Virus record (IMG/VR): IMGVR_UViG_3300031851_000046
Location: 1 to 44,993 of that record
Direction: 5' to 3' (one strand)
DNA length: 44,993 nt
Origin: a virus
In this document: positions 1 to 44,993 of the stretch, piece after piece
Numbering within the stretch: the first letter of the stretch is position 1
Layout: each line of letters opens with the position of its first letter
Translations under genes and position numbers: made by a program
Notes under the pieces: generated by a model
Database searches by the model: none
Told to the model about the DNA's origin: nothing
The model's input: only the letters and a program-made list of their open reading frames with translations

Positions 1-750
1 ATCTGTTCCTGAAGGAATATCAACTGCAGCAGTTGTGGTTGTACCAGCACCTTTCGTATTGATCGGGTTATAAGCGATCGTACGAAGTTCTTGTACAACT
101 TCAGGAGAAACGATAAGATCGGTAACTCCGCCACGGCGAGCTACTGGGGAACCACCACTCCAAGAGGTGTGGATCCTTTTAGCAAGCGTAAGCATGCGGT
201 TAAAATCATCAAGAAGAACTCTCCCGTCTGTGCCGCAATCAATAATGTGCTTGTTGCCATTAGTTTCGGCTTTAGCAAGCGCACCCATGATAAGGTTTGC
301 GGAAGTTCTTTCTTGCTTTAGAAGGATTTCCTGAGCTACACGAGCAAAGGTTTTTCCAACTACGTCCATACGAGACTTAGAAGCAAACTTGCGGTCAAAA
401 GAAACTGCACTATCCAAACGATAGGTAGTTACCTTCATTTCGCTGAAGCTAGGCTGTACGGTACTGGTTGGCAGACCGCCGGGAACCGACTGACTGTAAA
501 CCTGCACATAGTCTTCATCATTGATATCCGTATACAGATCCAAAGGAATGCTAGGATTATCATCTGGGCTAAAGCTCAGAGTTTTAAAAAGATTGCTGAT
601 TGTCGGAGCGTTATTAATAACTTCTGCAAGTACAGGTGCAAGAAATGCGGCCAATGCAGCTTGCGCTTCATAGGCAGTGTCCCTGTTTTTGGAAGCCATA
701 GCTTTAACTAGCTCGACTTGCTCTTCAGTTCGTTTAAGAGTAATATTCAT
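1..750 (-). CDS. Major capsid protein, C-terminus beyond window
   Basis: An open frame begins at the ATG at 750 and runs 250 codons off the left edge without a stop. The protein opens with MNITLKRTEEQVELVKAMAS and later has a region typical of phage capsid shells (INNAPTISNLFKTLSFSPDD). An AAGGA lies about ten bases upstream of the ATG, a plausible ribosome binding site. It is the last gene visible in the terminase, portal, protease/scaffold, decoration order, which is where T4-like and HK97-like phages keep the shell protein. The identification rests on position, size and general character, not on a diagnostic motif. The C-terminal part is missing from the window. Confidence 0.75.
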   Translation of the reverse strand, partial: MNITLKRTEEQVELVKAMASKNRDTAYEAQAALAAFLAPVLAEVINNAPTISNLFKTLSFSPDDNPSIPLDLYTDINDEDYVQVYSQSVPGGLPTSTVQPSFSEMKVTTYRLDSAVSFDRKFASKSRMDVVGKTFARVAQEILLKQERTSANLIMGALAKAETNGNKHIIDCGTDGRVLLDDFNRMLTLAKRIHTSWSGGSPVARRGGVTDLIVSPEVVQELRTIAYNPINTKGAGTTTTAAVDIPSGTD

Positions 751-778
751 TTTATATTTTTTCCTTTTCGTTTAAAGA

Positions 779-1432
779 TTAGCAATCAATTTGCACAACT
801 GCGTATTTTCCGGAGAAAGCATCAACAGAAGCTCCCTTGCCGTCAGCTTGGCGTTCGCCTGTGGCGAGAACCTTACCAACAAAGCGCTCACCAGAAACTG
901 CCGAGGTTGCCTCACATTTTCCGTCAGCAGCAGCTTTCAGCTTCCTGCCGGGAACAACTGTGGCCCAACTTCCGTTTGCGATTGCGCTTTCGTGCAGAGT
1001 AAAAACACCCTTTGTCGCGACAGGAACAGCCTGTCCGGGGAGAACTGCATAGTTCTCAAGAGCTTTCTGAGGATAGTAGAGAAGTTTTTCTTCGTTCTCA
1101 TCCCTTAATGCCGTTTGATAGAGCGTAATGCCCAACGGAGAATCTGTGGCTCCGGCGAGCGACACTGTATGAGGAACCGAAGGATAAGCATTTCCACCCA
1201 CGTGAGGGTAGTTTGTCTTACCTAAGTAGCTGTTGTCAGCATACTCGATCGGATCCTTATTTAGGTCAGCGCTAGCAACTTTAACAAAAACTCCGCCGTG
1301 AGCTTTAGCACCCGCATTGCCGTCATCAAGCTTGTCAACCAAATTAACATTGGCGCTGCCTGTAGCAAACGAGAACATGTTCACGACGTTATTTTCGTCG
1401 TACTGTCTGAATGGTAGTATTCTGAGTCCCAT
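779..1432 (-). CDS. Probable head decoration or minor capsid protein
   Basis: This 217-residue protein lies between the protease-scaffold and the major capsid gene. It is rich in Gly, Ala, Val and Ser, with many short beta-like segments, no signal peptide and no membrane segment. The C-terminal 80 residues (GVFTLHESAIANGSWATVVP onward) read like a small beta-barrel of the kind seen in head-decorating proteins. No classical Shine-Dalgarno precedes the ATG; the leader is A-rich. Assignment is by gene order and composition, and a minor structural protein of another kind is possible. Confidence 0.5.
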   Translation of the reverse strand: MGLRILPFRQYDENNVVNMFSFATGSANVNLVDKLDDGNAGAKAHGGVFVKVASADLNKDPIEYADNSYLGKTNYPHVGGNAYPSVPHTVSLAGATDSPLGITLYQTALRDENEEKLLYYPQKALENYAVLPGQAVPVATKGVFTLHESAIANGSWATVVPGRKLKAAADGKCEATSAVSGERFVGKVLATGERQADGKGASVDAFSGKYAVVQIDC

Positions 1433-1446
1433 TTTATTTTTTTGTT

Positions 1447-3081
1447 TTAGTATTGAACAGAAACGCTATCTTTGAACGCACCTTTGAACTTTTCAGCCCA
1501 AGTTTCCGCTTCCTCAGAGAGAGATTCGTTAGAGTTTGAAATTTCAGTGTTTGCTGCTTCAGCCTGTTCTAATGCTTCCTCGACAACTTCTTCAGTAGTT
1601 TCTTTAGTTACTTCTTCAGAGGTAACTTCAGAGGCCACGGAGGTTTGTCCGGATTCCATTTCGTTAAGCTTAGCTTCTAATGCAGCTTGCAATTTTTCTT
1701 GAAAAGCTTTTTCTTGCTCTTCCTTGTGTGCTTTATTCTTGTGCTTCCACACTTGATCAAAGCGACTTTTGTATTCAGCAAAAGCTTCTTCAGAGACGTC
1801 TAGCTGGTTTAATTCTTGAGCGATGATAGTTTTATCTTCGTCTTCGAGATCAAACGCAGAGTCGAGAGCTCCCATTCTTTCATTGAATGAAGCCTTTACA
1901 ACTTCTTGAGCCTGAGCATCTTCTAAGTTTTGAACCTTGTCGGTAGCTTCTTTAAGCTGAGCCGAAAGATCTTTAACAGAAGCCTGAAGCTCTTCTTGCT
2001 GTTTTACCAATTCCTTCTCAGCGTTTTGAGCCTGCTCGAGTTCTGCTTGATACTGCTCATCCTTTTGCTTAATAGCGCTAGTGAATGTGTCAGTCATAGA
2101 AGCTACAGCTTCTTTGTCGAACTTATGCTGGTCCAATGCGGCCTTGAATTCTTGAATTATTTCTTGTGATTCCATGATAATATTTTTGTTATCTGATAAG
2201 TTTACCCATTTTTTATCGTTCTGGGAAATTTTTTTATTTTCTTTTATTAATAAAGGGGTTAAAAAGTTTTTATTAATTTCAATTTTTTCTACATTAGAAT
2301 ATGATTTAAGATCCTTTTTTTCTGTTTTAGTAACCACTCCCTTTACGTCGGCAGCAGGTGTCGCAGTGAAGCCGATTCCCAGAGGGTATACGTCTCCAAT
2401 AACTAATCTATTTACTTTGGTTCCGTCTTTCATTTCTCCTGCGCCTCCTTGAGTGATAAGGTACTGAGACAATTCCTTCACTTGTGTTTCGTCAGAAATT
2501 AATTCAGCTTCGGTTAGGTCATCACTACCAAGAGCTATTACATATTCATTAAATCCCAATTCCCAGCTTGCGGAAACCATCTGATAATTTTCATGATCGG
2601 GATCGCTGCTATCATTAATTAAATTTGCAAAATCAGAATTCACTATTCTATATACTACAGCAGCCAAAGAAATATGAAATGGGGAATAAGTGCCTTTTAA
2701 CTCTTCTTCAGGAATAAGCTCTGAGTTTTCTTGCCCATACGCAGATATACCTGCATTTACAATATGCCCAACGACCCTTGATCTGTCATGTTCTATATTG
2801 GTAGGCTTATGGATGAAGTAGTCCTTGATGGCTAGAGCGGTATTCGTTTCTATTCCATCTCCGTTATTATTAAATTTATTTGCTACAGCCGCATTAAATG
2901 CAACGCCAAGTAAATCAATATTCCTACCCAAATCAACCGCATCAGGAATTAAAGGCTGAAGGGGGTCCAAAGATGCAAGCGAAATATTATTTTCTTCCCC
3001 AACCTTAACTGAAGCCAATGAATTTTGACTAAAAACAGTAGTATATTTGAATGGAGAGCTACTTTTGTTATATGATTTCAT
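1447..3081 (-). CDS. Prohead protease fused to scaffold protein
   Basis: A 544-residue protein with two parts. Residues about 55-235 resemble prohead proteases: H98 sits in NIEHDRSRVVGHI and a serine (S170 or S172) in QMVSASWELGF, followed by a conserved beta-rich stretch. Residues about 300-460 are a long charged coiled coil rich in Glu, Gln, Lys and Ala, as in scaffold core proteins, followed by an acidic Ser/Thr/Glu-rich tail. In T4 these are separate genes (21 and 22); here they are one frame. Met303 (ATG at 2175) starts exactly at the scaffold part and could be an internal start giving free scaffold, as in phages with nested protease and scaffold genes, but I see no good ribosome binding site before it. 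Confidence 0.75.
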   Translation of the reverse strand: MKSYNKSSSPFKYTTVFSQNSLASVKVGEENNISLASLDPLQPLIPDAVDLGRNIDLLGVAFNAAVANKFNNNGDGIETNTALAIKDYFIHKPTNIEHDRSRVVGHIVNAGISAYGQENSELIPEEELKGTYSPFHISLAAVVYRIVNSDFANLINDSSDPDHENYQMVSASWELGFNEYVIALGSDDLTEAELISDETQVKELSQYLITQGGAGEMKDGTKVNRLVIGDVYPLGIGFTATPAADVKGVVTKTEKKDLKSYSNVEKIEINKNFLTPLLIKENKKISQNDKKWVNLSDNKNIIMESQEIIQEFKAALDQHKFDKEAVASMTDTFTSAIKQKDEQYQAELEQAQNAEKELVKQQEELQASVKDLSAQLKEATDKVQNLEDAQAQEVVKASFNERMGALDSAFDLEDEDKTIIAQELNQLDVSEEAFAEYKSRFDQVWKHKNKAHKEEQEKAFQEKLQAALEAKLNEMESGQTSVASEVTSEEVTKETTEEVVEEALEQAEAANTEISNSNESLSEEAETWAEKFKGAFKDSVSVQY

Positions 3082-3110
3082 GTGATTTGTTACACCAATT
3101 AAAAAGGATA

Positions 3111-5072
3111 TTATTTTTTATTAAATTTTTTACTGTGATATAATAGTGCAGAAGAATACGTGTCTAATTGATGTTCTATAGAAATATTATTAATTTCAGC
3201 GATAGTTTCAAGAGAAATTATGTTTTTGGGATTTTTAATTATATCATCCGCCCTACGTGACCAAGTTTCTCTCTCTGAAGATGTTATTACAGACTCGCAT
3301 AAGCGATCCAATAAATCTTTATGGTTTTTCGTAAACCTTTTTATTTTGTTCTCTTTCTTAAGCTTAGCCATTGTGGTTCGTCTAAATGCGTCTGTTTCTT
3401 TGACTATGTCTTGAATATAATCTACATTATAAAAATCTTTCTTGGCTTCAGTCTGCTTGGGTATGCCTGAAGTGCCCGTAGGTCTGCCGGCAGATTTTGG
3501 GGTTTGGTTATTATTTGGCTGCTCTGCGCCAGCCATCATAGGAACTCCGCCAACTAGAGGATTGTAATATCCTTTTTCTCTCTCTTCTACAAAAGCTTCT
3601 TGTGCAGGCTCAATTAATTTAGCATCAGGAAAGATTCCAGTTTTAATAACGTCGAGACCTTGTTGCGGGGTAAGTACCCCGATCTCCATAAGCCTCGTGG
3701 TCACCCTTTGTAATTGGGTCTCGTCTTTCACATTTACCTCCTCAAATCTTGCTACTGGAGCTTTCTTCATGCCTAGATTTTTACAAAGCTGATCGATCTC
3801 AGGCTGAAGGAACTGGTGGAGAAATGCGTTCCTAGACTCTTTCAATCTTTCTAGGAATATTTCTGCCTTTACAGCAGTGTTGGAGAATTTTTCTTGGCCG
3901 ACAATAATATTTTGCAAGCCCTCTTTAATATCTTGATTAACAATTTCGTATTTTTCAGGACCGAGCACTTTATTGATTTCAGGAATCACAAACTGAGCTT
4001 TGGTAGTATAGTCACTAACAAGAACCCGACCAACACTTTCGTTTTGAAAAAGGCTTTGCATTGCAACTAAATTTTTAGGATTCACGCCCCCCTTATCAGG
4101 CTCTGCCCCCATAGTAATTAATAGGATTACATTCTCTATAGTTCGAGTAATAGCCTGATCAATCTTTTTCAATTCAAGCTTGAAATTGATATCGTCTAAA
4201 ACTGGAAAACCGAATGGTATAGCAAATGGCTCATAATCTTGTTTCTTATAAAAGCAATATCTTAAATATTTTGGATCTAAATCTACCTTAATACCATCTC
4301 TGAGATATCCTCCGTTCTTGATTTTTTCCTTTGCTTCAGGAGAGAGGGCTTTGTATATCTCTACATCAGAATCGGTTTTAGGGTTCTTGAGTCTTTCGAG
4401 TTCGTATTCACTGAGAATTTTTTGATATAACGATGTGGAAAAAGATGAGCTATGTTTTCTTACAATATCATAAGGATTAATGATAATATACCTTAAGGGT
4501 AATTCGTTTTTAGATATAACCGAAAGCTTTTTCGAGAAATTTTTAAAGTCTCCAAGCTTAAACTTACCCTGTATTGTGTAAAGAAAAACATTGCCAGACC
4601 TATAATACTCCCTAAAGAATTGGTCTTTCAATGTCCAGAGATTGACTTTCTTAAACCAACTTTCTATAAAGTTTCTAGAAGCGGCCGTTCCTCCCTCCAG
4701 TACCAATTCTGCATTCGAGAATTCTGCCATAATATCTATAGCGTTTCTAAAAATAGAAACGTTCGCATAAGCTTTTTGGCATAACTCGATAGATTCCTGT
4801 ATATGTATACCTCCCTTGCTGTAAGAATATGGAAGCATGCCTTTTCCAATATTATCGTAAGTCGCGCCTTTATCTGAATTTGTTGCTACATTCCTTCTGC
4901 GAGTTGTCGTGTTCGTGGCAGATGCCCCTCTTGAGGCCACAGACTGATAAAACCCTTCTCCAGCCAACTCAGGCATCCACGATGCTTGGCTTTCCATAAA
5001 TGGCGAAGGTTGCGGATCTTGTTCAAATTTTTTCCAGTAGTCTGATTTTTTGGTATATTTTCGTTTGCTCAT
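3111..5072 (-). CDS. Portal protein
   Basis: This 653-residue protein is encoded directly between the large terminase and the prohead protease, the usual portal position. It has the length and features of T4-like portals: a basic N-terminus, a central region with FFREYYRSGNVFLYTIQGKF followed by a short hydrophobic strand, and a later helical region (NIIVGQEKFSNTAVKAEIFL). It would form the dodecameric ring at the capsid vertex through which DNA enters. Residues about 505-540 are Pro/Gly/Asn-rich and probably disordered. The C-terminal 60 residues are basic. Family assignment is from context and general pattern. Confidence 0.8.
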   Translation of the reverse strand: MSKRKYTKKSDYWKKFEQDPQPSPFMESQASWMPELAGEGFYQSVASRGASATNTTTRRRNVATNSDKGATYDNIGKGMLPYSYSKGGIHIQESIELCQKAYANVSIFRNAIDIMAEFSNAELVLEGGTAASRNFIESWFKKVNLWTLKDQFFREYYRSGNVFLYTIQGKFKLGDFKNFSKKLSVISKNELPLRYIIINPYDIVRKHSSSFSTSLYQKILSEYELERLKNPKTDSDVEIYKALSPEAKEKIKNGGYLRDGIKVDLDPKYLRYCFYKKQDYEPFAIPFGFPVLDDINFKLELKKIDQAITRTIENVILLITMGAEPDKGGVNPKNLVAMQSLFQNESVGRVLVSDYTTKAQFVIPEINKVLGPEKYEIVNQDIKEGLQNIIVGQEKFSNTAVKAEIFLERLKESRNAFLHQFLQPEIDQLCKNLGMKKAPVARFEEVNVKDETQLQRVTTRLMEIGVLTPQQGLDVIKTGIFPDAKLIEPAQEAFVEEREKGYYNPLVGGVPMMAGAEQPNNNQTPKSAGRPTGTSGIPKQTEAKKDFYNVDYIQDIVKETDAFRRTTMAKLKKENKIKRFTKNHKDLLDRLCESVITSSERETWSRRADDIIKNPKNIISLETIAEINNISIEHQLDTYSSALLYHSKKFNKK

Positions 5073-5133
5073 TAAATTTTATTACACGTGTTTTTATATA
5101 ATAAAAGTATAAAGTCACTTTTAAAGTACTTTT

Positions 5134-7005
5134 TTACTTTATAAACATGGGCGTAAAATCTAGATAAGTCGGGCGAATGTCAACATTTTGGAAATCATAG
5201 TACAATTCAACCATCCAGTTCCCGAGGACAAGCGCGGAGTATGAGTCCTTTCTTGTTTTTTCGGGGCCACTTTGTCTCTTCAAGTTATCTGGAAGGTCGA
5301 ATGTTTGAGTTCCTTGAGGCGAAGTTTTTATTTGAATTAGGGCGCACTCAGTTTTTGTAAGATTAATCATATCATACTGATGCTCAATAAAGTCAATTAG
5401 TTTTGCGGCGGATGTTTGTCCTTCTTCAGAGTTCCTGCTTAGAAACTTAAGTTTCTGGATAGGAATTTTCTTTCTGCGTTGGATTGCGTAATCTTCATCA
5501 ATTGCTCTAGAGCCAAACCATATTCTTTTATGATCGAAGTTGGCCTGCAAAGACTCATTTGCGCGCCTAATCCAATCTGAGTTGGGCTTGCGGAGAAAAC
5601 ATATTTTCTTTGACTTTAAGTTATACTGCTTACGGGTTTCAGCTAATACAGATTGATAGTCACTTAGATCATCAAATTTTAAATCAACAACCCCAAACTC
5701 AACTTTATCTTTCTTAAATAGGCTGCTTTCATTTACTGCATTAATAAATTGCACACCACCCATATAGTCAGCAACGATAGATACAATATTAAATTTTTCT
5801 ACCAAATATTTAAAATAAAATATGTGATCTTTGAGTCTTGTGCCTGCCATTGCATAGCTATGAACCAAGGTTCCTTGTCTCGACTTGTCATTTAATTTAA
5901 TTACATGCATTGCAAAGTCGTCAGAGCTTTCACTTTCTGCCCAACTAGGGTCGATTGCAAGTATATATTTTGCATCAGCTTCCCCCGCAATCTCAACGCA
6001 TTGCCCCTCTCCGTCAGGTATGGTACATTCAGCCATCTTTGAAGTCTTGAAGTATCCGCTACTATCATCTGTAAATACAGCATTAAATTCTCGATCAAAT
6101 TGAGATTGACTCATTGTAGCTTTGGACTGATTAATAAGATTCAAATCATACAATTGCTTTGGAGCACAGTCATAACTAAAATGCATAATAGACCTACGGG
6201 CATTAGACCCATCGTTTTTATCTACATGATTAGTAATTAAGCCCTCGAAATTAGAATACAACTTATATAAATATTCAAATTTGTAACTAGCAGAAGAGAG
6301 CATGATTAATTTATTGTTTGGCCATCTATAGCGATCCTCCTCTTTCATTTTCCCTTGGGAAATTAAATTAGTCTCGAGATTATATAAATCTTCTCTTTGT
6401 GTCGGGTTTTCCACCACAGAAAGGAAGGGTACGATAACCTCATTATAAATTCTTTCAGGCATCAAAAGCATCTCATCGATAATGATTCTATGAAATCGAA
6501 AACCCCGTAGCTTGGAGCCGTCACCTAAGGGCAGCGCCCTAATTCTGCTTCTCCCGATTTCCATAAGCCACTCATCATTACTTTTACTTTTTTTTGTTAT
6601 GCAGTTGGCTAGAAATTGAGCCTCAGGTTTAGAGGCGATATCTTCAATCTTTTTAAATATTTGCTTAGACTGCCTAAATGATGCAGCGAGAATCCCAATC
6701 TCCATGCCTTGATTTAAAATTGCGTCCAGAAATGCGTATATTCCTGTCGTAAAAGATTTCGACATTCCCCGACTCCAAATACCGAGAAAATAATCTGTTT
6801 CGAACATTGACTTAATCGCCATATGCTGAAAGGGAAATAGATCTACGCCAGCCAATAAACTAGTCGTAAATGTAATATTTTCTCTCAAAAACTTATAAAG
6901 CAATATCTTCGCTTCGCTTTCCTCAAGAAAGCCGCATTCAAGGAGTATCTTATTGATATCTTCTTTACTCGGATTTTGAGGTTGATTACCAGTTTCCCAT
7001 GTCAT
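5134..7005 (-). CDS. Terminase large subunit
   Basis: A 623-residue DNA packaging motor. The ATPase half shows FPFQHMAIKSMF, a variant Walker A (SRGMSKSF, residues 78-85), a Walker B (RIIIDEM, D177 E178) and a coupling motif LSSAS near 236-240. The nuclease half starts with YILAIDPSWAES (D352) and continues with IVADYMGG (D413), as in RNase H-fold terminase nucleases. The start codon overlaps the stop of the upstream nuclease gene as TAATG, suggesting coupled translation. Walker A lacks the usual GKT/S glycine-lysine order, as in many T4-like terminases. Confidence 0.93.
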   Translation of the reverse strand: MTWETGNQPQNPSKEDINKILLECGFLEESEAKILLYKFLRENITFTTSLLAGVDLFPFQHMAIKSMFETDYFLGIWSRGMSKSFTTGIYAFLDAILNQGMEIGILAASFRQSKQIFKKIEDIASKPEAQFLANCITKKSKSNDEWLMEIGRSRIRALPLGDGSKLRGFRFHRIIIDEMLLMPERIYNEVIVPFLSVVENPTQREDLYNLETNLISQGKMKEEDRYRWPNNKLIMLSSASYKFEYLYKLYSNFEGLITNHVDKNDGSNARRSIMHFSYDCAPKQLYDLNLINQSKATMSQSQFDREFNAVFTDDSSGYFKTSKMAECTIPDGEGQCVEIAGEADAKYILAIDPSWAESESSDDFAMHVIKLNDKSRQGTLVHSYAMAGTRLKDHIFYFKYLVEKFNIVSIVADYMGGVQFINAVNESSLFKKDKVEFGVVDLKFDDLSDYQSVLAETRKQYNLKSKKICFLRKPNSDWIRRANESLQANFDHKRIWFGSRAIDEDYAIQRRKKIPIQKLKFLSRNSEEGQTSAAKLIDFIEHQYDMINLTKTECALIQIKTSPQGTQTFDLPDNLKRQSGPEKTRKDSYSALVLGNWMVELYYDFQNVDIRPTYLDFTPMFIK

Positions 7006-7949
7006 TATGACTCTCCTTTATTGTTCATTGATTTATCTATATAATACTGCATATCGCAATCCCACAATTTATCTCCTAAAGTAACAATTTTTGGAATAAT
7101 CTCTTCGGACTTTGATCTGCTACCGGAAAAAATAAATTGACATACTCCAGCGTATTCATGGGTGAGCACCCTCATATTATGCCAGACATATTTCAAGTTA
7201 GACTTATGAGAGGCAAAGTTGTTGTTTCTTTGGATTTTATCTATACTAGATTCAACCACGACAAACATATAACACCCAAAATCTCTTGTTCTATCTAGTT
7301 CTTTTTTGAATCTGTCAAAGCCCGTAGTCATCGTGGACTTAAAATCCTGTTCGCTTTTGCGGTCAACGTAGGTATATGCATAATCATCCCCAGCAGCAGT
7401 ATAATCTCCGAAATCCAGTTTCATTGTAGATTCATTTTTAAATGATAAAGGTTTCTGTTCTCTAGTATCAATGAATATTTTTGTTTCCAAAAAATCATCT
7501 ATGAAAAATTCTTTAGGAATCCTCTTTGTGAATATAGGGTGAACCCCAATCTCATCGCAAGCAGCAGAATAAGAGCCAAAGAGCATCTTAAAACTGTCTA
7601 TCGGTGGTAAGTCAAGTATCTCTAGCTCTAAATGATTAGGGGCCTTCTTAAGGCCCTTCTCGATGACGCGGAGGCTTAACTGCTTAATGGCATATTGCTT
7701 GGCTCTTTCACCCTGCTTATTCTTTGCAAGCCATTGGATCATTTGCCATCTCGTGGAGAAATCATTATTAAAGTAATCTTTTTTGTTTTTAAAAGGCAAA
7801 GGTTCTCCGGTAAGTAGGTTATTCCTAGGGTAATACGCCGTATAATACTCCGCCATAGTTATTGAATGCGACTTTAAATGAATATGAAGACCTTTCTCTG
7901 AATCGAAAGACTTATCGCATATCTTACATACTATAGGGTTCGTGTCCAT
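7005..7949 (-). CDS. C2H2 zinc finger plus ERCC4-type nuclease
   Basis: With the ATG at 7949 this is 314 residues; a TTG 24 bases upstream (7973) is an alternative start. Residues 8-28 form a classical C-X2-C-X12-H-X3-H zinc finger. Residues about 165-250 match the ERCC4/XPF nuclease core: IFIDTREQKPL, KLDFGDYT, then YVDRKSEQDF in the place of the family ERKxxxD, and GFDRFKKELDRT. Known members cut branched or flapped DNA. The gene overlaps the upstream oxygenase and is joined to terminase by a TAATG, so it is made with the packaging motor and could resolve DNA branches before packaging. That role is inferred. Confidence 0.82.
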   Translation of the reverse strand: MDTNPIVCKICDKSFDSEKGLHIHLKSHSITMAEYYTAYYPRNNLLTGEPLPFKNKKDYFNNDFSTRWQMIQWLAKNKQGERAKQYAIKQLSLRVIEKGLKKAPNHLELEILDLPPIDSFKMLFGSYSAACDEIGVHPIFTKRIPKEFFIDDFLETKIFIDTREQKPLSFKNESTMKLDFGDYTAAGDDYAYTYVDRKSEQDFKSTMTTGFDRFKKELDRTRDFGCYMFVVVESSIDKIQRNNNFASHKSNLKYVWHNMRVLTHEYAGVCQFIFSGSRSKSEEIIPKIVTLGDKLWDCDMQYYIDKSMNNKGES

Positions 7950-8524
7950 ATAGTTAGGGCGTATTTTGTCCAATCCTTAGGAGGCAGGCCCTCATGAGTA
8001 GATTCGGTATTTAATTTTCCATTGACTACGTTCTTCCACATCAACAATTTTCCTGTTTTAGGCCGCACGATTGTAGAAAGTTTAGGAAACCTCGTCTCCC
8101 CACCCTCATCTCCTTGATTTAAATAGAATAAAAAGGTAAACCCTCTTTGCATTCTCGATAAAGGATTGGGCCCGGTGCGTTTTAAATAAACTTCAGGGAG
8201 AAAATCTTCATGCGGGCCGTAGAATTCTCCTGAAGAATACTCAAGAAACTGAGGAGTTTCTTGATACTTAATACCCCTGCTTGATATCTCTGAGCAATAC
8301 TTTTGTAATTCTTCAAGAGCAGGATGCTTAGAGGAACAAATCCACGACAATTTATTTGTTCGAAGTTTAGTTTTTTTTCCCACAGTTCTAGCAGGCTTAA
8401 GCATAGATCTTCCAAGATTAATTATTTCACCACAAATAGCCTCAGGGATAACATCGTCACATGTAAAGATATTATCCTTCACAGAAGTGATTCTTTTAGG
8501 AGATATGTATTTATACCGCGTCAT
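7931..8524 (-). CDS. 2OG-Fe(II) oxygenase, prolyl-4-hydroxylase-like
   Basis: A 197-residue protein from the ATG at 8524; a TTG at 8539 is less likely. It carries the metal and co-substrate residues of the 2-oxoglutarate/Fe(II) dioxygenases: H105-E-D107 (GPHEDF), distal H177 (STHEG) and K187. The segment GFTFLFYLNQGDEGGETRFP is typical of the prolyl-4-hydroxylase group. Phage members are common, with few known substrates; protein hydroxylation of a virion or host protein is the likeliest activity. The start overlaps the end of the 350-residue gene by 14 bases. Confidence 0.88.
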   Translation of the reverse strand: MTRYKYISPKRITSVKDNIFTCDDVIPEAICGEIINLGRSMLKPARTVGKKTKLRTNKLSWICSSKHPALEELQKYCSEISSRGIKYQETPQFLEYSSGEFYGPHEDFLPEVYLKRTGPNPLSRMQRGFTFLFYLNQGDEGGETRFPKLSTIVRPKTGKLLMWKNVVNGKLNTESTHEGLPPKDWTKYALTIWTRTL

Positions 8525-9563
8525 CTCTAGATAAACCAAGAATCCTAGCTTTCCAAGACTCCATAGATTCTAATCTATCAGCTTCTTCGTTAACTAATTT
8601 CTTTTGCATTTGCGCCATCTTTACCATGACCTCTCTTTCTTTTTCACTCTGGAAACTCTCCACAAGGGAGAGGATATTTGCATTTTGGCCCTGCTTACTC
8701 TCTATTCTTCTAGAACGGTCGCCATTCAATTTTTTAATCAAAGACTCCATTCTCTTTTCGCATTTATCATACTCTTCACTTTTTGTTTTTAGTAGTTCAG
8801 CGAGCCTAACAGTCATCTCCTGTTGAGAGTCTGCGTCATTAAACATGCGATTCAACTTTTCGATATTACGACTTATATTCCTAAGATTAATATAATCAAT
8901 ACAAACATTAATGTATAAATTAACTTCATCAGTTGTAAGATCGGGCTTTTCCCATGTAGCTCTCACGAACTCGGCCTCAAAAAGCTCTCTGTCTTCAGCC
9001 TCCCTATAATTGTTGATTGTATTTAAAAAACGCGGAGCGCATAGAAAATGTATGATTTTTTCCATAGATTTTTTTTCTATAGAAGAAAGCTCTTCATCAG
9101 AAAGAGTAAGGTTGAGGTATCTATTCACAAGGATAACAGCTTCCTCGAGATTAGAAGGCGGACAATATTTCTCCTTTGCCTTAGGTTTCTCTGATTGAGA
9201 TATTAAAGTAGGGGCAACATCTGTCAAAAAGGACATTACAGCGCGTTGCTCCATAGATAATTTTTTAACCTCAACGTCAGGGAAAACTATTTGAGCAACT
9301 TGAAATGAGCTTAGTCCATCTTCAGCCAAGTCAAGGATTTCCTCTTTTTGATCATCCGTTAATGAGATAGGATCTTTCTTTTCTTTCTTTGTGGTATTAA
9401 AATTCAAGTCCTCCTCAATTAGAAAATCTTTAACTGCCCGGCCCTCTTTAGACCTACCGTCTAATGTTTCGTCTAGAAAGACAGCTTGGGTCAACTTGAT
9501 TAAATCTGGAATTTTTTTATGGTTTGCTTTAAGGTAAGCTTGTTGCTCTTTATTTAACTTCAT
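8511..9563 (-). CDS. Late-block protein with duplicated N-terminal module
   Basis: This 350-residue protein is not recognised. Residues 3-48 and 68-113 align without gaps over 46 positions with 13 identities, including F-x-D, S-x-E-x-RAV and a final FL, so the N-terminal half is an internal duplication of a helical, helix-turn-helix-like module. Residues about 220-340 are highly charged and likely coiled coil. Its place two genes upstream of terminase and next to a sigma factor fits either a small terminase subunit or a late transcription factor; I cannot decide between them. Confidence 0.55.
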   Translation of the reverse strand: MKLNKEQQAYLKANHKKIPDLIKLTQAVFLDETLDGRSKEGRAVKDFLIEEDLNFNTTKKEKKDPISLTDDQKEEILDLAEDGLSSFQVAQIVFPDVEVKKLSMEQRAVMSFLTDVAPTLISQSEKPKAKEKYCPPSNLEEAVILVNRYLNLTLSDEELSSIEKKSMEKIIHFLCAPRFLNTINNYREAEDRELFEAEFVRATWEKPDLTTDEVNLYINVCIDYINLRNISRNIEKLNRMFNDADSQQEMTVRLAELLKTKSEEYDKCEKRMESLIKKLNGDRSRRIESKQGQNANILSLVESFQSEKEREVMVKMAQMQKKLVNEEADRLESMESWKARILGLSRDDAV

Positions 9564-9564
9564 A

Positions 9565-10281
9565 CTACATTATTATATCAGTTCGGTCAAGTATTTCTTC
9601 AGCTTTAGCTAAAAACATTTTTTTAAGATTCTTAATCTGCTTATAACCAGCCTTTCTCCCCTTCTCATTACTCTTGTAGCCCATAGTTTCGGCAACCTTT
9701 TCATCAGGAATATTTTCGATATATATTAACCTATATATCTTGTAGTGCTTTTCGCTTAACCTGCTTTCCATTTCTTTATGCAATTTTGTAGCACATCGAA
9801 CTACATCAAATGAATCCTGTTGAATGCTGAAGACTTCTTGAGGGTGGTGGTCTAAAGCAAGCGGCATCTTTATATCATAAGCATTTTTTTTGGTTTTTTC
9901 CCATTTAGCATATAAGGGGCATTCTGAGCATTGCACGCCGCTTGGGGTAAAAGCACACATTCCGGAATGAGACTCGTCTGCTTCGGTTGATGAAGATTGA
10001 GCAAAAGGACAGCTTAAACATGGTCTGGCGAAATTGGTATAATGATTTCGAAAAATATTCTTAAGTTGATTGGATATAATTTTATTTACCCAAGGAGCCA
10101 ATGATCTTTTCTGATCCCATTGATCCCATTTTTTATATATGTGGGCGCGGATTATTTGCTCTACATCGTCATAATCCATCCATGCCAGAGCGTGGAGATG
10201 CCATTTGTGCCTTCTCTTGCGAAGCTCGTTATCTATTACGTCTGAACGATCTTCGTATTTAAGTTTTTTTGGTCTACCCAT
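9565..10281 (-). CDS. Sigma-70 family factor with cysteine cluster
   Basis: A 238-residue protein. Residues 33-80 look like sigma region 2 (MDYDDVEQIIRAHI, then SLAPWVNKIISNQLKNIF) and residues about 172-222 like region 4, with a helix-turn-helix (LSEKHYKIYRLIYIENIP, then EKVAETMGY). Between them lie C88-x2-C91, C109 and C118-x2-C121, which could bind zinc or an iron-sulphur cluster; such an insertion is unusual in sigma factors. Its position in the late block suggests a late-promoter specificity factor analogous to T4 gp55. The start overlaps the stop of the zinc-ribbon gene by eight bases. Confidence 0.78.
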   Translation of the reverse strand: MGRPKKLKYEDRSDVIDNELRKRRHKWHLHALAWMDYDDVEQIIRAHIYKKWDQWDQKRSLAPWVNKIISNQLKNIFRNHYTNFARPCLSCPFAQSSSTEADESHSGMCAFTPSGVQCSECPLYAKWEKTKKNAYDIKMPLALDHHPQEVFSIQQDSFDVVRCATKLHKEMESRLSEKHYKIYRLIYIENIPDEKVAETMGYKSNEKGRKAGYKQIKNLKKMFLAKAEEILDRTDIIM

Positions 10282-10663
10282 TTAACTCAGTTGGCTTACC
10301 TTGAGGGCGGCATGATTGCATGCTTTCCTTGATAATTTCTTTTTTAGACTGAGTAGTGTTATTCTCATTCGGGGCCGATCGATTAATTCGTGGAGCTGGC
10401 GCAGAAGGGTTTTCAATCATATCCTTACCCTTGATTATACTTGGTAGCCCATAGTCTACATCGTACGACAAGTGGCGAATATCTGGAACAATTTCGATGT
10501 TAGTTTCATCTTCTTGTAGGGATTGAGTTCGGGAGACAGAAGACTTACTTGATATTTTTTTATCTTCTGCAAACATACTGCATCCGCAGCTTGAGCAAAA
10601 TTTAGGCTTGGGGTATGAGTATTCAACTTTGGAGCCACAGCTAGTACAATAGACACTATTCAT
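10274..10663 (-). CDS. Zinc-ribbon protein
   Basis: A 129-residue protein with an N-terminal zinc ribbon, CTSCGSKVEY, then CSSCG about 17 residues later (two CxxC knuckles). The rest is polar and probably disordered, with a short conserved-looking stretch (IVPDIRHLSYDVDYG). It directly precedes and overlaps the sigma-factor gene, so a role in phage transcription is reasonable but unproven. Confidence 0.6.
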   Translation of the reverse strand: MNSVYCTSCGSKVEYSYPKPKFCSSCGCSMFAEDKKISSKSSVSRTQSLQEDETNIEIVPDIRHLSYDVDYGLPSIIKGKDMIENPSAPAPRINRSAPNENNTTQSKKEIIKESMQSCRPQGKPTELNG

Positions 10664-10692
10664 AATTAATTATACCCTTTTTTAACAATAAA

Positions 10693-11265
10693 TCAAGTCT
10701 TTGAGAGATATCCTGCAATTATTTTAGACTGCATCCTCAATAAACCCATACCTTCTCCACAGACCTGTTTTTTATTTTTTACGAAATCCACGCCAAGAAC
10801 ACCTATGATTCTGCCATTTAATAATTTAATAGGAACACATCCGATAGACTCAACCCCTTGCTTTTTTAGCTTATCTTTTAGCGTAGAATCCTCTATATCA
10901 CTAACTTTACTATAACAAAACCCATCGTTCTTAACTAAATCTTTAATAAAATAATTGTAATTCGAGACTCTATGATTTTGACTACTGGGCGCCTCACAAC
11001 TAATGCCCTCTTCTACAATTTCATAAGTACAACTGAATTTCTGTTGTGAATTCCCACTGTAATAATGATCTCCATTATGGAACTGATGCACATAGCACCT
11101 GTCCGCCCCCAATTTTTCGAGAGTGTAAGATAATGCCGTATTGATATTGTCATTTCGATCTAAATCAAACGGCAAGGGATCTTTTCTCTGTCGGAGTTTG
11201 GTGGATATATACACCCCAAATATCGTGAATACTCCACCAATTAATGCGCATATTATTTCTATCAT
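10693..11265 (-). CDS. Membrane-anchored GAF-domain protein
   Basis: A 190-residue protein with one N-terminal membrane segment (residues 2-21) followed by a GAF-like sensory domain. RCYVHQFHNGDHYYSG and the closing segment CVPIKLLNGRIIGVLGVDFV are characteristic of GAF proteins found in phages. GAF domains bind small molecules such as cyclic nucleotides; the ligand here cannot be deduced. It probably sits on the inner face of the host membrane. Confidence 0.72.
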   Translation of the reverse strand: MIEIICALIGGVFTIFGVYISTKLRQRKDPLPFDLDRNDNINTALSYTLEKLGADRCYVHQFHNGDHYYSGNSQQKFSCTYEIVEEGISCEAPSSQNHRVSNYNYFIKDLVKNDGFCYSKVSDIEDSTLKDKLKKQGVESIGCVPIKLLNGRIIGVLGVDFVKNKKQVCGEGMGLLRMQSKIIAGYLSKT

Positions 11266-11285
11266 TAATAGAATTTTACACTAAA

Positions 11286-12011
11286 TTATTTACTCTCTAA
11301 TTTTCCAATGATAAATTTAAGCAACTCATCTCGCATGATGTCATGTTTTGTAAATCGAAAGCAGTGGATGCCTTTCAATTTACTATCGTCACCATTAAAT
11401 AGATTATACATAGCACTAAATCCACTTTTACCATTTATATCACTTTGCATAAAATCACCACAAATAAACAATTTGGTATTTTTTCCTATACGAGTAATAA
11501 GAGTAGTTAACTCTTTAAATGTAAAGTTTTGCGCTTCGTCAGCGACAACTACTTTGTTGATCCAGTTCGCGCCCCTAATGAAGTTTATCGGCATTGCCTC
11601 GATTCTCTGTTCCATGAGCTCTTTCATAACTGTGGGAGAGGTGTTTTTTCTGGGCAGCATTTCATCTAACTTGTCTTGAAGTGGTCCCATGTAGGGGTTA
11701 AACTTCTCATCTATATTGCCGGGTAGTGCGCCAAGCCCCTTATCTGCACTTTCAATAATAGTTCTTATATACATTAAATCTAATTCATTATTATTACTTA
11801 AATGACGTAAAGCAGAATAAACTGCCATATATGTTTTTGAGCTTCCAGCTGGACCACAAACGAACATTATTCGAGTGTCCTCTCTTAAAGAAAGAGCTAT
11901 AAACTCCTTTTGTTTCTTTGTTAGTCGTTTATTTTCAACTTCAAATTCAGCTGAACTTAATTGAGGAATATTAAACTCCTCTTCTTGTTTAACAGTTTTT
12001 TTGCGTGGCAT
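11286..12011 (-). CDS. phoH: PhoH-like ATPase
   Basis: A 241-residue P-loop protein with Walker A GPAGSSKT (53-60), a PhoH segment near GLGALPGNIDEK (about 92-103) and Walker B VVADEAQN (155-162), followed by FICGDFMQSDING, the sensor region of PhoH proteins. PhoH-like ATPases are common in marine and other large phages and may couple ATP use to RNA handling; the precise role in phages is not settled. It is divergent from the fibre operon; only 34 bases separate the two start codons. Confidence 0.9.
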   Translation of the reverse strand: MPRKKTVKQEEEFNIPQLSSAEFEVENKRLTKKQKEFIALSLREDTRIMFVCGPAGSSKTYMAVYSALRHLSNNNELDLMYIRTIIESADKGLGALPGNIDEKFNPYMGPLQDKLDEMLPRKNTSPTVMKELMEQRIEAMPINFIRGANWINKVVVADEAQNFTFKELTTLITRIGKNTKLFICGDFMQSDINGKSGFSAMYNLFNGDDSKLKGIHCFRFTKHDIMRDELLKFIIGKLESK

Positions 12012-12021
12012 CTATTTTTAG

Positions 12022-12036
12022 ATTACACAGTGTAAT
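12022..12036. promoter_or_regulatory. Perfect palindrome between divergent genes
   Basis: ATTACAC-A-GTGTAAT is a perfect 15-base inverted repeat in the 34-base gap between the starts of PhoH (minus) and the MbcA/ParS-like gene (plus). It is followed on the plus strand by the AT-rich run TAATATATTATGC just before the ATG, which could be a -10-like or late-promoter element. The palindrome is in the right place to be an operator for both directions. Confidence 0.45.
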
Positions 12037-12045
12037 ATATTATGC

Positions 12046-12234
12046 ATGAATAAATTTCAAATTTTTCAAAGATTATGTGACAGCTTAGGACCAAGGGATG
12101 CAGCGGCTTGGTTAGGAGAACCTCATAAAACATTAAAAGGAGCATATCCTGCAGATTATATTAAGGCTGATAATTTAAAACCTTTAATAAAAATAATAGA
12201 AAAAGAGTTTCCATGTTTGAAGAAGGGAAAATAA
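12046..12234 (+). CDS. MbcA/ParS-like antitoxin-type small protein
   Basis: A 62-residue protein. The segment RDAAAWLGEPHKTLKGAYPA followed by DYI resembles the toxin-binding domain of Xre/MbcA/ParS antitoxins (DUF2384), where a WL-x-x-P...L-x-G-x-x-P pattern is typical. There is no toxin gene beside it. It may neutralise a host toxin, or regulate the fibre operon as a repressor at the adjacent palindrome. The fibre gene overlaps its last 22 bases. The similarity is short and the call tentative. Confidence 0.45.
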   Translation: MNKFQIFQRLCDSLGPRDAAAWLGEPHKTLKGAYPADYIKADNLKPLIKIIEKEFPCLKKGK

Positions 12235-14177
12235 AGTTTTCTGATATAAAGACTTTTTTAGAAACTAATCCTGACGGAGTTGAATCATCCAGTGTTGCTG
12301 GATGGAGCGCGCCATTTAAGATGCCGAATGAACTTGATGCGTTTGGACAAGCCATAGGGTCTCTAAGAGGGGGATCAAGCTATACGCGATCAAGTTATAG
12401 TTTTTCTGAATTTAGAGGTATTACTAAAGCTGATTTGCCTGTTATAACTTCTGATTTAATTATTAATCAAACTATTACATCTTTTATATTTAATTTCTCT
12501 TATCAAATTGTAGCTTCTAATATGTCTGGAGATAAAAATCATCCTTTCTTGTATACTATAAATAATAATGCTTCAGTTGGATCTTTAACTGTTAGTAATA
12601 CTGGATTGATTAGTGGAGTAATTGATGTGAGTTCTAAAACAATAGTCAACAATAGCCTAACTTTATCCTTTAATGCTATAGCCGCCAACTATGCAGGAGC
12701 TTCTGTTCAGCCAATTACTTTAAATTTAACCGTATCCCTACCAAACGAAAAACCAGAGATAGAAATAATAGGACTTAATCCTAAATATTTAATCACTGGA
12801 GATACCTACAATGATGAAGGCGCCACAGCTTTTGACCCAGAAGACGGATCATTAACTAGTAGCATAGTAACCACCAACCCAGTCAACACAGCCGTCGCCG
12901 GAACTTATCAAGTAAAATACAATGTTCAAGATTCTCAAGGACTCGCTGCAGATGAAAAAATAAGAACAGTGATAGTAAATCTGCCAGCAAACGACCCACC
13001 AGTTATTACGCGAACTGGCCCAGCTTCTGTTACAATTGTTCAAAACACAACATATACCGATCAGGGCGCAACAGCTTCCGATGCACAAGACGGAAATATA
13101 ACTTCAAGAATAGTCACTGTAAATCCTGTAAATACTTCAGTACCAGCTACTTATAGAATAACTTATAACGTAACCGATCTAGGTGGACTGTCCGCAGATC
13201 AAGTAACAAGGATTGTTGTTGTAGAGCCTGAGCCGAACACTCCACCGACAATAACCTTAACAGGAAGCGCAGCAGTTTCTGTGAATGCAGGATCAACTTA
13301 TACCGACCAAGGAGCAACAGCAACAGACGCACAAGATGGCAATCTCACAAGTCAGATTGTTGTAACTACTTCTGAGGGAGGCACTAGTGCAAATATATCA
13401 ACCACAAATCCCAGAGCACTTACTATAACATATACCGTGACAGATTCGGGAGGAATGAGCGCAAGCACAAGTCGACAAGTTACAATTGTAAATACACCGC
13501 CAGTTATTACATTGATTGGAGATCCAGTTGTTAATATTGGACCCCCGCCTACCCCAACATCAACTCTCCCGGAGGATTTTATCACAGCTCAACAAGATTG
13601 TGATCCTACTGCGAACTTAGATGGATACCTATATGATGAAAACCATTACGTGATTAGATATGCAGCGGTTCAACGTTCTGGGCAATTTACTGCCCGCGGT
13701 CAGGTTTATGAGTTTTATTGTTATGGTTCTGCCAGCTCGTTTGTAACAAATGCCCCGAATTTTACCCCATTTTATACACTTCAAGCTAAGACATTAAGTT
13801 TATTTAACACATCAATCTGTGTTGGATGGGCCTCTTGGCAATATTCGGCTCAGGCTGGAGGGCAGGAAATGGCAGCATTTGGGCTTGTATATGACGGGAC
13901 GAGGAATTCTATTTTACTACATACTCTCGACACCCCGTATATAGCCTCTAATGTTAATGTTTTGGCCTCCTCCCAGAATTATAGACAATACATACATCCC
14001 CAGAATTGTTCAACATCAGATAGTCTAGATCGTTATGACACGAATTCAGCTGCATCTGGTGGTCGAGGAGTCATCATTGAGAATAACGGAGGACTAACCT
14101 CACATATAGAAGCATTGCAGGTCACTGCTGGTACTGATCTAGAACAAATTAGCATTTACCCAATCAAGAAAGTATGA
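12213..14177 (+). CDS. Tail fibre with Ig-like DUF5011 repeats and tip
   Basis: A 654-residue protein. Residues 1-75 are a short N-terminal attachment region, 80-176 an Ig/cadherin-like domain, and 180-256, 261-337 and 343-427 three DUF5011-type repeats with the hallmark YTDQGATASDAQDGN or close variants and a YxVTDxxG strand. A fourth repeat begins at 428 (PPVITLIGDPVVNIG) but stops after its first strand at residue 443. From there a Pro/Thr linker leads into a distinct C-terminal tip (about 455-654) starting CDPTANLDGYLYDENHYVIR. Such a protein would bind the host surface. The stop overlaps the next gene's start as ATGA. Confidence 0.78.
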   Translation: MFEEGKIKFSDIKTFLETNPDGVESSSVAGWSAPFKMPNELDAFGQAIGSLRGGSSYTRSSYSFSEFRGITKADLPVITSDLIINQTITSFIFNFSYQIVASNMSGDKNHPFLYTINNNASVGSLTVSNTGLISGVIDVSSKTIVNNSLTLSFNAIAANYAGASVQPITLNLTVSLPNEKPEIEIIGLNPKYLITGDTYNDEGATAFDPEDGSLTSSIVTTNPVNTAVAGTYQVKYNVQDSQGLAADEKIRTVIVNLPANDPPVITRTGPASVTIVQNTTYTDQGATASDAQDGNITSRIVTVNPVNTSVPATYRITYNVTDLGGLSADQVTRIVVVEPEPNTPPTITLTGSAAVSVNAGSTYTDQGATATDAQDGNLTSQIVVTTSEGGTSANISTTNPRALTITYTVTDSGGMSASTSRQVTIVNTPPVITLIGDPVVNIGPPPTPTSTLPEDFITAQQDCDPTANLDGYLYDENHYVIRYAAVQRSGQFTARGQVYEFYCYGSASSFVTNAPNFTPFYTLQAKTLSLFNTSICVGWASWQYSAQAGGQEMAAFGLVYDGTRNSILLHTLDTPYIASNVNVLASSQNYRQYIHPQNCSTSDSLDRYDTNSAASGGRGVIIENNGGLTSHIEALQVTAGTDLEQISIYPIKKV

Positions 14178-15352
14178 CAGATTACTATCAAGATCCCGGA
14201 GCAACCGCAAGTGATGCCGAAGATGGCGACATCACTAACAAAATTGAAAAAACTATAACAAAAACCACGACGTTTAAAGGTTCAACCCTTGAGGCGCCCG
14301 TAGATAATATACCATTGGATTCAGAAGGCTCATATACAATTAATTACAGCGTTACGGATAGTGCAGGGGTTTCAGGTTATGCATCAAGGCGGGTAGAGGT
14401 GGCGCAAAAAAAGCTCTTATCTGCCTCAACTTGTGGCACTGTTGAGGCTGACTATGCATTTGATGCGAATCATTTTATTCGCCTTGATTATGACCCTCAA
14501 ATAGCCACATCCTTGGGGCAGGGCCCTTACAACACTCCTTCTTGGTTAGACTATCTGGGTAACGATTCTGCATTCCCATTTGTTGATGATTCAGTCCTTA
14601 CTCTTTCGTCTCAAGGTGGCCAACCAAATGTGAGTGCCATCAATTATTTAAATCCGTCATTTGGCACATTTATTCCCGATGATATTCATCCGATTTTTTT
14701 CCAGCAGAGTATTGAACTTTATCCAAGCGGAATAGCCGTCTACCATAGAAAGCACACATGGTATCACAACTTTTCGCAAATAGTTATAGGCAACTGGAGT
14801 GGTGGAGGGATTAATGGGGATAAGCCCATACAGGTTACATTCACAAATTCAAGACCTCCGCAAAAAACTGAAGAGATTATCCTAGAGACTGGGTTCAATT
14901 TTAACTACGCAGTTGTTGCAGACCCGTGGGGAGATGGTAATACATTTGTCCTTTCTGGTCAACCGCATGTCATGGACTTAAAGCAAGGTGCAAGTTTGGG
15001 TCTTGATTTCGGACAGGAAGTGACACTATGTTTTACTGCCCCAACGCAAGACCATGTTTGGACTAAAATATCCGGCAATGGTCAAAATCTTCTATACCCT
15101 GACCCTCAGGATACCACGCAACCAAATCCTAATGGATGGGGCGGTGGACATGTGCAACCCGGTCTTCTTGACGGAACCTCATCCAGCACAGTAACAAAAA
15201 CTTTGGTACAAGGAGAAGGCTTAACAATGGAGAGGCCTGAGATGAAAGCTAACTACATATGGAGTATGACGAAGGTGGCGAAACCAACGCCAATTGATTG
15301 GAGCGGGTTTGGCTCCGGTGCGGTCTTTTTCCTCTCTGGTCAACTTGTTTAA
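14174..15352 (+). CDS. Second fibre tip gene starting inside a DUF5011 domain
   Basis: A 392-residue protein. It starts at TDYYQDPGATASDAEDGDIT, which corresponds to the second strand of a DUF5011 repeat; the first strand is absent here but present at the end of the preceding gene's repeat series (residues 428-443). After the repeat ends near residue 78 comes a tip whose beginning (CGTVEADYAFDANHFIRLDY) parallels the tip start of the first fibre. An AAGAAAG lies just upstream of the ATG, and the ATGA overlap suggests coupled translation. It may be a displaced former tip of the same fibre, or a separate subunit docking on it. Confidence 0.68.
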   Translation: MTDYYQDPGATASDAEDGDITNKIEKTITKTTTFKGSTLEAPVDNIPLDSEGSYTINYSVTDSAGVSGYASRRVEVAQKKLLSASTCGTVEADYAFDANHFIRLDYDPQIATSLGQGPYNTPSWLDYLGNDSAFPFVDDSVLTLSSQGGQPNVSAINYLNPSFGTFIPDDIHPIFFQQSIELYPSGIAVYHRKHTWYHNFSQIVIGNWSGGGINGDKPIQVTFTNSRPPQKTEEIILETGFNFNYAVVADPWGDGNTFVLSGQPHVMDLKQGASLGLDFGQEVTLCFTAPTQDHVWTKISGNGQNLLYPDPQDTTQPNPNGWGGGHVQPGLLDGTSSSTVTKTLVQGEGLTMERPEMKANYIWSMTKVAKPTPIDWSGFGSGAVFFLSGQLV

Positions 15353-15355
15353 TTT

Positions 15356-15919
15356 ATGAAATCTTACTTTAGTGAACATTCGATTAAGGTATCCAAAGAT
15401 GGTATAAATAACCATCGCTCTTTACTCGGATACAAAATTGCTGATTTTGGCTCAGATATTGAGCAGCGCATAAAAGATGAATACCCCGAGGATATTTTAG
15501 AGTTATACAAAAAACTTCACGAATCCTGTAGGTCAGTCTTCTTTGGCTTAGATAATCAAAATGAGTGTAAAAAAATTTATTTTGAATCAAACTCTTTTCT
15601 ACATAAAGCAGTTGTGGTTAAAGGTAATGAGAGGAGGTATAAGATATATCTCCAAGGACCGGACGCGGAAGGAATACATTCTTATGAATCATGGGAGACG
15701 GACTCTAGCTTTGAGGTAAAAATTAAGCAACTTGCTACATCACGGGCGGTTTTTTCTAAGATTCGCGAAATGGAAGAATTTTTATTAAGGGTTTGCAATA
15801 ATTATAACCCCTCTTGCCTTAATGATCTTAAGGATTTCTTGGAAAAGGAAAGCGAGTCACAACTTACATGGTTTTCTACAAATCCAGAAAATTTAGAATT
15901 TACTATATATTATGCCTAG
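15356..15919 (+). CDS. Unknown protein after fibre genes
   Basis: A 187-residue protein starting three bases after the stop of the second fibre gene, the last of the plus-strand operon. It is charged and mixed alpha/beta, with no membrane segment or motif I recognise. A tail-fibre assembly chaperone would be expected at this position, but the sequence does not show one. Confidence 0.6.
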   Translation: MKSYFSEHSIKVSKDGINNHRSLLGYKIADFGSDIEQRIKDEYPEDILELYKKLHESCRSVFFGLDNQNECKKIYFESNSFLHKAVVVKGNERRYKIYLQGPDAEGIHSYESWETDSSFEVKIKQLATSRAVFSKIREMEEFLLRVCNNYNPSCLNDLKDFLEKESESQLTWFSTNPENLEFTIYYA

Positions 15920-15929
15920 TAAAACAAAA

Positions 15930-16118
15930 TTAATCAATCTTAAAATCTCCGTACTCTTCTTCTGTCATTCGGACAGTAATTAATTGGCCATTGTCTAAAT
16001 CTATTACGGCAAATATTGCTCCATCATCTTCGCCGCCAATTTCTTCATATTCATTTATGATTGTTCCTTGTATATCTCCTTGCTCTGTTGTAACTATGCA
16101 TTTTTTATTATTTTTCAT
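15930..16118 (-). CDS. Small acidic protein
   Basis: A 62-residue protein, acidic and beta-rich (CIVTTEQGDIQGTIINEYEE), overlapping the end of the oxygenase gene by 11 bases. Composition suggests a small barrel; no known family is recognised. Confidence 0.55.
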   Translation of the reverse strand: MKNNKKCIVTTEQGDIQGTIINEYEEIGGEDDGAIFAVIDLDNGQLITVRMTEEEYGDFKID

Positions 16119-16617
16119 AATTTTTAATCCAATCTAAAACAGTCATATAATTTAATTCGTCTTTTTTCTTTTTAAATTCGCAAGAAAATACATATCTTGT
16201 TTTATTAAAGTTTATTACACAATGATCTATTTGAGTGTTAAATAGATAAAAAGTATTTGGCTCGTATTTAAGTTCTTTTATTTTTTCGACTTGGTATTTT
16301 GATGGTCGAGTTTTAAATAATGTATGGCCGTGATCACACTCCAGCACCATATTCACGGACACTCCGCGATAATCATCCTTGTGCCAATCATAAACACTAT
16401 CTTTTTCGATAGAAATAACTCCAGCTTTCTCAATTTCAAAAGCTTTATCTAGTTCAGACAAAACCGATTCCTGCCTCCAAACTTCTTGAGGCACTTCGGA
16501 TGATGCCCAGTTGAAACGCTGCTGAAAGGAACTCGTGATAGTCGCCAGATTGTTCCTAAAATATGGCGTTATTATAGAGGACGGCTTTTTTATTTTAAAA
16601 AAATACCGGTCACTCAT
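16108..16617 (-). CDS. Second 2OG-Fe(II) oxygenase-like protein
   Basis: From the ATG at 16617 the protein has 169 residues; the TTG at 16623 is a less likely start. H79-x-D81 (DWHKDDYRG), H132 (QIDHCVIN) and R141 (TRYVFS) are spaced like the iron- and 2-oxoglutarate-binding residues of cupin-fold dioxygenases, closest in pattern to aspartyl/asparaginyl beta-hydroxylases. It differs clearly from the prolyl-hydroxylase-like protein at 7931-8524. The substrate is unknown. Confidence 0.65.
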   Translation of the reverse strand: MSDRYFFKIKKPSSIITPYFRNNLATITSSFQQRFNWASSEVPQEVWRQESVLSELDKAFEIEKAGVISIEKDSVYDWHKDDYRGVSVNMVLECDHGHTLFKTRPSKYQVEKIKELKYEPNTFYLFNTQIDHCVINFNKTRYVFSCEFKKKKDELNYMTVLDWIKNYEK

Positions 16618-16623
16618 TGCCAA

Positions 16624-16815
16624 TTAATTAAGTTTATCGTAATCAGCTTTGCTGCAAAACTTAGTTAACTTTGTGCCGTCATCGTCCACTGCCTTAAAAG
16701 AGTAACGGGTTACTTCTTTTCCTGTTTTTGTGGTATTAGTATATTCCTTTTTCTCAACAAGGTCGGCGGCAATCTGTACTTTAGTTTTTTTTCTTACATT
16801 ATAGAATTCTATCAT
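16624..16815 (-). CDS. Small unknown protein
   Basis: A 63-residue lysine-rich protein beginning MIEFYNVRKKTKVQIA and containing a Thr/Lys-rich turn and FKAVDDDGTKLTKFCSK. The style resembles short phage proteins with a two-sheet fold; no function is recognised. It is the first gene of a three-gene minus-strand group with the oxygenase. Confidence 0.55.
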   Translation of the reverse strand: MIEFYNVRKKTKVQIAADLVEKKEYTNTTKTGKEVTRYSFKAVDDDGTKLTKFCSKADYDKLN

Positions 16816-17013
16816 AATGAATTAGTTTACACCAAATATAGTCTGTTATTTTTTTTTGAATAGCAAATAATTTATAAATAATAAAACTTTTGAAATATTG
16901 ATAAATAGTACCCCCCCGCTCAATCTAAAAGGTCGATTGGCGGATTTTTTTAGTTAATGGGGCGGGTCTACCTTGTGTTCTATATCCCTAGGCGGTTGCC
17001 CAATTCGATTGTG
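16816..17013. other. Intergenic boundary between late and early blocks
   Basis: About 200 bases without a gene. It holds an AT-rich tract, a C7 run, a plus-strand hairpin with T-run (16916-16951) and a GC-rich stretch around 16960-17005. I see no promoter of the early type here. It marks the boundary between the late structural genes and the region of short, individually promoted genes. Confidence 0.5.
16916..16951 (+). terminator. Intrinsic terminator, plus strand
   Basis: CCGC, one unpaired T, CAATC, a nine-base loop, then GATTG and GCGG form a nine-pair stem followed by A and seven Ts on the plus strand. No plus-strand gene ends here; the nearest ends at 15919. It probably stops transcripts reading through the fibre operon into the early region. 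Confidence 0.6.
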
Positions 17014-17235
17014 CTATGCCATCATAAGAACACGGGTGTGTCCATCGCATTGCTTAGTGATGTCTTTAAGTGAAAGCAGATTCGCCTTAACGAAATCTTC
17101 TGAAACAAAATAAGTATTCGGTTTAAGTACCCAATTCTTGGGATCGACGAGAGCAAGCAAAGTCGTTCCACTTTGACCGAAGAGAACCCACTTGTTGGCA
17201 AGCTCTCGTTTTTTTCGTTTAGGTAAGATTTTCAT
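17014..17235 (-). CDS. Small unknown protein
   Basis: A 73-residue basic protein (MKILPKRKKRELANKWVLFG) whose ATG overlaps the TGA of the preceding gene as ATGA, so it is coupled to it. It ends about 60 bases from the GC-rich boundary region. No family is recognised. Confidence 0.55.
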   Translation of the reverse strand: MKILPKRKKRELANKWVLFGQSGTTLLALVDPKNWVLKPNTYFVSEDFVKANLLSLKDITKQCDGHTRVLMMA

Positions 17236-17522
17236 TCTCCGAAAATTTCACGCATTGAGCCACTAACTTGATCCATGTCAACGAGATTCTCGTCAGCGTC
17301 AAAGTCAATGTCTTCGTTATCATGCTCAACTGCATCGAGTGAAACGAATTCATCACGAATATCATGCTTCGATGCTTCGAGCAAGCCGTGATTGAGGACA
17401 ACATCCTCGGTGAGTTTTTCTTGCTTGAGTTCGTCAAGCATATCGGCAAACCTTGCGTCTACCTTGTTGTCGCTTGTGGCGACTGCGTTAGCGATAAGTG
17501 CGAGTCTTTCTGATTCTGTCAT
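17232..17522 (-). CDS. Acidic small protein
   Basis: A 96-residue protein from the ATG at 17522 (MTESERLALIANAVAT); upstream in-frame codons are probably not translated. Its C-terminal half is very acidic (DNEDIDFDADENLVDMDQVS), suggesting a DNA-mimic or protein-binding role, but that is inference. A TTGACT lies upstream, but the best -10 (TATACT) is only 14 bases from it, so its promoter is less regular than its neighbours'. Confidence 0.6.
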   Translation of the reverse strand: MTESERLALIANAVATSDNKVDARFADMLDELKQEKLTEDVVLNHGLLEASKHDIRDEFVSLDAVEHDNEDIDFDADENLVDMDQVSGSMREIFGE

Positions 17523-17566
17523 AGTTATAAGAGTATAGATTTTTCTGTAAAAGTCAAGGCTAATAT

Positions 17567-17773
17567 TCAACTGTTTTGTTGAACGATACGATCAACTAGC
17601 TTACGCAAGTCTTCCAAGTCTTGCACGAGTTCTTGAGCCGTCTCGTTGCGAGTGATCGAGCCAAGGTCGAGATCAGCAAGAAATTTGAGCTTGCCTGACA
17701 TTGAGCCGATTGCGTGAATGGTGTCCACCTGTGCGATGGCGTGAGCTTTGATCTGTTCTTTTGTCTTAATCAT
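17567..17773 (-). CDS. Small helical protein, leaderless
   Basis: A 68-residue protein, mostly helical (KEQIKAHAIAQVDTIHAIGS, ending LVDRIVQQNS). TTGACT, 17 bases, TACTTT and six bases lead straight into the ATG. Function unknown. Confidence 0.6.
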   Translation of the reverse strand: MIKTKEQIKAHAIAQVDTIHAIGSMSGKLKFLADLDLGSITRNETAQELVQDLEDLRKLVDRIVQQNS

Positions 17774-17808
17774 ATATATAAAGTACCATACAAATACCGA
17801 AAAGTCAA
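17774..17808 (-). promoter_or_regulatory. Leaderless promoter
   Basis: -35 TTGACT (17803-17808), 17-base spacer, -10 TACTTT (17780-17785), then six bases to the ATG at 17773, which should be position +1. Confidence 0.7.
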
Positions 17809-17826
17809 GGAAAACATGAAAAAAGA

Positions 17827-17936
17827 TTCAACTATCTTCTTGCACAATACAACTACCGTAAGTGATTGACTGATAGATACTTAGCGCCGGCGCTCTGCCC
17901 ACAGAGCTAACTACTTGGTAGTCAGTAGCTTAGGGG
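17827..17936. repeat. Composite dyad element, copy 1 (full)
   Basis: Box (TTCAACTA, then TTGCACAATACAACTACC), left arm with GATTGACTGATAGATACTTAG, GC-rich core (CGCCGGCG), right arm CTAACTACTTGGTAGTCAGT. The arms pair with each other. It lies between the promoter of the 17567 gene and the end of the gene at 17938. Confidence 0.75.
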
Positions 17937-17937
17937 A

Positions 17938-18105
17938 CTATGCGTTCAGTTGACGCTCTAGCTGTTGAATGCGTCTGTCAATGTCAACCTGTACAGATTG
18001 GATCTGATTGGCTTCGTTGGCTCTGCCTAAGCGAAGGGCGTTGGCTCTCTGTATGGTAAGAGCTTGTAAAGTTGAGATGAGTCTCTTGATTCTTTCTTGT
18101 ATCAT
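17938..18105 (-). CDS. Small coiled-coil protein
   Basis: A 55-residue protein with a heptad-like helix throughout (MIQERIKRLISTLQALTIQR ... DIDRRIQQLERQLNA). It is the last gene of a four-gene operon starting at 18563. Its leader has no strong Shine-Dalgarno but contains a CA-rich run (AACAACCAACACACAAGAAC) also seen elsewhere in the region. Confidence 0.55.
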   Translation of the reverse strand: MIQERIKRLISTLQALTIQRANALRLGRANEANQIQSVQVDIDRRIQQLERQLNA

Positions 18106-18127
18106 GTTCTTGTGTGTTGGTTGTTGG

Positions 18128-18283
18128 CTATGCCTTGATCAGACGGTAGCGTCTACGACGCTCGCCCTTGTTGTTCGCGAGCCGTGCCTTATATAAGGCT
18201 TGAGCTTGACGCTTGTACATGGGCATGGATTCAGTGATCCAACCCGACTTGGCAGTGAATGCGATTGATTGAAGAATAAGCAT
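18128..18283 (-). CDS. Small basic protein
   Basis: A 51-residue protein from the ATG at 18283, ending in a strongly basic stretch (NKGERRRRYRLIKA). The hydrophobic N-terminus (MLILQSIAFTA) is too short for a clear membrane span. It is the third gene of the operon. Confidence 0.5.
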   Translation of the reverse strand: MLILQSIAFTAKSGWITESMPMYKRQAQALYKARLANNKGERRRRYRLIKA

Positions 18284-18293
18284 AATGATTGTC

Positions 18294-18371
18294 TTAGTTG
18301 TTTGTGTTATGTGTTGCGATGCCGTAGAATAGCGACCAAGCAACTGCGAGAAGTAAAGCGATGACCTCCAT
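18294..18371 (-). CDS. Tiny single-span membrane peptide
   Basis: A 25-residue frame starting three bases after the stop of the preceding gene: MEVIALLLAVAWSLFYGIAT then HNTNN. Residues 3-18 would span the membrane. The position in a tight operon and the clean hydrophobic segment support expression. Function unknown. Confidence 0.5.
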   Translation of the reverse strand: MEVIALLLAVAWSLFYGIATHNTNN

Positions 18372-18374
18372 GAC

Positions 18375-18563
18375 TTAGGACTTGGAGGTTGGGATGAACT
18401 CGTTAGAGTCTACTAGCATGAAGTGGGTTTGCTTGTGCTGAGAAGCAAGCTCATTGGCTACCTTGATAGCCTTGGCATGAGTGCTGACTTGGTCAACAAG
18501 TTTGCCGAAAGCAAAGACATTAAAGAATTTAGTGAAGTTTTGGTTTTGTTCAATCTTAATCAT
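18375..18563 (-). CDS. Small protein, MIKI/THAKA family
   Basis: A 62-residue protein starting MIKIEQNQNFTKFFNVFAFG and containing VDQVSTHAKAIKVANEL. It is clearly paralogous to the 54-residue protein at 19264-19428 (shared NF, FNV, G-x-LVD, THAKA). It has a leaderless promoter. The fold looks like a beta hairpin plus helix; function unknown. Confidence 0.68.
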   Translation of the reverse strand: MIKIEQNQNFTKFFNVFAFGKLVDQVSTHAKAIKVANELASQHKQTHFMLVDSNEFIPTSKS

Positions 18564-18598
18564 AATAGTAATATAAGGGAGTTTTTAGTAAAAGTCAA
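18564..18598 (-). promoter_or_regulatory. Leaderless promoter
   Basis: -35 TTGACT, 17 bases, -10 TATATT, six bases to the ATG at 18563; drives the operon down to 17938. Confidence 0.75.
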
Positions 18599-18616
18599 AT
18601 AAAAAATGAAGGTTTT

Positions 18617-18844
18617 TTAGTAAATCAATTGATCGTTTTGTCCGTCAAGATAGGCTTGTGAAGTGTCTTCTGTAATGCCTAGCTTACTGATAAGCTTTCT
18701 TGAATCGTTTGAAAAGTAGAAATCTCCATCATAGCCGATTTTCCATGCTAGGCGAATGATTGCATCTGTATCGTTAAGTAAGTAGTGCTTACGCACGGCT
18801 CGGTCAATTGTGTTGAGTTTGGACTCTAGTTTTGTATATGTCAT
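18617..18844 (-). CDS. Small unknown protein, leaderless
   Basis: A 75-residue protein (TKLESKLNTIDRAVRKHYLL ... QAYLDGQNDQLIY), mostly helical. Its promoter overlaps the stop codon of the gene upstream. No family recognised. Confidence 0.6.
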   Translation of the reverse strand: MTYTKLESKLNTIDRAVRKHYLLNDTDAIIRLAWKIGYDGDFYFSNDSRKLISKLGITEDTSQAYLDGQNDQLIY

Positions 18845-18879
18845 AATTGTAATCTAAAGGATTAACGGCAGAATGTCAA
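18845..18879 (-). promoter_or_regulatory. Leaderless promoter overlapping a stop codon
   Basis: -35 TTGACA, 17 bases, -10 TAGATT, six bases to the ATG at 18844. The TGA stop of the 18876 gene lies inside the TTGACA. Confidence 0.72.
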
Positions 18880-19043
18880 GAGAAAAAAGGATGTTTTTTC
18901 ACTGAGGACATTGGAACGGCAACCCGCTTCTGAGAGCGGTAAACCCTTGCCAAGACGAAAGTCTCAGCTCCGTCTTTGTGGATACCCTCAACATGGAGAA
19001 TCCTGCGTTTGTAATCTACTACTACATCGTTTTTCTTAATCAT
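18876..19043 (-). CDS. Small basic protein, leaderless
   Basis: A 55-residue protein: MIKKNDVVVDYKRRILHVEG, then HKDGAETFVLARVYRSQKRV and a short tail. It looks like a small SH3-like or beta-barrel protein with the pattern of a K/R-rich RNA or DNA binder, but no family is recognised. It has its own leaderless promoter. Confidence 0.62.
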   Translation of the reverse strand: MIKKNDVVVDYKRRILHVEGIHKDGAETFVLARVYRSQKRVAVPMSSVKKHPFFS

Positions 19044-19078
19044 ATATACAATATAGCAGACAAAATGCTAAAAGTCAA
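19044..19078 (-). promoter_or_regulatory. Leaderless promoter
   Basis: -35 TTGACT, 17 bases, -10 TATATT, then GTATAT and the ATG at 19043. Divergent from the promoter at 19229-19263, with dyad copy 2 between them. Confidence 0.75.
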
Positions 19079-19086
19079 GAAAAACA

Positions 19087-19195
19087 TTCAACTAAGTTTT
19101 TGCACGATTCTCCTACCCTAAGTTACTGATGGTCAGATAGTTAGCGCCTGCCGGCGGGTCCGCGACCCTAACTACTTGATAATCATAAACTTAGG
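19087..19195. repeat. Composite dyad element, copy 2 (full)
   Basis: Box TTCAACTA ... TTGCACGATTCTCCTACC, left arm CTAAGTTACTGATGGTCAGA then TAGTTAG, GC-rich core (GCCTGCCGGCGGGT), right arm CTAACTACTTGATAATCATA ending AACTTAG. Outer CTAAGTT pairs with AACTTAG and inner TAGTTAG with CTAACTA. It lies between divergent promoters. Confidence 0.8.
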
Positions 19196-19228
19196 ATACA
19201 AAAAAAGTGAAAAAAGTGAAAATAAAAC

Positions 19229-19263
19229 TTGACTTTTGCGGATTCTTTTGTTATATTGTTTGT
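19229..19263 (+). promoter_or_regulatory. Leaderless promoter
   Basis: -35 TTGACT (19229-19234), 17 bases, -10 TATATT (19252-19257), GTTTGT, then the ATG at 19264. Confidence 0.78.
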
Positions 19264-19428
19264 ATGATTAAGATAATAAAGAATGCAAACTTTCAAGAAT
19301 GGTTTAACGTAATGCTCAATGGCGAGCTTGTAGATAACGCAAGGACTCATGCTAAAGCCTTGGTAATAGCCAAGAAGCTAGAAAAGAAGCTCCCGAATAC
19401 CATACCAACAGGAGCGAGACTTAAGTAA
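19264..19428 (+). CDS. Small protein, MIKI/THAKA family
   Basis: A 54-residue protein: MIKIIKNANFQEWFNVMLNG then ELVDNARTHAKALVIAKKLE. Paralogue of the protein at 18375-18563. The upstream in-frame MKKVKIKLDF is inside the promoter, so the ATG at 19264 is the start. Confidence 0.7.
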   Translation: MIKIIKNANFQEWFNVMLNGELVDNARTHAKALVIAKKLEKKLPNTIPTGARLK

Positions 19429-19513
19429 AAAAAAGTAAAATAATCCTTGACAAAACGCCTTTTGTGCTGTATGTTATACATATACTAAGATAAACAAAAT
19501 AACAAAAATAAAA

Positions 19514-19585
19514 ATGAACTTAACTCAAAGAGAAAAAATCCTCCTCAAATTCGTAATCGCTAAGCAAAAAAAAGTGAAGAAATAA
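19514..19585 (+). CDS. Tiny basic peptide
   Basis: A 23-residue frame (MNLTQREKILLKFVIAKQKK) with its own promoter (TTGACA at about 19446, TATGTT 17 bases later) and a leader of about 40 bases rich in A. Basic amphipathic helix; function unknown. Confidence 0.4.
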   Translation: MNLTQREKILLKFVIAKQKKVKK

Positions 19586-19654
19586 TTTGCTTTTTCGCTC
19601 CACCTGTGTTACATTGTATATAGAAAGTTAAGTTAATAAGAAAGAAAAAAAGTT

Positions 19655-19843
19655 ATGACAAAATCCGAAATGCTCAAAGAAATCTCAATCCTTCACGAAA
19701 CGCTTGTCGATTGCGTTCTAACCATTGCCGACAAGGTTGCGATTCGCAACGAGATCGGTGACCTTCAAGACAAGGTCGCTCTTCTCGACTTCCGTAATGA
19801 AGGCGAGGATTTCGACTTCGGTCATCACTCCGAATGGGAGTAA
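19655..19843 (+). CDS. Small helical acidic protein
   Basis: A 62-residue protein (MTKSEMLKEISILHETLVDC ... DFGHHSEWE). Its promoter (TTGCTT, 17 bases, TACATT) makes a leader of about 35 bases before the ATG, so this gene is not leaderless. It is followed 27 bases later by a second gene. Confidence 0.6.
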   Translation: MTKSEMLKEISILHETLVDCVLTIADKVAIRNEIGDLQDKVALLDFRNEGEDFDFGHHSEWE

Positions 19844-19870
19844 ACCTTTAACCCTAATACATAAAAAATC

Positions 19871-20074
19871 ATGTCATCATTCCAAATCAAATTCCGTATC
19901 AATGAGGTCAATCGTAACCTCGCAAACGCTACCGACTCGCAAGAGATCGCCAAACTTGAGAACGATCTCAAGGAATGGAAAAAGATCCTTTTCGAGGTCG
20001 AAATGACCGAATTCGAGGAGCGTGTTGGCTTCAAGTCCATGGAACAAAACCATGGTGTTTGGAACGAACGCTAA
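19871..20074 (+). CDS. Small coiled-coil protein
   Basis: A 67-residue protein (SSFQIKFRINEVNRNLANAT ... EIAKLENDLKEWKKILFEVE), likely a helical hairpin. No separate promoter is seen, so it is probably co-transcribed with the 19655 gene. Confidence 0.6.
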   Translation: MSSFQIKFRINEVNRNLANATDSQEIAKLENDLKEWKKILFEVEMTEFEERVGFKSMEQNHGVWNER

Positions 20075-20104
20075 AAGTTCCTTAAGTAAATAATTAAAAA
20101 AAGC

Positions 20105-20139
20105 TTGCAATTAGCAAAAAAGCGTGTTATGTTATATAC
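20105..20139 (+). promoter_or_regulatory. Leaderless promoter
   Basis: -35 TTGCAA (20105-20110), 17 bases, -10 TATGTT, ATATAC, then ATG at 20140. Confidence 0.65.
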
Positions 20140-20265
20140 ATGAAACCAAAAAAGACAAAGCCCGCAAAATTTCGTTCCAAAGTCCTTTTCACTAAGGCTC
20201 GTCCTCACAAGGACAAGTCCAAGTATGACCGAAAACCAAAGCACCGCAAGGTAATCGGCGCTTAA
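20140..20265 (+). CDS. 41-residue highly basic peptide
   Basis: MKPKKTKPAKFRSKVLFTKA, then RPHKDKSKYDRKPKHRKVIG and A. More than a third of residues are Lys or Arg, with no acidic cluster. It has its own leaderless promoter. Such peptides usually bind nucleic acid, and a ribosome or RNA-polymerase target is possible. Its TAA stop starts dyad copy 3. Confidence 0.6.
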   Translation: MKPKKTKPAKFRSKVLFTKARPHKDKSKYDRKPKHRKVIGA

Positions 20266-20333
20266 GTCCTTGACTATCATATAGTTAGGCTAGCCGCCTG
20301 CTGGCAATAGAATTGTGCAATAAAATAGTTGAA
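20263..20333. repeat. Composite dyad element, copy 3 (half type)
   Basis: One arm (TAAGTCCTTGACTATCATAT then AGTTAG), GC-rich core (GCTAGCCGCCTGCTGGC), then the box in reverse orientation (AGAATTGTGCAATAAAATAG then TTGAA). The second arm is missing. The first three bases are the stop codon of the 20140 gene. Confidence 0.75.
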
Positions 20334-20351
20334 AGGTAAGTGAGAAAAAGC

Positions 20352-20386
20352 TTGCGTCTTGCCGGTTTTTTGGTTACATTGTATAT
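20352..20386 (+). promoter_or_regulatory. Leaderless promoter
   Basis: -35 TTGCGT, 17 bases, -10 TACATT, GTATAT, then ATG at 20387. Confidence 0.6.
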
Positions 20387-20554
20387 ATGTTAATTAAGAT
20401 TAAATCTCTCTCTACTTGGTCAAATGTCGTTTTCGATTTATACATCGGAAATAATTACTCCGGTTCCTTTGATTCTTTTGAGCAAGCTCAAAGCCACGGA
20501 CTTAAAGTCACAAGCTCTCTTCTTTTGTTAGAAAATAATGTAAAAAAAGCTTGA
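20387..20554 (+). CDS. Small protein, WS-V family
   Basis: A 55-residue protein: MLIKIKSLSTWSNVVFDLYI, then GNNYSGSFDSFEQAQSHGLK. It shares the pattern MxxIxI...WSxxxxxxI of the proteins at 20608 and 22490. The TGA stop lies inside the TTGACT of the next promoter. Confidence 0.6.
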   Translation: MLIKIKSLSTWSNVVFDLYIGNNYSGSFDSFEQAQSHGLKVTSSLLLLENNVKKA

Positions 20555-20607
20555 CTTTTAGCGTTTTATGTGATAGATTATATCTATAAAGTTAATTAAA
20601 TAAGAAT

Positions 20608-20796
20608 ATGAATAAAATACAAGTAAGAATCCAAGAGTGGTCAACTCATTGGTCAGTAAAAATCTTCGATCAAGGCATCGACTCAAACGGCAACGATCGC
20701 CCACGAGTTCGCACGGCATCGAGTCAATCGCATCTTGATAAGATCATGCGAGACGAAGGTCTCAATCAGTTTCGTTTTAATGTTGTCTTTCAATAA
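20608..20796 (+). CDS. Small protein, WS-V family
   Basis: A 62-residue protein: MNKIQVRIQEWSTHWSVKIF, then DRPRVRTASSQSHLDKIMRD. The EWSxxxSVKI and PRVR segments match the protein at 22490. Promoter TTGACT, 17 bases, TAGATT gives a leader of about 20 bases. Confidence 0.65.
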   Translation: MNKIQVRIQEWSTHWSVKIFDQGIDSNGNDRPRVRTASSQSHLDKIMRDEGLNQFRFNVVFQ

Positions 20797-20820
20797 TAAG
20801 AAAAAAAAGTAAAATAAAGC

Positions 20821-20855
20821 TTGACTTTTAACCAAAACTAGATTAGATTATATAT
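20821..20855 (+). promoter_or_regulatory. Leaderless promoter
   Basis: -35 TTGACT (20821-20826), 17 bases, -10 TAGATT, ATATAT, then ATG at 20856. An A-rich run (AAAAAAAAGTAAAATAAAG) precedes the -35, as at several neighbours, and may act as an UP element. Confidence 0.75.
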
Positions 20856-21140
20856 ATGATTAAGAACAAAACATTCATCGCAAACATTCATGTCTCATCA
20901 ATAGAGAGAGAGGAGAAACTTCCATTGTGGAATACTCATATGAATGCTTTTGTGGATACTCACATGACAAACAACATCTTTGAGATTCAAGCTGAAGACA
21001 AGCACGAAGTAAGAAGAAAAGTAAAAGCTCTTATAGGCAAACTTCAGACTAAAGTCCAATTCAAGCGTGGTCTTGAAACTAAGCAAGGCGATAATGCCAT
21101 GTGGTACATCAACAGAATAACAGAAAAAAAAGTAAAATAA
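20856..21140 (+). CDS. Small unknown protein, leaderless
   Basis: A 94-residue mixed alpha/beta protein (MIKNKTFIANIHVSSIEREE ... MWYINRITEKKVK). A beta-rich N-terminus and ending suggest a small domain; no family recognised. Confidence 0.62.
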   Translation: MIKNKTFIANIHVSSIEREEKLPLWNTHMNAFVDTHMTNNIFEIQAEDKHEVRRKVKALIGKLQTKVQFKRGLETKQGDNAMWYINRITEKKVK

Positions 21141-21181
21141 GCATTGACATTTTATAAAAAAAAACTTATAATTAAAACATA

Positions 21182-21490
21182 ATGAGAAAAGTCACAGAAC
21201 AAATCAAACACGCATTCGAAAGTCGCCAACGCAAAGCCGTAGGTAATACAACCACAGACGGCAACACCGTTTGGTTACATGGCAACGCAATTATAAAGCG
21301 TGATCCCGATGGCTTAGTCCGTTGGTCTCTCGCAGGTTGGAACACTCCAACTACTCGCGAGCGTGTCAACGGCATAGTGAACGCAGGGGTTCATCAAGTT
21401 AAATTCGAAGCTGTTCTAAACGGTCAAGAAATTAACCCATCCGACTGGTTCGCTGCTCCACACTCTATCGGTAGACCCTTAGTCTTCTAA
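21182..21490 (+). CDS. Conserved-type phage protein, GN-TDG-LHGN
   Basis: A 102-residue protein with the pattern GNTTTDGNTVWLHGNAIIKR, then SLAGWNTPTTRERVNGIVNA. I recall this arrangement (TDG, LHGN, AGW, TTxERxN) from many unrelated phage hypotheticals, function unknown. The promoter TTGACA, 17 bases, TATAAT is near-perfect and leaves at most three bases before the ATG. Confidence 0.7.
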   Translation: MRKVTEQIKHAFESRQRKAVGNTTTDGNTVWLHGNAIIKRDPDGLVRWSLAGWNTPTTRERVNGIVNAGVHQVKFEAVLNGQEINPSDWFAAPHSIGRPLVF

Positions 21491-21558
21491 GTCGTTGGCT
21501 ATCATATAGTTAGCCTGCCGGCCCACCGGTAGTAGAATTGTTCAACAAAACAGTTGAA
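21488..21558. repeat. Composite dyad element, copy 4 (half type)
   Basis: One arm (TAAGTCGTTGGCTATCATAT then AGTTAG), GC-rich core (CCTGCCGGCCCACCGG), then the reversed box (AGAATTGTTCAACAAAACAG then TTGAA). The TAA is the stop codon of the 21182 gene. Confidence 0.78.
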
Positions 21559-21576
21559 AGGTAATTGAAATAATGC

Positions 21577-21611
21577 TTGACTTTTACAAATAAATGCATT
21601 AGATTGTATAT
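21577..21611 (+). promoter_or_regulatory. Leaderless promoter
   Basis: -35 TTGACT, 17 bases, -10 TAGATT, GTATAT, then ATG at 21612. Confidence 0.75.
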
Positions 21612-22106
21612 ATGATTAAGACAAAAGCATTCGTTTTCGATTTCGATGATACGCTCGCCTTTACAGATGCAAAGGTTAGAGTCGTTGACTCTTTCGATTT
21701 TCATGTTGCAACCTTGACTCCTCAAGAGTTTAATGGCGTGACGCTCAAAGATGGTCAACGCTTTGACTTCTCAGACTTTAACAAGTCAAGCCTTATCCTT
21801 AACGGCAAGCCAACCAAGTTGATTGACTTGGCAAGAGATGTTTTTTCTGAAGGTCATTCCGTTTTCATTCTTACGGCAAGAGATAACCAAGCAAGTTCGG
21901 CAATAGCTGAATTCCTCAAAGGCTTTGGGGTTGTCGCCAAAGAAATTCATTGCGTTGGCTCTTCTAAAGGTGGAGACATCGCAAAGGCAAAGCGTAAAGT
22001 TTTGCTTTCGGTCATCGAGAACTTTGATAAAGTTTGGTTTTTTGATGATGACGCTAGGAACATAGAGCTTGCAAAAGACTTGCCATTAAAAGCAAAAAAA
22101 GTTTAA
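21612..22106 (+). CDS. HAD-superfamily phosphatase
   Basis: A 164-residue protein with the HAD motifs: D10-F-D12-DT (FVFDFDDTLAF), T88 in FILTARD, a lysine near 119-127 (SSKGGDIAKAK) and the metal-binding DDD at 145-147 (VWFFDDDARN). It is the size of small polynucleotide or nucleotide phosphatases without a large cap. In phages such proteins act as nucleotide or nucleic-acid-end phosphatases; the substrate here is not evident. Confidence 0.85.
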   Translation: MIKTKAFVFDFDDTLAFTDAKVRVVDSFDFHVATLTPQEFNGVTLKDGQRFDFSDFNKSSLILNGKPTKLIDLARDVFSEGHSVFILTARDNQASSAIAEFLKGFGVVAKEIHCVGSSKGGDIAKAKRKVLLSVIENFDKVWFFDDDARNIELAKDLPLKAKKV

Positions 22107-22113
22107 TAAAAAC

Positions 22114-22148
22114 TTGACTTTTTAAGAAAAAACTGTTACATTATACTT
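22114..22148 (+). promoter_or_regulatory. Leaderless promoter
   Basis: -35 TTGACT, 17 bases, -10 TACATT, ATACTT, then ATG at 22149. Confidence 0.72.
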
Positions 22149-22343
22149 ATGATTAAAACAATACTAAACACTCTTATAGATTCCTTTTGTGCTTCTATGC
22201 TCGTTGGCTTTTTCTCTTTGGGGATTGCTTTTTTCCTCGTTCCCATGTTCGACACTCAAACAGCTATATGGTTGAGCATTACATCGTTCCCGTTTTTCGT
22301 AATCGGCTTGGTGTTCTTCATGATCTTAGATAGGAGAGGGTAA
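22149..22343 (+). CDS. Two-span membrane protein
   Basis: A 64-residue protein with two membrane segments, about residues 14-33 and 40-59, separated by a short loop containing FDTQTA, and a basic C-terminus (LDRRG). Inner-membrane location expected; function unknown. Confidence 0.65.
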   Translation: MIKTILNTLIDSFCASMLVGFFSLGIAFFLVPMFDTQTAIWLSITSFPFFVIGLVFFMILDRRG

Positions 22344-22446
22344 ACTACTGACTATCAAATAGTTACGACTTAACTCCGCCGGCCGGCGCTAACTACTTAA
22401 CAGTCAACAACTTAACGCAATAGAATTGTGCAAAAAAATAAGTGAA
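22341..22446. repeat. Composite dyad element, copy 5 (full)
   Basis: Left arm TAAACTACTGACTATCAAAT then AGTTA, GC-rich core CCGCCGGCCGGCG, right arm CTAACTACTTAACAGTCAAC, then the reversed box (AGAATTGTGC ...). The TAA is the stop of the 22149 gene. Arm changes relative to copy 2 keep the pairing TGAC/GTCA. Confidence 0.78.
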
Positions 22447-22454
22447 AGTTTTTC

Positions 22455-22489
22455 TTGACTTTTGGAGTTTTCTTTGTTATATTGTATAT
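22455..22489 (+). promoter_or_regulatory. Leaderless promoter
   Basis: -35 TTGACT, 17 bases, -10 TATATT, GTATAT, then ATG at 22490. Confidence 0.78.
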
Positions 22490-22729
22490 ATGATTAAGTT
22501 AATAGAAATTCACGAATGGTCTTCATTCATCTCAGTTAAAATCCACGAAGGTGGAGAATTGCCTAGAGTTCGCTCCACGGGCTTGCTTTCGGGCTTAAAC
22601 CGAATCCTCAAAGACGAGTTTGCTCAAGCTCGCTTGTGTGGCAATGAAATCAAAATCAAACGCTCGGGCGTTGGTCGCTTTGGTGGAATCAAATATAAAG
22701 ACCTTCATGAAATGAAAGTTTCTGCTTGA
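22490..22729 (+). CDS. Small protein, WS-V family
   Basis: A 79-residue protein: MIKLIEIHEWSSFISVKIHE then LPRVRSTGLLSGLNRILKDE. Paralogue of the protein at 20608. The upstream in-frame MKVFLDF lies inside the promoter. The TGA stop is part of the next TTGACT. Confidence 0.68.
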   Translation: MIKLIEIHEWSSFISVKIHEGGELPRVRSTGLLSGLNRILKDEFAQARLCGNEIKIKRSGVGRFGGIKYKDLHEMKVSA

Positions 22730-22760
22730 CTTTAAGTAATCCCTCTGTTATATTGTATAT
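22726..22760 (+). promoter_or_regulatory. Leaderless promoter overlapping a stop codon
   Basis: -35 TTGACT, 17 bases, -10 TATATT, GTATAT, then ATG at 22761; the TGA of the previous gene is inside the -35. Confidence 0.76.
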
Positions 22761-23030
22761 ATGAATAAAATTGAAAAACTAATCCAAATCAAGGAAATTG
22801 AAATTTCCGAAATGTCCACGGCTATTGATCGCATGAACGCAAGAGCCACTGCCGAAACGGCAATGACTGTCGCAGTCGCCAATGATGTTTTTGGTGGAAC
22901 TCTCAGAGAGCTTAAAGGTCAACTTTTCGATCTCAAAGAAGAGCAAAGCCGAATCGAGAAGCAGAACGAACTCAATAGAATCATGGGAGAGATGGGCGAC
23001 GAGATAGTCGCCAATAACGGACGCTTTTAA
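22761..23030 (+). CDS. Coiled-coil protein, leaderless
   Basis: An 89-residue helical protein (MNKIEKLIQIKEIEISEMST ... LKGQLFDLKEEQSRIEKQNE). Its start, MNKIEKL, matches the MNRIEKL of the 57-residue gene that follows, so the two may be related. Confidence 0.62.
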   Translation: MNKIEKLIQIKEIEISEMSTAIDRMNARATAETAMTVAVANDVFGGTLRELKGQLFDLKEEQSRIEKQNELNRIMGEMGDEIVANNGRF

Positions 23031-23082
23031 TTACATAAAAAAATGTCTTGACTCTCTGCATTAAACCTATATAATTATATAC

Positions 23083-23256
23083 ATGAACCGAATCGAAAAA
23101 CTAAACCAACTTATCAATGACTTGACAGATGTCGCAAACGCTGGACACATTGGTGCTCGAATTCAGATTGTAGAAGCTCAAGCCGAGCTAGACGAAGCGA
23201 CACAAATTGAAGAGAATCAGCTAATCATGTCCGAGCAGCTTATCCGAAAAGCCTAA
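23083..23256 (+). CDS. Small coiled-coil protein, leaderless
   Basis: A 57-residue helical protein (MNRIEKLNQLINDLTDVANA ... EAQAELDEATQIEENQ). A TTGACT and TATAAT 16 bases apart precede the ATG by seven bases. It is the last gene of the plus-strand run; the following TAA starts dyad copy 6. Confidence 0.6.
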   Translation: MNRIEKLNQLINDLTDVANAGHIGARIQIVEAQAELDEATQIEENQLIMSEQLIRKA

Positions 23257-23333
23257 CCTAAGTCCTTGATAGGCATATAGTTATGCCTCAAGGGAGAGCA
23301 AATTCATAAGTATATAACAAGCAAAGACTTAGG
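23254..23333. repeat. Composite dyad element, copy 6 (divergent)
   Basis: Outer arms CCTAAGTC and GACTTAGG with an inner ATAGTTATGCC. The core has lost the GC-rich palindrome (CAAGGGAGAGC). It is followed by two T-runs (23344-23359), so this copy could end plus-strand transcription before the convergent minus-strand terminator. Confidence 0.6.
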
Positions 23334-23369
23334 AAAACTAAGATTTTTTGTTTTTTTCTTGTCTTATTA

Positions 23370-23404
23370 GCCTATTTGCCTATTTGGTAGATTGCCTATT
23401 TGTT
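23370..23404. repeat. Short GCCTATTTG tandem-like repeat
   Basis: GCCTATTT occurs three times in about 35 bases between two convergent transcription units. It is a simple local repeat with no gene. Confidence 0.5.
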
Positions 23405-23408
23405 GTGC

Positions 23409-23440
23409 AAAAAAAAGGGGGCTCCAACCACGGAGCCCCC
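23409..23440 (-). terminator. Strong intrinsic terminator, minus strand
   Basis: GGGGGCTCC and GGAGCCCCC form a nine-pair stem with a six-base loop; on the minus strand it is followed by eight Ts. It ends the 23801-23473 transcript. Confidence 0.9.
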
Positions 23441-23472
23441 ACAACCAACAACCATTAACTAACCATGAAAAA

Positions 23473-23556
23473 TTATTCTTCCGAACTAAAAAGATCTGCG
23501 TACATTATCCAAAATACAATTAGCCAAGGGCAGAGAAGAATTACATCCCAACCCAT
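23473..23556 (-). CDS. Tiny single-span membrane peptide
   Basis: A 27-residue frame: MGWDVILLCPWLIVFWIMYA then DLFSSEE. Its ATG overlaps the TAA of the preceding gene (TAATG), and a strong terminator follows. Residues 5-20 would span the membrane. Confidence 0.58.
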   Translation of the reverse strand: MGWDVILLCPWLIVFWIMYADLFSSEE

Positions 23557-23801
23557 TACTTGAGCATCCCTTCTACTACAGGACGAGCAACAAGGTTGCG
23601 AATAGCAACTCCATTGTACTGCTTGCCGTGAACAACAGAACGAAATGCTCTTGTGGCGACATCATAGTACGCAGGAACTGCACTACCTGCCTTGTTGATA
23701 TAGACGAACCAAATTTTGTTTCCGTCTTGGTTGACTGACTGAGGAGCGTACTTCTGAGTCATGGCGTTAGCGTTTTTCTTTAGGTTTTTTGCGATTTTCA
23801 T
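23556..23801 (-). CDS. Small unknown protein, leaderless
   Basis: An 81-residue basic protein (KIAKNLKKNANAMTQKYAPQ ... GKQYNGVAIRNLVARPVVEG). It follows a leaderless promoter and is coupled to the membrane peptide. The central beta region with GNKIWFVYI is reminiscent of the LHGN-type phage proteins but not clearly related. Confidence 0.62.
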   Translation of the reverse strand: MKIAKNLKKNANAMTQKYAPQSVNQDGNKIWFVYINKAGSAVPAYYDVATRAFRSVVHGKQYNGVAIRNLVARPVVEGMLK

Positions 23802-23836
23802 AATATAAGTATAGTATATGTTTTAGTTTTTGTCAA
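23802..23836 (-). promoter_or_regulatory. Leaderless promoter
   Basis: -35 TTGACA, 17 bases, -10 TATACT, TATATT, then ATG at 23801. Confidence 0.78.
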
Positions 23837-23844
23837 GAAATTTA

Positions 23845-24219
23845 TTAGTTAATTTCGTCTCTTAAGCTATGAAGAAGAGTGACCCAAGCAAAGTCATTGA
23901 GTTGTGCTTGATGCATTAATTGAGTGATCTGTAAAGGAGTTTGATGAGCAAGAACATCATCATACTTAGACAAAGGAAGCATGGTGTCTCGATCTTGAAA
24001 CCACATTGCAACTTCGTAAGTGTTGTCATCGGCATGACCATACAGACCATTACCATCTCCAATGTTTTGGACAACTGAGATCGTGAATTGATCAAAGTTA
24101 TCCTTATCTCGGTGACCGAAAGTAAGCTTGGCTTGAATAGCCTTGCCTTGTGAGAATCCTCCATGTTGGTTGAAAACCAAATCATCGAAGCCTTTTAGTT
24201 GAGTATCGTTCTTAATCAT
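23845..24219 (-). CDS. Small unknown protein, leaderless
   Basis: A 124-residue protein (KAIQAKLTFGHRDKDNFDQF, then TYEVAMWFQDRDTMLPLSKY). The pattern of aromatic and acidic residues resembles phage proteins of unknown function found next to DUF932 genes. Promoter TTGACA, 17, TAGTAT, seven bases to the ATG. Confidence 0.65.
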   Translation of the reverse strand: MIKNDTQLKGFDDLVFNQHGGFSQGKAIQAKLTFGHRDKDNFDQFTISVVQNIGDGNGLYGHADDNTYEVAMWFQDRDTMLPLSKYDDVLAHQTPLQITQLMHQAQLNDFAWVTLLHSLRDEIN

Positions 24220-24263
24220 GTATATAATACTAAAGTAATTTTGTGTTTATGTCAAGGCTTTTT

Positions 24264-24683
24264 TTACCACCAAGAGGAATAATATACTTTTTTTCCTTGT
24301 GCAATAGCCTTATATGCATCTTTTATGAACTTTAAATCGGCATCTTTATGAAAGTAATCTCCTTCTTCGAAAGGGTTTCCATCTTCATCTGTCCATCCGA
24401 AAGAATCATTTCCAAAGAAAAATCCTCCCGTCTCAGGCAAGTCCTTGTTATGGATTGAGGCTTCTAACTGCTCGATGTCTGTGACAGTAAGATGCACAGG
24501 TTCACAGTTGAAATCACCCAAGCCACCATCATCAGTAGAGGAATTGAAATTTGGTCGACCTTTTAACTCCCAAAGTTTTTCCATGTAACCTTGTAGTCTA
24601 TTGTGCTTTCTCCAATAAGCTAATTCTTCTTGCTCCTCTACCCCTTCGGATTCTTTTGCGTATGCGTATTGATCTAGTCCCAT
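24264..24683 (-). CDS. MGLD-family phage protein
   Basis: A 139-residue protein beginning MGLDQYAYAKE, with ELAYWRKHNRLQGYMEKLWE, a TGGFFFG segment and a final SSWW. I recognise this as a widespread phage protein of unknown function, sometimes mislabelled as a kinase. Unlike its neighbours it has a leader of about 30 bases with a clear AGAGGA ribosome site before the ATG. Confidence 0.72.
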   Translation of the reverse strand: MGLDQYAYAKESEGVEEQEELAYWRKHNRLQGYMEKLWELKGRPNFNSSTDDGGLGDFNCEPVHLTVTDIEQLEASIHNKDLPETGGFFFGNDSFGWTDEDGNPFEEGDYFHKDADLKFIKDAYKAIAQGKKVYYSSWW

Positions 24684-24854
24684 AATTTTTTATTCCTCTT
24701 ATCTGATTGTTATAATATAAGTATGACGGAATAAGCGTCTTTTGTCAACCTTTTTTTTCTACAAAATCAATTTTTAATTTTGCCCGTACAAGTTTGGTTG
24801 CATAAATACCGGTGGGTCAAGTACTTACAAAAATGGGGGTGGGTCGCTCCCTAA

Positions 24855-25019
24855 CTATATGGTATCCACTATGTTATGGAAGTAACCTTGTTGAAGTAAG
24901 ACCTGACATTCTTGTGGGAAGCAATAGTATACCATCATTAAATCTTCTGTGTTCCACTCAGCTTCACAAAAAATTTCATCTAACAAGCCCACACAAAGAA
25001 GGTAGGTCTCTGCGTTCAT
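24855..25019 (-). CDS. Small acidic protein, coupled
   Basis: A 54-residue frame: MNAETYLLCVGLLDEIFCEA, then WNTEDLMMVYYCFPQECQVL. The ATG overlaps the TAA of the 25019-25216 gene (TAATG). Its TAG stop falls in an isolated dyad-arm-like stretch (24851-24866, CTAACTATATGGTATC). It competes with a longer frame on the other strand, which has no promoter. Confidence 0.55.
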   Translation of the reverse strand: MNAETYLLCVGLLDEIFCEAEWNTEDLMMVYYCFPQECQVLLQQGYFHNIVDTI

Positions 25020-25216
25020 TAGAAAGCCATAAACCCTTCTTGCACTCTGTCCAAGAAATCATTGGCACACTCTTCTACTGCATTACTAAATTCATAGCCG
25101 TCTGGATCAAAGCTCTCATTGTAATAGTCACAGAAGGCAAAGTCTTCCATGTCATGTACGCTAAAGCCTAATTGCCCGATAACTATTCTGTCTACTTGTT
25201 TGATGAATTCGTTCAT
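25019..25216 (-). CDS. Small acidic protein, leaderless
   Basis: A 65-residue acidic protein (MNEFIKQVDRIVIGQLGFSV, then DYYNESFDPDGYEFSNAVEE). Starts at a textbook leaderless promoter. Function unknown. Confidence 0.65.
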   Translation of the reverse strand: MNEFIKQVDRIVIGQLGFSVHDMEDFAFCDYYNESFDPDGYEFSNAVEECANDFLDRVQEGFMAF

Positions 25217-25251
25217 AATATAATAATATGTGATTTGTTTGTTTTTGTCAA
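25217..25251 (-). promoter_or_regulatory. Leaderless promoter
   Basis: -35 TTGACA, 17 bases, -10 TATTAT, TATATT, then ATG at 25216. Confidence 0.78.
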
Positions 25252-25252
25252 G

Positions 25253-25489
25253 TTAAAGTTGTGCAGATTGGAAAGAAGATTCTATTCTCAGTTCGTCTTG
25301 CAATGCCTTGAGGTCGCATATGATATCATCTAATACTTCCTCTGATGATTGAAATGTACTACCTATTGGAAACTTTTCAGGATGTAGATCGTGCTGATCT
25401 AGGCAGACCTTCGACATTGGATCTGCCCATGCGAGATTGCCTTGGACAAGATGAGATATCATATCTCTAATTTTTGTTTGCGTCATCAT
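25253..25489 (-). CDS. Small unknown protein, coupled
   Basis: A 78-residue protein from the ATG at 25489 (MMTQTKIRDMISHLVQGNLA), which overlaps the upstream stop as ATGA. Longer in-frame extensions lie inside the preceding gene and are unlikely. The middle is acidic (SSEEVLDDIICDLKALQDEL). No family recognised. Confidence 0.58.
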   Translation of the reverse strand: MMTQTKIRDMISHLVQGNLAWADPMSKVCLDQHDLHPEKFPIGSTFQSSEEVLDDIICDLKALQDELRIESSFQSAQL

Positions 25490-25743
25490 AGTACTTTTCC
25501 TCCTACTCTGTAAACTGACCATGTTTCTTCGCCCTTGTATTGGCTTAGTCGAAAGTTGTTGTCTGTCTCTGCCCAATCGACTGCACCTTGTAGTGTGAGA
25601 AAATAAAGAGGCGATTCGCTCGGACTCGCATCATCTACTAACATATAAACCCCCTCTGCGAGATCGCACGGGTTGGTATTCTTTTCTTGTTTGGCTTGAG
25701 CTTTCCATTCGAGATATTCTAGTTGTTCTTGTGCGTAATTCAT
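25486..25743 (-). CDS. Small unknown protein, leaderless
   Basis: An 85-residue protein (NYAQEQLEYLEWKAQAKQEK, then SPLYFLTLQGAVDWAETDNN). The SPLYFLTLQGAVDWAE and YxGEETWSVYRVG segments resemble the protein at 30970-31200 (KYYTFYDQMRAVKWAEKNID), so they may be distant relatives. Confidence 0.62.
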   Translation of the reverse strand: MNYAQEQLEYLEWKAQAKQEKNTNPCDLAEGVYMLVDDASPSESPLYFLTLQGAVDWAETDNNFRLSQYKGEETWSVYRVGGKVL

Positions 25744-25778
25744 AGTATAAGTATAGGGGTTTTTGTGTTAATTGTCAA
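25744..25778 (-). promoter_or_regulatory. Leaderless promoter
   Basis: -35 TTGACA, 17 bases, -10 TATACT, TATACT, then ATG at 25743. Confidence 0.78.
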
Positions 25779-25867
25779 GGAAATTGTGAACCTCTTTTTC
25801 TCTCCCAAAGGTTGTAGGCGTGTGCTGACGCCTCGTTGTTCAATGCTTCCGCATCTACAAAAAGAGC

Positions 25868-25982
25868 AGTCCCTTAGGAGATTCGAACTCCTTTCTCCGA
25901 CTCAAAACGATGATCAATCGCTCGTAGGCTTAACTAGTATACTACTGCAAGTCGTTGTTTTACCAACATAAACTAAGGGGAC
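25868..25982 (-). tRNA. tRNA-like gene with disrupted anticodon arm
   Basis: On the minus strand the parts of a tRNA are present: acceptor GTCCCCT/AAGGGAC (one C-A mismatch), TA, D arm GTTT-loop with GG-AAAC, and T arm AGGAG-TTCGAAT-CTCCT. The anticodon stem halves ACGAC (25951-25955) and GTCGG (25897-25901) are separated by 49 bases instead of 7. The extra 42 bases contain TAGTATACTA and CGAUUGAUCAUCG-type small dyads. No CCA is encoded. It is either a decayed tRNA, one with an insertion in the anticodon loop, or a tRNA-like RNA; a normal class II tRNA does not fit. Confidence 0.45.
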
Positions 25983-26053
25983 ACAAATGAAATTGATTAT
26001 CAAAAGAACTAAATACAATTATGACAGAAACCGACTAAAGGTCAAGAAAACAA

Positions 26054-26125
26054 TTCAACTAAGTTCTTACATAATCCTACTGCGGGCGGGCCGGCGCCCT
26101 AACTATATGATAATCAAAGACTTAG
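26054..26125. repeat. Composite dyad element, copy 8 (half type)
   Basis: Box (TTCAACTAAGTTCTTACATA ATCC), GC-rich core (GCGGGCGGGCCGGCGC), then one arm CTAACTATATGATAATCAAA then GACTTAG. It is the mirror image of copies 3 and 4. The arm supplies the TAA stop of the minus-strand gene ending at 26122. (Copy 7 is only the partial arm at 24851-24866.). Confidence 0.78.
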
Positions 26126-26286
26126 TAACCTAACCAATTCAAGACTTTCTGTGCATTATACTCTTTAAGGTCGCCTAAGTCTTCAAAAAATTGCTCTATG
26201 TCTTCACAATTATGTCTTGCTAATTCAAGCAAAGCTCTCTCTCTTGTTATCGTTAAATCCTCGGCACTTTCGTAATAATCAATCAT
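26122..26286 (-). CDS. Small acidic protein, leaderless
   Basis: A 54-residue protein: MIDYYESAEDLTITRERALL, then ELARHNCEDIEQFFEDLGDL. Mostly helical. Promoter TTGACA, 17, TAAGAT, six bases to the ATG; the -35 begins about where the upstream gene ends. Function unknown. Confidence 0.62.
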   Translation of the reverse strand: MIDYYESAEDLTITRERALLELARHNCEDIEQFFEDLGDLKEYNAQKVLNWLGY

Positions 26287-26321
26287 AATATAATCTTAGC
26301 TTAGTTTGAGTATAATGTCAA
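26287..26321 (-). promoter_or_regulatory. Leaderless promoter
   Basis: -35 TTGACA, 17 bases, -10 TAAGAT, TATATT, then ATG at 26286. It overlaps the end of the 26301 gene. Confidence 0.7.
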
Positions 26322-26486
26322 ATCTTCTTTTTCTAATTGTACTCTCATGTATAGCTCGCCATTTTCGTCTTCGTCCATGTCGGCATAATTGCAATCTTTA
26401 AAATCTTTAATGTCGCCTTCTCTAAAATTATCAATAACGAAAGAACACAAATCATTTCCTCGGTAGTCTTCAATAACTATTTTCAT
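26301..26486 (-). CDS. Small acidic protein, coupled
   Basis: A 61-residue protein (MKIVIEDYRGNDLCSFVIDN, then CNYADMDEDENGELYMRVQL), beta-rich and acidic. The ATG overlaps the upstream TGA as ATGA. Unknown function. Confidence 0.6.
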   Translation of the reverse strand: MKIVIEDYRGNDLCSFVIDNFREGDIKDFKDCNYADMDEDENGELYMRVQLEKEDLTLYSN

Positions 26487-27220
26487 GAGTTTATCCCTTC
26501 TACTACAAATCCTGTTTCATCTTTCTTTGCTCGACCTTTTTCGATAAGACCAACAACAACACCTTTCTTGTCAAGAAAACGCAAGTCAGTGTCGTCCCCA
26601 TTAACAACCTCAAAACCTTTCCAAGTCTTGGGAAGTTGATTGCGAAACACCACGGCAACATTGCCACCCATTGCAAGAACCATCTCGCACTTCTTGTCGT
26701 TGCTTTCCGAACGAGAGAAAGTTAAATGATAATTGGAAGGAAATTTTTCTTCACCTTTGATAAATGGCTTGCCAAGGAAGGAGCACATTCTTTTGAATGA
26801 CTTGGTATAATCATAGAATTGAGTCTTGTCGAATTCTTCAAAGATAGTTGCCCCACCTTCGTTTGTCTCGTCCTCCCACATTAAATCGCTTGTAAGGTTA
26901 AGGCGAAAAACTGCTTGCATCTCCTTCTTTAAGGCTGACTTGATCGAGCTAGAAATTTCTTTCGATAGCTTGGCAAAAAAATCCATTTTTTGCTCAAAGA
27001 ATAACTTTGTCTTGGCAATGCGTGATTCTTGAATAGTATTCATTTGCCCACGACCAGCCGTGTTAAGGCAAGACATTGTGCAACCTTTGCTTCGCCATTG
27101 GCAAACTTCGTAGCCTGCAAGATTCGCAGGAGCAAGGTGGATACCTTTAGTTATGTAACCTAATTTCTCGCCTTTGAGAATCTTTTGATTACCTGATGTG
27201 AGTAGAGTTGTTTTAATCAT
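26483..27220 (-). CDS. Phage protein with C-x6-C-x3-C motif, DUF7227-like
   Basis: A 245-residue protein. Its N-terminal part has LTSGNQKILKGEK, HLAPANLAGYEVCQWRSKGC and TMSCLNTAGRGQM, the cysteine signature of a phage family I know as DUF7227, function unknown; the cysteines (C40, C47, C51 by my count) could bind a metal or Fe-S cluster. A middle segment reads FRLNLTSDLMWEDE and a later one YHLTFSRSESNDKKCE. It starts at a leaderless promoter. Confidence 0.68.
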   Translation of the reverse strand: MIKTTLLTSGNQKILKGEKLGYITKGIHLAPANLAGYEVCQWRSKGCTMSCLNTAGRGQMNTIQESRIAKTKLFFEQKMDFFAKLSKEISSSIKSALKKEMQAVFRLNLTSDLMWEDETNEGGATIFEEFDKTQFYDYTKSFKRMCSFLGKPFIKGEEKFPSNYHLTFSRSESNDKKCEMVLAMGGNVAVVFRNQLPKTWKGFEVVNGDDTDLRFLDKKGVVVGLIEKGRAKKDETGFVVEGINS

Positions 27221-27255
27221 AAGTAAATAATAGTATAATTAGCTTTGTTTGTCAA
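27221..27255 (-). promoter_or_regulatory. Leaderless promoter inside a coding end
   Basis: -35 TTGACA, 17 bases, -10 TATTAT, TTACTT, then ATG at 27220. The -35 is read as codons of the upstream 27239 gene. Confidence 0.76.
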
Positions 27256-27394
27256 GGCTTTTTTTAATAATCTTTTGTGCTTTTTTAATTCCTTCCTCAA
27301 AGCCGAATTGTCCGACTAAGCGTTTGAAGGTTTCCCATGGAATTGTGTTTGGTGGAAGTTTATTGAATTCTTTCATTCTTTCTGTTGCTTTCAT
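27239..27394 (-). CDS. Small basic protein, leaderless
   Basis: A 51-residue protein: MKATERMKEFNKLPPNTIPW, then ETFKRLVGQFGFEEGIKKAQ. Its end runs through the promoter of the next gene. A TTGACT with CATACT 16 bases later lies seven bases before the ATG. Confidence 0.6.
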   Translation of the reverse strand: MKATERMKEFNKLPPNTIPWETFKRLVGQFGFEEGIKKAQKIIKKSLDKQS

Positions 27395-27463
27395 ATATAT
27401 AAGTATGACATAATGCTAGCGTAAGTCAACAAAAAAAACTATAAAATTAAAAGTTTTTGCATA

Positions 27464-27540
27464 CATAAAGTATTGATTGGCAAGTAGTTGTGCAATTGAT
27501 CTGGCCGGAGCCCTAACTATATGAGTATCAATAACTTATG
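27464..27540. repeat. Composite dyad element, copy 9 (variant)
   Basis: Outer arms CATAAAGTATTGAT and ATCAATAACTTATG, with the box fragment TTGTGCAATT and core CTGGCCGGAGC between them, then CCTAACTATATGAG. Here the box lies inside the arms, unlike the other copies. Confidence 0.65.
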
Positions 27541-27554
27541 TAATATCATGAATA

Positions 27555-27591
27555 AGAAAAGCCCCCTTTCCGATACTCAGAAAGGGGGCTT
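27555..27591 (-). terminator. Strong intrinsic terminator, minus strand
   Basis: AAGCCCCCTTTC and GAAAGGGGGCTT form a 12-pair stem with a nine-base loop; on the minus strand TTTTC follows. It ends the DUF932 operon (28676-27617). Confidence 0.85.
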
Positions 27592-27616
27592 AAGTTATGA
27601 TTAAGGTGACCTTATA

Positions 27617-27832
27617 TCAAGCAAGACCTCGCTTGCGATTAGCAAGCCTTATCTTACTTTGAGCAATCCGCTCAATCCGCTCTGCGTCCGCTTTTTGGGC
27701 GAGTAAGCTATGGTAATAAATGCTATCTTCGGGTACTGACCCAAAGTCGGCAAACTTACCTTGTTTTTGATAATGTCCCGATTTCATGTTATTCATGACT
27801 TGGGACGCTCTTGCGTTTTTTGCTACTGACAT
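27617..27832 (-). CDS. Small basic protein after DUF932 gene
   Basis: A 71-residue helical basic protein (NMKSGHYQKQGKFADFGSVP ... RIERIAQSKIRLANRKRGLA). It has a GGAG nine bases before its ATG, only four bases after the DUF932 stop, so the two are co-translated. Confidence 0.62.
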   Translation of the reverse strand: MSVAKNARASQVMNNMKSGHYQKQGKFADFGSVPEDSIYYHSLLAQKADAERIERIAQSKIRLANRKRGLA

Positions 27833-27836
27833 AAAA

Positions 27837-28676
27837 TTATGCTCCTACAAGTTCAGCTTCAAGGACTGCGTCTTGAGCAACGAATCGGCTTTTATCGAAG
27901 CCAACTTCGGTGTCAAGGATTGAGTGCAATGCCTCAGAGCGTTGAGGAAGAGCCACAAGGTTGCCCTTGTAAACTTCGGTGAAACCATTATAAAGGGAAT
28001 TTGCATTCCGATCCCAAAATTCGGGATGGTCAGAAGACTGCCATTGGTTTACAACATCAAGGATTTTACTCTTGGGAACTGCACCCACTTGGCAAGCACG
28101 GATGACGATGTCATTAACTTGCGAGTCGGAAAGCTCATGGTTTTTGTAAGCCTCGATTCTCTTGTCTTGACCAAGCCAAAAGTCGAAAAGGCGACCAAGA
28201 GTCCGAGCGATCACATGATCTAACTCAGAAAGAATATTCTTGGTATGCCTACGAGCAAGTTTGACTTCATTAGTGAAAATGAGATTGTCACAAACAAATG
28301 GAGCATCTCCTGCACATAAACCTGCAGGGAAGCATTTGTCGTGAGCGTTACGCAATCCAACAATCGTACCACGATCTTTGGATTCTCTGTTTGGATGAGT
28401 TACCTCAAACAAACCAAAGTAGCGTTGACCATTTCGAGCGAGATTGTGAGACTCACCTACGACAGAGAAGCCACCATCACTAAGATGCTTGCGAGTCTTG
28501 TCGATCAAGAGGTTGTGAGAAATTGGTTGATAAGAGATAGAACGACTTCCGTCTTTGTTCTCCTCCTTGCGATATTCCACTTGTGGAGTGGTAACTGCTT
28601 GAATTTCCTCAAGAGTTGAAACTTTATGCTCTCCTCCGCAAATGCGAAGATTGTTTTGTTTTTCTGAATTAATCAT
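27837..28676 (-). CDS. DUF932 (phage/plasmid-like TIGR03299) protein
   Basis: A 279-residue protein of the DUF932 type: LARNGQRYFGLFEV, GLRNAHDKCFPAGLCAGDAP, FVCDNLIFTNEVKLARRHTK and the C-terminal LYNGFTEVYKG follow that family's pattern. Members are common in phages and plasmids, with unknown biochemical role. Its mRNA begins at the ATG. Confidence 0.82.
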   Translation of the reverse strand: MINSEKQNNLRICGGEHKVSTLEEIQAVTTPQVEYRKEENKDGSRSISYQPISHNLLIDKTRKHLSDGGFSVVGESHNLARNGQRYFGLFEVTHPNRESKDRGTIVGLRNAHDKCFPAGLCAGDAPFVCDNLIFTNEVKLARRHTKNILSELDHVIARTLGRLFDFWLGQDKRIEAYKNHELSDSQVNDIVIRACQVGAVPKSKILDVVNQWQSSDHPEFWDRNANSLYNGFTEVYKGNLVALPQRSEALHSILDTEVGFDKSRFVAQDAVLEAELVGA

Positions 28677-28711
28677 AAGTATAATAATAAGGGATTTTTG
28701 TTAATTTGTCA
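28677..28711 (-). promoter_or_regulatory. Leaderless promoter
   Basis: -35 TTGACA, 17 bases, -10 TATTAT, seven bases, then ATG at 28676. Confidence 0.76.
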
Positions 28712-28715
28712 AGGG

Positions 28716-28958
28716 TTAATTTCTATAATTTTCGTTTAAATTATCATTTCGTTGATTGTCCCAAGCTTCTGCTCGTTCAGCAATCTCACATAAGGTAACA
28801 CCGACAAGAGCAAGAACCTTGGCTTTAGTGTCATCAATATCTCCACGACCTATGGCGGGTTCAATTAATATCTCATGTATAATCTCCATGCAAGAACTTA
28901 CTGCTTCGATTGAAGTCGGGTTGTCGTTGGATTCGAATTGGTCATCATTAATCTTCAT
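28716..28958 (-). CDS. Small acidic protein, leaderless
   Basis: An 80-residue protein (KINDDQFESNDNPTSIEAVS, then KAKVLALVGVTLCEIAERAE). Helical and acidic. Promoter TTGCAA, 17, ATACTT, six bases to the ATG, weaker than most here. Confidence 0.58.
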   Translation of the reverse strand: MKINDDQFESNDNPTSIEAVSSCMEIIHEILIEPAIGRGDIDDTKAKVLALVGVTLCEIAERAEAWDNQRNDNLNENYRN

Positions 28959-29021
28959 AATTATAAGTATGACAGAATCGAAGATAATTGCAAGAAAAAA
29001 AAGTTAACTGAATTCACTTTG

Positions 29022-29126
29022 CTGTGCAACTAATATAGGTCTATAAGATCAACTGATACAGATAACGTAAACCATTGACTATCAGATAGTTAGCCGGCCC
29101 GGGGGAGAAATTTCGTAACTATCTGA
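29022..29126. repeat. Composite dyad element, copy 10
   Basis: Box remnant TGTGCAACTA, arm CATTGACTATCAGATAGTTA then G, core CCGGCCCGGGGG, then a shortened arm GTAACTATCTGA. A second small dyad (TATAAGATC...GATAAC) lies between box and arm. Followed by a minus-strand terminator. Confidence 0.7.
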
Positions 29127-29140
29127 ACAAGAAGAAGATA

Positions 29141-29172
29141 CAAAAAAGCCGGAGGACCTACATCCCCCGGCT
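29141..29172 (-). terminator. Intrinsic terminator, minus strand
   Basis: AGCCGG and CCGGCT, extended by GGA/TCC inside, form a hairpin; on the minus strand six Ts follow. It ends the three-gene operon from 29808. Confidence 0.8.
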
Positions 29173-29196
29173 ATATTTGAGCGCTCTATATTTGAG

Positions 29197-29352
29197 CTAA
29201 GTTCTTTTTTCTTTATAGTAAAGTTTTCTCAGCAGCGCGGCGTGCTCAGCCTTACGGGCCCGCCATTGGGAACCAAAAAGGTTAGCTTCTTCTTCATAAG
29301 CTAACTCGTGAGCTAGCGCCCTGATACGTTTCTGCAGCGATTCAGTGTTCAT
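29197..29352 (-). CDS. Small basic helical protein, higher-GC
   Basis: A 51-residue protein: MNTESLQKRIRALAHELAYE, then EEANLFGSQWRARKAEHAAL. Codons are GC-richer (GCGCTA, CGGGCC) than in neighbouring genes. The ATG is two bases after the stop of the preceding gene. Confidence 0.58.
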   Translation of the reverse strand: MNTESLQKRIRALAHELAYEEEANLFGSQWRARKAEHAALLRKLYYKEKRT

Positions 29353-29354
29353 GA

Positions 29355-29579
29355 TTAGATCCGCACCATTGAGGTTATACGGTCATAACGAAATGAACGA
29401 ACTTGACCGCGATTCAAGCAGTAAGATCTAAATCCTACTACAGACTTACCCTCTGAGGTGTTACCAAACTCACGGCTGTGAGAAGGAGCACGGACAGTAT
29501 ACATTTCTGTGCGACCGTCAAGCGTACGGTAGACAACCTGATACTTAGGGCTGATTAGATTAAGCAACTTCTTTAACAT
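29355..29579 (-). CDS. Small basic protein
   Basis: A 74-residue protein (PKYQVVYRTLDGRTEMYTVR, then SVVGFRSYCLNRGQVRSFRY), a beta-rich domain resembling small WYL- or SH3-like proteins; the function is not recognised. AAGGA about nine bases before the ATG supports the start. It overlaps the upstream gene by 20 bases. Confidence 0.6.
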   Translation of the reverse strand: MLKKLLNLISPKYQVVYRTLDGRTEMYTVRAPSHSREFGNTSEGKSVVGFRSYCLNRGQVRSFRYDRITSMVRI

Positions 29580-29808
29580 TTTCTTTTTCTTCCTTTCTTT
29601 GTTTTAATATTGATTGACATTCTTCATAAACACTCTCTGCCTCTGACTTGGTATCAAAAGATAAGCAAATTAGTTCTGGTTCTGGAAAATAGGGATGCCA
29701 TGGCGTCGGAGTTTCCTCGAACCATATATCCCAAGTTTCGCTATCCTTATCAAATAAAGGATCTTCTAGAGGTGGTAGTGAACAATTCTCTGTAATGTAA
29801 TTTATCAT
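29560..29808 (-). CDS. Small unknown protein, leaderless
   Basis: An 82-residue protein with a proline-rich middle (EETPTPWHPYFPEPELICLS) and a helical charged end (EECQSILKQRKEEKENVKEV). First gene of a three-gene operon. Confidence 0.62.
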   Translation of the reverse strand: MINYITENCSLPPLEDPLFDKDSETWDIWFEETPTPWHPYFPEPELICLSFDTKSEAESVYEECQSILKQRKEEKENVKEVA

Positions 29809-29843
29809 GCCTTAATTATACGAAATTTTTGTCTGTAAGTCAA
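29809..29843 (-). promoter_or_regulatory. Leaderless promoter
   Basis: -35 TTGACT, 17 bases, perfect -10 TATAAT, TAAGGC, then ATG at 29808. Confidence 0.8.
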
Positions 29844-29848
29844 GTTAA

Positions 29849-30439
29849 TTATGCCGTACCCGAGTACTTTTTCCAAACCTCTAGATCTAAGTCAGTAACA
29901 CTCTTTCCGAGTTGCCTAGCAATATCTTTAAATATGCTAGCAAACTGATGGTATACGGAAGGATTGGTGGGAGTAGTCTTAGGTGCGTTGGCGTATCCTT
30001 GATCTCTTAGAAAATGGAGGATATGCGTATCCAACATAGGTTCGTCAAAATCCTCACGAGAATGCGATAGAAAAAATCGTGCAGTCTTCAGACCAATACC
30101 TCTCACCTGCAACAATCTGTTCAAGGAAACCGCGTACAAATCCGATATCATCATGACATCAATATATGAATTATATCTTTGCTTGTAAGGAGAGATTGAG
30201 TATTCCTTCATGAGTTCCATTAGCCTTCCTTCGGCCCATGCATATCTAATCAAAGAGAAAGGAGAATCTGCGTGCTCACAGAGATTACCATACAAATCTT
30301 TTAATGCAGTAAGAAATCTATCGAGCTTTGGTGCTTCAATTGCCGATTTCTTTCCGGCAACATTAATTGCAAAGAGGATAAATTCCTCAAGCTCAACATG
30401 AGATCTGTCATAGTTAGTAACTTTTGCAGGATTAATCAT
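29849..30439 (-). CDS. HhH-GPD DNA glycosylase-like protein
   Basis: A 196-residue protein. The helix-hairpin-helix LLQVRGIGLKTARFFL (109-124) and the catalytic aspartate D137 in MLDTHILHFL match the HhH-GPD superfamily. K118 corresponds to the lysine of bifunctional enzymes that also cut the strand. A C-terminal Fe-S cluster is absent. It could remove a modified or damaged base; the substrate is unknown. A second protein of the superfamily is at 40333-41109. Its ATG follows the upstream stop as TAATG. Confidence 0.8.
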   Translation of the reverse strand: MINPAKVTNYDRSHVELEEFILFAINVAGKKSAIEAPKLDRFLTALKDLYGNLCEHADSPFSLIRYAWAEGRLMELMKEYSISPYKQRYNSYIDVMMISDLYAVSLNRLLQVRGIGLKTARFFLSHSREDFDEPMLDTHILHFLRDQGYANAPKTTPTNPSVYHQFASIFKDIARQLGKSVTDLDLEVWKKYSGTA

Positions 30440-30639
30440 TAGTCTTGAGGGTTAAGGATTGCACTAAGCTTGTCGTAAACTTTTTGCTTCGAGCCTGTAA
30501 GTCCTGTTTCTTGTTTGATAATGGCATATGCAGATTGTCCTCGCCTTGTCATTCCAAGAAGCTCAAGCTTGAGCATCTTATGCAGTGTGCGAAAACGGAA
30601 TTCAGCTATTCCTTCGGGTGTGTCTATTGTTTTTGTCAT
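30439..30639 (-). CDS. Small basic helical protein, leaderless
   Basis: A 66-residue protein (EFRFRTLHKMLKLELLGMTR, then QSAYAIIKQETGLTGSKQKV), likely a helical nucleic-acid-binding domain. It precedes and is coupled to the glycosylase gene, so it may assist it. The promoter has a poor -10 (GAGAAT) but good TTGACA. Confidence 0.6.
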   Translation of the reverse strand: MTKTIDTPEGIAEFRFRTLHKMLKLELLGMTRRGQSAYAIIKQETGLTGSKQKVYDKLSAILNPQD

Positions 30640-30670
30640 GATATAATTCTCTCAAATTTTCAATAAAATG

Positions 30671-30973
30671 TCAAGCTTTTAATTGCTCATTATAATATTC
30701 TTCGTTAGGTTTTCCATCATCGTGGAGAACTCTAAGCTCTTCGCATTCCGCAGGGAACACATGACATTCTGCATCTGCACCATTCTGCTTGGCATACCAA
30801 TCGGGTGGAGACAAAGGCTTAACTACTAAACCTAGGAAGCCATATTCCGTGAAGTAACGCAGAACCTTGCTTCTACCAATTCCGTTGATCTTTACATTGA
30901 CAAGCGTGCTAACGGCAGGAACAGGCTTATCGGTTACCCATTTGGGTTCGGCATATGTATTGTTTTCACTCAT
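30671..30973 (-). CDS. Small acidic protein, coupled
   Basis: A 100-residue protein (LVNVKINGIGRSKVLRYFTE, then GLVVKPLSPPDWYAKQNGAD), with beta strands resembling a KOW-like or SH3-like barrel (valine, glycine and YFTEYGFLGL). The ATG overlaps the upstream stop as ATGA. Confidence 0.6.
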   Translation of the reverse strand: MSENNTYAEPKWVTDKPVPAVSTLVNVKINGIGRSKVLRYFTEYGFLGLVVKPLSPPDWYAKQNGADAECHVFPAECEELRVLHDDGKPNEEYYNEQLKA

Positions 30974-31200
30974 AGTCTTAAATCTAATTCAAAAATGTTC
31001 CAATGGTCATGGTCTATGTTTTTCTCTGCCCACTTTACTGCTCTCATTTGATCGTAGAAAGTATAATACTTTTGGGTTTCTTGGTCAACGAGTAATGCTC
31101 CACCATCTCTTGGGTGATCGGGTTGACCATCATTTGTCATTGGAAAATCAGAAGGATCAAGCCAACCTTCGGTTAATATCATCTGTGCTTTGTCATTCAT
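30970..31200 (-). CDS. Small unknown protein, leaderless
   Basis: A 76-residue protein (LVDQETQKYYTFYDQMRAVK, then WAEKNIDHDHWNIFELDLRL). Its YxTFxxQxRAVxWAE segment resembles the 25486-25743 protein. Confidence 0.62.
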   Translation of the reverse strand: MNDKAQMILTEGWLDPSDFPMTNDGQPDHPRDGGALLVDQETQKYYTFYDQMRAVKWAEKNIDHDHWNIFELDLRL

Positions 31201-31235
31201 AAGTATAATACTAGACTAGTCTACGAAATTTGTCA
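31201..31235 (-). promoter_or_regulatory. Leaderless promoter
   Basis: -35 TTGACA, 17 bases, -10 TAGTAT, seven bases, then ATG at 31200. Confidence 0.75.
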
Positions 31236-31664
31236 AGCAATTAAAACTCTTTTTTCTTCAAGCTTTGCTGTGCATCCAAACCATCTAGGGCTTTCGTCAT
31301 CTTTATGAACGAAGGAGTCGTACTTGTAGGGGTTATAAGTGATCTCTCTCATTTGGGAATCAGGAAGATCTTTCCATACTTGCTGAAGCATGCTTACCTC
31401 TTTGCTTAACTCTACAAAAATTCCCGTGCAATAAGGTTCAAGAAACCCACTAATCCCCGCATGAACATTCTTTCTCTTTTCCTTGCGAACTCTAGCTTGC
31501 CCTACTCTGCTGACTTTGATTGCACAGGAGTATAACTGAAGCTCAAGAGCGTGTAGCTTAACTAATCCGTTTTGTCTTACGCTCCAACAATTTTTATGGA
31601 GGTTGCGGTAAACGAAAACCTTTTTGTTAAAGTCAATTTTATATCGTGAGTCTTGCTTAATCAT
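31233..31664 (-). CDS. Unknown basic protein, leaderless
   Basis: A 143-residue protein from the ATG at 31664 (MIKQDSRYKIDFNKKVFVYR); the in-frame upstream part is inside the promoter. It contains KNCWSVRQNGLVKLHALELQ and KVSRVGQARVRKEKRKNVHA, a pattern I recall from short phage proteins of unknown function, then a central Cys and a C-terminal WFGC. Confidence 0.62.
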   Translation of the reverse strand: MIKQDSRYKIDFNKKVFVYRNLHKNCWSVRQNGLVKLHALELQLYSCAIKVSRVGQARVRKEKRKNVHAGISGFLEPYCTGIFVELSKEVSMLQQVWKDLPDSQMREITYNPYKYDSFVHKDDESPRWFGCTAKLEEKRVLIA

Positions 31665-31714
31665 ACCTATAAGTATGACAGGTTTTACACATATGTCAAG
31701 CACTTTTTTTCTTT

Positions 31715-31792
31715 CGTATCTATCTGATTATCATATAGTTAGCTCGGAGGAGCAGGCGCCAGCCCCTAACTACCTGTAACTCAAGGAGTTAG
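31715..31792. repeat. Composite dyad element, copy 11
   Basis: Arm CTATCTGATTATCATATAGT then TAG, GC-rich core with AGGAGCAGGCGCC, arm CCTAACTACCTGTAACTCAA. No box is seen. It ends three bases from the 3' end of tRNA-Cys, so on the minus strand it would be in the tRNA 3' trailer. Confidence 0.72.
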
Positions 31793-31795
31793 AAA

Positions 31796-31869
31796 TGGAA
31801 TCCTAGATCGGAATCGAACCGATGATAAAGGTTTTGCAGACCCTTGCCTTACCACTTGGCTACTAGGAT
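31796..31869 (-). tRNA. tRNA-Cys(GCA) with encoded CCA
   Basis: On the minus strand a standard cloverleaf: acceptor ATCCTAG/CTAGGAT, D arm GCC-loop-GGC, anticodon arm AGGGT-CTGCAAA-ACCTT with anticodon GCA, variable TATC, T arm ATCGG-TTCGATT-CCGAT, discriminator T and a genomically encoded CCA. A phage-borne tRNA of this kind may support translation late in infection. Confidence 0.93.
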
Positions 31870-31913
31870 AACTTTATTTCATATATTTTTTTATATATTT
31901 ATCTAATTCATAT

Positions 31914-31991
31914 TTAGTCTTGCTTATTTTCTATATTGTCTTTTACTACTAGAGTCAATGCCATTAATAATCCCATTAATATAATTTCCAA
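31914..31991 (-). CDS. Possible tiny membrane peptide
   Basis: A 25-codon frame from a TTG at 31991 or a shorter one from ATG at 31976: EIILMGLLMALTLVV is hydrophobic, followed by KDNIENKQD. It lies downstream of the 32024 gene. No ribosome site is evident; included at low confidence. Confidence 0.25.
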   Translation of the reverse strand: MEIILMGLLMALTLVVKDNIENKQD

Positions 31992-32023
31992 AATGTATAA
32001 TTCATTTAATTGTATAATAAAAC

Positions 32024-32275
32024 TTATTCAGTAATACCGAAGACATCCTTCAGCTGACGAAAATGAGAAGATTCAATAAAAACTTCTCTGCAATAGTCGC
32101 CTGAGGTCTCGCCTTCCTCTATGGTGCGTGCAACTTGGTCAGCAGAAACCCTTTGTCTCTGTGCCATACCCCATTTTATAACAAGCGGGGTCTTGGGGAA
32201 AGCTTCGGCTAATATAGGTAATTGCCTACTATCCACGAAGCCCCAATGCTCTATGATCTCCTTAAGAACCTGCAT
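32024..32275 (-). CDS. Small unknown protein
   Basis: An 83-residue protein from the ATG at 32275 (MQVLKEIIEHWGFVDSRQLP). GGAG nine bases upstream decides this start over longer in-frame ones. It overlaps the upstream gene by 14 bases. Contains KWGMAQRQRVSADQVARTIE; the function is not recognised. Confidence 0.62.
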   Translation of the reverse strand: MQVLKEIIEHWGFVDSRQLPILAEAFPKTPLVIKWGMAQRQRVSADQVARTIEEGETSGDYCREVFIESSHFRQLKDVFGITE

Positions 32276-32504
32276 ATTCAAATTCTCCTGTTTCGCTCCG
32301 TATAGCGTCATATGCGAGTGCAGTAGCATCTACCGAAACATGGTTACGATAGGTGCGAAAGAGGTGCATATTGTTGTTGTCTACAAAGGACATAGGCTTG
32401 CCCATGTGAGCATCCTGTATGACCTGTGTCGTGCGTTCTAGTCCAAGTTCGGTAACTGCATTAAATACAATTGCGAACAATTCATGTTTTTGTTTTTCTT
32501 GCAT
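32262..32504 (-). CDS. Small unknown protein, leaderless
   Basis: An 80-residue protein from the ATG at 32504 (MQEKQKHELFAIVFNAVTEL). Helical, with a C-terminal acidic end. Upstream in-frame codons lie within the ncRNA terminator and promoter. Confidence 0.62.
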   Translation of the reverse strand: MQEKQKHELFAIVFNAVTELGLERTTQVIQDAHMGKPMSFVDNNNMHLFRTYRNHVSVDATALAYDAIRSETGEFEYAGS

Positions 32505-32539
32505 AATATAAGTATGCCATTGATTGGCGTTAGTGTCAA
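32505..32539 (-). promoter_or_regulatory. Leaderless promoter abutting a terminator
   Basis: -35 TTGACA (32534-32539), 17 bases, -10 CATACT (32511-32516), TATATT, then ATG at 32504. The T-run of the ncRNA terminator runs almost straight into the -35. Confidence 0.76.
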
Positions 32540-32541
32540 AT

Positions 32542-32579
32542 AAAAAAGTCCCCACCTCGAAATAAATCGAGATGAGGAC
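32542..32579 (-). terminator. Intrinsic terminator of the ncRNA
   Basis: GTCCCCACCTCGA and TCGAGATGAGGAC form a stem with a six-base loop; on the minus strand six Ts follow. It ends the structured RNA. Confidence 0.85.
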
Positions 32580-32979
32580 AGGGAGGAGGAAATAGATGTG
32601 GGGAGGGATTACTGTATACCCTCGACTTTTCGGGATGAACATCAGTTCATAGAGTTCCTACTTTGTACCACAAATTAGACTTGGTATTCGTCATCAGCTC
32701 ATCCGATTGGACTCTGCTACCTCACCACAAGGAATTTGCGTACCTTAGCCCGCTCATCACAGGCTTGCTCAGTCACCCACAGGAAGGATTATAAGCCCTT
32801 CCAAATTGAATTGAGAGTCGAATAGCCGATTCGATAAATGCTACCTTGTCTTACCAAGGATGTGTCTAGTCCGATTACTCAGCTTTGACCAACAAAGGCT
32901 TTGTACTGCACTCTCAAAATTAAAATGTTAAAGATCAAGTTATTTTATTTATTTGAGTTTGGTTCTCAATTTTTATTAT
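32542..32979 (-). ncRNA. Structured noncoding RNA, unidentified
   Basis: An intergenic unit of about 440 nt with no open frame on the transcribed strand. It starts at a perfect consensus promoter and ends at a strong terminator. Paired elements visible: hairpin 32953-32969 (TTGAG/CTCAA); domain 32811-32917 closed by TTGAGAG/CTCTCAA and holding CCTTG/CAAGG and CGAAT/ATTCG hairpins; domain 32733-32807 closed by AATTTG/CAAATT with GGAAGG/CCTTCC and AGCCTG/CGGGCT hairpins; domain 32651-32715 closed by AGAGTCC/GGAACTCT with TACCA/TGGTA; hairpin ATGAAC/GTTCAT (32635-32650). I compared it by eye with RNase P RNA, tmRNA and 6S RNA and found no match. Confidence 0.75.
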
Positions 32980-33014
32980 GTAATAATTATACTACATATT
33001 TGATTGTTTGTCAA
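32980..33014 (-). promoter_or_regulatory. Consensus sigma70 promoter of the ncRNA
   Basis: -35 TTGACA (33009-33014), 17 bases, -10 TATAAT (32986-32991), start near 32979. It is the only promoter in the window with both hexamers perfect and a 17-base spacer that drives a noncoding unit, suggesting strong expression. Confidence 0.85.
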
Positions 33015-33021
33015 GTCTTAT

Positions 33022-33060
33022 TTAAAAAAAATTTGATCTGCTTTTATGTGATTACAGATC
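33022..33060 (-). terminator. Intrinsic terminator, minus strand
   Basis: GATCTG and CAGATC form a stem with a 14-base loop; on the minus strand AAA and eight Ts follow. It ends the 33259 transcript just before the ncRNA promoter. Confidence 0.7.
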
Positions 33061-33142
33061 GGGCGTATGAAATGACCAGAGACAAATCGACGAACCCCGC
33101 CACAATACCCTTTTATTTGATTAAAAATTATTTATTATTAAG
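33061..33142 (-). other. Possible structured 3' region or small RNA
   Basis: Between the stop of the 38-residue gene and the terminator lies a GC-richer stretch with GGGTAT pairing to ATACGCCC around GGCGGGGTTCGTCGATTTG. It has no reading frame on the minus strand. It may be an RNA stem stabilising the transcript. Confidence 0.35.
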
Positions 33143-33259
33143 TTATTTGTTCCTTATTGTTTGTTGTATTAATATTAAAGCTTCTGTATTTTTATCTATT
33201 GCTTTCTTAATTAAGTTTAAATGCTCTACTAATTCTTTTTGTACTTCTGTTTGTGTCAT
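33143..33259 (-). CDS. Tiny helical peptide, leaderless
   Basis: A 38-residue frame: MTQTEVQKELVEHLNLIKKA, then IDKNTEALILIQQTIRNK. Amphipathic helix. Textbook leaderless promoter; function unknown. Confidence 0.55.
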   Translation of the reverse strand: MTQTEVQKELVEHLNLIKKAIDKNTEALILIQQTIRNK

Positions 33260-33294
33260 ATTATAATAATACTATATATTAATTATTTTGTCAA
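33260..33294 (-). promoter_or_regulatory. Leaderless promoter abutting a terminator
   Basis: -35 TTGACA, 17 bases, -10 TATTAT, TATAAT, then ATG at 33259. The -35 lies directly against the T-run of the hairpin structure at 33305-33377. Confidence 0.75.
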
Positions 33295-33377
33295 GAAAAA
33301 AAGATAAGGGGTGTTCAATGCGGGCAACAATCCATGACCCTGTGCAAACCATTACTCTTGCAATCTATGCCCCCTTA
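33295..33377 (-). terminator. Large branched terminator-like structure
   Basis: TAAGGGG and CCCCTTA close a 73-nt region containing TGCAA/TTGCA and TGTT/AACA hairpins; on the minus strand TC and seven Ts follow. It follows the 33401 gene and could be its terminator or a small cloverleaf-like RNA. It does not fit a tRNA (no T loop). Confidence 0.55.
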
Positions 33378-33400
33378 AATTTATAAAATATTTTGTTCAA

Positions 33401-33670
33401 TTATCTGCTAGTGAAGTCGTTTATATAATATTTATTTGTAAACAAATCTTTTGTATTCTGCCCATTATTTGTTATTTGATTGAGGTCAGATATTATTTGA
33501 TCCCTTACCTCTTTGGCTTTATTTAACGCTTTTTCTTTTGTAACTATCTCGCCTGTTGCGGTATTCTTTACTTCTCCACCCACATCTATTTCTTTATTGA
33601 ATTCCTCAATAGATTGATTGAGCGAGATTATTTCATCTAATTTTTCGTTTATTTGTCTTGCTAGATTCAT
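33401..33670 (-). CDS. Coiled-coil small protein
   Basis: An 89-residue protein (MNLARQINEKLDEIISLNQS, then KEVRDQIISDLNQITNNGQN). Promoter TTGACT, 17, TATACT gives a leader of about 36 bases without a clear ribosome site. Confidence 0.6.
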   Translation of the reverse strand: MNLARQINEKLDEIISLNQSIEEFNKEIDVGGEVKNTATGEIVTKEKALNKAKEVRDQIISDLNQITNNGQNTKDLFTNKYYINDFTSR

Positions 33671-33776
33671 AGGATTTTATTTGTGCATTAATATTTGATT
33701 ATGTATAAAGTATAATATATACAAAACAAAAAGTCAAGCATAATTATTATTTATTTAAATGTATAAAATTTTTAAT

Positions 33777-33995
33777 TCAATTATTTGGGTAGTCCCCTGT
33801 TGGATTGAAGTTTGGGAACAACGCTATTATATTTGAGTCTATGAAGCTCGCAAAGGCTCTTATTTCTATCTCTCCACTCTTGGCTTTATTATCTATCCAA
33901 CTCACTTCATCTATTGTTTTCTCGCCCATAAGGTCTGTAAATGACTCGCCAATGTGGTGCTGAAGGTAGTTTACGCTATTATCTTTATCTGACAT
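33777..33995 (-). CDS. Small acidic protein, leaderless
   Basis: A 72-residue protein (VNYLQHHIGESFTDLMGEKT, then IEIRAFASFIDSNIIALFPN). Promoter TTGACC, 17, CATAAT, seven bases to the ATG. Confidence 0.6.
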   Translation of the reverse strand: MSDKDNSVNYLQHHIGESFTDLMGEKTIDEVSWIDNKAKSGEIEIRAFASFIDSNIIALFPNFNPTGDYPNN

Positions 33996-34081
33996 AACTA
34001 CAATTATGGCACAATTTTAAATTAGGGTCAAGTAAATAAGTTTAAACTATAAAAAATTTAATAAAATTAAGTAATACTTGT

Positions 34082-34252
34082 TTAATCCTTCTTAATCATG
34101 GGAAAACCCCATTTATTTCGCCAAATTTTATTTGCAGTTTTCACGCTTATTTCATCTTTTTTTTCTTCAAGTTCGGGGGCTGTATTTGATTGTTTATTAT
34201 TTGTGATTATTTGCTTCGTTTTCCGCCCAATTTCATTAAATATTTTTTTCAT
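34082..34252 (-). CDS. Small basic protein
   Basis: A 56-residue frame: MKKIFNEIGRKTKQIITNNK, then TANKIWRNKWGFPMIKKD. Basic at both ends. The promoter is weak (TTGAAA with AATATT 17 bases later) and the leader is about 40 AT-rich bases, so expression is less certain. Confidence 0.45.
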   Translation of the reverse strand: MKKIFNEIGRKTKQIITNNKQSNTAPELEEKKDEISVKTANKIWRNKWGFPMIKKD

Positions 34253-34611
34253 TTAAGTCGCTCTCTATTTTAGTTTTTTATTTGTATAATATTATTTAGC
34301 AAATTACTTATTTCAATTTTTATTTTTTATAGTTAAATCAACAATAGTTTATAATTTTTTATTTGTGTTTTTAATTTTAAATTTATCGAACATTATTTGA
34401 AATGATTTAATTACATACTTTATTTTATATATTTAAGTCGTGTACCACTATAACCCACTTCAACCCATTCTTCTCCACTTGTCATAAACCCTTTATTTAT
34501 AATACTTTATATAATTTTTGATATAATAAGTTGAGTATTTTACTCTATGTATTTGCTTATACTTTATTAATGGGGGTGGATGTATTGATTGTATTGTAAA
34601 TTGATTAGAAA
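34253..34611. other. AT-rich intergenic stretch
   Basis: About 360 bases of very AT-rich sequence. I see no promoter of the common type, no dyad element and no convincing structure, apart from a possible 21-codon frame at 34420-34485. Confidence 0.5.
34420..34485 (-). CDS. Possible tiny peptide
   Basis: A 21-codon frame (MTSGEEWVEVGYSGTRLKYI) preceded by AAAGGGTTT, a partial ribosome site. The composition is protein-like compared with the flanking AT-rich DNA. No other support. Confidence 0.28.
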   Translation of the reverse strand: MTSGEEWVEVGYSGTRLKYIK

Positions 34612-34839
34612 CTATTTGGAACTATCGGGATTTATTAAATCAGTAAACTCTTTCATTGTGATTGGTTGAGCTTCCTTGATTGGGTTATTTGTGCTTTGTC
34701 TTATCATGCCCTCTATCGTGGAATAACCTTTCGTATGCCCCGAATCTGAAAGCCCCGATAAGGGTGCTTCTTGCCCTTCATTTGCCCTCAAATCAGCAAG
34801 GTCTTTTATAGCTTTAAAATTGTTAGTATTTTGTATCAT
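34612..34839 (-). CDS. Small unknown protein, coupled
   Basis: A 75-residue polar protein (IQNTNNFKAIKDLADLRANE, then PITMKEFTDLINPDSSK), probably disordered in the middle. The ATG overlaps the lipoprotein stop (TAATG). Confidence 0.58.
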   Translation of the reverse strand: MIQNTNNFKAIKDLADLRANEGQEAPLSGLSDSGHTKGYSTIEGMIRQSTNNPIKEAQPITMKEFTDLINPDSSK

Positions 34840-35207
34840 TATTTAACCCCTTCTGAATCCATTTGTTTCATTAATTTTTTGATGAAGTTTTTATCTTTGG
34901 TTGAGAACATTTCATGCTCTACCCAAAACTCTGCCCTGTCTCCTCTTCGTACAAGTAAAAAATCAGTTCCATCAAAAGACATATCTCTTATTAATGCCTG
35001 TTTGTATTGTCTGACTCCTTGTGGATATCTTAATGATGAATATGCTCCATCATAAGTTGTAAGGGAAGAAATGTGCTTATATAAAATGTCATCTCCATCT
35101 TGCTCATTGACATTTGTTATCATAGAGGGAGTAACTAAGCAACTTGTGGAAAGCATTATGAATAATAAAACCACAAATATTTTAATCGAACTAACGAACT
35201 TAGCCAT
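34839..35207 (-). CDS. Probable lipoprotein
   Basis: A 122-residue protein with a signal sequence (hydrophobic residues about 8-19) and a lipobox-like LSTSC with Cys23, so it is likely exported and lipid-anchored. The mature part has beta segments and is charged. The lipobox is imperfect (Ser at -3). Phage lipoproteins often act in superinfection exclusion or lysis; this gene lies just after rIIB, which makes either plausible. AAGG touches the ATG, so the start is not certain. Confidence 0.65.
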   Translation of the reverse strand: MAKFVSSIKIFVVLLFIMLSTSCLVTPSMITNVNEQDGDDILYKHISSLTTYDGAYSSLRYPQGVRQYKQALIRDMSFDGTDFLLVRRGDRAEFWVEHEMFSTKDKNFIKKLMKQMDSEGVK

Positions 35208-35231
35208 CCTTCAATGATGATTAAGAAATTC

Positions 35232-36329
35232 TTAAAGAACCTCTAAAGCACTCAAAGTTTTTGAATCATTCTCTTCCAAGTCAAACCCTAAGTCTTCGAC
35301 AAGGCGAGCCACATCAGAGCAACGCAATCCATCATCCCTCGAAACCTTGAGGTCAGCAATGTGCTTGATGGTAGGATTGTACCCTTCCATATGCTTGTTC
35401 TCGATATAGTTTCGGATAGCAAGATGCGTCAAGTCTGTATCGTCTTCATCGACATCTTCATAACCACTATCGTGAAAACCGCAATCCATGCTATCGCAAT
35501 CCTCATCTTCGCAACACTCTTCATCTGACGATCCATAGATGGGCATATTAGCCTCGTAGATAGGCTTATTAAGCTCAACCTTGGTATCAGTAATATCAGA
35601 GATTACCTTGTACTTGCAAACCCTTAACTTTTGGAAATCACAATCTGTTGGAACAGAAACCGCATCTTCGGGGTCAAATTCAACCACAAGCAATCTTCCA
35701 TCACTTCCCGACCAATCACTCGCATAGTCATAAGAACCTATATGAAGACCATGAGAGCAATGCCTATCCTTGTTATCATCAACCGAATTGCGAGCGACTT
35801 CAATCGTTGCCCCAACTTCATTAAGAATTTGATGCCTTGAGTTAGTTTCTCCTTGAAGAACAATAGTGTCAGCATTGCCTGTTGTTGACCAATAGTCTTT
35901 TTGAACACCTTTGTATCCAAGAACTTTGCCTTCGGGAGTAGTCGGAAGAGATTTGTAGCTCAAGAATGAGTACAACTCATTGACCGAATTAGCTGAAGGA
36001 TTGGCTTGCAACCTTGCGATAAAGTTTGTCAAAGGTGCTGAATCCTTCATTCCCGAACGAAGCATTCCTAGCAACTTATCTACGACAACTCCATGCAGAC
36101 GATTACCTTTGTAGTGAACAACTTCGTCAAGGACTTCAATATCCCCTTGAACAAAGTTCTCAACCGCCCTACGAATATCAAGATACTGCTCTAGGTTGTT
36201 GTAATCTCCATCGAACAATGCTTGTCTCAATGGTTTAAAGTTTGCGTTGTCTTTTCTTACGGAGTAAGGCTTGCCTTCCCAAAAGATAGTGATTGCGTCT
36301 TCGCTAATTGTATAAGGTACTTTATTCAT
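35232..36329 (-). CDS. rIIB: RIIB-like protein
   Basis: A 365-residue protein. The N-terminal half (PYTISEDAITIFWEGKPYSV, then LLGMLRSGMKDSAPLTNFIA, LQANPSANSVNELYSFLSYK and GKVLGYKGVQKDYWS) and the HCSHGLHIGSYDYASDW segment are typical of phage RIIB homologues. Near 265-300 is an acidic Cys-rich insertion (EECCEDEDCDSMDCG). The C-terminal 70 residues resemble a helix-turn-helix. It is next to rIIA, as in T4, where the pair gives rapid-lysis inhibition and blocks Rex exclusion. Confidence 0.86.
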   Translation of the reverse strand: MNKVPYTISEDAITIFWEGKPYSVRKDNANFKPLRQALFDGDYNNLEQYLDIRRAVENFVQGDIEVLDEVVHYKGNRLHGVVVDKLLGMLRSGMKDSAPLTNFIARLQANPSANSVNELYSFLSYKSLPTTPEGKVLGYKGVQKDYWSTTGNADTIVLQGETNSRHQILNEVGATIEVARNSVDDNKDRHCSHGLHIGSYDYASDWSGSDGRLLVVEFDPEDAVSVPTDCDFQKLRVCKYKVISDITDTKVELNKPIYEANMPIYGSSDEECCEDEDCDSMDCGFHDSGYEDVDEDDTDLTHLAIRNYIENKHMEGYNPTIKHIADLKVSRDDGLRCSDVARLVEDLGFDLEENDSKTLSALEVL

Positions 36330-36430
36330 AATTTTTTTTGTTTCTGTTTCTTAATTTTTACTATATATAATATTACAACTTTTTCGTTCTAATGTCAAGA
36401 TTTTTTTTGAAAGATTAAAGGCAAGGGGAT

Positions 36431-38722
36431 TTAATTTCCCCCTACCTTATCACACATAGAAATGTATTCAATTATGTTCTGATCGAAATTATCTTCGTTC
36501 ATCGCTTGCCATCCGTAGATTTCATTGGAAATATTATGCAATAAAGGGTATTTGTTGACTACCGCCTTCGCAAGTGCTTCAAAAGTTTTCCAATCATAAG
36601 ACTTGGGAAAATTCTGTTTGAACCATTCCTTATCCTCTTGTTCGACTAATTGTTTGAGTCTGTAAAGCGTATTCAAAACAACATCATCCTTTTGGGATGC
36701 CTCAAGAGTCTCTACGATTTGAGTGATTGGATGAGATTCATCAAAGTTCTTCTGAATAGCTTTTATCATAATCTTGTTTGCCAACAAGTTTTCAATCTTC
36801 TTGACCGAAGCCATAGCTTGATGGTTTTCTTTATAAGATATACTTTTCTCTCCCATAAGCAACATTTTCTTATTGTCAATGAGGTGCTTTTTTGCAAGGA
36901 AAACTCTGTATTCATCAAAGTGCATCCATTTTGATTTATCAAGATTGCTAATATCTTTCTTACGAAGCCCATGTAACTCTGCAATTTTTTCTTTGCAATT
37001 AATACCCTTGAGCATACTCTCTATCATTTTGTAGGAGTTAGAAAGTCCATCAAGATCATAAGATACATCAACAGGTTTATAATTTGAGATTGCAATATAA
37101 ACTAATTTGTCATCATTCTTGAGGGAAGACTCAAGAGCATCAACTTCGTCTCCATTGAGCCAATGATCTCTCTGCCTCCAACATCTTTCGTGATTAAAGG
37201 AAAATGTGGGGACGCTTGCACGACTCTCGCCACTTGTGCGAGTACCTACTTGCAATTTGGCTTTTGGAGTGTCAGAGGTATTGTTAATTTTTTTCTTTGA
37301 AATTAAGTCAAATCTCCAACCATCTTTATCTTTCCAAACATGATCGTCTGCCTCTGTATTGCTTGCATGAATGCAAAATACTTGTTCAGCATCTTCGTTC
37401 TGATTGAAGAGAGTTCTTGCTCGCAAAGCATTGCCATGTGATGACGCTAAATCTTGGACAAGAAGCATAGAACCTTTATGAGCAAATGCCCTATTGACTT
37501 TTCGAGAGGCAACTTTATACCCATCCGTAGCATCAGAATCAGATGTCTTACTGAATTCTGTGACAATCAAATTATCACACATTCCATAAGGACGATCAAA
37601 ATGTGGAGAAGAAATTTTCATTCCCTTCCATGAGAAAGAACTTCTAAATAAATTTTGTAAAGTATAAGGTAACGCATTTAAAACTTGAGCATACTTAGAC
37701 TTTGCGTCCCATAGGCAATCCGCATCTGCCAATTTTTTCTTTGCAATCTGCTCAATGTCGTTTTTAACTGAACGCAATTTTTTAATCAATGCGAGTTGAG
37801 TAGGCTTATTGTATTCTAGCGACTCTCTGCTATGATGCAACTTGAGATCACCAATATCGAAACGAATAAACATATTGTCTTGGCTTGCAATTTCTTTAAG
37901 GTCTTGAGCCTCTTGCTCATCTTCAATAAGACCACTAAAGTTGATAGAATCTGCATTAATGGGGTAATGAACACGACCCATAAAAGCATGAGAATTTGAT
38001 GCTCTGCCATATTGCCCATACCTTGAGTTGTTTTCACTATCAATAATGAACCAATCCCTAGCATCTGACTGCATAACAATTTCATACGAACCAACTTTAT
38101 CTTCTTGCAAACCCTTAAATGTCGGCATTTCTGATTGATCGAAAAATTTAAAGAATTTAAGTACAACTTCCCTAAACTTATTAATGTCAGAATCAGCAAC
38201 AGGAACTTCTATCTGCAAGCCTGTTGGCTGATCGGATGACTCTCTGTACATTTCTACAATGTTTGTATCATCGTCTTCATTTACAAAAATATTGTATGAA
38301 ATCTTCTCTCCACCATGAAAGGATACGCAAGTAAAATTGCTACCATAAGACAAAGGAGCAAACTTACCAATACCAAATGCACCAATATAATTATTGGAAT
38401 TTCTTTTTGTAGACTTGCCGTACTTTGAGTATAAACCAAATACATCTTCTTTGCTTAGTCCACCTCCAAAGTCACGAACACAAAAGCTTGGGTTCATATT
38501 GGATGGAAGAGTTACAATGATGTTCTTAGAAGCATTTGCCTCAAGGTTTGCATCGAGTGCATTAGCACTAATTTCTCGCACTACTGCAAGAGGTGGATTG
38601 GAATAATTGTTTCTTAAAAGAGAAGCAACATATCTCATGTCCTCTGCATCAATAGAGCATTTTACTGAATCGAAATCATGCGACTGCACGACTCGTTTGG
38701 ATTTTTCTTGTGTGATTATCAT
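36431..38722 (-). CDS. rIIA: RIIA-like protein with GHKL ATPase domain
   Basis: A 763-residue protein. The N-terminal 250 residues carry a GHKL (HSP90/histidine-kinase) ATPase fold: E50 and N54 in VVREISANALDA, D84 in CVRDFGGGLS and the lid glycine motif YIGAFGIGKFAP (112-123). This matches T4 RIIA. The C-terminal part has large helical stretches and is probably membrane-associated. It lies 101 bases upstream of rIIB with its own promoter (TTGACA, 17, CATACT, leader about 28 bases). Confidence 0.9.
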   Translation of the reverse strand: MIITQEKSKRVVQSHDFDSVKCSIDAEDMRYVASLLRNNYSNPPLAVVREISANALDANLEANASKNIIVTLPSNMNPSFCVRDFGGGLSKEDVFGLYSKYGKSTKRNSNNYIGAFGIGKFAPLSYGSNFTCVSFHGGEKISYNIFVNEDDDTNIVEMYRESSDQPTGLQIEVPVADSDINKFREVVLKFFKFFDQSEMPTFKGLQEDKVGSYEIVMQSDARDWFIIDSENNSRYGQYGRASNSHAFMGRVHYPINADSINFSGLIEDEQEAQDLKEIASQDNMFIRFDIGDLKLHHSRESLEYNKPTQLALIKKLRSVKNDIEQIAKKKLADADCLWDAKSKYAQVLNALPYTLQNLFRSSFSWKGMKISSPHFDRPYGMCDNLIVTEFSKTSDSDATDGYKVASRKVNRAFAHKGSMLLVQDLASSHGNALRARTLFNQNEDAEQVFCIHASNTEADDHVWKDKDGWRFDLISKKKINNTSDTPKAKLQVGTRTSGESRASVPTFSFNHERCWRQRDHWLNGDEVDALESSLKNDDKLVYIAISNYKPVDVSYDLDGLSNSYKMIESMLKGINCKEKIAELHGLRKKDISNLDKSKWMHFDEYRVFLAKKHLIDNKKMLLMGEKSISYKENHQAMASVKKIENLLANKIMIKAIQKNFDESHPITQIVETLEASQKDDVVLNTLYRLKQLVEQEDKEWFKQNFPKSYDWKTFEALAKAVVNKYPLLHNISNEIYGWQAMNEDNFDQNIIEYISMCDKVGGN

Positions 38723-38781
38723 AATTCTATGTGTGTTTAATTTTGATTATGTTATAAGTATGACAGGTATGTATAGTTGTG

Positions 38782-38961
38782 TCAACACTTTTTTTCTAGT
38801 TTGTTTAATAAAAGATGTTTTGTCTCTATTAAACAATTTATTTCATGTATGTATCTTTCCTCGTTCTCTTGAGTGTCTATTGAATAATTTTCAATCTCTT
38901 CAATTTTTTTGTTAATTAAGTTAATGACAACTGAATTAAATTTTTCTTTAAGTTCGCTCAT
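38782..38961 (-). CDS. Small coiled-coil protein
   Basis: A 59-residue protein: MSELKEKFNSVVINLINKKI, then EEIENYSIDTQENEERYIHE. Helical. Its ATG overlaps the preceding stop as ATGA, and its TGA stop lies inside the TTGACA of the rIIA promoter. Confidence 0.6.
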   Translation of the reverse strand: MSELKEKFNSVVINLINKKIEEIENYSIDTQENEERYIHEINCLIETKHLLLNKLEKKC

Positions 38962-39074
38962 TCTTCTTCTTCTGTTCCAAGTATAATTAATAAAAATAAA
39001 ACCGCCAATAAAAACCCTGTGAATACATTTATCGAGTAAGTTAATTGATTAAAATTTGTTATTATGTTTCCCAT
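38958..39074 (-). CDS. Tiny membrane peptide
   Basis: A 38-residue frame: MGNIITNFNQLTYSINVFTG, then FLLAVLFLLIILGTEEEE. One membrane segment (about 19-33) and an acidic tail. It overlaps both neighbours, so it is translated in a coupled operon just upstream of rIIA. Confidence 0.6.
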   Translation of the reverse strand: MGNIITNFNQLTYSINVFTGFLLAVLFLLIILGTEEEE

Positions 39075-39250
39075 AAGTAGATTTCATTTCCTTGTAATTT
39101 GCGACTATATCTAGTTAAAGGGAATTCCCTCATCTTGTCAATCAAATTCTGCAAGCTTGCGTCCTTGAAGGTTAAGATAATTTCATCAATAGTTTTATCA
39201 ATTATATCTAAAGAATATTCCTCTGTGCTTGGTGCAATATATAAGTTCAT
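39062..39250 (-). CDS. Small unknown protein, coupled
   Basis: A 62-residue protein (APSTEEYSLDIIDKTIDEII, then FKDASLQNLIDKMREFPLTR), joined by ATGA to the upstream gene. Helical; function unknown. Confidence 0.6.
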   Translation of the reverse strand: MNLYIAPSTEEYSLDIIDKTIDEIILTFKDASLQNLIDKMREFPLTRYSRKLQGNEIYLWET

Positions 39251-39804
39251 GCTACCATTAAGTTTACACCTCTATTTAAAGGTAAAATTCTTTCAATTAA
39301 CAGATCGACTACCGCCCAAGATATATCTAGCATTTCTTGGCATTCTTTGCGATCTCCACCAAATTGAGATTGATTTGCACTCATGTGAACTTGGTATCCC
39401 TCGTCATCCCTAGCAACGCTTGAGCCTTGCTTGAGTACATGAGATTGAGTTGCTTGATCCCATTGATATTGCTTGTGCCTATGATTGCTTGTTATATATG
39501 CAATAGCATTGGGTGAGGTGAATTTGTCTTCACCATTGGAATATTTCTTATTCACCCCATATTTTAAGAAGTCGATTTCTGCACATGGAAATTCATTCTT
39601 GAGACTATGCAATCGAACACATACCCCAATACCCTTATGCTTACCTTGTCGCTCCTCTAGGAAGTGATAGAAGCCTGTCTTAGTTGTGTAAGACGCAGTC
39701 TGTATCTCCCCTTCAAACTTACTGCTAACTTTATTTCGTTTAATAAAGATGTCTTCGGGCTGATAGTCATGCCAATGGATTTGTTTACTTTGCCAATAAT
39801 TCAT
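39247..39804 (-). CDS. Unknown 185-residue protein
   Basis: A protein with YWQSKQIHWHDYQPEDIFIK, SYTTKTGFYHFLEERQGKHK, SPNAIAYITSNHRHKQYQWD and a C-terminal MLDISWAVVDLLIERILPLN. No family recognised. Histidines and acidic residues are frequent, but no metal motif is evident. Overlaps the upstream gene by four bases. Confidence 0.6.
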   Translation of the reverse strand: MNYWQSKQIHWHDYQPEDIFIKRNKVSSKFEGEIQTASYTTKTGFYHFLEERQGKHKGIGVCVRLHSLKNEFPCAEIDFLKYGVNKKYSNGEDKFTSPNAIAYITSNHRHKQYQWDQATQSHVLKQGSSVARDDEGYQVHMSANQSQFGGDRKECQEMLDISWAVVDLLIERILPLNRGVNLMVA

Positions 39805-39995
39805 TTGTTTAATTCGTTGTGAGCGTACTTGTTTGCGTTTGCTCTAATTAATGTTTTCTTACCAATTTTTCTTTTCTTGTTATGTACGCTATATTTTTTT
39901 TCCAACTTCTTCATAACTGCCTTATAACCGCAAAGCTCAAAGACTTTAAAATTGTTATAGCGAAGATCATTACAAGTTAATTCCTCTCGTTCCAT
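39801..39995 (-). CDS. Small basic protein, leaderless
   Basis: A 64-residue protein, strongly basic in the second half (KKLEKKYSVHNKKRKIGKKT). Likely nucleic-acid binding. First gene of a six-gene coupled operon reaching 38782. Confidence 0.6.
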   Translation of the reverse strand: MEREELTCNDLRYNNFKVFELCGYKAVMKKLEKKYSVHNKKRKIGKKTLIRANANKYAHNELNK

Positions 39996-40030
39996 AATAT
40001 AATACTGACAGAATAACTAATTGATGTCAA
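39996..40030 (-). promoter_or_regulatory. Leaderless promoter
   Basis: -35 TTGACA, 17 bases, -10 CAGTAT, TATATT, then ATG at 39995. Confidence 0.72.
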
Positions 40031-40031
40031 G

Positions 40032-40316
40032 TCAAAAAACGAATTCATCATAAACTAGCAAAGGTTTGTTTGGATTGTCCATTGGTTGAATTGTGCCTAG
40101 CGTATTGTATTCAAAAAATTCAATAGCTTCTTCTTCTGTCATACCATCTTCATCGACAAAGGCTTGAACAATTTTAGTGGCAGAGTATACAAGCTTGCCG
40201 TCCATATCCATGCCTAGGATCGCTCGATTAAATGTAGAGCGAGGTTCAAGCACAATCGCATCGGGATTAATCTCTGCGACTTGCTCTATCCAATATTCTT
40301 CTATTGAGAATTCCAT
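40032..40316 (-). CDS. Small acidic protein
   Basis: A 94-residue protein (QVAEINPDAIVLEPRSTFNR, then AFVDEDGMTEEEAIEFFEYN). The DEDGMTEEEAIEFFEYN stretch is common to phage hypotheticals, unknown function. An AAGGA seven bases before the ATG gives a normal ribosome site; it is downstream of the glycosylase. Confidence 0.66.
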   Translation of the reverse strand: MEFSIEEYWIEQVAEINPDAIVLEPRSTFNRAILGMDMDGKLVYSATKIVQAFVDEDGMTEEEAIEFFEYNTLGTIQPMDNPNKPLLVYDEFVF

Positions 40317-40332
40317 AAAATTTTCCTTTCAA

Positions 40333-41109
40333 TTAGCTTTCTAAGCAGTAACTCCAATAGCGAGAATTTCTTCTGCCTTGGACTTTATTCCAATAAATTT
40401 CTCTTGCAACATTAGGAGAAACACCAAACTTATTACAACGATCAAGCCATTCTTTTTCCATTTCTTGATATGCTTGTAGCGTGTTTGCGTGACCTTTCTT
40501 GAGATCATGCCCCATGAAGCGGAGCAAGTGAACATCTAAGCAACAGAGTTGAGATTCAATAGGGTAACTTAATGAAAGGGCATAGGTAGTCTTCGCATTG
40601 CCTAGACCATAAATACTACCGATAAGACGATTGCGACACTCTTGCCAAGTTTCATCATCTTGCTTCTTGAACTGATCGGGGTCTTCTCTAAACTTGGTTG
40701 CCAACTCCCATAATCCACGCTCTCTACGCTCATACAAGCCAACCTTAGCATCTACGATAAGTTGCTTTAGCTTATCCTTGGAGATCGTCCAAGACAGATC
40801 ACGCATGGCACACTCATAGCCTCGCACATTGCTTTCCCAAGTAGTATGTACGCTCATAATGGCAAATACCCAACGAGCAAACATTTCCGAATCATCTTGA
40901 GGAACAAGTGACTCCCAATATTCTTCACCTTCTTTAACTAAACGAAGGGTAAGATTGTTGAAGAAACTATCAACTTTTTTTAATTGATTAGTCTTATGTA
41001 CTGCACTTGCTTTTTCAAGAGTTTCCTTGAATGGAAATAGCATTTGCTCAAATAAGCTAGTAGTAGTTAGACCAATATTTTTTTCTGTAATCATTTCTGT
41101 AATCATCAT
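40333..41109 (-). CDS. HhH-GPD DNA glycosylase-like protein
   Basis: A 258-residue protein with LIGSIYGLGNAKTTYALSLS (162-181, hairpin with K173) and D192 in CCLDVHLLRFMG, the HhH-GPD layout. The N-terminal half is a helical bundle not shared with the 29849-30439 protein. Two such enzymes in one phage suggest work on a modified base or repair of damaged DNA; the substrate is not visible. Leaderless promoter. Confidence 0.76.
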   Translation of the reverse strand: MMITEMITEKNIGLTTTSLFEQMLFPFKETLEKASAVHKTNQLKKVDSFFNNLTLRLVKEGEEYWESLVPQDDSEMFARWVFAIMSVHTTWESNVRGYECAMRDLSWTISKDKLKQLIVDAKVGLYERRERGLWELATKFREDPDQFKKQDDETWQECRNRLIGSIYGLGNAKTTYALSLSYPIESQLCCLDVHLLRFMGHDLKKGHANTLQAYQEMEKEWLDRCNKFGVSPNVAREIYWNKVQGRRNSRYWSYCLES

Positions 41110-41144
41110 TTTATAAGTATGTAGGATTTTTATGTTGATGTCAA
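41110..41144 (-). promoter_or_regulatory. Leaderless promoter
   Basis: -35 TTGACA, 17 bases, -10 CATACT, TATAAA, then ATG at 41109. Confidence 0.75.
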
Positions 41145-41153
41145 CACTTTTTT

Positions 41154-41591
41154 TTAATTAACGAACAATTTACCATTGCATTGAGGACAATAATATTTTG
41201 CTCGCTTGCGAATTCTATGTCTTTGATACCTCACTCCACAACATTCTTGATCGTATTTATAGTGAGTTTCGGGTTTAATTAAATTCGCCTTACTACAAGC
41301 CATTGGAGTTGCACCAACTTTAATAGCCCAATTTTTCCACACTCTCCCATGCCCCTTGAACCTGTCATGCGTCCAAGCAAGTGCATGAGCAATTTCATGC
41401 AATATAGTGTCTTCAACTTCGCTTTCGTTATTCAGTTTTGCATACCATGTGGAAAGAGTAATTTTTTTCTTGTAATAATGGCATCTACCAAGAGTGCGTT
41501 TGCAATCTTCAAAATGAAAACTGAATTTATCTGATAAGCCCCATTCATCTATATGAAGTAAGGCAAGTGTCTCTGCATCGTTTAATGTCAT
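41154..41591 (-). CDS. SprT-like zinc metalloprotease
   Basis: A 145-residue protein with H65-E-x-x-H69 (LHEIAHAL) and a further histidine at 81 (KGHGR), the SprT/Spartan metal site, and a C-terminal zinc ribbon with C117/C118 and C135-x2-C138. SprT-type proteins may cleave DNA-protein crosslinks; phage members are frequent. Its start sits at a leaderless promoter with a weak -10. Confidence 0.84.
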   Translation of the reverse strand: MTLNDAETLALLHIDEWGLSDKFSFHFEDCKRTLGRCHYYKKKITLSTWYAKLNNESEVEDTILHEIAHALAWTHDRFKGHGRVWKNWAIKVGATPMACSKANLIKPETHYKYDQECCGVRYQRHRIRKRAKYYCPQCNGKLFVN

Positions 41592-41617
41592 GTTATAACA
41601 CTAAATGAAAAACAGAA

Positions 41618-42016
41618 TTATGTCAAGCTTTTTTTCGCTAATTGATCTTCAATATCCCAAACCCCTCTGCTACAATACTTTAAACGATTTGATTCAGCAA
41701 ATGATTTGGCGAGAGAAGGAAAACTATCTTCTCTTTCACCTTCATAGATATCTCCATCTTCATACCAAGATTCATAGGTTGATATATGTAACTCGAAAGT
41801 TCCATCGAAACGCAATTCTTTTTCCAACCAACTAGGCATATCTTCTCCACCTTTTTCGTAAAGATGAACTTGTCCGACATGATCGGGGTAGAATTTCATG
41901 TGCTTGCGAACAGGAGAATTCATTATTATATTTTCAAAAATTCTTCTTAACTCATTATTTGAACAAGTTGTGTTCTCGGTTCTCTGAAAAAATGCAGTAT
42001 GTGCTTCACCACTCAT
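41618..42016 (-). CDS. Unknown protein, coupled
   Basis: A 132-residue protein from the ATG at 42016 (MSGEAHTAFFQRTENTTCSN), which overlaps the upstream stop as TAATG. A central YEKGGEDMPSWLEKELRFDG and acidic STYESWYEDGDIYEGEREDS. No family recognised. Confidence 0.6.
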   Translation of the reverse strand: MSGEAHTAFFQRTENTTCSNNELRRIFENIIMNSPVRKHMKFYPDHVGQVHLYEKGGEDMPSWLEKELRFDGTFELHISTYESWYEDGDIYEGEREDSFPSLAKSFAESNRLKYCSRGVWDIEDQLAKKSLT

Positions 42017-42231
42017 TAGTTTATTTTCCAAATATCGTCAAATCCAATTAATGCTTCTGTATCTCCACCGATATAGTCTCCATCGAACCCATTTTCATTT
42101 TCAACCAATATTGCCCCTCTTGATCTTTGTATCTGTTTTACTTTTCCATCTTGCTCGATGTCGGATTTAAAACCAACCCAATCACCGACTTCAATTTTAA
42201 ATTCCTCGTCCCATTTGTTTGTTATTTTCAT
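42016..42231 (-). CDS. Small SH3-like protein
   Basis: A 71-residue protein from the ATG at 42231 (MKITNKWDEEFKIEVGDWVG), joined to the upstream gene by ATGA with AAGGAG ten bases before. FKIEVGDWVGFKSDIEQDGK resembles small barrel domains. Function unknown. Confidence 0.6.
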   Translation of the reverse strand: MKITNKWDEEFKIEVGDWVGFKSDIEQDGKVKQIQRSRGAILVENENGFDGDYIGGDTEALIGFDDIWKIN

Positions 42232-42410
42232 AAATCCCATTCTCCTTGTATAATATTATCTATATCTTGTTGTGCCTTGTCGTATGCGGTATTTTCACTA
42301 TGATCTTCGCACTCATCGTCATAAAGCTCAAGCACATCTTGTGCATGGTGACGAGGTATTTGATCTTGTTTAATTAATTCTTTTAATTGTGCAACTAAGT
42401 ATTCTCTCAT
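42228..42410 (-). CDS. Small acidic helical protein, coupled
   Basis: A 60-residue protein (REYLVAQLKELIKQDQIPRH, then LYDDECEDHSENTAYDKAQQ). Start joined to the upstream gene by TAATG. Confidence 0.58.
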   Translation of the reverse strand: MREYLVAQLKELIKQDQIPRHHAQDVLELYDDECEDHSENTAYDKAQQDIDNIIQGEWDL

Positions 42411-42622
42411 TATTTATTGTCTCCATCATGTATGGGAATCGGAGAAAATAAGCTATTCCATTCTTCTTCGATTTCAATATCAGCGATACTCTCTAATCCT
42501 TCGTAGCCTTCAACAAGTAAATTAATAATATCCGCAACATTCATGTTCATAGCTTCTGCTTCTGCAAGATCGTATCTCATGTCATCAATGGATGGTTTTT
42601 TTTTCATATTTTTTTTATTCAT
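42410..42622 (-). CDS. Small acidic protein
   Basis: A 70-residue protein from the ATG at 42622 (MNKKNMKKKPSIDDMRYDLA); longer or shorter starts are possible. Acidic C-terminal half (SIADIEIEEEWNSLFSPIPI). Part of the operon following DNA ligase. Confidence 0.55.
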   Translation of the reverse strand: MNKKNMKKKPSIDDMRYDLAEAEAMNMNVADIINLLVEGYEGLESIADIEIEEEWNSLFSPIPIHDGDNK

Positions 42623-42878
42623 AATTATTCCAATCTCTTTCATTTCCTAATTCAATTATAGACTCATGTTCTATTTCTAATTTAATAAATTTTTTGTATA
42701 AGTTATCTATTTTGTTTTTTAAATAAGCAATGTACTTCCACTCATCAGATTCCCTTAACTCCATAAACTCTAATTCTGCCTCTAGGTCTTTTATTTGAAG
42801 GCGAGTATCTCTAAGCTTGAGATATACCTCTTCTTCTTTCTTTAAACCATCTAGTGCTTTTTTATTCATCTGATTCAT
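42615..42878 (-). CDS. Coiled-coil protein
   Basis: An 87-residue protein with long heptads (KALDGLKKEEEVYLKLRDTR, then LQIKDLEAELEFMELRESDE). Overlaps neighbours at both ends. Confidence 0.6.
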   Translation of the reverse strand: MNQMNKKALDGLKKEEEVYLKLRDTRLQIKDLEAELEFMELRESDEWKYIAYLKNKIDNLYKKFIKLEIEHESIIELGNERDWNNYE

Positions 42879-43071
42879 TCGTTGCTACAATTAAAAGTTT
42901 GACATCTTTCCCCTCTCCTGTCAAGCCTAAACTTTCTACAACCTCTCCATAGATCGAACCATCTTCGGGAGCAATACTAATCCACGCACAATTTTGCTCT
43001 CCATCATCAGTTGTATAAACATCCCATTCAAATTCTCGTAATCTAGCTTTTTGATATTTAGTCAGTTTCAT
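42862..43071 (-). CDS. Small acidic protein
   Basis: A 69-residue protein from the ATG at 43071 (MKLTKYQKARLREFEWDVYT), acidic C-terminus. The ATG overlaps the preceding gene by 14 bases. Confidence 0.58.
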   Translation of the reverse strand: MKLTKYQKARLREFEWDVYTTDDGEQNCAWISIAPEDGSIYGEVVESLGLTGEGKDVKLLIVATNESDE

Positions 43072-43312
43072 CCCAATATTCTCTTTCTTTATTTGCAATA
43101 AAATCACACAACCACATTCCGAAATCTCTCAAGTCGTATGCTAATCTATTTTTGTTATCCTGTTTCACCCAAAATACTCCATTTCGACAAACTATTTCGT
43201 ACCTATCTCTAACTGCTTCTAGGTCTTCGACTGATAAATTGCCACAACACTCTTCTAATAAATGATCTAAAATTTTATGTAAGTTATCTGAGTTATTTGA
43301 TTCAAAATTCAT
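43058..43312 (-). CDS. Small unknown protein, coupled
   Basis: An 84-residue protein (NFESNNSDNLHKILDHLLEE, then GVFWVKQDNKNRLAYDLRDF) with a pair of cysteines in the N-terminal third. Joined to the upstream gene by ATGA. Confidence 0.6.
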   Translation of the reverse strand: MNFESNNSDNLHKILDHLLEECCGNLSVEDLEAVRDRYEIVCRNGVFWVKQDNKNRLAYDLRDFGMWLCDFIANKEREYWDETD

Positions 43313-43554
43313 TTTAATTTATTAATCTCTACATTCAAATGATGCCATTCGTTTTCATCTACAAAATCTTTTGATATTGTTAGCGTGATACTTCCATTGC
43401 CATCACTAAAGGCTTCGTCAATTAATCTAGGAATTTCTCTTGAGTGCCAACCGCCAAAGATTAAACCTTCGTGCAATTTTTTACTCAATTCAATTTCGGG
43501 ATCAAATTTCTGAGGATTACTTCCTTCAAAAAAATCTTCAATTATATTACTCAT
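43309..43554 (-). CDS. Small unknown protein, coupled
   Basis: An 81-residue protein (SKKLHEGLIFGGWHSREIPR, then GSITLTISKDFVDENEWHHL). Overlaps the ligase gene by eight bases. Confidence 0.6.
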   Translation of the reverse strand: MSNIIEDFFEGSNPQKFDPEIELSKKLHEGLIFGGWHSREIPRLIDEAFSDGNGSITLTISKDFVDENEWHHLNVEINKLK

Positions 43555-44737
43555 AGTCTCTAAACGCTATTGCGTATGGGAATCGGGGAACTCCATCGGG
43601 AGTTAGTTCAAAGAATTTAATAGTTGCCTGTTTGCCAATATAGTATTCTTTGTTATTAAGAATCTCTGCAAGATAGTCAAAGTTGCCTTTAATATTTGAA
43701 TTAAAATTTTGTTCAGTTTTGTCGCAATAGCAAACAAGATGTTTTGCCGTACCTGTTCTATTGCCGTTACCCTCTTCGATGTTTACAACCTTATATTCTG
43801 CATCCATGAAGTCTTTACGCTTGAGTAGCTTTGCACTACGCTTAGATTTCTCATAAGTATAATTTATGCGAATCATTTGACCCTCATAACCATCAGCGAC
43901 ATATTTTTTGTAATGTTCATCAAGATCATCAAAACTAAAAGCAATAGATGTCTTTACCATCTTTACATGATCGTCAGAATCTATTTCTACTGCAAAAAAT
44001 CTTTCTGAAAATAAACTATTTTTTGAGAATGTGTCACTTCTTGGAATGTCATAAATATGATACTGAACTAAAGATTTGGATTCTACCATAGCACTTTCAT
44101 ACTTGTTAAGTTTTTTATCAAAAGATTTATCTGTATCAGATTTTGTGCGACTTGGGGTTTGCTTTCTTACGAGCGAAACTATTTTATTAAAATCATGTTT
44201 CAATTCGTGATTATATAGCTCTCCATCAAGCACCAAGGAGTTATCTGTATCAAAATAACTTTGAACAGATTCTATGATATGTGGTATAGAATCAATGGTT
44301 CTACCACTACGAGTCCTAGCGATAATCTGATCTCCTTCTTTGCGAACAATGCAACGAATACCATCTAGTTTCGGTTGGCAATACACCATGCCCTCATCTG
44401 CGAAAACGCTCTGTATTGCAGTCTTTCTATCGTCATAGGATTGTGCAAGCATTGGATCAAAGTATTGTCGAGATTCTGCATCTTGAGGAGTAAGTGCGTA
44501 CCCTTCTTTTAACTTTTTTTCCCATTTAGCCTGTGCTTCAGACTTTGCTTGCTCTTCGTTAGTAGTCTCGTTGCTTCTGCCAACATTTTTTGCCGTTGCG
44601 GTAGTCGGCTTGTCTTGCGTCAATTTCATTCCAACCAATCCCTTGATAGCGTAAAAAGAATTGCCGTCTATGTGCATCGTCCATTCTCTAAGCCTATCAA
44701 CAGAATCTATTTTATATAGTGTTTCTAATTTCATCAT
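43547..44737 (-). CDS. ATP-dependent DNA ligase
   Basis: A 396-residue enzyme. The N-terminal 80 residues form a WGR-like domain (LYKIDSVDRLREWTMHIDGN, then GLVGMKLTQDKP and KNVGRSNETTNEEQAKSEAQ) often found in phage ligases. The adenylation core has motif I QPKLDGIR (K123), DGELYNH (171-177, motif III-like) and SAKLLKRKDF (motif V). It seals nicks in phage DNA. It heads a coupled operon of eight small genes and is translated from a leaderless transcript with ATG as first codon. Confidence 0.92.
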   Translation of the reverse strand: MMKLETLYKIDSVDRLREWTMHIDGNSFYAIKGLVGMKLTQDKPTTATAKNVGRSNETTNEEQAKSEAQAKWEKKLKEGYALTPQDAESRQYFDPMLAQSYDDRKTAIQSVFADEGMVYCQPKLDGIRCIVRKEGDQIIARTRSGRTIDSIPHIIESVQSYFDTDNSLVLDGELYNHELKHDFNKIVSLVRKQTPSRTKSDTDKSFDKKLNKYESAMVESKSLVQYHIYDIPRSDTFSKNSLFSERFFAVEIDSDDHVKMVKTSIAFSFDDLDEHYKKYVADGYEGQMIRINYTYEKSKRSAKLLKRKDFMDAEYKVVNIEEGNGNRTGTAKHLVCYCDKTEQNFNSNIKGNFDYLAEILNNKEYYIGKQATIKFFELTPDGVPRFPYAIAFRDYE

Positions 44738-44772
44738 TCCTTAATACTGACAGAAAATCTGTGATCTGTCAA
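44738..44772 (-). promoter_or_regulatory. Leaderless promoter of DNA ligase
   Basis: -35 TTGACA, 17 bases, -10 CAGTAT, TAAGGA, then ATG-ATG at 44737. Confidence 0.74.
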
Positions 44773-44778
44773 GCTTTT

Positions 44779-44916
44779 TTATTCCTCTTCGTAAAATAAG
44801 CACATGAAGCTTGCGAAAATGCAGTACCCTAGCACCCCAATGCAAATTACTGAACCTTTAATCCAATCAATAATTTTTTTCAACTTATTTGCTTCAGTCC
44901 TGTTTTCTTTCTGCAT
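44779..44916 (-). CDS. Tiny membrane protein
   Basis: A 45-residue frame: MQKENRTEANKLKKIIDWIK, then GSVICIGVLGYCIFASFMCL and FYEEE. One membrane segment (about 22-40) preceded by a basic stretch. It overlaps the end of the gene that enters from the right. Confidence 0.58.
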   Translation of the reverse strand: MQKENRTEANKLKKIIDWIKGSVICIGVLGYCIFASFMCLFYEEE

Positions 44917-44993
44917 TCTACATTTGATTTATATAACTCTTGTTGATACTTTAGTTCGCTTTCTGCTCCTCGTAAAGTAAAAATGGCTTTATT
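44880..44993 (-). CDS. C-terminal end of a gene entering the window
   Basis: An open frame reads in from the right edge and ends with a TGA at 44880-44882. The visible 37 residues (KAIFTLRGAESELKYQQELY, then KSNVECRKKTGLKQIS) are helical and basic. No start is visible, and the overlap with the membrane protein gene is 37 bases. Confidence 0.4.
   Translation of the reverse strand, partial: NKAIFTLRGAESELKYQQELYKSNVECRKKTGLKQIS

Follow-up and report, generated by a model that had tools for sequence, protein, structure and literature searches.

Tail-fibre tips, or adhesins, are exchanged among T-even and other phages. In metaviromic islands, the C-termini of fibre proteins vary between near-identical marine phages (Mizuno et al. 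2014, PMC3909814), and pelagimyophages carry hypervariable host-recognition clusters (PMC7029224). Ig-like extensions on phage structural proteins that are expressed by frameshifting are reviewed in PMC5009743, with Fraser et al. 2006 cited there. The stretch of DNA analyzed here (the window, positions 1-44,993 of IMG/VR record IMGVR_UViG_3300031851_000046) comes from a group of uncultured marine phages. It carries an Ig repeat divided between two genes, at a point where close relatives part. Taken as a whole, this arrangement is best explained as that end of a fibre-like, hypervariable adhesin locus at which tips are exchanged, a reading to which we assign a probability of roughly 0.7.

Relatives were drawn from IMG/VR, where scans returned one identical contig (L001/L005), two close relatives (L002 and L003), and a further phage, L004, which was reached through the first of the two tips. 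Window DNA had no match among INPHARED phages, and at the protein level matched them only through Ig domains. The window's terminase was set aside as a guide to host or genus, as its matches are distant (~24-27%).

An Ig repeat divided between two genes

Gene 1 (12213-14177, 654 aa) and gene 2 (14174-15352, 392 aa) lie on the plus strand and overlap in an ATGA (14174-14177) that places the gene 2 start over the gene 1 stop. Gene 1 opens with a conserved N-terminal segment (residues 1-73, IKFSDIKTF...YSFSEFRG; 12213-12431) that is identical in L002 and L003, is ~51% identical in a sister genus, and is presumed to be the virion anchor. Next comes a beta-rich domain (residues 77-176; 12441-12740) for which AF2 predicts strands at pLDDT ~60-90 and for which any fold assignment is tentative. 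Three complete PF16403 (formerly DUF5011) Ig repeats follow (residues 177-427; 12741-13493), matched by Pfam in three stretches (E=6.6e-42; 141.9 bits against a gathering score of 27). Only the first ~17 positions of a fourth repeat are then present, TPPVITLIGDPVVNIG (residues 428-443; 13494-13541), after which a proline/threonine linker read from the sequence, PPPTPTSTLPEDFI (13542-13583), leads into a 200-aa tip ending in ...YPIKKV (tip 1; 13584-14174). Gene 2 opens with MTDYYQDPGATASDAEDGDIT, the continuation of a PF16403-type repeat (residues 1-82; 14174-14419), and the rest of it is a second tip (tip 2, residues 83-392; 14420-15352). The names fibre, tip, shaft, and anchor are read from this architecture and should be taken as putative. 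Neither tip has a family match of weight in Pfam, PHROG, or PDB sequences, the gene 1 locus has no PHROG or Pfam fibre-family match, and a Foldseek search with the gene 1 model returned only generic Ig-repeat proteins at low TM-scores.

The earlier note on this DNA had proposed that the fourth repeat breaks off in gene 1 and resumes in gene 2, and that joining nucleotide 13541 to 14177 would restore a complete domain. Both proposals are borne out. Gene 2 residues 4-76 match PF16403 profile positions 16-71 of 71 (E=1.2e-10; 41.7 bits against a gathering score of 27). Against an HMM made from 15 such repeats in the window phage and related phages, gene 1 residues 426-442 align to positions 1-17 (16.3 bits) and gene 2 residues 3-78 to positions 21-80 (49.5 bits), so that the fourth repeat is not complete in any single chain. 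A test string joining both fragments spans positions 1-80 at 67.9 bits. The two fragments thus complement each other, with nothing notable lost or repeated between them, which confirms the 13541/14177 join. Because the same halves lie only 8 nt apart in L003, a chance coincidence of two truncated repeats is very unlikely. The break had been placed after the first strand of the domain; this needs correcting, since in AF2 models of the neighboring intact gene 1 repeats two short strands precede the equivalent point (e.g., 346-349 and 354-358), and the cut thus follows strand two.

A scan of IMG/VR and GTDB genomes for mid-repeat ORFs, in which an ATGA start leads into the latter part of the repeat, left only the window/L001 and L003 after filtering; two short Gracilibacteria matches were discarded, their most likely source being the reading of TGA as glycine in that group.

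Termination-reinitiation coupling of gene 2 to gene 1 fits both junctions: the ATGA overlap in the window and, in L003, the 5 nt that separate stop from ATG. In the window and L003 alike, gene 2 is in the -1 frame relative to gene 1, and phage Ig domains expressed by programmed -1 frameshifting are known (PMC5009743), which together raise the prospect that a slip fuses the two genes into one chain. However, there is no canonical X XXY YYZ heptamer near either stop (canonical sites only were considered), and this disfavors the route. In L003, moreover, a stop in the -1 frame precedes the gene 1 stop by 7 nt, leaving almost no window in which to slip, and in the window a fusion would place the half-domain after tip 1. 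We regard frameshifting as highly improbable. At the other end of gene 1, a 62-aa ORF (12046-12234) overlaps the gene 1 start and is conserved in L002, L003, and L011, and gene 1 itself thus appears translationally coupled.

Downstream of gene 2 lies a 187-aa gene (15356-15919, plus strand) that has no family match and that, from its position, could be a fibre companion or chaperone. L004 has a ~190-aa gene close behind each of two fibre-like genes (7368-7925 and 9432-9998). This L004 pair is related (36% over 101 aa) and has a WH-x-N ... WHC ... R-x-S-x-GF pattern that, by eye, resembles 2OG-Fe(II) oxygenases. The window's 187-aa gene was considered as a homolog of the first of them (7368-7925) and rejected, as there is no similarity. 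On the minus strand beside the adhesin locus, the window encodes a 171-aa protein (16108-16623) with a WHKDD...H...R pattern, also 2OG-Fe(II) oxygenase-like by eye; a weak PHROG match to it names endonuclease V (E=9.5e-5).

Tip exchange at the junction

The close relatives differ exactly where the fourth repeat is cut. In L003, gene 1 ends in ...GDPVVNT-TAA, followed by TTATT and the ATG of gene 2, with no cassette between them; gene 2 then opens with MTEYYQDPGATASD... and is 92% identical to the window across the 48 residues that the contig covers. In L002, gene 1 runs on from the same point (...GDPVVNIGSTTTSTPADIINGL...) into an unrelated tip. Across 19,401 nt these two phages show 99.79% identity, and they part exactly at the junction, beyond which nothing aligns; their contigs stop 150-260 nt past it, close enough for the errors common at contig ends to matter, and the full tips lie beyond. 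A single point thus has three haplotypes: tip 1 in the window, another tip in L002, and no tip in L003.

Tip 1 itself recurs in L004 (6019-6597), with 90.7% DNA identity over 591 nt, beginning at window position 13584, and 83% protein identity. Its carrier there is a different protein of 820 aa (4900-7362), which starts with another N-terminus and has an additional domain towards its C-terminal end; tip 1 sits mid-protein in it, as an internal module rather than a terminal end. The other tip of L002, the lack of one in L003, and the recurrence in L004 mark the junction as a tip-exchange site, and the sequence matches support the view of tip 1 as a portable module. For tip 2, the sole match outside the window was the identical contig L001/L005.

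The start of tip 2 had been said to resemble that of tip 1, and this likeness is weak. The hand-picked first 40 residues of each do beat all but 13 of 2000 shuffles, but similarity between the whole tips is at shuffle level (155/300) and their BLASTP E-value is 0.27. We therefore reject a common origin of the two tips, as only the picked residues stand out. Modeling of both tips, which the earlier note had recommended, was uninformative: AF2 gave pLDDT <50 for nearly all residues, and no fold is claimed for either.

Divergence along gene 1 suggests that the exchange reaches beyond the tips. Between L002 and L003, 37 of the 41 differences fall at gene 1 nt 446-1256, and none in the preceding stretch of more than 1.1 kb. 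The sister genus (L014/L015/L016) diverges likewise, from ~nt 430 of gene 1 through the shaft into the following gene, with conserved flanks. This clustering, together with the sister-genus pattern, points to homologous recombination that swaps shaft plus tip. The window is 84% identical to L002/L003 across their shared 13.5 kb, but identity rises to ~92% across gene 1 and to 93% across the gene 2 half, suggesting that the locus has been exchanged between lineages.

In the sister genus, gene 1 is ~51% identical and has two repeats, a cysteine-containing tail, and then a separate gene that begins MGTKISEL...; the fourth repeat is absent altogether. After the second Ig repeat, the C-terminus of the gene 1 homolog in L011-L015 (e.g., L014 5550-5790) carries short cysteine-containing repeats (C-x-I/L ... 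ENG ... NTED ... I-x-VE-x-C) whose number varies by strain.

We infer recombination as the mechanism and, likewise, that gene 2 is translated and that the proteins are present in the virion and bind receptors. Gene 1 would supply the shaft, with its conserved N-terminal anchor and Ig repeats, and its 3' end, past strand two of the fourth repeat, would be where different tips are joined. A segment of shaft and tip could be exchanged homologously through a single crossover within the 5' third of gene 1, which is conserved, while a new tip such as tip 1 would be joined probably by illegitimate recombination. An invertible (shufflon-like) tail-fibre switch was also considered, for which an inverted second copy of the junction sequence would be expected nearby; the 45-kb window, a genome fragment, has a single copy, and only short, weak repeats lie near the locus. 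The older tip and the rest of the fourth repeat would now occupy their own ORF, translated by coupling. The window phage thus likely makes both proteins and would have two receptor-binding tips, used as alternatives or jointly.

Origin and possible use of the half-domain

How the split arose bears on the history put forward in the earlier note, in which a cassette with its own stop was inserted into an intact domain and left the old tip as a separate gene. The portability of tip 1 (L004) and the exactness of the exchange site (L002 and L003) speak for that account in part. Its central step, an insertion that creates gene 2, finds no support in the form given, as the two-gene split exists without the cassette in L003. 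Related phages with an uninterrupted fourth repeat, which that history anticipates, were not found in IMG/VR scans with gene 1, gene 2, the gene 1 N-terminus, tip 1, the half-domain, and the PhoH neighbor, and the sister genus has no fourth repeat. The same note had held that its history would fail if relatives all had two genes and the half-domain folded as a complete domain by itself. Two genes are indeed present in L003, the only relative whose contig reaches gene 2; for gene 2 residues 1-82 the Ig fold predicted by AF2 is confident, but it lacks the first two strands.

An ancestral single-chain fourth repeat is nonetheless suggested by the complementarity of the halves. Gene 1 may have gained its tips after the split had already occurred, or the cassette may have come first, in which case L003 may represent a cassette loss that left a stop and the gene 2 start. 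The IG codons at the junction, kept in the window and L002 and absent from L003, lean slightly towards a cassette-first order with loss in L003, on the strength of three haplotypes only.

Whether the divided domain still serves a purpose is a separate matter. Split domains are usually expected to lose function. By that expectation the fourth repeat could be dead on both sides, with gene 2 an expressed or decaying leftover whose half-domain has no role; in keeping with this, L003 has no notable separate ribosome-binding site upstream of gene 2. Gene 2, however, is a full 392-aa open frame whose start codon position is kept in both the window and L003, and its half-domain is under purifying selection: between these two phages the gene 2 half has dN 0.037 and dS 0.26 (dN/dS ~0.14) and gene 1 has dN 0.036 and dS 0.235, values that indicate the same constraint on both. 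We consider a relic unlikely.

The same constraint would be expected if strands 1-2 from gene 1 and the remainder from gene 2 reassembled in trans into one Ig domain, mounting gene 2's tip non-covalently on gene 1's shaft and making the window's product a branched, two-tipped adhesin. The break position is identical with the cassette (window) and without it (L003). Gene 2 starts exactly with the missing part and has no recognizable anchor, while the second gene of the sister genus has its own MGTKISEL-type N-terminus. The gene 1 fragment shows no differences over 45 nt between the window and L003, where neutral divergence would predict about nine, and none among all three haplotypes, which is far from neutral decay; yet clean 45-nt runs occur at 8% of gene 1 positions, and the fragment is not exceptional. 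The half-domain may also stand alone, as AF2 models residues 1-82 at pLDDT 86-97 without the missing strands. VIA-align matched this model to two structures, with moderate scores that fit the PF16403 assignment: 7jrl, the INT Ig domain of C. perfringens ZmpB (Z 5.8 over 60 residues at rmsd 2.8), and 2kpn, a Big_3 domain (Z 5.5 over 70 residues at rmsd 5.5). Such docking seems to us quite unlikely. It is compatible with the tip-exchange explanation and adds to it. If it occurs, exchangeable tips would be mounted by domain complementation, and the window's shaft end would carry two different tips; the reunited halves would form a natural split-domain coupler for swapping receptor-binding tips.

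Comparison with known phage systems

The tip-exchange reading places this locus close to several described systems. As in frameshift-expressed phage Ig domains, an Ig-like domain occurs in a structural or adhesin context with its second part in another frame, but here a slippery site is lacking, the change of frame falls inside the Ig domain rather than before it, and gene 2 has a separate ATG with an overlapping or adjacent stop. The PF16403 Bact_surface_Ig-like (DUF5011) family is also used by Alteromonas phage V22 ORF155 and Alteromonas phage R7M; in these, a single annotated ORF contains the matched repeats, whereas a repeat spread over two ORFs was found, in the scans we ran, only in the window lineage.

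As in T-even tip exchange, receptor-binding ends appear to be swapped mosaically by recombination against a conserved shaft. Unlike in that system, the chain break falls inside a domain, and no PHROG or Pfam fibre family is matched. Here, exchange of the tip of a presumed phage adhesin is caught at base resolution, between strains 99.8% identical elsewhere. One tip is common to two different carrier proteins, and the joint lies within an Ig domain divided between two proteins.

The closest likeness is to metaviromic islands and host-recognition clusters, in which near-identical marine phages differ at the receptor-facing C-terminal end while the N-terminal part is conserved. L002 and L003 behave in this way (99.79% identical over 19.4 kb, then unrelated), and the sister genus is alike. 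Unlike in metaviromic islands, the switch point here is one codon inside an Ig-like domain whose parts belong to two ORFs, and a tip cassette is traceable into a different protein of another phage. The locus is thus best filed as an instance of the known hypervariable host-recognition island, to which it adds a new detail: the joint falls within an Ig repeat whose parts are encoded by two genes.

What the first reader, a model, noticed from the sequence alone, without database searches (positions are those of the whole stretch)
17827..31792. Family of composite dyad elements between early genes
About ten copies of the same architecture lie between genes: two arms around ATAGTTAG/CTAACTAT and CTAAGT/ACTTAG, a GC-rich core (CCGGC-rich) in AT-rich DNA, and a separate box (TTCAACTA ... 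TTGCACAATTCT) in either orientation. Copies 1, 2 and 5 are full, 3, 4 and 8 are half type (one arm plus box), and 6, 9, 10 and 11 are variants. Pairing is largely kept between copies even where bases differ. I know no named phage element of this form; it could be an RNA structure, a recombination or replication site, or a small mobile element.
Basis: seen in the sequence. Interest (0 to 1): 0.88.

Follow-up and report, generated by a model that had tools for sequence, protein, structure and literature searches.

The report
Gene-boundary DNA elements of marine phages
Between the small early genes of a deep, apparently uncultured family of large phages sit dozens of near-identical signposts in the DNA (two palindromes around a GC-rich core), which look like docking sites for an unknown phage protein at the borders of transcription units and whose core differs from phage to phage but is shared by all copies within one phage.

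Summary
The elements are real. The window (a whole 45-kb IMG/VR contig) holds 11 of them at 17.8-31.8 kb. Each "arm" is itself a 25-bp palindrome, TAAGTnnnTGA-nnn-TCAnnnACTTA. A full element is two palindromes around a GC-rich core. Spacing (40-58 bp) and core are fixed within a phage and differ between phages. The elements recur in one deep phage clade, confined to one stretch of small genes per genome and almost wholly between genes, at transcription-unit borders. Their ends lie at preferred distances from the next promoter.

Base pairing does not covary, in arms or between arms, so an RNA structure is not supported. Orthologous sites are nearly always occupied (458 of 471), so a mobile element is not supported. 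Recombination breakpoints do not favour the elements. Between phages with different cores, orthologous elements keep their arms while the core has changed in all copies together. Some relatives carry quite different arms and core at the same gene borders.

The best reading is a dispersed operator or boundary site for an unidentified phage DNA-binding protein, with a phage-specific "dialect". It works like mycobacteriophage stoperators or SPbeta SPBRE sites but is a member of neither. Replication or recombination roles remain open.

The parts
17859..17932 (-). Element 1, full: dyad - GC core - dyad
   Evidence: between gene 17938-18105(-) and gene 17567-17773(-)
17827..17851 (-). Box (B arm) of element 1, promoter side
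   Evidence: box motif as
19119..19193 (-). Element 2, full
19087..19112 (-). Box (B arm) of element 2, upstream of gene 18876-19043(-)
20263..20287 (+). Element 3, half type: one dyad; its first TAA is the stop codon of ORF 20140-20265
20288..20308 (+). GC-rich core of element 3
20309..20333 (+). Box (B arm) of element 3
   Evidence: exact match; 0 expected by chance
20352..20389 (+). Leaderless-type promoter (-35 to ATG) downstream of element 3
21488..21512 (+). Element 4, half type: one dyad; its first TAA is the stop codon of ORF 21182-21490
21534..21558 (+). Box (B arm) of element 4
22341..22414 (+). Element 5, full; its first TAA is the stop codon of ORF 22149-22343
22422..22444 (+). Box (B arm) of element 5
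22455..22492 (+). Leaderless-type promoter (-35 to ATG) downstream of element 5
23259..23331 (+). Element 6, two-arm variant, no box, in a convergent gap after gene 23083-23256
24803..24875 (.). Element 7, two-arm variant (weak)
26100..26124 (-). Element 8, half type
26054..26078 (-). Box (B arm) of element 8, diverged
27466..27538 (-). Element 9, two-arm variant with box-like TTGTGCAA next to the arm
29068..29140 (-). Element 10, two-arm variant, second arm weak, next to a terminator-like hairpin
31717..31791 (-). Element 11, two-arm variant, next to tRNA-Cys

Best explanation
The elements are dispersed double-stranded DNA binding sites (operator or boundary sites) for a phage-encoded regulator. 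Each 25-bp palindrome (two 11-bp half-sites TAAGTnnTTGA, 3 bp apart) would be bound by a dimer; two sit on either side of a GC-rich core whose sequence and length are specific to the phage. They lie at the borders of small early transcription units: after the stop codon or terminator of one unit and a preferred distance upstream of the -35 of the next leaderless promoter, or between convergent genes. Bound protein would set the activity of the neighbouring promoter and shield units from read-through, and the core would give specificity that co-evolves with a trans-acting factor. SHOWN: anatomy, clade distribution, gene-border position, promoter spacing, absence of covariation, concerted core change, stable orthologous position. 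INFERRED: that a protein binds, that it is phage-encoded, that it regulates transcription, and that the core is its specificity determinant.
For: The palindromic consensus is constant across the clade while variable positions do not covary, as expected of protein sites and not of stems. 282 elements lie at gene junctions: tandem 226, convergent 39, divergent 17. Tandem junctions with a leaderless promoter carry an element in 141/254 cases against 68/422 without one, and terminators are present at 77/209 junctions with an element against 26/467 without. 250 element-to-promoter distances cluster at preferred values (49 at 30-31 nt; others near 6, 16, 20, 27, 37, 40), non-uniform against jittered controls. 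Cores are shared within a phage but not between phages at orthologous sites: orthologous core identity 0.23-0.65 against 0.63-0.87 within a phage in pairs with different cores, while the arms do not follow this (e.g. L002 8837 against L028 10358). Orthologous sites filled 458/471, and the exceptions L023/L025 carry another arm-and-core type at the same border.
Against: No binding protein was identified: a comparison of genomes with and without the dyad gave only enzymes and DUF932. 39 elements lie between convergent genes, where no promoter needs an operator. Only half of promoter-bearing tandem junctions have one. The elements are polar, with orientation consistent within a contig (213 against 40), and whether this follows gene direction or the strand is unresolved (44 against 50 of 65 in informative phages). 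Preferred distances may partly reflect copying of element plus promoter as a block. Gene calls are my own simple ones.
Confidence: 0.45

Rival explanations
1. Replication, partition or site-specific recombination sites: directional DNA sites arrayed through one genome region, with the core as the place of action that must match among copies of one phage.
For: Clustered in one region per genome; polar, with mostly constant orientation within a contig (213 against 40), e.g. L029 9/9 by strand although genes run both ways; core nearly identical within a phage and switched in concert.
Against: No PF00589 recombinase in 13 records; breakpoints not enriched at elements (71/344 = 21% against 28% for random intergenic points); in L002 and L129 orientation follows genes (8/8 and 5/5); strong tie to promoters and terminators. 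Other recombinase families were not searched for.
Confidence: 0.22
2. Regulatory shuffling cassette like the PeSL (promoter early stem-loop) of T4-type phages: a terminator-like repeat plus early promoter that lets gene modules be exchanged.
For: Same place in the genome plan: after a stop codon or terminator and before an early promoter, in a region of small variable genes. PeSLs are described as mediating gene shuffling in T4-like phages (PMC4503421).
Against: No excess of synteny breakpoints at elements; no covarying stem-loop; elements also sit in convergent gaps without promoter.
Confidence: 0.14
3. Structured RNA (terminator, processing site or regulatory RNA) transcribed from the element.
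For: Some copies fold well (element 2 z = -5.5, element 6 z = -4.4).
Against: Others do not (elements 1, 3, 5 and 11 z = -0.1 to -1.1). Covariation at or below shuffled level for both folds. No Rfam match to an element at its family's cut-off. Elements abutting a stop codon almost never have an intrinsic terminator in the gap (1 of 96).
Confidence: 0.08
4. Small non-autonomous mobile element (MITE- or REP-like) that inserted between genes.
For: Many copies per genome with near-identical cores; intergenic.
Against: Orthologous positions filled in 458/471 comparisons; almost all exceptions carry another element type instead of an empty site; the core changes in concert while the arms stay with their position, which is not what independent insertions would give.
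Confidence: 0.04

Closest known systems
Stoperators of Cluster A mycobacteriophages (L5-type repressor sites; PMC9283540)
   Same: Many repressor sites distributed across a phage genome, with roles at promoters and in stopping elongation (abstract); specificity differing between phages is from my own knowledge.
   Different: Those sites are asymmetric and bound by a monomeric repressor; here paired 25-bp palindromes around a GC core, also in convergent gaps, no repressor known.
SPBRE / MrpR of Bacillus phage SPbeta (PMC10516654)
   Same: Repeated element in various intergenic regions bound by one phage protein; the window's terminase matches SPbeta-like and Lactococcus 949-like terminases weakly.
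   Different: SPBRE is a 15-bp motif; 99 kb of SPbeta scanned holds no TAAGT-type dyad, only two weak hits; no PF00589 protein found in the clade records.
PeSL cassettes of T4-type phages (cited in PMC4503421)
   Same: Placed between a gene end and an early promoter in regions of small variable genes.
   Different: No covarying stem-loop; breakpoints not at the elements; convergent copies without promoter. The original papers were not readable here.
BIME/REP palindromic units of bacteria (from memory)
   Same: Pairs of palindromic units in intergenic DNA.
   Different: Phage-borne, fixed spacing, phage-specific core, no covariation, stable positions.

Membership tests
Structured RNA element | Compensatory base changes in stems | tested here: not met
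Structured RNA element | Match to a described Rfam family | tested here: not met
Mobile element (MITE/REP) | Presence/absence polymorphism with clean empty sites | tested here: not met
   458/471 orthologous sites filled; almost all exceptions carry another element type
PeSL cassette | Lies between a gene end and an early promoter | tested here: met
   not for the 39 convergent copies
PeSL cassette | Sites of module exchange | tested here: not met
   breakpoints 21% against 28% expected
PeSL cassette | Stem-loop | tested here: not met
Stoperator / dispersed repressor site | Many near-identical sites through the early region at gene borders | tested here: met
Stoperator / dispersed repressor site | Site specificity differs between related phages | tested here: met
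Stoperator / dispersed repressor site | Orientation follows transcription | tested here: inconclusive
   44/65 by gene direction, 50/65 by strand
Stoperator / dispersed repressor site | Bound by a phage repressor | not testable with these tools
   no candidate found
SPBRE | Same motif in SPbeta | tested here: not met
Site-specific recombination site | Tyrosine recombinase encoded | tested here: not met
   no PF00589 in 13 records, some incomplete; serine recombinases not tested

The most novel reading that the evidence does not exclude
A phage-wide site 'dialect': 10-20 unlinked copies per genome whose core, and in some relatives arms too, are rewritten together when the lineage changes its trans-acting factor, so that every gene border of the early region carries a self-specific mark used by a DNA-level process (regulator, replication or recombination machine) that has no described counterpart.
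Probability: 0.25. Interest if true: 0.85.

Novelty: new variant of a known kind. Interest (0 to 1): 0.66.

Why it matters
This is a clade-wide regulatory or DNA-processing code in large phages with no close isolate in the collection searched, visible in hundreds of copies. It gives a clean natural experiment on how a trans-acting factor and 10-20 dispersed sites change specificity together, and it sets promoter and unit boundaries in regions otherwise made of genes of unknown function.

Tried and rejected
RNA hairpin (no covariation). An early impression of compensatory changes inside arms (GTGC..GCAC, GTCC..GGAC) disappeared in the full set. Module-shuffling hot spot. Mobile element. SPBRE membership. 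Tyrosine-recombinase sites. Palindromic core as a general rule: true for L082/G011 and a few others, not for most. Polarity independent of transcription: first suggested, withdrawn after better gene calls. Between-arm pairing appearing lower than shuffles is most likely an artefact of mixed orientation. Element as terminator substitute: elements and intrinsic terminators co-occur and do not exclude each other. Search for the binding protein by presence and absence gave no candidate. No DNA-level match in named phages. One count used a misplaced second helix and was replaced.

Full report
What the window is. The window is a complete IMG/VR record of 44,993 bases, GC 38%, with a distant terminase, PhoH, rIIA/rIIB, a DNA ligase and a sigma-region-2-like protein. 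No named phage in the collection has similar DNA in the 17.5-25 kb element-bearing stretch. Terminase matches are weak and lie mostly in Bacillus SPbeta-like and Lactococcus 949-like phages. The host is unknown.

The observation. Eleven elements lie at 17859-31791, with one more weak dyad hit in a structural gene. Arm hits are 30 against 7.0 +/- 2.7 in shuffles. Copies 3, 4 and 5 begin with the stop codon of the upstream gene. In gene sense the order is stop codon, element, box AGAATTGTGCAA..TAGTTGAA, then TTGAC...TATATT...ATG with almost no leader.

What relatives show. In most relatives each arm is a near-perfect 25-nt palindrome TAAGTnnTTGA-nnn-TCAAnnACTTA. Two palindromes flank a GC-rich core, with start-to-start spacing fixed within a phage and differing between phages: 40-42, 46-47, 48-50, 52-53, 55, 58. 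Phages with the element share the structural module at about 26-69% amino-acid identity, and the elements are confined mainly to one stretch of 12-25 kb per genome.

Not a base-paired structure. In 258 non-redundant arms, Watson-Crick pairing at the variable positions equals chance; the same holds within arms of 171 elements, with only scattered weak between-arm signals. For 49 gap-free 73-nt elements the long-hairpin model has covariation 0.112 against 0.128 in shuffles, and the two-hairpin model 0.092 against 0.095. Folding energies of window copies are inconsistent. The apparent pairing comes from conserved palindromic bases.

Where they sit. With a codon-based gene finder, 282 elements are at 226 tandem, 39 convergent and 17 divergent junctions; 96 of 304 neighbouring gene ends lie within 15 bp, whereas gene starts are rarely nearer than about 54 bp. 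At tandem junctions elements go with leaderless promoters (141/254 against 68/422) and with intrinsic terminators (77/209 against 26/467), so they mark transcription-unit borders. Distances to the -35 have preferred values in steps of about 10 bp; part of this may come from block copying, and the period is not sharply defined.

Stability and dialects. Orthologous sites are occupied in 458 of 471 comparisons. Between phages with different cores, orthologous cores share 23-65% while cores of unlinked copies in one phage share 63-87%; the arms do not show this. L002 8837 and L028 10358 have nearly the same arms and different cores. At the end of the same gene, L005, L024/L032, L023 and L019 carry four different elements, two of them without the TAAGT dyad. 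The place and the GC core are kept while the sequence is replaced, which points to a trans-acting factor whose specificity changes.

What was not supported. Synteny breakpoints at elements are 71/344 (21%) against 28% for random intergenic points, against a shuffling role like PeSL (PMC4503421). No tyrosine recombinase. SPbeta lacks the dyad, so this is not SPBRE (PMC10516654). Elements are polar with a dominant orientation within a contig, 213 against 40 where random placement expects about 92 in the minor class, but gene direction and strand explain it about equally.

Conclusion. Dispersed protein-binding sites at transcription-unit borders are the best explanation (0.45); replication or recombination sites are the main rival (0.22). 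The anatomy, distribution and concerted change are shown; the protein and its action are inferred. It works like dispersed phage operators (stoperators, SPBRE) but fails or cannot be tested for membership in any of them.

Noticed in passing
window 19.2-23.1 kb (+) and 23.8-33.3 kb (-): Early genes have TTGAC/TTGCx ... TATAxT boxes whose -10 ends about 6 nt before the ATG, so most early mRNAs would be leaderless.
   Followed up: partly
window 25868-25982 (-): tRNA match (37.7 bits) about 44 nt longer than the model, missed by ARAGORN; possibly a tRNA with an intron or large insertion.
   Followed up: no
window 32593-32802 (-): manA RNA motif above Rfam's cut-off.
   Followed up: no
L198, L228 and other JALONJ01 contigs (Microscillaceae MAG Prado074): Many tandem and dispersed copies of a very similar dyad (TAACTAcCTGATTATCAATgAGTTA, about 47-bp period in one array) without a GC core; a bacterial repeat of unknown relation.
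   Followed up: partly
L019, e.g. 10905-10970: A different gene-border element TTGGCAtAAAAATCG-CCCGC-CGATTTcgTGCCAA, in several copies.
   Followed up: partly
L100, L082 (G011): Core of this dialect is a perfect hairpin GACCCC-nnn-GGGGTC with four loop variants.
   Followed up: no
window 29849-30439 and 40333-41109 (-): Two proteins with Ogg-HhH-type similarity, the first below the family cut-off; the second is conserved across much of the clade.
   Followed up: no
window 12213-15352 (+): Two adjacent proteins with bacterial surface Ig-like domains.
   Followed up: no
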